27,461 nucleotides of DNA. Source: a virus. The notes under the pieces were generated by a model. It saw nothing but the letters and a program-made list of their open reading frames with translations, did not search any database and had not been told where the DNA came from. Each line of letters starts with the position of its first letter. Positions within the stretch are counted from its first letter, which is position 1. Below, piece after piece: positions 1 to 27,461 of the stretch. The position numbers were made by a program, and so were the translations under genes. The DNA lies in IMG/VR virus record IMGVR_UViG_3300031576_000245, positions 1 to 27,461 of that record. One strand, 5' to 3'.

Positions 1-1389
1 GCGAACCGGGCCGACCTGTTCAGCCTCGTCGAGTCGGGGCAGATCACCGAAGTCGGGCAGGCGCCAGCGCCGGTCACGGCCGAGGACATCGAGCAGATCG
101 TCGAAGCGAAGGTCGAAGCGAAGGTCGAAGCGAAGGTCGGCGCCGTTCGCACCGCGCAGGCGACCGAAGTGAAGATCGCCGCACGCACCGGGCTGCCGGA
201 CAGCGTGAAGGCGCGCATCCGGGCGCGGGTCGCCGGGCAGTCGCTCGATGAGAGCGCGCTCGACGCCGCGATCAAGGACGAGGTGGACTACGCGGCTGGC
301 CTCGCCCCGGCGATCATCCGCGAGTCCGGTGGGTCCATCGTGCCCGGCAAGTCCGAGCAGGAACGGATCGTCGAGACGATCTACGGCGGCCTGAAGGACG
401 ACAACAAGTTCTCGATCAAGTCGATGTACGTCGATCTGACCGGGGACCGCGCCTTCAGCGGCAAGCTCGCCGAGGGTGGCCGACTCACCGAGTCGATCAC
501 GACCTCGACCTTCGCCGAGATCATGGCCGACTCCGTGACGCGGCGGATGCTCGACTACTACGCGATGCCGGGCCTCGACTCGTGGCGCCAGATCGCGAGC
601 GTCGGTCGGGTGACGGACTTCCGCACCCAGCGGCGCATCCGGTACGGTGGCTACGGGAACCTGCCCGCGGTCGCGCAGGGCGCGGCCTACGCCGCGCTCA
701 CCTCGCCGGGTGACGAGGAAGCGACGTTCAGCGCCTCGAAGCGGGGCGGCACCGAAGACTTGACGATGGAGACCATCGTCAACGACGACCTCGGCGCCCT
801 GCGCGACATCCCGCGGCGGCTCGGCCGGGCGGCGGCGCAGACGCTGCACGAGTTCGTGTGGGACTTCCTCGCGACGAACGGGGCGATCTACGATGCCGTG
901 GCGCTGTTCCATGCGACCCACGGCGGCAACCTCGCCACGACGGCGCTCGACGCGACATCGCTGAAGGCGGCACGTCTCGTCATGCGGAAGCAGACGGACA
1001 TGAGCAACAGCAAGCGGCTCGGGATCAACCCGCGCTTCCTCGTCGTGCCGTCGGACCTCGAAGGTGTCGCCTACGAGCTGACGGCCACCGATCGCGAAGT
1101 TGCCAGCGCGAACAACACACTGAACTTCGTGCGCACGTTCGGACTGGGGATCATCGTCGTCGAGTATCTAACCGATACGAACAACTGGTTCCTCGTCGCC
1201 AGCCCGGCGGATGTCCCGACGATCGAGGTGGGCTTCCTGAACGGGCAGGAAAGCCCCGAGCTGTTCCTTCAGGACCAGCCGACGGTGGGCAACGTGTTCA
1301 GCAACGACAAGCTGACGTACAAGGTCCGGCACATCTACGGCGGGGCTGTGCTCGACTTCCGTGGCTTCACTGGGAACATCGTCGTCTAG
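1..1389 (+). CDS. Major capsid protein (Mu gpT-like), 5'-truncated, with scaffold-like N-terminal segment
   Basis: The reading frame is open from the first base, so the start lies outside the window; 462 residues are visible. The first ~60 residues are acidic and helical, with VEAK repeats, and resemble a scaffolding or linker segment. The body, from about residue 120, has features of Mu gpT-type major head proteins: an LTESITTSTFAE segment, a middle stretch with ALFHATHGGNL, and RLGINPRFLVVPSDLE. The protein would form the icosahedral shell. In some phages of this type a prohead protease is fused upstream of the capsid domain; the visible N-terminus fits such a fusion, but the protease itself would be off the left edge, so that is inference. 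The GTG at 169 is internal and is not the start. The gene ends just before a 12-bp hairpin. Confidence 0.85.
   Translation, partial: ANRADLFSLVESGQITEVGQAPAPVTAEDIEQIVEAKVEAKVEAKVGAVRTAQATEVKIAARTGLPDSVKARIRARVAGQSLDESALDAAIKDEVDYAAGLAPAIIRESGGSIVPGKSEQERIVETIYGGLKDDNKFSIKSMYVDLTGDRAFSGKLAEGGRLTESITTSTFAEIMADSVTRRMLDYYAMPGLDSWRQIASVGRVTDFRTQRRIRYGGYGNLPAVAQGAAYAALTSPGDEEATFSASKRGGTEDLTMETIVNDDLGALRDIPRRLGRAAAQTLHEFVWDFLATNGAIYDAVALFHATHGGNLATTALDATSLKAARLVMRKQTDMSNSKRLGINPRFLVVPSDLEGVAYELTATDREVASANNTLNFVRTFGLGIIVVEYLTDTNNWFLVASPADVPTIEVGFLNGQESPELFLQDQPTVGNVFSNDKLTYKVRHIYGGAVLDFRGFTGNIVV
100..138 (+). repeat. 12-bp in-frame tandem repeat in the capsid gene
   Basis: The unit gtcgaagcgaag is repeated three times perfectly and followed by a partial fourth copy (gtc). 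It encodes VEAK repeats in the segment between the presumed scaffold part and the capsid domain. The charged, helix-favouring repeat suggests a coiled-coil or flexible linker whose length could vary by replication slippage. Confidence 0.9.
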
Positions 1390-1401
1390 CTGAAGTAAGG
1401 G

Positions 1402-1433
1402 GAGCCCGGACGTACCCCGAGACGTCCGGGCTC
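1402..1433 (+). terminator. Perfect 12-bp hairpin after the capsid gene
   Basis: The arms gagcccggacgt (1402-1413) and acgtccgggctc (1422-1433) are exactly complementary around an 8-base loop. There is no T-run after it, so it may attenuate or protect the 3' end of the abundant capsid message rather than fully terminate; the next gene starts 27 bases later with no obvious promoter. Confidence 0.6.
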
Positions 1434-1460
1434 TCACCCCCGGGAGGTTAGGAGCGCACG

Positions 1461-1802
1461 ATGCCGAAGACGAACTTCCCTGACGGGATCACCGTCGAAG
1501 GGGCGAAGGGGCCAACCGTCGGAGTGGCCGACGGCTACAAGATCGCCCGTGGCGAGGTCGCACTCGACGGCGCAAACCCGACGCCCGTGGCGACCGGGCT
1601 CACGACCGTCGTCGCCTTCTCGGCGACCCTGAAGGGCACCGCGGCTCCCGGCGACAGCACGAGTGTCCTGACAGCCGACATCAGCGGCGCGACCGTCAAT
1701 GTCTACGCATGGAAGCACACGACCGGCGGCGCGTCAGGCAACCCGACGCTCATCGCGAGCACGGGCACCGAGAGCTTCTACTGGACCGCAATCGGGACTT
1801 AG
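1461..1802 (+). CDS. Putative head decoration-type protein
   Basis: A 113-residue protein directly after the major capsid gene, preceded by a good ribosome site (gggaggttagga) about 8 bases before the ATG. It is rich in Thr, Ala, Val and Gly with alternating hydrophobic residues, as in small beta-sandwich virion proteins, and ends with SFYWTAIGT. Position and size are what is seen for capsid decoration or stabilising proteins, but I recognise no specific family, so the role is inferred from context. It has no signal peptide or membrane segment. Confidence 0.75.
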   Translation: MPKTNFPDGITVEGAKGPTVGVADGYKIARGEVALDGANPTPVATGLTTVVAFSATLKGTAAPGDSTSVLTADISGATVNVYAWKHTTGGASGNPTLIASTGTESFYWTAIGT

Positions 1803-1804
1803 CG

Positions 1805-1957
1805 GTGGGACTTCTGCCGAACGTGAACCGCTGCTCGACCTGCGGTCGGATCGTCGTCGAGTACGGCCGCAGGCCGTGCCCTCGGGATGGGTCGCTGGCA
1901 CGCACGTTCACGCGCAACGTGAAAGAGCCCATCCGGCTAAAGGATCGCGTCACTTGA
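1805..1957 (+). CDS. Small zinc-knuckle protein
   Basis: A 51-residue frame with GTG at 1805, two bases after the stop of the preceding gene, so it is probably translated by coupling. It carries CSTCG at residues 10-14 and a further Cys near residue 25, reading as a mini zinc ribbon (C-x2-C-x11-C), and a basic C-terminus. An ATG at 1709 in the same frame would lie deep inside the upstream gene and is less likely. Function unknown; such small CxxC proteins are common between phage head genes. Confidence 0.55.
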   Translation: MGLLPNVNRCSTCGRIVVEYGRRPCPRDGSLARTFTRNVKEPIRLKDRVT

Positions 1958-1976
1958 TTGTGAGAGGACGGAACGC

Positions 1977-2783
1977 ATGAACCTGATCCGCTCCGCGCGC
2001 TCGCGTCCCCGCACGACCATCGAGTCGCTGCCGGACGGCGCGATCCTGTCGATCCTCCGCGGGCGCCGGGTCGAGCAGCGGCTTCGGCTCGGGCCGAACG
2101 AGGTTCACGGCCTCGTCATCCATGCCGACGGCTCCTATGAAGACCTCGGGATTAGTCACAATCTGCTCACGAACTCCGGCCGCGACCTCGTGGCCGAAGC
2201 CCTCGGTAAGACCGGCTTCGGCGTCACCGGCACGATCGCCACGGCCAGTTCTGCCACCTCGCTCACCGCGACCGGCACGCCCTTCACGGCGGACCAGTTC
2301 AAAGGCTGGATCGTCATCGCGGAGGAGAGCACGAACGCGCCGGTCTTCGGGAACATCGGCTCGAACACGACGTCGGTCCTAACGATCGACGCATGGCGGA
2401 CGGGCGACGACACGGCGGGCACGACCCCGGCGGCGACTGCGAACTACCTGATCGTCCCGAACCTTCGGCCGCGCTACATGGCGCTCACCGAGAACGCGGC
2501 CGCCGCGGCGGCGACCGATACCGTGCTGACCGGCGAAATCACGACCGGCGGCGCGAACCGCCAGCTCGCAACGTGGGCGCACACTGGCGGCACGGCGACC
2601 CTGACGCTCGTGAAGTCGTATTCGATCACGGCGAGCTTCCCGGCCATTCACAAGATGGGCCTGTTCACGGCCTCGACCCTGACGGCCGCGGGCGTCATGG
2701 TCTTCGAGTCGGTCCTGAATGCCGACGCGAACGTGGTCTCCGGCGATACGCTTCAGGTCACCGATACGATCACCCTGAGCTAA
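1977..2783 (+). CDS. Virion-associated protein, unknown
   Basis: A 268-residue protein with ribosome site gagagga before the ATG. The first 55 residues are Arg-rich, then comes a conserved-looking HNLLTNSGRDLVAEAL segment at about residues 60-76, and the rest is a Thr/Ala/Gly-rich, beta-type sequence ending LQVTDTITLS. Phage tail-fibre and head-fibre proteins often contain a similar 'LTxxGxxxLA' helix followed by beta structure; that resemblance is the only basis for calling it structural. It sits between decoration and connector genes, so it could be part of a head fibre together with the following repeat protein. Confidence 0.7.
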   Translation: MNLIRSARSRPRTTIESLPDGAILSILRGRRVEQRLRLGPNEVHGLVIHADGSYEDLGISHNLLTNSGRDLVAEALGKTGFGVTGTIATASSATSLTATGTPFTADQFKGWIVIAEESTNAPVFGNIGSNTTSVLTIDAWRTGDDTAGTTPAATANYLIVPNLRPRYMALTENAAAAAATDTVLTGEITTGGANRQLATWAHTGGTATLTLVKSYSITASFPAIHKMGLFTASTLTAAGVMVFESVLNADANVVSGDTLQVTDTITLS

Positions 2784-2798
2784 GCCGAGGCCGCCTGA

Positions 2799-4754
2799 AT
2801 GGCAGCCGCCTTCGTCGCTGAACGCGGGTCGGTCCAGAACAAGACCGCTGAGGCGACAACGACCTTTACCACGACGGCGGCCATTCCGTCGGGGGCAAAG
2901 GCGGTCCTGCTCGTCACGCATGACGGGATCGACAGCGACGGCACAGTCTCCGGTGGGCCGAACTCATGGGCCTCCGTCTCGACATCTTCGAGCACCGAAG
3001 TAGAGACACGCATCTACTACTCGGACCTGACGTCGCAGATGGCCTCGGGCACGACAATCACGATCACGTGGCCGAGCGGTCAGCCAGCGGCCAAGGCCGC
3101 CCTCCTGATCGAGATCAGCGGCGCGGAGACGGGGGCCGGGAATAACCTCGCGACGGGCATCAACCTCGCGACGGCGGCCCTGACGCTCTCTAGCCTCGGG
3201 ACCGACCGGCCCGACATTCCGACGGACGGCATCGGCATCGTCGTCTATGGGGCCGAGGGTCCGTCCGGTGACACCTTCACCTTCGACGACGCGAACTGGA
3301 CTGAGCTGACGAACGTCGGCACCTCCGGTGGCGCAGCCGCCTCGAACGTCACCCTCAAAGCCGCATGGCGAACGGTAGCCGGGACCGATCTCAACTGCGC
3401 CGGGACGGCGAGTGCCTCCCGGGACTGGCAGGCACGTGGAGCGACGTGGGACGCGGGCGGGACGCTCGTCGTCCGCACAGTCACCGACGGCGTGACCATC
3501 GCGGACTCCCTTGCTCGACAGGGGACATTCCTGCGCGCGATTTCCGACGCGCTCGCTCAGGCCGACATCGCGTCCCGGACGGGGACGTTCCTGCGCGCGC
3601 CGACGGACGTGCTGACACTGGCGGACTCGCCAGCCCGGGTCCTTACGGTCATCCGTTCGACGGCCGACGCGCTCGCGCAGTCGGACGCGGCGGTCAGGGT
3701 CGGGACGTTCCTGCGGACCGTGGCCGATGCGCTCACTCAGGCCGATACGGCCGTCCGTAGCGGGACGTTCCTGCGGACGACCGCCGATGCGCTGGGCCTC
3801 AGCGACGTCGCCACGGCGTCAAAGGTTGTGGTGCGGACCGTCGTGGATGCCGTTGGCCTCAGCGACGTCGCGACACGGAGCGGGACGTTCCTGCGAACAA
3901 CCGTCGATGCCCTCGTGCAGTCTGATATCGCGACCCGCAGCGCGACGTTCGTCCGCACCACGATCGATGCGCTCGCGCAATCAGACGTGGCAGTTCGTAG
4001 CGGAACTTTCCTGCGAACAACCGTCGATGCGCTCGCGCAGGTTGACGTCGCGGAGGCCATCAAGCTCGTCGTCCGTTCGGTCACTGATGGCCTGACACTG
4101 GCGGACTCGCCGACGCGCCTCCTGACGCTGGCCCGCACAACGGCTGACGCCCTCGGCCTCGGGGACGTTGCGACCCGGGCCGTGACCTTCGTTCGGTCGG
4201 CGATCGAGGGCTTGACGCTGGCCGATGTTGCGACGGCGACGAAGGTCCTCGTCCGATCGGTTGCCGACGCTATCGGGCTGGCGGACCTTGCCGCGAGGAC
4301 CGGGACCTTCCTGCGGACAGCGGCGGATGGGCTTACTCTGTCAGATGTCACGAGTACGGTCAGAAATCTCGTCAGGGACGCGGCGGATGCCATCGGGCTC
4401 TCTGACACGGCGAGCCGCGTCGTCAGCCTGCTCCGTTCGACGGCGGATGCCGTCGGGCTCTCTGACGTCGCGACGAAGGCCGTCACCCTTGTTCGTTCCG
4501 TTGCCGATGGGCTCGGCCTGTCGGATGCCCCTGCCCGGGTGCTGATCCTCGCCCGCAATGCGGTCGATGCCGTTGGCCTCGCGGACCTTGCCAGCCGGAC
4601 GGTGACCCTGCTCCGGTCCGTGGCGCAAACCCTCGGGCTGGCCGATGTCGTCGCCGCGATCGTGCAGCTCGGCGGCCGGACCCGGGGCTCCACAACCTCG
4701 CGCTCAGGCGGTACGATCGCAGGGCGCGACCGCGGCTCGACGTCATCGAGGTAG
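2799..4754 (+). CDS. Repeat-rich virion protein (twenty 20-residue repeats), probable head or neck fibre
   Basis: A 651-residue protein in three parts. Residues 1-225 form a Thr/Ser/Gly-rich beta-type domain (AAIPSGAKAVLLVTHDG, then ITITWPSG) resembling adhesin-like phage domains. Residues 226-625 are exactly twenty tandem 20-residue repeats with pattern R-[TS]-x2-D-[AG]-[LVI]-x-[LQ]-[AS]-D-x-A-x-R-x2-[TV]-[FLV]-[LV] and no insertion or deletion. Residues 626-651 are an Arg/Ser/Gly-rich tail. The strict period and LxLxD pattern suggest a repetitive solenoid or fibrous rod; this is inference. Position between capsid and connector genes points to a capsid or neck appendage rather than a tail fibre. 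The ribosome site is weak (gccgagg). Confidence 0.8.
   Translation: MAAAFVAERGSVQNKTAEATTTFTTTAAIPSGAKAVLLVTHDGIDSDGTVSGGPNSWASVSTSSSTEVETRIYYSDLTSQMASGTTITITWPSGQPAAKAALLIEISGAETGAGNNLATGINLATAALTLSSLGTDRPDIPTDGIGIVVYGAEGPSGDTFTFDDANWTELTNVGTSGGAAASNVTLKAAWRTVAGTDLNCAGTASASRDWQARGATWDAGGTLVVRTVTDGVTIADSLARQGTFLRAISDALAQADIASRTGTFLRAPTDVLTLADSPARVLTVIRSTADALAQSDAAVRVGTFLRTVADALTQADTAVRSGTFLRTTADALGLSDVATASKVVVRTVVDAVGLSDVATRSGTFLRTTVDALVQSDIATRSATFVRTTIDALAQSDVAVRSGTFLRTTVDALAQVDVAEAIKLVVRSVTDGLTLADSPTRLLTLARTTADALGLGDVATRAVTFVRSAIEGLTLADVATATKVLVRSVADAIGLADLAARTGTFLRTAADGLTLSDVTSTVRNLVRDAADAIGLSDTASRVVSLLRSTADAVGLSDVATKAVTLVRSVADGLGLSDAPARVLILARNAVDAVGLADLASRTVTLLRSVAQTLGLADVVAAIVQLGGRTRGSTTSRSGGTIAGRDRGSTSSR
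3474..4673 (+). repeat. 60-bp tandem coding repeat, 20 diverged copies
   Basis: The 1200 bases encode twenty units of exactly 60 bp. Copies are diverged but share blocks such as gggacgttcctgcg and gccgatgcgctgg; neighbouring copies near 3870-4040 are nearly identical over 25-30 bases, suggesting recent duplication or gene conversion. All units keep the reading frame. Confidence 0.92.
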
Positions 4755-4757
4755 GTC

Positions 4758-5477
4758 ATGGGCTCATACACCGAAACGAACGTCATCGAGCAGGTGTGGA
4801 CGTTGCTCCGCGACTACGGCACGGATGCGACCCAGCAGCTCCTGACCGACACGGAGATCGTGCGGCTCCTCCGAACGGCCGAACGCATCTATTCGAACGT
4901 CCGGCCGCGAACGATCTACGAAGACGTGGCCGGGAACGGCACCTCGTTCATCGCCCTGCCCGCGACGTGGGAGGACGGCTTCTCGACGCTCGTCCTCGTC
5001 GAGTCGCCGGTCGATAAAGTGCCCGAGGAAACGATCGACCCGCGCTATGTCAAGATCGGCTACAGCCTGACCGAAGTTCCGCGGCTCGTCTTCGACAATG
5101 CGCCCGGCGCGACGGAGACGGTGCGGATCGGCTTCACCGTCCGGCGTTTCTACCATGCCTCGACGGCGGCCAGCACGACGGTTCTCGACTCCGACCACTT
5201 TGCCGTCTGCGACCTCACCGCCTCGATCGCAGCCGACTCGATCGCCGGAAAGTACGCGCGCTCGTCCGAACCCGTCATCGGGTCGGATGTCGCAGGCTTT
5301 CGTTCGCGTGTGCAGGAGTGGCAGTCGATCGCGAAGCGGCTCCGCGAACGCTGGGAGGCCGCGCTCGGGATCGGCTCTGACTCATCCCCGACCGCCCCGG
5401 CGTCGGCGTGGGCGAACTGGGACAGCCGTGCTGGCTGGGGCGGCCTCCACCTGACGCATGATCGGCGGGTCCGGTGA
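4758..5477 (+). CDS. Head-tail connector/adaptor protein
   Basis: A 239-residue protein with ribosome site gaggtaggtc just before the ATG. The N-terminal helical part (residues 8-50: a WTLLRDYG helix, then LLTDTEIVRLLRTAERIYSNVRP) resembles the helical bundle of gp6/gp15-type head-tail adaptors, which accept integers of 12 subunits below the portal. The middle is beta-rich, and the C-terminal helix (residues 183-212, RSRVQEWQSIAKRLRERWE) is amphipathic. It lies immediately before the neck and tail terminator genes and overlaps the next gene by 4 bases (GTGA). Assignment rests on order and secondary-structure look rather than a signature motif. Confidence 0.7.
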   Translation: MGSYTETNVIEQVWTLLRDYGTDATQQLLTDTEIVRLLRTAERIYSNVRPRTIYEDVAGNGTSFIALPATWEDGFSTLVLVESPVDKVPEETIDPRYVKIGYSLTEVPRLVFDNAPGATETVRIGFTVRRFYHASTAASTTVLDSDHFAVCDLTASIAADSIAGKYARSSEPVIGSDVAGFRSRVQEWQSIAKRLRERWEAALGIGSDSSPTAPASAWANWDSRAGWGGLHLTHDRRVR

Positions 5478-5983
5478 GCGACGACCTGCGAGTGAGCGTC
5501 ACGCTTGGCAGCCTACCTGCCGAGCTGGCGGACTCGCCGAGGACGCTCACCCGGGCGGTGCAGTATGCGGCCGTGCTGGCGGGCACGAACTATCTCTGGC
5601 GCAAGCTCGCGAGCAATACCCCGAAGGGCGCCACCGGGAAGGCCCGCCAGTCCGTCCACGGCGACGTCTCGAAAGGTCTCACGATCGAAGGCTTCGTCGG
5701 CTATGCCGAACCGGCATCGGGCTACATCATCTTCCCGCAGGAGGGGACGCGACCTCACTGGCCGCCGATCGCTCCACTCGCCTACTGGGCGCAACGCAAG
5801 TTCGGCTTGTCGGCCGACAACGCTCGGCGGGTCGGTTACCTCATCGCCCGGAAGATCAGCCGGGCGGGCGTGAAACGGCAGGATTTCGTGGGTAAGACGG
5901 CGCGCGAGGAACGTGAGCGCACCCAGCGGATCATGGCCGCCGCCGCCGGCCGGGCGGCGCGTGACTACCGGGCTGGCCGATGA
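5474..5983 (+). CDS. HK97 gp10-like / minor tail protein Z-like neck protein
   Basis: A 169-residue protein starting at GTG 5474, overlapping the previous stop. It has the typical family layout: an N-terminal helix with LTRAVQYAAVLAGTNYLW, a TPKGATGKARQS segment, a beta region with VGYAEPASGYIIFPQEGTRPHWPP, and a basic helical C-terminus (ISRAGVKRQDFVGKTA). The HWPPIAPLAYWA motif near residues 95-107 is characteristic of gp10/tail-completion proteins. It would act at the head-tail interface during tail joining. The next gene begins at ATGA overlapping its stop. Confidence 0.8.
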   Translation: MSDDLRVSVTLGSLPAELADSPRTLTRAVQYAAVLAGTNYLWRKLASNTPKGATGKARQSVHGDVSKGLTIEGFVGYAEPASGYIIFPQEGTRPHWPPIAPLAYWAQRKFGLSADNARRVGYLIARKISRAGVKRQDFVGKTAREERERTQRIMAAAAGRAARDYRAGR

Positions 5984-6477
5984 GTGGGATCGGCGACACC
6001 GCGGCGGTCATCAAGACAACGATCCTGACCGTCGCGAACGTCGGCGTCGTGTTCGACTATCAACCCTATCCGGCGGCCGAGTGGGACAAGTTCATCGCGA
6101 CGTTCACCTCGACGATCGGCGGAGTGCCACGTCTTCGGGCGTTCACCGTGCAATATCTCGGCGAGCGCCGGGTCCCGCGCACGATCGGCGGCACGAGCGG
6201 GGCAATCCAGACACGGGAGATCGACTGGCTCGTGCGCGCCCACTGGGGGCTCGACGATCCGACGACGGACCTTGCCTTCCGGGACAAGCTCGAAGAAGTG
6301 TGCGACGCAATCGATAGGGAACGCGGGCTGAATGGGGTCGCGGGAGCGACCGATCACGATCCCGTAGACGTCTCGCTTCCTGAGCGCGGAGCGCCTATCC
6401 TATTGGGCGATATCGTGTGCCACTACGCGGAGATCACCTTCACGAGCTACCACGAACAGAGTCTGAACCTGAGCTGA
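5980..6477 (+). CDS. Tail terminator protein (gpU-like)
   Basis: A 165-residue protein coupled to the upstream gene by an ATGA overlap. Its position between the gp10-like protein and the tail tube protein, its size, and a fold pattern of helix (VIKTTILTV), strand, long helix (LAFRDKLEEVCDAIDRE), then C-terminal strands (HYAEITFTSYHEQSL) are typical of tail terminators, which cap the tail tube and join it to the neck. No single diagnostic motif is visible; the call rests on order, size and pattern. Confidence 0.7.
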   Translation: MSGIGDTAAVIKTTILTVANVGVVFDYQPYPAAEWDKFIATFTSTIGGVPRLRAFTVQYLGERRVPRTIGGTSGAIQTREIDWLVRAHWGLDDPTTDLAFRDKLEEVCDAIDRERGLNGVAGATDHDPVDVSLPERGAPILLGDIVCHYAEITFTSYHEQSLNLS

Positions 6478-6491
6478 GGAGAGAGGGCATC

Positions 6492-6686
6492 ATGGTGAAG
6501 GCGAAGGCGACGGACGTCGAGGTCGTCGAGGTTCACTACATCGGAGACGGGCGGGAGTACGTGATCGGGGTTCCGGCTGCTGGGGCCGTCGCAGTCGATC
6601 GCGAGCGCGCAGACGCGCTCATCGCAACTGGGCTGTACGCGGAAGGCGCGGAGCCCGCGACGGAAACCGCAGGAGGTGAGCAGTGA
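6492..6686 (+). CDS. Small phage protein preceding the tail tube gene
   Basis: A 64-residue protein. The ATG at 6492 is chosen because ggagagaggg lies at normal spacing; a longer in-frame start at 6417 would sit deep within the preceding gene. The sequence reads VxVxYIGDGREYVIGVPAAGAVAVDRERADALIATGLY, resembling small head/tail proteins with a FluMu N-terminal-type fold (a strand, then 'E-A-D-x-L-I-x-x-G-x-Y'). It ends in a GTGA overlap with the tail tube gene. Role unknown. Confidence 0.75.
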   Translation: MVKAKATDVEVVEVHYIGDGREYVIGVPAAGAVAVDRERADALIATGLYAEGAEPATETAGGEQ

Positions 6687-7624
6687 GCCAGCCCGTCCAG
6701 ATCGGACGCGAAACGACGCACGGGACCGTCGCGGGCACGTTCTACTCAGCGCCGGTCAACTTCGATGCCCATCCGGTCATCGCGAACACCATCCCCGACG
6801 AGCAGCGGGGGGTGCAGGACATCCACTACACGATCATCCCCGGCCGGAAGCACGAGGCGTGGTCGGTCTCGGACTCGATGGTCTACCACGACTCGATCGG
6901 CTTCTGGCTGGGCTCGGCGCTGGGGCTGGGGGCCAGCACGCTCGTCGAGGCGGGCGTCTACGACAGCGTGTTCAAGTTTCTCGACGATCCGACGTCGGTC
7001 TCGCTGAAGTGGACCCAGCCGCGGCGGGTCGTGCAGGCGTACCAGTCGTTGTGGTGCGTCGTCGATCGACTCACCCTCAGCTTCGATGCGAGCGGGCAGC
7101 TCATGGTCTCGGCCGAGGGTGTCGGCATGGCCGAGACCGAAGTCGGAGCCTTGACGTTCACCTTCACGACGACGGTCCCGCATACCGCATGGGAGGGCAC
7201 CGTTACCCTCGGCGGCGGGGCGTTCGCCCGGCTCGTCAAGGGCACCGTCACGATGATGCGGAACCGCAACCCGTTCCCGACGATCAACAACAGCACGGAC
7301 CCGGTGGACTTCTCGATCGGCAACCGCTCGGTGGAGTTCGACCTGACGGCGGACTTCAACTCGAAGACGGAGTACGACCGCTACAAGAGCGGGGCGACGA
7401 CTGCGCTGACGATCGTGTGGGAGGATGCGGACGTGCTGATCGGGGCGACGGCGAAGCCGCGCTGCACGGTCAAGCTCGGCACGATCGGCTATACCGAGTC
7501 GGAGATCGACAGCGCGACCGACTTCCCCGGCGTCGCGCTCCGGGGCAAGGCGATCTACAACGCGGCCGACGCGAGCCTCGCGGTGGTCACGATCAGGAGC
7601 ACGAGGCAGTATCAGACGGCCTAG
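6683..7624 (+). CDS. Major tail tube protein
   Basis: A 313-residue protein beginning at GTG 6683, overlapping the previous stop, with aggaggtgag at the start. The N-terminus (QIGRETTHGTVAGTF) is typical of siphovirus tail tube proteins, and the C-terminal part has the usual strands with FDLTADFNSKTEYDRY and a final DASLAVVTIRSTRQ strand. It would polymerise into the tail tube around the tape measure. The tail chaperone and tape measure genes follow directly, confirming the assignment. Confidence 0.85.
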   Translation: MSQPVQIGRETTHGTVAGTFYSAPVNFDAHPVIANTIPDEQRGVQDIHYTIIPGRKHEAWSVSDSMVYHDSIGFWLGSALGLGASTLVEAGVYDSVFKFLDDPTSVSLKWTQPRRVVQAYQSLWCVVDRLTLSFDASGQLMVSAEGVGMAETEVGALTFTFTTTVPHTAWEGTVTLGGGAFARLVKGTVTMMRNRNPFPTINNSTDPVDFSIGNRSVEFDLTADFNSKTEYDRYKSGATTALTIVWEDADVLIGATAKPRCTVKLGTIGYTESEIDSATDFPGVALRGKAIYNAADASLAVVTIRSTRQYQTA

Positions 7625-7646
7625 CGTCTGACTCGGGGAGGTGGAC

Positions 7647-8156
7647 ATGAGCGGATCGTTCCGCACGCCCGCGCTGCGGGAGAAGGAAGACTCGGGGCTG
7701 CTCGAAGGCCCACCACTTGCCGAGGGCGAGTGGATTAGGTACTGGGCCGTCATGCCGCATGGGTTGACAGCCCGGGTGACGAGCGAGGCGACTGTCGCCG
7801 ATGTCAGTCGCGCCGGACGAGTCTCGGCGAGTTTCGACCCCGGGCGAGCAGCGATGGCCCGGTACGTCTTCGGGATCATCGACTGGTGGATGCTCGACGA
7901 GACCGGGGCCGAGGTCCCGTGGAGCCGCGATGATGGGGCGCGGCTGCTCGAAGGACTGAGCCCCGAAGTGTTCGCGGCCCTCGGGCGCCTGATCGATGGA
8001 CAGCGCCCGGCCCCGCCGCTCGGGAGTCTCAGCGTCCCGGGCGACGAGAGGAGCGAGACCGTGGGGGAAGCCTTCGGCGGGCGCTTCACTCGATCATCTC
8101 CGGCCGCGCGGCGCCCGCCGCGGAACTCTCGCCGCTCGGCGAGCCGGACTGGGTAA
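7647..8156 (+). CDS. Tail assembly chaperone (gpG-like), zero-frame product
   Basis: The ATG at 7647 is preferred over the GTG at 7641 because ggggaggtgg is the ribosome site itself. The frame gives 169 residues; the first ~135 (EWIRYWAVMPHGLTARV, then FGIIDWWMLDETGAEVPW and LSPEVFAALGRLIDG) look like a folded G-type chaperone. The last ~30 are Arg/Ser/Pro-rich and non-protein-like, which is expected when the real continuation is in another frame. A -1 frameshift around 8063-8069 would fuse it to the frame ending at 8311. It would bind the tape measure during tail assembly and not stay in the virion. Confidence 0.8.
   Translation: MSGSFRTPALREKEDSGLLEGPPLAEGEWIRYWAVMPHGLTARVTSEATVADVSRAGRVSASFDPGRAAMARYVFGIIDWWMLDETGAEVPWSRDDGARLLEGLSPEVFAALGRLIDGQRPAPPLGSLSVPGDERSETVGEAFGGRFTRSSPAARRPPRNSRRSASRTG
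8063..8069 (+). other. Candidate -1 programmed frameshift site (G GGG GAA)
   Basis: In the zero frame the codons are GTG GGG GAA GCC. A -1 slip at the heptamer would re-pair the GGG tRNA perfectly and the Glu tRNA on GGA with a G-U pair in the middle position. The overlap of the two frames is open from 7934 to 8153, and this is the best run I see in it. The product would be about 221 residues. Confidence 0.55.
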
Positions 8157-8311
8157 GCGACCTCGCGCTGTCGGAAGCCTACGGCTGGACGTGGCAGGAG
8201 GTTCAGGACACTCCCGAGTGGGTCATCGAACGCGCTAGACTGTGGCAGTCGGTGCTGGCCGCATGGCAGGAGCGGCAAAGGCAGGCGTCGTCGGGGCGTC
8301 GCCCACGCTGA
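8069..8311 (+). CDS. Tail assembly chaperone frameshift extension (T part of G-T)
   Basis: This frame has no good start of its own but encodes a clearly protein-like stretch: LSPLGEPDWVSDLALSEAYG, then WTWQEVQDTPEWVIERARLW and LAAWQERQRQ. The 'AEAYGWT..EV....' helix pattern is typical for the C-terminal part of siphovirus tail assembly chaperones made by frameshifting. The frame is open from 7934; coordinates given begin at the proposed slip point. It ends 13 bases before the tape measure gene. Confidence 0.75.
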   Translation, partial: SLRRALHSIISGRAAPAAELSPLGEPDWVSDLALSEAYGWTWQEVQDTPEWVIERARLWQSVLAAWQERQRQASSGRRPR

Positions 8312-8323
8312 GAGGATAAGTGC

Positions 8324-10510
8324 GTGGCCCGTCGCGAACAGGTCGGGATCGACGTCACCGCGAACGCCGAACAGGCGGTTCGGGAGATCAACCGTGCTGG
8401 CGGTGCGATCCGCGGTATCGGCGGCTCCTCCGTGCAGGCCAAGCAGGACGTCGGCGGGCTGGGAGGCGGCATCCGCTCACTCGCGACTGGCGCGATCATG
8501 GGCGTCGGGATGCAGGCATTCAATGCCTTCGCCGGGATGGCTGGCGGTCTCACTGGCGCCGTCATCGGCATGAACTCAACGTTGGAGAAGTCCGAGATCC
8601 AATTCGAGACGCTGTTCAAAGACGCCGACCGGGCGAAGGAGCACGTCGCAAACCTGTTCGAGTTCGCTAAGAAGACGCCGTTCGAGACTGGGCCGATCAT
8701 TCAGGCGAGCCGGACCCTTCAGACATTCGGTGGCGACGCCCTGAACACGATGGCGAACCTGACGATGATGGGCGACGCTGCCGCCGGCGCGTCGGTGGAC
8801 ATCAATGAGGTCTCGTTCTGGGTCGGCCGCGCCTATGCCGCCATTCAGGGCGGCCAGCCGTTCGGCGAGGCACGGATGCGCCTTCAGGAGCTGGCCCTGC
8901 TGTCCCCGCAGGCGGCGCAGAAGATGGAGCAGCTTCAGAAGGCCGGGGCCTCGACCGCAGAGGTATGGCAAGTCCTTCAGGGCGAACTCGGCCGATTTAC
9001 CGGCGCGATGGAGAAGCAGGCCGATACGTGGGAAGGTCTGACGTCCACGCTCAGCGACACCCTTAAGCTGTTCCTCGCTCGCGTCCTGAAGCCCGTATTC
9101 GATGCCATGAAGGCCGGGCTGCGCGGCGTCATCCAGCTCGTGACGAACCTGAGCGATGCGCCGTGGGACGAAATCCTGCGCGTTCTCGTCGGGCTCGGGA
9201 CCGTCGTCACGATCTTCGTCCTGCCGCCGATGATCGCCTGGGCAGCGGCCACGATCGCGGCGACGTGGCCGATCCTCGCGCTCGTGGCGGCCGTCGGAGT
9301 CCTCTGGACGGCGGTCTCCGGCCTGTTCGGCATGGGGCCGCTCGAAGCCCTCATCGAAACCTTGTCGTTCATCGGCGAGAAGGTCATGCAGCTCGTCGGC
9401 TTTATCGCTACCGTGGCGCAGGCCGTCGGCGACTTCCTCGACCCGACCGGGGCCGCCTTGCGGAAGGCGGCCGAGGAAGCTGAGGCCGAAAGCGCCCGTC
9501 TTCAGGCGGCCGAGGATGCGATGGCTTCAGCAGCCGCCTTCAAGGCGCAGGAACGCGCGGATCAGATCGGGGCCGTGGCCGAGGAAATCCCTGAAGCCTT
9601 CGCGGACGCTCGCGAGGACGCCGTGGAGGAAGTCCGTCGAACGATGGTCGATGTCGCTGCCGAGATCGCGCGAGGTCGAAAGGGGGTTGTCGATGCGATG
9701 AGCGGGTTGATCAGCGGCACCTACGATCCGCTGATCCTCGCGGGCAAGATCGCTGCCACGCAGGCCGAGCTGAGCAGCGCCGATCTTGCGAAGAAGCTGC
9801 GATCGAAGGACCCTGAGATCAGGCTGGCCGCGGAGCAGCGGCGCCTCGGACTCCTGAAGGAGCTGGCGGAATACAACGTCGAGGCCGGGCAGTATGGCGA
9901 TGACGCGGCCTACTCGGCGTTCCTGAAGTCACAACTGTTCGGTCAGCAGATGGCCGCCGGTCTCGCGTCAACCGATGATGTCCGCCGCTCGGCGGCGCAG
10001 GCGGCGGTGCAGATCATCATCGACGAGCTGGCGAAACAGCCTGAGAAGTACCGAACATGGGGTGAACGGACGGGCAGCGCATGGGTCGACGGGATGATCG
10101 CGAAGATGCAAGGGCGCTACTCGGAGTTCTACAATCAGGTCCACCGCTACGGGCTCCTCCTGCACGCCGAGTCGCCGCCCGGGCCCGAGTCCCCGCTGCA
10201 TGAGATCGACAAGTGGGGCGAGCGCACGGGTGGAGCGTGGGTGCAGGGCCTGATCGACTCGCTCTCGACGCTCCGCCCGATCTTCAGGGCGTCGCTCAGT
10301 GATGCCGGGACGCCGCTTCAGGCTCGTTCGTTCGATCAACCCTTCGTCCCGCCAGCCTCGATCGGGCCGAGTATCACGATCATCCAGAACTTCGGCCCGT
10401 CGTCGGTCCGCTCGCGCGAGGACATCCGGGACATCGCGAACGAGACCGCCCTGCGCGCCCGTCTCCTCGGATCAACCGCCTCGTCCCGGGCGGTTGGGGC
10501 GCTGACATAG
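8324..10510 (+). CDS. Tape measure protein
   Basis: A 728-residue protein from GTG 8324 with agagga as ribosome site. The N-terminus (residues ~50-240) matches the tape-measure N-terminal domain: a hydrophobic Gly-rich helix, then a FETLFKDADRAKEHVANLFEF segment, an FAKKTPFETGPIIQAS segment and LMGDAAAGA-type helices. Residues ~287-380 hold several hydrophobic membrane-active helices (IFVLPPMIAWAAATIAATWP, LALVAAVGVLWTAVSGLF). The remainder is helical, with an SPPGPESPLHEIDKWG element near residue 620. At about 1.5 angstrom per residue, a general rule for this family, it would set a tail of about 110 nm. It would determine tail length and leave the tube during DNA entry. Confidence 0.9.
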   Translation: MARREQVGIDVTANAEQAVREINRAGGAIRGIGGSSVQAKQDVGGLGGGIRSLATGAIMGVGMQAFNAFAGMAGGLTGAVIGMNSTLEKSEIQFETLFKDADRAKEHVANLFEFAKKTPFETGPIIQASRTLQTFGGDALNTMANLTMMGDAAAGASVDINEVSFWVGRAYAAIQGGQPFGEARMRLQELALLSPQAAQKMEQLQKAGASTAEVWQVLQGELGRFTGAMEKQADTWEGLTSTLSDTLKLFLARVLKPVFDAMKAGLRGVIQLVTNLSDAPWDEILRVLVGLGTVVTIFVLPPMIAWAAATIAATWPILALVAAVGVLWTAVSGLFGMGPLEALIETLSFIGEKVMQLVGFIATVAQAVGDFLDPTGAALRKAAEEAEAESARLQAAEDAMASAAAFKAQERADQIGAVAEEIPEAFADAREDAVEEVRRTMVDVAAEIARGRKGVVDAMSGLISGTYDPLILAGKIAATQAELSSADLAKKLRSKDPEIRLAAEQRRLGLLKELAEYNVEAGQYGDDAAYSAFLKSQLFGQQMAAGLASTDDVRRSAAQAAVQIIIDELAKQPEKYRTWGERTGSAWVDGMIAKMQGRYSEFYNQVHRYGLLLHAESPPGPESPLHEIDKWGERTGGAWVQGLIDSLSTLRPIFRASLSDAGTPLQARSFDQPFVPPASIGPSITIIQNFGPSSVRSREDIRDIANETALRARLLGSTASSRAVGALT

Positions 10511-10511
10511 G

Positions 10512-13500
10512 GTGGGCGTCGGCCAGCTCCTAATCAATGCCATCGACCGCACGTCGATGGTCCACGAAGATGCGTTCGAGGCCGAGTTTCAGGCGAACCG
10601 GCTGAACGGTGTCCTGACCGCTCTCCTGAAGGACGACGCGGCGTTGACAGGCGGGACGCCGATCATCTTCCGCGAGCAGGACGAGGTTCTGTTGAACGAC
10701 GGCGGGACCCGGGTATGGGGCGGCCGTCTCGCGGTCGCCGAGCCACGCCTCATGGGCAAGTCGATCCTGTGGAACATGCGCGCCCAGTCGTTCGATGTCC
10801 TGCTCGATCAGCGGGTCATCGAGTCGGGCGTGCGCACGGGTGCGCGAACCGATGCCTCGGACGTGCAGTTTATCGCTGGTTTCCACACCGAGCTTGAGTC
10901 GGCGACCTTCGTCTCCACCCTGAAGGCCACCGGGCTGCCGGATATGGACTACTCGGGCATGACGCTCCGCAAGGCCCTAGAGCGGTTGATGCAGGAGGTC
11001 ACCGGGGCGATCTACTGGGTGGACGAGAACAAGAAGGTCCACTGGACCGATCCCCAGTCAGCGCAGAAGGTCACGAACACCGGCTGGGACAGCGGCGCCT
11101 CGACTGGCTGGGGACTTGATGGCTCGGCGGTCGTAACGGCGGATGCCGGACCGGGAGGTACGGGCGACTACGCCCTAATCACGACCGGCAACGCCGCCGG
11201 ACGCCATGAGTCCACGCAAACGGTCACGGGGATCGTCGGGAACCGGCGCTACCTGTTCTACGCGGACCTATGGAGCAGCGTGTCGGCCAGCGCGACCGTC
11301 AGGCTCGACTGGCAGAACGCCGGCTCCGTATCGCAGCGGATCGACGTGATCACCTCATCCGGGGCGACCTCGACGTGGGCGCGGAACAAGGCCGTCTACT
11401 CAGCCCCGGCATCGGCGACGAAGGTCATCGTCATGCTCGGCGGGATCAACAACTTCACCGGAACAGTCCGCCATGACAACGAGAATCTGGTCGAGGAGAC
11501 GGCCGCCTTCGGGATCGACACGGCGCAGATCGCAGGCACCTTCGCACCGCGCGACTGGCGCGAACCGCGGGACGCCGCGACGCCGATCAACCGTGTCCTT
11601 ATCCGTGGTGCCGGGATCAGCGGTTGGCGCGAGCACGCCGCGTCGATCAGCTACTTCGGCGGCAAGAAGTTCGAGGGCGTGCTGGACGATCTCCGGGTCA
11701 CGACAGCGGACGGGATCGACAGTCGGGCCGCCTACGTCTTCCGCAAGTTCGCCTTCCCGGCCCGCCACGGCAGCTACTGGACGGATCAGACGACCCTGAA
11801 GGCCGGGACGTGGCAGATCGTCTCGATCAGCCCACTCAATCACCTGACGATCGAATACATCGCGACCCTGAAGATCAAGTTCAGGGGCGCGAACACGATG
11901 CGTTACGACGTCACCTATGGGGACCCGCAGGAGGACATCGCGAGCATGATCGCGGCGCAGGGTGCCGTGATCGCCGATGGGACAGGCGAGGTGAACGTCC
12001 CTGACAACCCATCGGCCGACGCAATCGCCCCGGCTGTTCCGACCGGGCTGTCGGTGACGTCGGCGACAAAGCTGCAACCCGACGCGACACTGGCGCCCTA
12101 TCTGCTCGCTTCATGGACTGCGGTCGCCGATGCGGACCTCGACGCTTACGAGCTTCAGATTGACCGCGGTCTCGCTGGTCAAGTGACGTTCACCTCGTCG
12201 GCCTCGGGCGCCGCGGGGTCGCTTCCGGCAGGCGACTATGCCGTACAGGTCACCGGCAACGGACTGATCTCAGGCGAGACGGCAACGGCCGTTCCGCCGC
12301 AAGTGGTCACGGTGGCAGCGGGCCAGCGACTGTTCGTGAACATCACGGCGAAGGTCGGCTGCGTCTCGTACCGGGCCTACGCCTCGATCCTGACCGGCAG
12401 TGAGCAGCAGCCGAAGGCGACGGCGCAGACGGCGATCACGACGACGGGTTCAGATGTCGAGATCACCGCCGCCGGAACCGGAGCGATCCCGCCCGTCTCA
12501 TCCACGGCACTCGCCTTCCTGAACCCGACGAGCGTCCGCGGCCGGGCCGTGTCGTTCTACACCGACGACGCGATCGGCGGGCTGTTCTACGGCGCGCGAG
12601 TCCGGGCGATCGACAAGGCCGGGAACCTGTCGGCTTTCACGTCTGTCGTGACGGTGACGGCCGGGGCGGATACGACAGCTCCGACGATCCCGACCGGATT
12701 GACTGCAATCGCTGGCTTCCGGCTCGTGGGACTCGCGTGGGGCGCCGTCGGCGACAGCGACCTCTCGACGTACGAGGTGCGCTGGTCGGCCGATGATGGG
12801 ACGGGGCAACCCGACGAGCAGTGGACGAAACGGGTGGCACTCGCCAACATCGCGGTCATCTCCGGGCTCGATCCCGGATCGGATGCGGCCCCGGCCGTCC
12901 GGTACTATTTCGAAGCCCGCTCGATCGACCGCTCGGGAAACACGCGGACGAGCATCGCTGACGCGACGGCCATCGAGGCGGCATCGAACCCCGAAGCTGG
13001 CTGGTCGAACTCGGCCGCGGCGGTATCCGGTGGCCTCTCGACAACACTCGCCGCCGCCGCATCGGCCGGGGCGACGAACATCAAGGTCACTTCGGTCACC
13101 GGGGCCGCTGTCGGCGATCGGCTACGCATCCACGGTGGTCCACCGACAGAGTTCCGCACGATCACCGTCGTCGGCACGGCCGGGGCCGGTGGGACCGGAC
13201 TCGATCTCGACGTCGCTCTCGCAATCGCGCACACGAATGGGGCGCTGGTCGTCGAAGTCGCCGACGACTGGGTGACGGCGATCCCGACGCGGATCGGGCA
13301 GGCCGACATCGCAGCGAACACGGTCACCACGAACATGATCTCCACCGTCGGGCTCGACGCATCGGTGGTCCGCTCAGGGACTGTCGAAGTCGGGGGGCGG
13401 GCGAACACCCCGGACTTCCTGCTCGTCTATGACACCTCGGGCAACGAAATCGGACGCTGGGATGCGAACGGTCTCGTCGTCGTGGACGCGACGACGCCGA

Positions 13501-13811
13501 CCTACCCCGCCCGTGCCCTCCGGTTCTCGGCGGGCACGCTCGCCTTCTCAGCGGATTACAACCCGGCGACAGGCAGCGGGACGTGGACCACGGCGATCAA
13601 CGCCGACGGCATCGACTCGACGCGGATTACGTTCGGCGCTGCCTTCGGTGGGCACAACATGATCCCGAACTCGGGCTTCGAGCTGTCGTCTTTCTCGACG
13701 ACGCTGGTCTTCAAATGGGACACGACAGCCGAATGGGACGCCACGATCGGCACGACCGTCAACGCGGACGGCGTGGCGAACCTCCTTCAGCTCGTGGCCT
13801 TCACCTACTGA
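10512..13811 (+). CDS. Tail tip/hub protein with carbohydrate-binding insertion and FN3 domains
   Basis: A 1099-residue protein starting at GTG one base after the tape measure stop. Residues 1-190 and 330-495 look like a baseplate hub/Dit-type region (REQDEVLLNDGGTRVWGGRL; TLRKALERLMQEVTGAIYWV). It is interrupted at ~190-325 by a jelly-roll segment resembling CBM4/9-type modules (TGWDSGASTGWGLDG ... YLFYADLWSSVSASATVRLDW). FN3-like domains follow at about 502-715 and 719-825. The final segment begins NMIPNSGFELSSF, the usual opening of another carbohydrate-binding module, but stops after ~50 residues. There is no separate distal tail protein gene, so this one probably combines tip functions. 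Confidence 0.8.
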   Translation: MGVGQLLINAIDRTSMVHEDAFEAEFQANRLNGVLTALLKDDAALTGGTPIIFREQDEVLLNDGGTRVWGGRLAVAEPRLMGKSILWNMRAQSFDVLLDQRVIESGVRTGARTDASDVQFIAGFHTELESATFVSTLKATGLPDMDYSGMTLRKALERLMQEVTGAIYWVDENKKVHWTDPQSAQKVTNTGWDSGASTGWGLDGSAVVTADAGPGGTGDYALITTGNAAGRHESTQTVTGIVGNRRYLFYADLWSSVSASATVRLDWQNAGSVSQRIDVITSSGATSTWARNKAVYSAPASATKVIVMLGGINNFTGTVRHDNENLVEETAAFGIDTAQIAGTFAPRDWREPRDAATPINRVLIRGAGISGWREHAASISYFGGKKFEGVLDDLRVTTADGIDSRAAYVFRKFAFPARHGSYWTDQTTLKAGTWQIVSISPLNHLTIEYIATLKIKFRGANTMRYDVTYGDPQEDIASMIAAQGAVIADGTGEVNVPDNPSADAIAPAVPTGLSVTSATKLQPDATLAPYLLASWTAVADADLDAYELQIDRGLAGQVTFTSSASGAAGSLPAGDYAVQVTGNGLISGETATAVPPQVVTVAAGQRLFVNITAKVGCVSYRAYASILTGSEQQPKATAQTAITTTGSDVEITAAGTGAIPPVSSTALAFLNPTSVRGRAVSFYTDDAIGGLFYGARVRAIDKAGNLSAFTSVVTVTAGADTTAPTIPTGLTAIAGFRLVGLAWGAVGDSDLSTYEVRWSADDGTGQPDEQWTKRVALANIAVISGLDPGSDAAPAVRYYFEARSIDRSGNTRTSIADATAIEAASNPEAGWSNSAAAVSGGLSTTLAAAASAGATNIKVTSVTGAAVGDRLRIHGGPPTEFRTITVVGTAGAGGTGLDLDVALAIAHTNGALVVEVADDWVTAIPTRIGQADIAANTVTTNMISTVGLDASVVRSGTVEVGGRANTPDFLLVYDTSGNEIGRWDANGLVVVDATTPTYPARALRFSAGTLAFSADYNPATGSGTWTTAINADGIDSTRITFGAAFGGHNMIPNSGFELSSFSTTLVFKWDTTAEWDATIGTTVNADGVANLLQLVAFTY

Positions 13812-13812
13812 C

Positions 13813-16800
13813 ATGGCGACGCGGAACCTCTCGATCTCGAAGGACACGCTGCTCGCGCTGACGGGTTCGACGAACCTCGGCGGCGGGAACGACGACCACC
13901 TTCCCGTCGGCTATTACTCAACGTACCGTTTCCGGGCGGCGCTGAAGTTCACTCTCGACTGGACCGGCGTCGTGCAGATCACGAGCGCCCTGCTCTACCT
14001 GAAGACGACGAGCGTCTTCCATACGACCTTCGGCTCGGACCCCGATGTCTACATCGAACGGATCACGGGCGCGAACTTCACCGAGAACAGCGGGCGCTCG
14101 TCCGGCGATTCCCCGGCTGGCGGCGGTTGGAACGGCAACGTCTCGGACTACGCCGACGTCGTATCGACGAGCACAAACCGGGTCACGTGGGACGTCTCGC
14201 CGCTGACGCAGGACACGTGGGTCACGGTGGACGTCTCGCCGCTGCTCGAAGACTGGGCTCCGACGACTGTCAAGAAGCGCGATGGCAGCCCGGGCGCAAA
14301 CCTGTCGAACTACGGGATGCTGCTGAAGCCCGTCGTCGAGGCAGATGGCACCGAGAGCATCGAGTTCTATTCACGGAAGTCTGCCTATGACCCGTACATC
14401 GTCCTGACCTACTCGACGAACTCCGCGCCGAGCGCGCCGACGAACGTCAAGCTCGATGCGAAGGCGTCCGGTTCGGACCTCGTTGGCTCGGACAACAACT
14501 ACACCCTGTCGTTCACCGGCAACGATCCCGATGCCGGAGATGTGCTTCAGAAGTACGACTATCAGATCGACACGACGTCGAATAACCTCGTCGAACCTGA
14601 CTGGGCAGCCCTGACGGCGGACGTCGCGAACGCGACCGCCGGTATCACCGGCCAGTCGGTCTCGACGACGATCACCCACACGCTGACCCGTGGTCAGTGG
14701 TATGCGATGCGGGTTCGCACCTACGACGACGACCTCGCGGTGGGGCCATGGTCCACGACCTACTGGTTCAGGATCAACAGCCTGCCGACGATCGGCACGA
14801 AGACGCCCGGGGCATCGGCGCTCGCCTACATTCACAACCTCGCAACCGACCTCGTGACATGGACCTCGGCCGGTTCGCACGCGAAGGCGCGCGTGCAGTT
14901 CGTTTACAACGACGCGGGGGGGCAATCCTCGTCGGCTTACAGGGTGAAGCTCTACAACGACAACGTTGGCGCGAAGGGCACCGAGCTGTGGGACTCGACG
15001 AAGACCTCGAAGGTCGCCACGCCGGGCACGACGATCACCGTCGATACGGCGCAGGCGCTCGTTCTCGGGACGCAATACTGGTGGGCTGTTGAGGTGTGGG
15101 ACTCGCTCGATGAGTCTTCGGGTGCCGTGGACTCGGCCGCGGCTACCCAGTTCAAGGTCCGCTGGGGCCAGACGATCTACGAGCAGAACCCCGGAGCCGG
15201 AACGAGCGCATGGCAGTTCAGCAATGCGACACCGACGAACGGCTATGCGGGATTCCTGTTCCGGTCGGCGACGGGGGCCGCGGGCGCTGGGGCCGGGGCA
15301 TGGAAGACCACGATCGGCGCGGTCACGGTCTCCGCCTGGGTGAACTTCCTCGTGCGGCTTGCGCCGAACGTGGCCGGGACGAACGTCACGCTCGCGAACA
15401 TGACCTACACCTACATCGGTTCCGCGACGACCCCCGACCGCTGGGCGACAACGGGCGGGCCAACGATCGCGCTCGATCCATCCGTCCGGCGCTTCGGTTC
15501 CCAGTCGCTGCTCGTCACAACGGCCGCCGCGACGTGCAAGGTCTACCCGTATACGAACGCGACGACCGACATGGTGGTCGTGCAGCCCAGCGTGCAATAC
15601 AGCCTATCCGCGTTCGTAAAGACGGACGGCGTAATCGCCACCGGGATCAGGCTCGCTCTCTACGATGCAGACGGGGTAGCGATCCTAACCGATGGGCTAA
15701 CGGGGGCCGCGATCGTCTCAGCAACGACGACCGACACCTCGTCCTATACGGATGGCTGGCAGCGCCTCTCAGTGACCTTTATCTGCCCCGCCGAGACGGC
15801 GGCCCGACCGGCGATCGAATACCTCGGCACGACGGCCTCGCAGCGGTTCTGGATCGACGCGGTGCAGATGGAAGTCGGGCCGGTCGTGTCGCCGTGGAAG
15901 CCCGGCTTCGTCGGCGATGCGCTGACGATCGACTCGAACGGGCTTCAGGTCGATGCGTTCGCAGGCGGCATCTTCCGCTTGCGAGGCTCGGGTGGCGCGA
16001 CACGAGACACCGTGGAGCTGGCGGGCCGGGGGCTCCTGTTCGGCGGCGCGACAGCCAAACAGCAGATATATGCCGAGACATACGCCAGCAAGGAAACACT
16101 GATCGTCCACGATGCGGCAGCCGGGATCGGTGGTGCGATCCTGCTGACTGCGGTCGGAGGCTCCACGGTGGCTGCGCAGGGCCGGTACGGGATCAGGGTG
16201 ACCGGGGACACCGGCTATCGAGTGCGACTGACGAACAGCGTCAATGATTCCGACGCCTCGCCCGGGATCGTGCTGGGCTCCGGTGCTGTCGATGACGCCC
16301 GCATCTTCCGCTCGACGGCCGCTGGCTCTGTGTTCGTAGACGCGGCAGGATCAGCCAACGATACGACCTTCCGGGTGCAGGGAACCGCCGGGCAGCGGGC
16401 GTTCTCGGGTGTTCTCATCGTGGGCGACGCCGCCTCGCGGATCGGGATGTACGGTGATGCGACGAAAGTCGGGATCGAGATGGGGCCGGGGAGTGCGGCC
16501 CGAGACGTCCATTTCTACCGGATGGCGGACAAGCAGGTCAGGCTCGACACAGATGGCGCCGCGACAGGGCTCGAACGCATCCACCTGCAAGGCCGGACGA
16601 GTCTCGGGACGCTCATCTCACCGACGGCTCTCACGGCGAACGCGAACGATTGGAACCCGACCGGGCTCGCGACTGCCTCGATCATCCGGGCGACCTCGGA
16701 CGCGACGGTTCGGACGATCACCGGGATCATCGCCGGGAACGCCGGGGACCTTCTCATCCTGACGAACGCGAACGCCTCGACGGCGATCACGCTCGCCCAC

Positions 16801-16929
16801 GAGTCGGCGTCGAGTGCCGCTGCCAACCGTTTCTTCTGCCCGGGAAACGTGGACGTCTCGTTGACGTCGCGCTCGACAGTCTGGCTCATCTACGACAACG
16901 CCTCGTCTCGGTGGCGGGTGAGCGGGTAG
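13813..16929 (+). CDS. Tail fibre / receptor-binding protein with DNRLRE, FN3 and carbohydrate-binding modules
   Basis: A 1038-residue protein one base after the previous stop. Residues ~1-200 resemble a DNRLRE-type domain (repeated strands, WDVSPLTQDTWVTVDVSPLLEDW). Residues ~205-450 carry two FN3-like units (SAPSAPTNVKLDA; DYQIDTTS; QYWWAVEVWDS). Residues ~540-700 are a jelly-roll carbohydrate-binding-like module (FGSQSLLVTT ... YSLSAFVKTDG ... FWIDAVQMEVG). Residues ~700-930 are short beta repeats likely forming a shaft. Residues 936-1038 are a conserved fibre tip (LTANANDWNPTGLATASIIR ... VWLIYDNASSRWRV). It would bind the host surface; the modular build suggests exchange between phages. 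Confidence 0.8.
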   Translation: MATRNLSISKDTLLALTGSTNLGGGNDDHLPVGYYSTYRFRAALKFTLDWTGVVQITSALLYLKTTSVFHTTFGSDPDVYIERITGANFTENSGRSSGDSPAGGGWNGNVSDYADVVSTSTNRVTWDVSPLTQDTWVTVDVSPLLEDWAPTTVKKRDGSPGANLSNYGMLLKPVVEADGTESIEFYSRKSAYDPYIVLTYSTNSAPSAPTNVKLDAKASGSDLVGSDNNYTLSFTGNDPDAGDVLQKYDYQIDTTSNNLVEPDWAALTADVANATAGITGQSVSTTITHTLTRGQWYAMRVRTYDDDLAVGPWSTTYWFRINSLPTIGTKTPGASALAYIHNLATDLVTWTSAGSHAKARVQFVYNDAGGQSSSAYRVKLYNDNVGAKGTELWDSTKTSKVATPGTTITVDTAQALVLGTQYWWAVEVWDSLDESSGAVDSAAATQFKVRWGQTIYEQNPGAGTSAWQFSNATPTNGYAGFLFRSATGAAGAGAGAWKTTIGAVTVSAWVNFLVRLAPNVAGTNVTLANMTYTYIGSATTPDRWATTGGPTIALDPSVRRFGSQSLLVTTAAATCKVYPYTNATTDMVVVQPSVQYSLSAFVKTDGVIATGIRLALYDADGVAILTDGLTGAAIVSATTTDTSSYTDGWQRLSVTFICPAETAARPAIEYLGTTASQRFWIDAVQMEVGPVVSPWKPGFVGDALTIDSNGLQVDAFAGGIFRLRGSGGATRDTVELAGRGLLFGGATAKQQIYAETYASKETLIVHDAAAGIGGAILLTAVGGSTVAAQGRYGIRVTGDTGYRVRLTNSVNDSDASPGIVLGSGAVDDARIFRSTAAGSVFVDAAGSANDTTFRVQGTAGQRAFSGVLIVGDAASRIGMYGDATKVGIEMGPGSAARDVHFYRMADKQVRLDTDGAATGLERIHLQGRTSLGTLISPTALTANANDWNPTGLATASIIRATSDATVRTITGIIAGNAGDLLILTNANASTAITLAHESASSAAANRFFCPGNVDVSLTSRSTVWLIYDNASSRWRVSG

Positions 16930-16943
16930 TGCAAGGCGCCCGT

Positions 16944-16973
16944 GAACCTCTGACGGAAACCCGTCAGAGGTTC
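16944..16973 (+). terminator. Strong hairpin terminator after the tail genes
   Basis: Arms gaacctctgacgg (16944-16956) and ccgtcagaggttc (16961-16973) pair perfectly over 13 bases with an aaac loop, 14 bases after the fibre gene stop. Only a short T-run (gttt) follows 2 bases later. Confidence 0.8.
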
Positions 16974-16993
16974 CGTTTACCGGGAAAGAAACA

Positions 16994-17017
16994 GGGGAGC
17001 GCCGGATGGCACTCCCC
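16994..17017 (+). terminator. Second tandem hairpin
   Basis: Arms ggggag and ctcccc enclose a further gcc/ggc stem with a ggat loop and one C-A mismatch. Placed 20 bases after the first hairpin, it looks like a back-up terminator closing the late structural transcript. Confidence 0.5.
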
Positions 17018-17198
17018 CGGAGTCGACATAACCGCGGGATTCCCCCTGCATCCACGCAAGGCTAACCCGCCGGTGGGCTGCAGTCATGCCATCATGCCGT
17101 CACGCCACCGGGTTGTCAACCACGATATCCACACCAAACCACTACCGGTGAGCGGGTAGGCTTGACGTGTGGCTGACCGGCTCGTCACAATGCCAGCC
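17018..17198 (+). other. Intergenic region before the lysis module
   Basis: No convincing gene. It holds the only CTGCAG I found in the window (about 17079) and, at 17162-17191, a candidate promoter. A GTG at 17169 and an ATG at 17190 are in frame with the following small gene and could extend it upstream. Confidence 0.5.
17162..17191 (+). promoter_or_regulatory. Candidate promoter for the lysis module
   Basis: TTGACG (17162-17167) and CACAAT (17186-17191) are separated by 18 bases. Transcription would begin at about 17198-17200, directly at the ATG of the first lysis gene, which lacks a ribosome site. Confidence 0.4.
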
Positions 17199-17336
17199 AT
17201 GACACCCGAGGGGTTCCTGCTCGCGTTCAGCCTCGGCTTCATGTGCGGGCTCGTCGCAGCGATCGTCATACCGGCGGCCGTGGCGGTGATTGACGCTTTC
17301 GAACGACGCTATCTTGTTCGTCGCCGTGGCAGGTGA
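17199..17336 (+). CDS. Small one-pass membrane protein
   Basis: A 45-residue protein: one long hydrophobic helix (residues ~4-31: LLAFSLGFMCGLVAAIVIPA and on) followed by a strongly basic tail (FERRYLVRRRGR). This is the pattern of small phage lysis or membrane proteins with the tail in the cytoplasm. No Shine-Dalgarno site is visible; a candidate promoter places the transcript start at the ATG. In-frame alternative starts exist at 17169 (GTG) and 17190 (ATG). Its position just upstream of the lysin suggests a holin or spanin-like accessory role, but no family is recognised. Confidence 0.55.
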   Translation: MTPEGFLLAFSLGFMCGLVAAIVIPAAVAVIDAFERRYLVRRRGR

Positions 17337-17532
17337 TGGACACGACTTCCGCATTGCGCGGATCGGGGCATCGCTCGCGCTCATCGGCGTCGTCGTATTT
17401 CTGCTCATCGCCGATGCCCTTATGGCGGCATACGAGGCCGACGCGGTAATCGTGACGAGCGTGCTCGGCGCCGCCGCTGCCCTGCTCGGCGTCGAGATCA
17501 TCGGCTTCCTGACCCGGCGCAACGGGCATTAG
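17326..17532 (+). CDS. Two-helix membrane protein, holin candidate
   Basis: Read from GTG 17326, it overlaps the previous gene by 11 bases and gives 68 residues; a TTG at 17290 would give 80. Two clear membrane helices are present: IGASLALIGVVVFLLIADAL and AVIVTSVLGAAAALLGVEII, joined by a short acidic loop, with a basic end (TRRNGH). This is a usual class II holin layout. It lies directly before the lysin gene. The start is uncertain because no ribosome site is evident. Confidence 0.6.
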   Translation: MAGDGHDFRIARIGASLALIGVVVFLLIADALMAAYEADAVIVTSVLGAAAALLGVEIIGFLTRRNGH

Positions 17533-17555
17533 GGGACGAAGGGAGATCGGGGCTC

Positions 17556-18410
17556 ATGGGTTACGAACCGCTGTTCCGCAAGCAGTTGACGGGGACGCCG
17601 TGCGGCCACGCGAACTGCAACATGGCTGCCGCCGCCCACCTCGCGGACCGGGCGACACTCGGGCTCATCCGTAAGACACCCGACCAGATGCGGACGCTCT
17701 CGGGCACCGCTGCGAACTGCCTTGACGCGAACCAGCTCAACGACGGCACGAGTCAGGCCGACGCCCTCCGTGCGCTGGCGAAGTGCGGCCTCGTGCCGAC
17801 GCAGTACGACCGGACGGACGGCTTCGACGCCTCGGAGTTCCGGGCGGCCATCCAGAGCGGCCGCGGCGCGATCGTCGCGGGCGATTACGACCGGGTGCCG
17901 GTCGGCCTGCGTGGCGACCGTGAGTTTCTGAACTTCCACGGCATCTTCGCGAACGAGTGGCGCGCGTCGGTGGTCATCCCGCCGCGCTACGAGTTCAAGG
18001 GCTATACCGGGCCCGCATACCGAACGTGGGACAGCCTCAACGACGGGCGCATCGACAATCCAAGTCGCAAAGTCGCGCCGAAGGGACCGATATGGTGGCC
18101 CGCGCCGGTCATGCACGCCTTCGCCGAGGCGATGGCGACCGGCAGCGGCAACTTCCTCGCTATCGTCGCCGACCTCGGCAGCGCGACGGTGCGGGTGTCC
18201 ACCGGGAAGGCGAACGTCCGCGACGTCGCGGCCCTCACCGGGGCGATTATCGCGACCCGGTTCTCGGGCGCGAAGCTCGAAGCCTCGCCGCTGCCGGACA
18301 TCGGCGGCGCCGCCGGTTCCGGCGATACCCGCTGGTTCCGCGTGTGGCTGCCCGAGCTAGCGCGAGTCGGGTTCATGCACGCGAGCGTCATCACGGTGAC
18401 AGGAGGGTAG
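17556..18410 (+). CDS. Putative endolysin: C39-like cysteine peptidase domain plus SH3-like domain
   Basis: A 284-residue protein with ribosome site gaagggag. Residues 12-35 (GTPCGHANCNMAAAAHLADR) resemble the active-site helix of C39-like/papain-fold peptidases, with Cys16 the likely nucleophile. His128 (NFHGIF) and Asp159 (TWDSLNDG) fit the remaining catalytic residues in order. Residues ~210-281 (STGKANVRDVAALTGAIIAT ... WFRVWLPELARVGFMHASV) look like an SH3b cell-wall-binding domain. This peptidase/SH3 combination amid holin-like genes points to a lysin cutting peptidoglycan cross-bridges. An alternative is a peptidase of other substrate; the catalytic assignment is by pattern only. Confidence 0.75.
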   Translation: MGYEPLFRKQLTGTPCGHANCNMAAAAHLADRATLGLIRKTPDQMRTLSGTAANCLDANQLNDGTSQADALRALAKCGLVPTQYDRTDGFDASEFRAAIQSGRGAIVAGDYDRVPVGLRGDREFLNFHGIFANEWRASVVIPPRYEFKGYTGPAYRTWDSLNDGRIDNPSRKVAPKGPIWWPAPVMHAFAEAMATGSGNFLAIVADLGSATVRVSTGKANVRDVAALTGAIIATRFSGAKLEASPLPDIGGAAGSGDTRWFRVWLPELARVGFMHASVITVTGG

Positions 18411-18413
18411 AAC

Positions 18414-18638
18414 GTGAACATCCTCGAACGCCTGCGGCGAGAGCCCGCCGTCGTTATCGGCGCGGTCGCAGCCGTCATCATCGCCGCGGTTCAGACTTCG
18501 GGCGGGCAGAACCTGCTCGACGGGTCCGTTGTTGACTGGATCACGACGGCGCTGAACCCCGACCCGGCGGCGTTGGGCTGGGCACTCCCGCTCATCCTCG
18601 GCCTCGTTGTTCGGTTCATCCGGCCACCGAAGCCATGA
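18414..18638 (+). CDS. Holin-like membrane protein 1
   Basis: A 74-residue protein from GTG 18414 with a strong ribosome site (aggagggtag). Two hydrophobic helices: residues ~12-28 (AVVIGAVAAVIIAAVQT) and ~53-67 (LGWALPLILGLVVRF), with a basic C-terminal end (RFIRPPKP). The layout and its place after the lysin fit phage holins that permeabilise the membrane at lysis time. It overlaps the next gene by 4 bases (ATGA). Confidence 0.75.
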   Translation: MNILERLRREPAVVIGAVAAVIIAAVQTSGGQNLLDGSVVDWITTALNPDPAALGWALPLILGLVVRFIRPPKP

Positions 18639-18898
18639 AGATCGACAACATTCGGGCGTTCTTTACCTACATCATCGCCATCCTCGTGCTCGTGGGCGGG
18701 TTCTACGCGCTCGTCCTATACGAGTTCGCGCTGGACGATCTCGTGAAGGGCGCGATCATCGGTTTCATGTCGGCCTCGATCTCGTTCGTATTCGGGCAGG
18801 AGATCGCGAAGGCAACGGCGACGGCGACGACGAAGGCGCTTTACACACCCCCACCGAGTCAGAACGGCCCTAACGGGCAACCGCCAGCAGGAGGGTAG
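18635..18898 (+). CDS. Holin-like membrane protein 2
   Basis: An 87-residue protein coupled to the upstream gene by ATGA. Two hydrophobic helices are visible: residues ~8-29 (FFTYIIAILVLVGGFYALVLY) and ~39-55 (GAIIGFMSASISFVFGQ). A Thr/Ala-rich stretch and a Pro/Gly/Asn-rich soluble tail follow. Pairs of adjacent small two-helix genes next to a lysin are often holin plus antiholin; which is which cannot be told here. Confidence 0.75.
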   Translation: MKIDNIRAFFTYIIAILVLVGGFYALVLYEFALDDLVKGAIIGFMSASISFVFGQEIAKATATATTKALYTPPPSQNGPNGQPPAGG

Positions 18899-18903
18899 GA
18901 GTC

Positions 18904-19245
18904 ATGCCGAAGGGCGGAGCATCCATCGCCGCACCGTACGGGCTCAGGTTCGGCGACTCGTTCAGCGTCATCTTCAGCCCGGCGGCCGGGCCGGACAAGG
19001 ACTACTGGGCGCGGGCCGACTGCTACGCGGATGACACGACCATCGGCCAGCCGCCCGGGTCCGCCATCTACGCGCAGTACGTCCATCTCGAAGCGGGCAT
19101 CCAGCAGGGACCGTTCGTGCTCGGCCCGACGCCATCGTGGCAAGGCGGTGGAGCGTCGTGCGCAGTCCGGCTCATCGCGTACAACGGCAAGACCGGGACC
19201 TTCTCGAAGCCCTACGCGACGGATGACTTCACGGTAGGTCCATGA
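18904..19245 (+). CDS. Small beta-rich protein at the end of the lysis module
   Basis: A 113-residue protein with a strong ribosome site (aggagggtaggag). It contains YGLRFGDSFSVIFSPA, then DYWARADCYAD, then AIYAQYVHLEAG and ASCAVRLIAYNG, a pattern of strands consistent with an immunoglobulin-like fold and possibly one disulphide (the two Cys). No signal peptide or membrane helix. I do not recognise a named family; similar small proteins follow lysins in metagenomic phages, so a surface or virion role is possible but unproven. Confidence 0.7.
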   Translation: MPKGGASIAAPYGLRFGDSFSVIFSPAAGPDKDYWARADCYADDTTIGQPPGSAIYAQYVHLEAGIQQGPFVLGPTPSWQGGGASCAVRLIAYNGKTGTFSKPYATDDFTVGP

Positions 19246-19250
19246 CGAAC

Positions 19251-19290
19251 CTGCTGGATATCGGCACCGCCTACGGTGTCTCGCCAGCAG
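19251..19290. terminator. Bipartite hairpin between convergent transcripts
   Basis: Outer arms ctgctgg (19251-19257) and ccagcag (19284-19290), inner arms ggcaccg (19263-19269) and cggtgtc (19274-19280, one G-U pair). It lies between the end of the plus-strand lysis genes and the end of the minus-strand block, and the minus-strand stop codon (TAG, 19273-19271) touches its loop. It could stop both transcripts; no T-run on either side. Confidence 0.5.
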
Positions 19291-19486
19291 CTTCTGTCGA
19301 AGACGAGACGGGTGGCGCCTCAGCGAGACGTCTGATCTCATCGGGATCGTGGCGCCACGACCCATCCCGTTTCAGGAGAACGCGCAGGCCGTCGTGCTCA
19401 CAGGTCGGGTAATCGCGCCACAGGTCTCTCCCGGGGATCGGCCTGATCCGATGGTCGTCTCGGTAACGGCGGATCGAAGCGGTCAT
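19271..19486 (-). CDS. Small basic protein, unknown (last gene of minus-strand block)
   Basis: A 71-residue protein. The ATG at 19486 overlaps the stop of the preceding gene (ATGA) and has gggagt 8 bases upstream. The first half is basic and aromatic (IRRYRDDHRIRPIPGRDLWR), the middle reads YPTCEHDGLRVLLKRDGSWRHD, and the end is Ser/Glu/Ala-rich. No family is recognised. Only the tail of the gene overlaps the convergent hairpin. Confidence 0.6.
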   Translation of the reverse strand: MTASIRRYRDDHRIRPIPGRDLWRDYPTCEHDGLRVLLKRDGSWRHDPDEIRRLAEAPPVSSSTEAAGETP

Positions 19487-19581
19487 CGCCCGACTCCCGC
19501 GGCTACGAGGACATGGGCTGCGAAATAGGCCGTCGCAGCCCACAGGAACCCGTAGACCAAAGCCCGTTCGATCCGGCGCAT
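19483..19581 (-). CDS. 32-residue membrane microprotein
   Basis: A 32-residue protein, MRRIERALVYGFLW at the start, then ATAYFAAHVLVAAGVGR. It has a basic N-terminus and a single hydrophobic helix of ~20 residues, so an inside-N one-pass membrane protein is likely. It has a near-perfect ribosome site (ggaggtgat, 4 bases before ATG) and couples by ATGA to the following gene, so it is probably truly expressed. Function unknown; small phage membrane proteins of this kind may act in superinfection exclusion or host membrane modulation, which is only a possibility. Confidence 0.65.
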   Translation of the reverse strand: MRRIERALVYGFLWAATAYFAAHVLVAAGVGR

Positions 19582-19601
19582 CTCGATCACCTCCGCCGCC
19601 T

Positions 19602-19811
19602 TCAGAGCAGGCCCAGCGCCCACTCGTCATATACCTCACCCAGCTCACCCGGGTCAGCGAGCGCCGCATCGGCGACGAGCGCGTGCAGCATCGCCAGTTC
19701 GGCCGTCGTGTACGGCTCCTGCCCGGCGATGTAGTGGTAGACCCCGAACCCAGCGACCGGCTCGGCCGGGAGATCGTGCGCATCCGAGCGCAGATCGAAG
19801 TCTTCTTCCAT
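19602..19811 (-). CDS. Small acidic protein, unknown
   Basis: A 69-residue, strongly acidic protein (MEEDFDLRSDAHDLPAEPV ... TTAELAMLHALVADAALADP). The ATG shares one base with the upstream stop (TGATG), indicating translational coupling. The second half is predicted helical with Leu/Ala spacing. No cysteine cluster or membrane segment. The acidity and position in an early accessory block would suit a DNA-mimic or protein-binding inhibitor, but that is speculation. Confidence 0.65.
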   Translation of the reverse strand: MEEDFDLRSDAHDLPAEPVAGFGVYHYIAGQEPYTTAELAMLHALVADAALADPGELGEVYDEWALGLL

Positions 19812-20305
19812 CACAGGGTCGCCTCGACGAAGATGAAGTCGGCACCGAAATCGACCGCCCGTGCCCCATCGGGCTCGTCGTCCCATGCGCGGACCGAACC
19901 GTAGGCACCCGGGGACCGGGAGCCGACGATCGCGCCCGAGGCATCGACGTAAGCGGTGATCGGGTACTTCAAGTCGGACATGCCGTCGAAGCCCGAGGCG
20001 CTGAACGGCCCCACGACCGCGTAGACCGCGCCGCGCGTCGGGGCTCCGGGCCGGTAGATCGGCGTCACGCGGCCACGATAGCCGCATGTTCCGCACTCGA
20101 CGCCCCCACTCGGGTCGATCGTCATCCCGGCGGGGCAGTGGCACACAACGGGCGCGTAGCCGGTGATCCCGTCGTAACGCACTCGGATCGAGGCGCCGCC
20201 CGTGTAGACGGACGAGCGGACGCTGAACTTCGTACCCGGGAAGCTCCGGGCGAGCGCGGCCCGGATCAGCCGGGCCGTATCTGCGCAGCTTAGATATTCG
20301 GTCAT
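19811..20305 (-). CDS. LPD29-like domain protein with inserted zinc ribbon
   Basis: A 164-residue protein with gaggtg just before the ATG (short spacing); an in-frame upstream ATG at 20320 would add five residues. The N-terminus, YLSCADTARLIRAALARSFP then KFSVRSSVYTGGASIRV, matches the start of LPD29 (large polyvalent-protein-associated domain 29), and the end (VVGPFSASGFDGMSDLKYP ... DFGADFIFVEA) matches its close. Between them sit C55-x-C57 and C71-x2-C74, a probable zinc ribbon absent from plain LPD29 proteins as I know them. LPD29 is found in phage and plasmid polyvalent proteins thought to act early in host takeover; molecular function is unknown. Confidence 0.75.
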   Translation of the reverse strand: MTEYLSCADTARLIRAALARSFPGTKFSVRSSVYTGGASIRVRYDGITGYAPVVCHCPAGMTIDPSGGVECGTCGYRGRVTPIYRPGAPTRGAVYAVVGPFSASGFDGMSDLKYPITAYVDASGAIVGSRSPGAYGSVRAWDDEPDGARAVDFGADFIFVEATL

Positions 20306-20313
20306 TTCACCTC

Positions 20314-20610
20314 TCACCATGCCACCGACGGAACCCGGGCGGGGTCCGGGATCGCCGCGTCCGGGACGACGGGGTCCCTGTAGGTCAGCAGCCCGTGGCC
20401 GCGGCCCGTCACGACGTCGGCGATATAGGTATCGCCCATGTCGGAACCCCCGCCCGTGTAGGGGGACTTCACGGCGCAGAACCAGCGGGCGTACCGTTTG
20501 TACGGGTCGGCGCTGTACGCCTTCAGCACGCGCCACTCCCAGCCGGTCAGGTTCCGGTAGATCAGGTAGGGGTTGTCAGTCGGGCGAGTCTTGCCCAGCG
20601 GGTTCGTCAC
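20314..20610 (-). CDS. Conserved-looking small phage protein, unknown
   Basis: A 98-residue protein from GTG 20610 with a strong ribosome site (ggaggtgga, 5 bases upstream). It contains LTGWEWRVLKAY, then PYKRYARWFCAVKSPYTGGG and MGDTYIADVV, a Trp/Tyr-rich domain that reads as a compact fold; this wording recurs in accessory proteins of phages, but I cannot name a family. It is the first gene downstream of the promoter at 20659-20687, and the LPD29-like gene follows 8 bases after it. Confidence 0.7.
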   Translation of the reverse strand: MTNPLGKTRPTDNPYLIYRNLTGWEWRVLKAYSADPYKRYARWFCAVKSPYTGGGSDMGDTYIADVVTGRGHGLLTYRDPVVPDAAIPDPARVPSVAW

Positions 20611-20658
20611 GTTCGTCCACCTCCGTTTCGCGGGCCGGGCCCTCCGGCCTCCATGACA

Positions 20659-20687
20659 AGAATACGTCATCCGACAGAGTCTGTCAA
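20659..20687 (-). promoter_or_regulatory. Minus-strand promoter with overlapping palindrome
   Basis: On the minus strand, TTGACA (20687-20682) and TATTCT (20664-20659) with an ideal 17-base spacer. The palindrome gacaga-g-tctgtc (20673-20685) overlaps the -35, a typical place for an operator. The transcript would begin with a hairpin (ggccgg / ccggcc) and then reach the ribosome site of the 98-residue gene. Confidence 0.8.
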
Positions 20688-20839
20688 GCGAACCCCCGCC
20701 AGCCATCGACAACGCCGAAGGTACAACGGCGACACACTCGCCCGAAGACGACCAACTCGGCCGCAGGTTCCTCGAACGTAGTCAGATCGTGCCCGACCAT
20801 CCGGCAGATCAGCCGCCGGAGTCGCATGAACCGTCTCAT
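20684..20839 (-). CDS. Small Cys-containing basic protein
   Basis: A 51-residue protein coupled to the upstream gene by ATGA at 20839. The N-terminus is very basic (MRRFMRLRRLICRMVGHDL) and a CRRC motif lies at residues 36-39, before FGVVDGW; with Cys12 and His17 it could bind zinc. Its stop codon lies within the -35 element of the next promoter. Function unknown. Confidence 0.65.
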   Translation of the reverse strand: MRRFMRLRRLICRMVGHDLTTFEEPAAELVVFGRVCRRCTFGVVDGWRGFA

Positions 20840-21060
20840 CGGAGCATCCACGCCGGGACGTCGGCGATCGGGAGATCATCCTCGCTCACCGCGTCGGAGA
20901 TGGCGAGCCCGATCGCGTACATCGGACGGTGGTCGCCGAAGAAGCTCACCCGCGCCCCGTCGTCGAGCCGCGCCCCGTAGCCGGTCTCGACCGTTGACAT
21001 CGGCGGGATCGTCACGCCATCCACTCGCACCTTCACGGTGTCGTTGTCGTCGTAGATCAT
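20836..21060 (-). CDS. Small phage protein, unknown
   Basis: A 74-residue protein. ATG 21060 is chosen because ggagg sits 9 bases upstream; the in-frame GTG at 21069 would start directly on the ribosome site. Sequence: an N-terminal hairpin of strands (DDNDTVKVRVDGVTIPP), a GYGARLDDGARVSFFGDHR segment, then a C-terminal helix with an acidic face (ISDAVSEDDLPIADV). First gene after the promoter at 21114-21142. No family recognised. Confidence 0.7.
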   Translation of the reverse strand: MIYDDNDTVKVRVDGVTIPPMSTVETGYGARLDDGARVSFFGDHRPMYAIGLAISDAVSEDDLPIADVPAWMLR

Positions 21061-21113
21061 CCCGTTCACCCTCCGTCGATCCTTTCCCGGGCCTCTGTTC
21101 CCGGTGCATCACG

Positions 21114-21142
21114 AGTATGCGCCCAGCGGATTAGTCTGTCAA
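21114..21142 (-). promoter_or_regulatory. Minus-strand promoter with overlapping inverted repeat
   Basis: TTGACA (21142-21137) and CATACT (21119-21114) with a 17-base spacer. The inverted repeat tgtca-ag-tgaca (21137-21148) overlaps the -35. Downstream the leader holds ccggg/cccgg arms and then the ribosome site of the 74-residue gene. Confidence 0.75.
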
Positions 21143-21301
21143 GTGACAAGGGGCGGCAAGCTTGAACGCCTGTGCATTGTCAAGCGTAAATGCCACGCTA
21201 AGAGTCAGTTTGCGTACCGGCGAGGCGCTCCGGCCCTCGGCTGCGACTACTCGCTCGATGAGCTTCGTCACCCATGCTGGGGGTCGGGCCTCTCGGTAGA
21301 G
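21131..21301 (-). pseudogene. Decayed small gene without a start codon
   Basis: A 56-codon open frame reads as protein (LYREARPPAWVTKLIERVVA, then RSASPVRKLTLSVAFTLD). At its 5' end a perfect ribosome site (ggaggtgaacga, the same as upstream of functional genes here) is followed by CTC where ATG or GTG should be, and no usable start exists in frame up to the previous stop. The opening RPPAWVTKLIERV resembles the start of phage proteins with a metallopeptidase-like C-terminus, which is missing. The promoter-like element upstream also has a shortened spacer. A working gene with a non-standard start cannot be excluded. Confidence 0.4.
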
Positions 21302-21343
21302 TCGTTCACCTCCGTCTGAGCCGGGGAATGCCCGGGCACCACA

Positions 21344-21362
21344 AGTATCTCATGCCTGTCAA
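21344..21362 (-). promoter_or_regulatory. Degenerate third copy of the minus-strand promoter module
   Basis: TTGACA (21362-21357) and GATACT (21349-21344) are only 7 bases apart instead of 17, one helical turn too short. TGA before GATACT gives an extended -10 look. The leader again carries ccggg/cccgg arms and ggaggtga. Confidence 0.45.
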
Positions 21363-21388
21363 GCTGTCAGTTGACGGGGCTTGACAGG
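21355..21388. promoter_or_regulatory. Inverted repeat in the divergent control region
   Basis: Arms cctgtcaagc (21355-21364) and gcttgacagg (21379-21388) are perfectly complementary and flank tgtcagttgacg (21365-21376), itself close to tgtca-nn-tgaca. Together they place four TGTCA/TGACA half sites in 34 bases between the two divergent transcripts. A repressor or activator operator is the simplest reading. Confidence 0.65.
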
Positions 21389-21399
21389 GCTGCTACCTT
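21371..21399 (+). promoter_or_regulatory. Early operon promoter
   Basis: TTGACG (21371-21376) and TACCTT (21394-21399) with a 17-base spacer. The leader begins about 10 bases later with the hairpin cccgac / gtcggg (21410-21426), then ggaggtgag before the ATG at 21448. The -10 is weak in its last bases. A second TTGACA at 21381 has no good -10 partner. Confidence 0.55.
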
Positions 21400-21447
21400 G
21401 CCTTTGTTACCCGACAAACCGTCGGGCTCGGGATGCGGAGGTGAGCG

Positions 21448-22521
21448 ATGGCGATCGACATCAACGAACAGATCGCGGAGCGGCAGATCGCGCGCGACAT
21501 GAAAGAGGGCAGCAACGCGGGCTTCCGCGATGCCGACTCGATCCGGGCGTCGAGCGATCGGACGCTTCCGTGGTGGGTCGGTACGGGCGCTGGCGGGCAG
21601 GGCAACCTTGTGTTGCGTCCCGGTCTCGCGACCGTCGAGGAAGCTCTGACTGACGGCGGGCTCGACTTCGACGTGGCGCTCCGGCCGGTGCTCACGATGG
21701 GCGCAGGCGGTCGCCTGACAAAGATCGACACGCACTCGGCCGTCGTTCGACTCGACACCGGGGCCGTACTCGGGATCGTCGGCCGGAAGTACCGGGCGAT
21801 CCAGTTCCGTGACGGGCTGGGCGAGTTCGGCAAGGCGATCCTCGCGACCGATGGGGCCGCGATCGAGACGGCTGGCACGATGTACGGCGGTAGGGTTGGC
21901 ATCCTCTCGTTCGAGCTGGACGCGCTGAAGGGAGTCAAGGTCGCGGGCGAGAAGGCCGAGGGTGAGATCAGGACCTACCTGCTGCTCTCGACATCGCATG
22001 ACGGTTCGATGGCTTTGCAGGCATCGATCACGCCGGTCCGCTGGGTTTGCAAGAACACGCTGAACTTCGCACTCCGCGGCGCCCGCTCCACGTTCAAGGT
22101 CCGCCATTCCGGCGGAGTCGCGGACAAGTACGTCGAGGCCCGCCGGGTACTCGGGATCACGATCGACTACCTCGATCGGTTCGAGGCCGTCGCGAACCTG
22201 CTCGCCGCTCGGGCGGTGCCCGATGCGGCCGTATTCGATGTTATGAAGAACGTCTGGCCGGTGCCGGAAGCCCTCTCACCGGGCTGGCAGGAGCGCCACT
22301 CTGCGAGGCTGGCGACGGACCTCTATTTCACCTCCGACACACTCAGCGGTATCCGCGGGACGGCGTGGGGCGTGCTGAACGCCGTCGCTGAGTTCGTGGA
22401 CCACGAGCTGCCGTACAAAGGCCGTCAGAGCGATCAGGCGGACGTGCGGGCCTCGGCGATCCTGTGGGGCCGCGGCGTCCGGGCGAAGGACCGCGCGCTC
22501 GCGGTGCTTCAGGAGCTGTAG
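21448..22521 (+). CDS. DUF932 / TIGR03299 phage-plasmid protein
   Basis: A 357-residue protein with ribosome site ggaggtgag. It shows the layout of the DUF932 family: an N-terminal AxxxxxLPWWVGTG segment (residues ~38-50), VGRKYRAIQFRDGLGEFG at about residues 110-129, VGILSFEL, then TYLLLSTSHDGSMALQASITPVRWVCKNTL and a helical C-terminus. Members occur in phages and plasmids next to recombination genes; a DNA-binding or single-strand-related role has been proposed, but function is not established. It is the first gene of the early operon and is followed by a hairpin. Confidence 0.88.
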   Translation: MAIDINEQIAERQIARDMKEGSNAGFRDADSIRASSDRTLPWWVGTGAGGQGNLVLRPGLATVEEALTDGGLDFDVALRPVLTMGAGGRLTKIDTHSAVVRLDTGAVLGIVGRKYRAIQFRDGLGEFGKAILATDGAAIETAGTMYGGRVGILSFELDALKGVKVAGEKAEGEIRTYLLLSTSHDGSMALQASITPVRWVCKNTLNFALRGARSTFKVRHSGGVADKYVEARRVLGITIDYLDRFEAVANLLAARAVPDAAVFDVMKNVWPVPEALSPGWQERHSARLATDLYFTSDTLSGIRGTAWGVLNAVAEFVDHELPYKGRQSDQADVRASAILWGRGVRAKDRALAVLQEL

Positions 22522-22523
22522 CT

Positions 22524-22538
22524 CGGGGGAGGCCCCCG
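22524..22538 (+). terminator. Short GC hairpin after the DUF932 gene
   Basis: Stem cggggg / cccccg with an agg loop, followed by gctttgac. It lies three bases after the stop codon and could act as a weak terminator or processing site separating the DUF932 gene from the recombination genes. Confidence 0.4.
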
Positions 22539-22542
22539 GCTT

Positions 22543-22559
22543 TGACAGATGACCTGTCA
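22543..22559. promoter_or_regulatory. TGACAG-N5-CTGTCA inverted repeat
   Basis: Six-base arms with the same TGACA/TGTCA core as the operator region at 21355-21388. It lies between the DUF932 gene and the exonuclease gene, with TTGACA overlapping its left arm but no good -10 at 16-18 bases. Confidence 0.45.
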
Positions 22560-22595
22560 CGGTCGGGGGCCAGCCTCACCGTCGGAGGTGAACGC

Positions 22596-23555
22596 ATGAC
22601 GATTGACGCCCAGTGGCATGAGGACCGGAAGACCGGCATCGGTGGCTCGGACGCCCCGGCCGTCATGGGTCTCTCGCGCTTCGGCCGGGGGCCGATGAGT
22701 GTGTGGCTTGACAAGGTTGGGATGACCGACCCGAAGGAACCGACCCTCCGCCAGTGGATCGGTCTGCGGCTCGAAACGATGATCCGCGAGATGGCCGAGG
22801 TGCGGCTCGGGCTGAAGTTCCGACGGCGCTACGGCCTGATCCGCTCGTCCGAGTACCCATGGATGATCGGCAACGTGGATTTCGTGGGACTCGAAGTGAA
22901 GACGTCCTACGGCGCCGAAGGCTGGGCCGACGACGGTCAGATGATCGCCTCGGACTCGGACCTCGACGTGATCCCGATCGACTATCTGCTTCAGGTCCAG
23001 CATTACCTCATCGTCACTGGCTGGAAGCGGTTGTTCGTGGCGGTGCTCATCGGGCATGACGACTTTCGCACCTACGAGGTGCATCCCATGCCCGGGCTGG
23101 CTGCGCGCATCATCGAGGCCGAGCGCGAGTTCTGGCATGTCTTCGTCGTGCCGGGCGTGCCGCCGCCGGTCGATGACACCGAGGCGTCGAAGGCATGGCT
23201 CCGCCAGAAATACCCGCGCGTCATGGGCGAGCTGCGCGCGGCGACACCCGAGGAAACGCTGTTGCTTGACCAGCTCGGCCTCGCCGGGCTGAACGCGAAG
23301 CAGGCAGGCTCACAGTACGAGACCCTTCAGGCCCGCCTGAAGGCGGCGATCGGCGATGATCTCGGCATCCGCGCGGCGGGCGTCACGGCGACATGGCCGA
23401 TCGTCGAGCGCAAGGCCGAGCTGAACTGGGAAGCGATCGCCCGGGCGTACCGGGCGATCATCGAGGGCGCGCCGATGGCCGATCTCGATGCTATCGTCTC
23501 GTTGCACACGAGCACGCCGGAGACATACCGACGGCTCAACGTCTCTCGGAGGTGA
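22596..23555 (+). CDS. YqaJ-type viral recombinase exonuclease
   Basis: A 319-residue protein. ATG 22596 has ggaggtgaa at ideal spacing; a longer in-frame start at 22464 lies within the upstream gene and is rejected. It has the core of the YqaJ / lambda-exonuclease nuclease fold: TGIGGSDAPAVMG (residues 13-25), GLRLE (E60), GNVDF with D95, the E100-V-K102 pair followed by TS, and QVQHYL (133-138). These residues bind the metal ions. It would resect duplex DNA 5' to 3' and hand single strands to the RecT protein encoded directly after it, for phage recombination or replication. Confidence 0.9.
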   Translation: MTIDAQWHEDRKTGIGGSDAPAVMGLSRFGRGPMSVWLDKVGMTDPKEPTLRQWIGLRLETMIREMAEVRLGLKFRRRYGLIRSSEYPWMIGNVDFVGLEVKTSYGAEGWADDGQMIASDSDLDVIPIDYLLQVQHYLIVTGWKRLFVAVLIGHDDFRTYEVHPMPGLAARIIEAEREFWHVFVVPGVPPPVDDTEASKAWLRQKYPRVMGELRAATPEETLLLDQLGLAGLNAKQAGSQYETLQARLKAAIGDDLGIRAAGVTATWPIVERKAELNWEAIARAYRAIIEGAPMADLDAIVSLHTSTPETYRRLNVSRR

Positions 23556-23560
23556 ACGTC

Positions 23561-24628
23561 ATGGCTCGACAGGCAACCCCACCGGCAGCGGCGGTCATCC
23601 AGCCGCGGGCCGATCCAGCGAAGCAGTACGCGGCAATCGCCGACGCGATCCAGCGTGAGAACGACAAGCTCGGGCGCTCGCTCGCGGCTTCCCACGTCCC
23701 GGCCGAGCGGTTCTTCGCCGTCGTCGATCAGGCGCTCCGACGGTCCCCGGCGCTGCTCTCCTGCACGCCCGCCTCGATCGTGCGGGCCCTGCTCGATGCG
23801 GCCGAACTCGGGCTGGTCCCGTCGGGCCTGCTCGGCTCGGCGTACCTCGTGCCGTATCGGAATAAGCGCAGCGGACGGCTAGAGGCCCAGTTGATCCCGG
23901 GATACCGTGGCCTCATCGACCTCGCGCGGCGATCCGGGGAACTGCGGCAGATCGAAGCCCGCGTCGTGCGTGAGCGCGACGACTTCGACATCGTGTTCGG
24001 GACCGATGGCAAGGTCCTCCATCGACCATTCATCAACCGGGGCGAGCGCGAGCCGATCCTCGACACGCAGACGGGCCTGCCCCGGCTCGATCCGGTGACA
24101 GGTGGTCCTGAGACGAAGCTCGCCGACGCCGGGTCCTTCGTCGGCGTCTACTGCATCGCGCGGCTCGCGCACGGTGCGGAGCACGTCGAGTGGATGTCAT
24201 GGACTGAGGTGGAGGCCGTTCGGCGTCGATCGAAGGCGGCCGACGATGGGCCATGGGTCACCGACCCCGCGGAGATGGCAAAGAAGACCATCACCCGGCG
24301 GACGGTGAAGTACCTCCCACTGGCGATCGATTCGCCGGTCATCCGGGCCCTCGAACTCGAAGATCGGGCCGAGGCCGAGGCCGAGGAACGCCGGGCGACG
24401 TCTGCGCCCGCCAGAAACGCCCTACACGCCGCGCTCGGGCTCGTTGCGCTGTCTGAGGGCACCGCCGCGGCTGACGCGGCGCCTAGCCCCGAATCTGACG
24501 GGCAGGCGGCCTGCGGCGAGGCGGCCCCGGATGGCTCCGGGGCCTGCGCGAAGGTCGGGGGTCACGACGGGCCCCACGCGAACGACGAGGCCGTCTGGCC
24601 GGTGGGCGGCGATGCAGCCGGGGAATGA
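23561..24628 (+). CDS. recT: RecT-family single-strand annealing protein
   Basis: A 355-residue protein with ggaggtgaacgtc before the ATG, five bases after the exonuclease gene. The RecT core is clear: FFAVVDQALRRSPALLSCTP (residues ~49-68), SIVRALLDAAELGLVPSG, YLVPYRNKRSGRLEAQLIPG, YRGLIDLARRSGELRQIEAR, and KKTITRRTVKYLPL near residue 245. It anneals complementary single strands made by the exonuclease. The C-terminus carries an added Cys/His segment at ~315-345 (ACGEAAPDGSGACAKVGGHD then GPHANDEAVW), which may bind zinc and is not part of the usual core. Confidence 0.92.
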   Translation: MARQATPPAAAVIQPRADPAKQYAAIADAIQRENDKLGRSLAASHVPAERFFAVVDQALRRSPALLSCTPASIVRALLDAAELGLVPSGLLGSAYLVPYRNKRSGRLEAQLIPGYRGLIDLARRSGELRQIEARVVRERDDFDIVFGTDGKVLHRPFINRGEREPILDTQTGLPRLDPVTGGPETKLADAGSFVGVYCIARLAHGAEHVEWMSWTEVEAVRRRSKAADDGPWVTDPAEMAKKTITRRTVKYLPLAIDSPVIRALELEDRAEAEAEERRATSAPARNALHAALGLVALSEGTAAADAAPSPESDGQAACGEAAPDGSGACAKVGGHDGPHANDEAVWPVGGDAAGE

Positions 24629-24827
24629 CGTCTATCTCGGCAATCGCCGGGCAACCGTCGTGCGCGTCCAGCGGACGCCAACACCCTCGGGTGGGAGCGT
24701 CCGCATGGCCCTGATCCGCTTCCCGCGGGGGAGTGAGCGGTGGGTGATGGAAGGGGACCTCTATGAGACAGCGACCGCGCCGCGACGGAGTGACTTCGGA
24801 GACGAGACGTTCCGTCTTCGCTCGTGA
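24612..24827 (+). CDS. Small protein with SH3/KOW-like beta pattern
   Basis: A 71-residue frame starting at ATG 24612 inside the end of recT (17-base overlap), with only a weak ribosome site (ggtgggcgg). It reads GNDVYLGNRRATVVRVQRTP ... VRMALIRFPRGSERWVMEGDLY, strands as in KOW or Tudor-like small barrels. The downstream HNH-like gene starts inside it. Real expression is plausible but not certain. Confidence 0.5.
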   Translation: MQPGNDVYLGNRRATVVRVQRTPTPSGGSVRMALIRFPRGSERWVMEGDLYETATAPRRSDFGDETFRLRS

Positions 24828-25098
24828 CGGGGGCTGTGTCGCACTGAAGATCGACCCGGACGCCGGGCCCTGCGCGGATCGCTGGGGCAACGAGCATCGC
24901 TGGGCTGTCCTCGCCGACCTGACCTTCGATCACGTCAAGGACGAGCCGGGGATGGGGTTCCGCTCGGAGATCAATCCAGCAACCGGGTTCCGCACCTCCG
25001 ATCCGGGTCATCTCGTGACGCTCTGCGGGCGCCACCACCTGACGTCAGGCTGGGCGACGTCGCATCGGCCCGAGCTGCGGGCGTATCTTCTGAGCTGA
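24763..25098 (+). CDS. HNH nuclease-like protein
   Basis: A 111-residue protein from ATG 24763 with ggaagggga upstream; it overlaps the previous frame by 65 bases. An in-frame GTG at 24790 is an alternative start. It contains RRSVFARDGGCV (residues ~15-26), LTFDHV (the first His of the motif, ~53-58) and HLVTLCGRHHLTSGW (the later Asn/His positions, here RHH), with Cys residues placed to hold zinc. This is the HNH pattern found in small phage nucleases and Holliday-junction or nicking factors; the usual central Asn is not evident, so activity is uncertain. Confidence 0.75.
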   Translation: MRQRPRRDGVTSETRRSVFARDGGCVALKIDPDAGPCADRWGNEHRWAVLADLTFDHVKDEPGMGFRSEINPATGFRTSDPGHLVTLCGRHHLTSGWATSHRPELRAYLLS

Positions 25099-25476
25099 AT
25101 GTTGAATGAGGATGATCTCCTGCGCGCCTATGGAGTGGCGGCCGTGATCGCCGAGACGGTTTCCACTGTTCCGGTGGATAGCCTGTGGACAACGCCCCGG
25201 CTTCCCCAGCCCTGCGAGGCTGGCTGCCCCACGCTGACGCTGGCCGATCAGTGTCATTACCATCGCGGGACCCGCCGGGAGGCGATGACCAGCTCCCGCC
25301 TGTGGGAGTTGATCGTCGAGGGATACGCCTTCCTCGCTGTGCTAGGATGGGCGCCGACGGTCGCGGCGCGAGCGTCGAGGGCAGCGGGTGACGGGCCGAG
25401 GGACCACAAGCTCTCGGCCCTCCCCGCGAAGCCTGACCCGGCTGGGTCGTCTTGTGGAGGACGGAACGATGCCTAG
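25099..25476 (+). CDS. Cys/His-containing protein, unknown
   Basis: A 125-residue frame starting at ATG immediately after the HNH stop (TGAATG) without a clear ribosome site, so coupling is assumed. An N-terminal helix (DDLLRAYGVAAVIAETVS), a putative zinc site (PCEAGCPTLTLADQCHYHRG, residues ~37-56), a helix (SSRLWELIVEGYAFLAVLGW) and a low-complexity end. It overlaps the following gene by 8 bases. No family recognised. Confidence 0.55.
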   Translation: MLNEDDLLRAYGVAAVIAETVSTVPVDSLWTTPRLPQPCEAGCPTLTLADQCHYHRGTRREAMTSSRLWELIVEGYAFLAVLGWAPTVAARASRAAGDGPRDHKLSALPAKPDPAGSSCGGRNDA

Positions 25477-26203
25477 GTCGTACCTCCGGGTCCTGCCCGA
25501 GCTGTACGAACGACGCCTATTCGGCTCGGAGCGACACCGGCCGAACTCCATCCCGCAGACGCTCGCGTTTGTCGGCGTCCTCTGCTTCGCCGAGCAACAG
25601 TCGCCGCGCGGTAGGTTCAAGAGCCGCGCCGTACTCGAAGCGCTGCTGGCCGGGCCGAAGGGGGCGGGCCGTCCGCTCATGCGTGAGGTTGGCTTTCTCA
25701 TCGAACAGGGGGACCTCGTATCGCAGCCCGATGGCTCGCTGTACGTCGAGGGCTGGGATGAGCTTCAGGAGGGTAACTGGCAGGTGGCCGAACGCATGGC
25801 GCGTTACCGTGCCCGCAAGGGGGAGGTTACGGCCAGAGTTACACCGGCCGTTACGGTGCCCGTTACGACCGATGCCTCGCGCGTAGGTAGCAGAAAGGCA
25901 AATAAGCGTAAGGGCATAGGGGGCAACGGCGTTACGCCGACCCCCCGACAACTGACTCATCTGTGGCTCTCCGACCACGGGGCTGCCACCCCAGTCGGCT
26001 GGGTGAACACCACGCTGAACGAACTGGTCAAGGTCTACGGCCACGAGGCGGTCATCGCGGCGTGGGAACGATCCGGCATCGGCAGGGGGACCTCGAAGCA
26101 GTACATTCAGTACGCCGAGCAGGGCCTCGCGGCAAGCCCACGCTCGAAACTGTCGGGCCACACTCGCACCGCACAGGAAGGTCAGGATGCTTTCGACCGC
26201 TGA
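25469..26203 (+). CDS. DnaD/O-like phage replication protein
   Basis: A 244-residue protein. ATG 25469 has ggaggacgg upstream; a longer in-frame start at 25388 lacks one. The N-terminal part (residues ~1-100: SYLRVLPELYERRLFGS ... LMREVGFLIEQGDLVSQPDG) looks like a winged helix, then comes a polar linker (MARYRARKGEVTARV, basic RKANKRKG), and the C-terminus (TPTPRQLTHLWLSDHG ... WVNTTLNELVKVYGHEAVIA) resembles the DnaD C-terminal helical domain. Located just before a DnaC-like loader, it is likely the replication initiator that recruits the helicase-loader complex; origin binding is inference. Confidence 0.7.
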   Translation: MPRSYLRVLPELYERRLFGSERHRPNSIPQTLAFVGVLCFAEQQSPRGRFKSRAVLEALLAGPKGAGRPLMREVGFLIEQGDLVSQPDGSLYVEGWDELQEGNWQVAERMARYRARKGEVTARVTPAVTVPVTTDASRVGSRKANKRKGIGGNGVTPTPRQLTHLWLSDHGAATPVGWVNTTLNELVKVYGHEAVIAAWERSGIGRGTSKQYIQYAEQGLAASPRSKLSGHTRTAQEGQDAFDR

Positions 26204-26849
26204 TCTCAGGCCAGAGGTTGTCCTGCCGGTTCGGTTCAGGGACCGGACGCTGGACACATTCGAAGGCTCGCCGACGGCCGCCGCCGCCGCCCGTAGGCTT
26301 GCGACCGGCCAGATCACGAACCTCGTGCTCTCCGGGCCGACGGGTGTCGGCAAGACGCACCTGGCGGCCGGGATCGCGAGGCTGTGGTGGGAGAGGGAAT
26401 GGCAGCAGTTCGAGCGGAAACGTGGCGCCGAACGGCTGGAACGGGACGCAGAGATTGCCGCCCTCGTGCCGTGGGAACGGATCAGGTGGCGGGTGCGGCA
26501 GCCCGAAGCCCCGGTATGGGTGAACGTCGCCGAGGCGATGAGCAACCTGCGAAGCGAGATCGGAGGGGACGAACGCCCGGCCGAGGAAAGCCTCCGCCGT
26601 CTCCGTGATCACGGCTCGCTGGTCGTGCTCGACGACCTCGGCCGAGAGAAGGTCAGCGACTGGACGAGCGAAGTCGTGTACGTCCTCGTCAACTGCCGGT
26701 ACGAGTCGATGGTGCCGACGGTCGTGACGACGAACCTGACGGGCGCAGAGCTGGCGGCCTCGTCGTACTGGCCGGTGATTTCGCGGCTGGCGGAAGGTGG
26801 CGGACTAATTCGCATCGAGGCCGCGGACCGACGCTTGCGACGGGCTTGA
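26187..26849 (+). CDS. DnaC-like helicase loader ATPase
   Basis: A 220-residue AAA+ protein overlapping the previous gene by 17 bases. Walker A is GPTGVGKTH (residues 50-58), Walker B is VVLDDLG (~146-152), and a sensor-like TTNLT follows at ~181. An extended helical insertion (residues ~65-108, REWQQFERKRGAERLERDAE) lies between Walker A and B. This is the DnaC/IstB-like loader family, which places the replicative helicase on DNA. The partner initiator is encoded directly upstream; no helicase gene is seen before the right edge. Confidence 0.9.
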   Translation: MLSTADLRPEVVLPVRFRDRTLDTFEGSPTAAAAARRLATGQITNLVLSGPTGVGKTHLAAGIARLWWEREWQQFERKRGAERLERDAEIAALVPWERIRWRVRQPEAPVWVNVAEAMSNLRSEIGGDERPAEESLRRLRDHGSLVVLDDLGREKVSDWTSEVVYVLVNCRYESMVPTVVTTNLTGAELAASSYWPVISRLAEGGGLIRIEAADRRLRRA

Positions 26850-27017
26850 CGGGTTGTGGTAGGGTGAAAGAAGCGGAAACGCGCTACGTGGCCTGAAGTC
26901 TCGGATAGCACAGGGCACGGGAGGAATAGCGACTCGCGCGATGATCCGGCCTGCCGGGGAGCGTGGAGGCGCCGTTCACCTCCGGGCAGCGTCCGAGAAC
27001 CGCTAGCGGAGGTGGAC
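26850..27017 (+). other. Structured intergenic leader
   Basis: 168 bases without a gene I can support. It has an extended -10-like TGGTAGGGT (about 26857-26865, -35 poor), then ccggc-ct-gccgg, ggagg / cctcc arms and the palindrome ccgctagcgg (27000-27009) directly before the ribosome site of the next gene. A regulatory leader is possible. Confidence 0.35.
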
Positions 27018-27260
27018 GTGGAACCGACCTACTACTGCACAGGCTGCGGGAAGCCGCGCCCCCTCGTGGCGGGATACCTGCCGATCGACGAACGCTACCC
27101 GCTCGTCCAGTGTGGGCGGGTAAAGCGCCCGGCCCTGACGGACCTGAAGGCGGCGCGCCGGGTGATCCGGGAACGCCGCAAGCGGCGCAAGCTGCTCCGC
27201 GCCGCTCTCCGCCCCCAAACCGGAGGACCTCAATGCCCAGTGAAGCCGCCGCTCCTTTAG
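27018..27260 (+). CDS. Small zinc-ribbon protein
   Basis: An 80-residue protein from GTG 27018 with gcggaggtgg as ribosome site; the GTG at 27012 lies within that site. YYCTGCGK (residues ~5-12) and a further Cys near residue 33 suggest half of a zinc ribbon; the rest is strongly basic and helical (RVIRERRKRRKLLRAALR). The pattern fits nucleic-acid binding. Function unknown. Confidence 0.65.
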   Translation: MEPTYYCTGCGKPRPLVAGYLPIDERYPLVQCGRVKRPALTDLKAARRVIRERRKRRKLLRAALRPQTGGPQCPVKPPLL

Positions 27261-27461
27261 ACGAGGCGTGGGCGTTTGCCGAGTCACAACTGCTGAACGG
27301 CTGGCGGTTGGAGTCTCTACGGCGGCGGTACGCGGGCTCTCGGTGGATTGCCAGCGCAGTCGAAGGCGGCATCGGCCAACAGGGCCGCGCTAATGGCACC
27401 GTGCCGAACATGACCGGCACCGGACCCTCGCCAGCCGCCGCGCTCATCGACCTCGGGAACA
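27233..27461 (+). CDS. Unknown protein, cut by the right edge
   Basis: Open frame from ATG 27233 (ribosome site cggagga, 6 bases upstream), overlapping the previous gene by 28 bases and running off the window after 76 codons. Visible: an N-terminal helix DEAWAFAESQLLNGWRLESL, RRRYAGSRWIASA and a Gly/Asn/Thr-rich stretch, then PSPAAALIDLG, a pattern seen in small phage proteins with a strand-helix build. Too little is visible to name it. Confidence 0.6.
   Translation, partial: MPSEAAAPLDEAWAFAESQLLNGWRLESLRRRYAGSRWIASAVEGGIGQQGRANGTVPNMTGTGPSPAAALIDLGN

Follow-up and report, generated by a model that had tools for sequence, protein, structure and literature searches.

A phage genome fragment nearly free of CTSSAG and of many other Type II-form sites

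Four related hexamers, CTGCAG, CTCGAG, CTCCAG and CTGGAG (together CTSSAG), are nearly absent from an IMG/VR virus record of 27,461 bp with a G+C content of 66.7%, hereafter the window. This raises the question of whether the phage has shed the target of a restriction enzyme and, if so, whether the four words represent one target or several. It is established that phages avoid restriction sites, chiefly those of orthodox Type II enzymes, whereas Type IIG sites are not generally avoided; in dsDNA phages, 7.1% of phage-site pairs for orthodox Type II enzymes showed elimination, compared with <0.5% for other types (Rusinov et al. 2018, PMC6286503). Broad-host-range plasmids avoid 6-bp Type II targets by tuning their composition, with stronger avoidance where host range is broad (Shaw et al. 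2023, PMC10359461). Our main reading is that the phage escapes several Type II restriction systems, one of which probably recognizes CTSSAG; taken whole, we give this statement a probability of about 0.5.

The window and its genes

Genes recognized in the window include the following.

169–1389, + strand: major capsid protein (PHROG 29592, 4523, 133)
8324–10510, + strand: tape measure protein, one of several tail genes (PHROG 973 and others)
22593–23555, + strand: YqaJ/RecE-like exonuclease (PHROG 434, PF09588)
23561–24628, + strand: RecT-like annealing protein (PHROG 148, PF03837)
26187–26849, + strand: DnaC-like helicase loader (PHROG 50)

Neither a terminase nor a portal gene was seen among the window ORFs scanned, so the window is probably a fragment of a larger phage genome. 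The ORFs scanned in this fragment gave no match to restriction-modification or methyltransferase families, and the window contains no tRNA.

Deficit of CTSSAG

The positions that define the deficit are given here, with strand where one applies.

1–27461: phage fragment with CTSSAG nearly absent (1 versus 37–38 expected; in coding sequence 0 versus 27 under a codon-preserving shuffle)
17078–17083: CTGCAG, the sole CTSSAG word, in the intergenic stretch that separates a tail gene (end at 16929) from the small genes after it
8882–8887, + strand: CTTCAG, an example of the word that replaces CTGCAG/CTCCAG

The original prediction, made from the sequence alone, was that the four hexamers are almost missing, and Markov, simulation and codon-shuffle counts all bear this out. 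CTGCAG occurs once and the other three words not at all, against 38 CTSSAG words expected from a third-order Markov model and a mean of 37.4 (minimum 26) in 200 simulated sequences. The single CTGCAG had been placed near 17079 in non-coding DNA and does lie in an intergenic stretch, at 17078. The coding-sequence expectation of 27 comes from a synonymous-codon shuffle that preserves the protein, codon use and the codon-junction bases (the base following each codon). The longer word CTSSAGC appears once in the window, both strands combined, versus 77 occurrences of a reversed control word.

Neighbors of the form CTWSAG, outside the CTSSAG set, are retained (46 observed/29 expected). The accompanying claim that W-containing relatives are present held for CTTCAG/CTGAAG, which is in excess (40/19) and rules out a merged motif CTNNAG, but not for CTCAAG/CTTGAG, which is weakly low, with 1 occurrence (at 10893) versus about 6 (5.9) expected, a shortfall that CTSSAG does not explain.

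Other avoided sites in the window

The deficit had been expected to be confined to the four words, which is not the case. Scanning the full set of hexamers, together with degenerate motifs, revealed many avoided sites besides CTSSAG, with CCWGG, GCCGGC, GTCGAC and others showing losses as strong or stronger. CCWGG is the strongest deficit in the window (3 observed/64 expected), with CTSSAG next, and there are similar shortfalls in GCCGGC (3/51), GTCGAC, the SalI site (2/29), RGATCY, GAGCTC (0/11) and the asymmetric word CTCTTC (0/10), with TCCGGA, ACCGGT, CAGCTG, AGGCCT and others also avoided. Two of the residual sites are located as follows.

9237–9241: CCWGG, one of three in the window (the others at 15335 and 26360), versus 64 expected
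8595–8600: the sole RGATCY, versus 32 expected by simulation and 20 under the codon null

Twenty-one six-base palindromes fall at or below 0.3 of expectation, in addition to CCWGG and RGATCY. Avoided sites other than CTSSAG number about a dozen, and the list consists mostly of palindromes of Type II recognition-site form. A blanket loss of six-base palindromes is ruled out by the retention of CGATCG, CGGCCG, GACGTC, CCCGGG and TCGCGA. Whereas GGATCC, AGATCC and AGATCT are almost missing, CGATCG is very common, with 57 occurrences in 27 kb.

The near absence of many other sites strengthens the case for restriction-site avoidance, which had been suggested as the simplest cause of the CTSSAG deficit and is supported both by the persistence of that deficit under the codon null and by the loss of many unrelated palindromes. 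Restriction enzymes are very likely the selective agent behind the site loss. Several Type II systems would select for loss of their sites from phage DNA, and one of them, most likely targeting CTSSAG, would purge CTGCAG, CTCGAG, CTCCAG and CTGGAG together. DNA free of these sites would be uncuttable by the corresponding enzymes, and an antirestriction gene would therefore be unnecessary against them.

Site loss in related phages

Searches for closer relatives, using the window's tail, RecE, RecT and DUF932 proteins, turned up no sibling genome. G001 (L034-L035; also L005), whose capsid protein is 60% identical to that of the window, has an ordinary number of CTSSAG words (71/49). G002 (L036-L037; also L026), with a RecT 55% identical to that of the window, has lost RGATCY and CTCGAG too. 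Each phage thus has its own avoided set, which is what one would expect if the set tracks the enzymes of the respective host.

Site losses in these phages take several forms. The 40 kb of G001 display an extreme loss of tetranucleotide palindromes, with zero ACGT, AGCT, ATAT, CCGG, GGCC and TCGA where 26–99 of each are expected in coding sequence; GGACC and all GDGCHC words tested are likewise at zero. G002 (39 kb) has purged short asymmetric words as well as palindromes, including CCAG/CTGG (zero versus 111 expected in coding sequence), ACCCC (zero versus 53) and GAATC (0/59), the last against a retained GACTC (71/57), a pattern as for a GAWTC enzyme. G003 (L038-L041; also L032), of 78 kb, has zero GCCGGC (101 expected), CCGCGG (67) and CCCGGG (35), and is also without GAGCTC (32 expected), GGATCC (22), CTGCAG (21) and others.

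One degenerate site or several

Loss of a degenerate site can be distinguished from loss of separate sites by a closure test, which takes two lost palindromes whose sequences diverge at a single mirrored position. If a single degenerate site is avoided, the mixed non-palindromic word should be lost too, whereas separate sites should leave it in place. Under strict thresholds the window offered 14 testable pairs, and the mixed word was lost in one, CTCGAG and CTGCAG, where CTCCAG/CTGGAG is found 0 times versus 8.2 to 8.5 expected. Other mixed words are retained or in excess (e.g., CAGCTC 33/15, CTCGAC 64/53). Looser thresholds added AGATCC, a word of RGATCY, which is low at 1 versus 7.8, along with GAATCC and GAATGC, also low, both with small expectations. 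The four CTSSAG words behave as one set, and the test justifies their having been grouped as such at the outset.

When applied to the related phages, the closure test picked out GDGCHC and GGNCC words in G001, along with whole tetranucleotides; for G002 its result was WGGCCW. We take GDGCHC, GGNCC and WGGCCW to be real Type II specificities. No degenerate set was returned for G003 and G005.

The behavior of the four words argues for one enzyme recognizing CTSSAG, a reading that we put at about one half because the extra evidence consists of one word, CTCCAG/CTGGAG. The serious rival is that restriction avoidance did act, yet through separate PstI-like (CTGCAG), XhoI-like (CTCGAG) and GsuI/BpmI-like (CTGGAG) enzymes, or that the CTCCAG zero arose by chance, and we regard this as quite possible, at somewhat less than even odds. 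In G003 and G005, CTGCAG is gone and very little CTCGAG is left, yet CTCCAG is in excess (68/39 and 41/29), which indicates that the two palindromes can go independently. In addition, CTCTTC shows that the window is without another asymmetric word, and the choice between one enzyme and several hangs on CTCCAG/CTGGAG. However, CTCCAG is precisely what is needed to complete the CTSSAG set, and by Poisson expectation 0.02 non-palindromic hexamers with an expectation of at least 8 should be zero by chance. To our knowledge, the enzymes that cut CTGGAG are of Type IIG. Sites of Type IIG enzymes are not generally avoided by phages, and loss of CTGGAG through a separate enzyme of this type is unlikely beforehand because elimination for other types is <0.5% (PMC6286503).

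Codon choice at leucine pairs

Most of the statistical weight of the CTSSAG deficit is in frame, with 23.5 of the 27 words expected in coding sequence falling in codon frame 0 and 1.7 and 2.2 in the others. A bias in codon pairs or codon context, whereby preferred spellings of Leu-Gln, Leu-Glu and Leu-Lys make the words rare, would draw on this distribution, and the spellings are indeed skewed. Of 19 Leu-Gln pairs, 16 are written CTT-CAG, and Leu-Glu is spelled CTC-GAA (8), CTA-GAG (2) or TTG-GAG (1). These counts agree with what had been read from the sequence, including the quoted CTTCAG positions, which were accurate within a few bases (8882, 8975, 13785 and 22507). Leu-Lys is skewed too, as CTG-AAG in 17 of 19 cases with CTC-AAG at 0, and this preference lies outside what CTSSAG explains.

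Nonetheless, we consider codon-pair bias a very unlikely cause. The deficit stays under a null that retains codon use and junction bases, and CTSSAG is also zero out of frame (0 versus 3.9 expected), where a bias acting in frame only, the alternative named in the original prediction, should not reach. Furthermore, CTT-CAG relies on a rare codon (CTT makes up just 72 of 673 Leu codons), and many unrelated palindromes are lost besides CTSSAG.

Host signal

Protein matches are indecisive as to the host: the capsid protein has relatives in genomes of Actinomycetota and in a single Chloroflexia MAG, the DUF932 protein mostly in actinophages, and RecT in mixed phages. A very unlikely explanation of the deficit, that it copies the genome signature of a CTSSAG-avoiding host, is in keeping with Type II site avoidance in prokaryotic genomes, as described in PMC4687349, but CTSSAGC is present, and nowhere close to absent, in all 246 Actinomycetota genomes sampled, none of 251 genomes from the phylum of G007 (the Chloroflexia MAG with L024) is near zero for CTGGAG, and the actinobacterial loci L020-L023 carry no CTSSAG deficit. 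The composition of the sampled host groups does not explain the deficit, and the true host possibly lies outside these samples.

Relation to known specificities

None of the papers searched names CTSSAG as a motif or specificity. SmlI recognizes CTYRAG, SfcI CTRYAG, PstI CTGCAG, XhoI CTCGAG and GsuI/BpmI CTGGAG, and every one of them accounts for some of the lost words. We know of none among these that spans all four CTSSAG words yet spares CTTCAG/CTGAAG. We tentatively suggest that CTSSAG is an undescribed Type II specificity of an uncultured host, and that mixed-word loss may generally read degenerate specificities without an isolate or methylome.

As in the phage avoidance described previously (PMC6286503), the window has been nearly cleared of short words with the form of Type II sites, most of them palindromes; it differs in having lost many sites at once and in a CTSSAG set that we could match to no known enzyme. 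It resembles broad-host-range plasmids (PMC10359461) in avoiding many 6-bp palindromes, but belongs to a phage and takes avoidance to near elimination. The window is thus a strong, many-site example of known phage site avoidance, and what is new is possibly CTSSAG as a specificity. The pattern is clean enough to predict recognition sequences of the host's restriction enzymes, CTSSAG included. The mixed-word test yields known specificities in related phages and could serve other metagenomic phages, where it could predict the restriction specificities of hosts and help connect phages with them.

Residual sites near 17 kb

GTCGAC at 17022, CTGCAG at 17078 and ACCGGT at 17144 account for three of the 15 residual sites and fall within 123 bp of intergenic DNA (17022–17149). 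Their clustering as a sign of recent acquisition was set aside, with the chance probability estimated at a few percent. The trio lies 3' of a hairpin at about 16947–16975 and precedes a putative lysis cassette, judged by eye, comprising small membrane proteins at about 17201–17532 and an endolysin-like ORF at 17556–18410.
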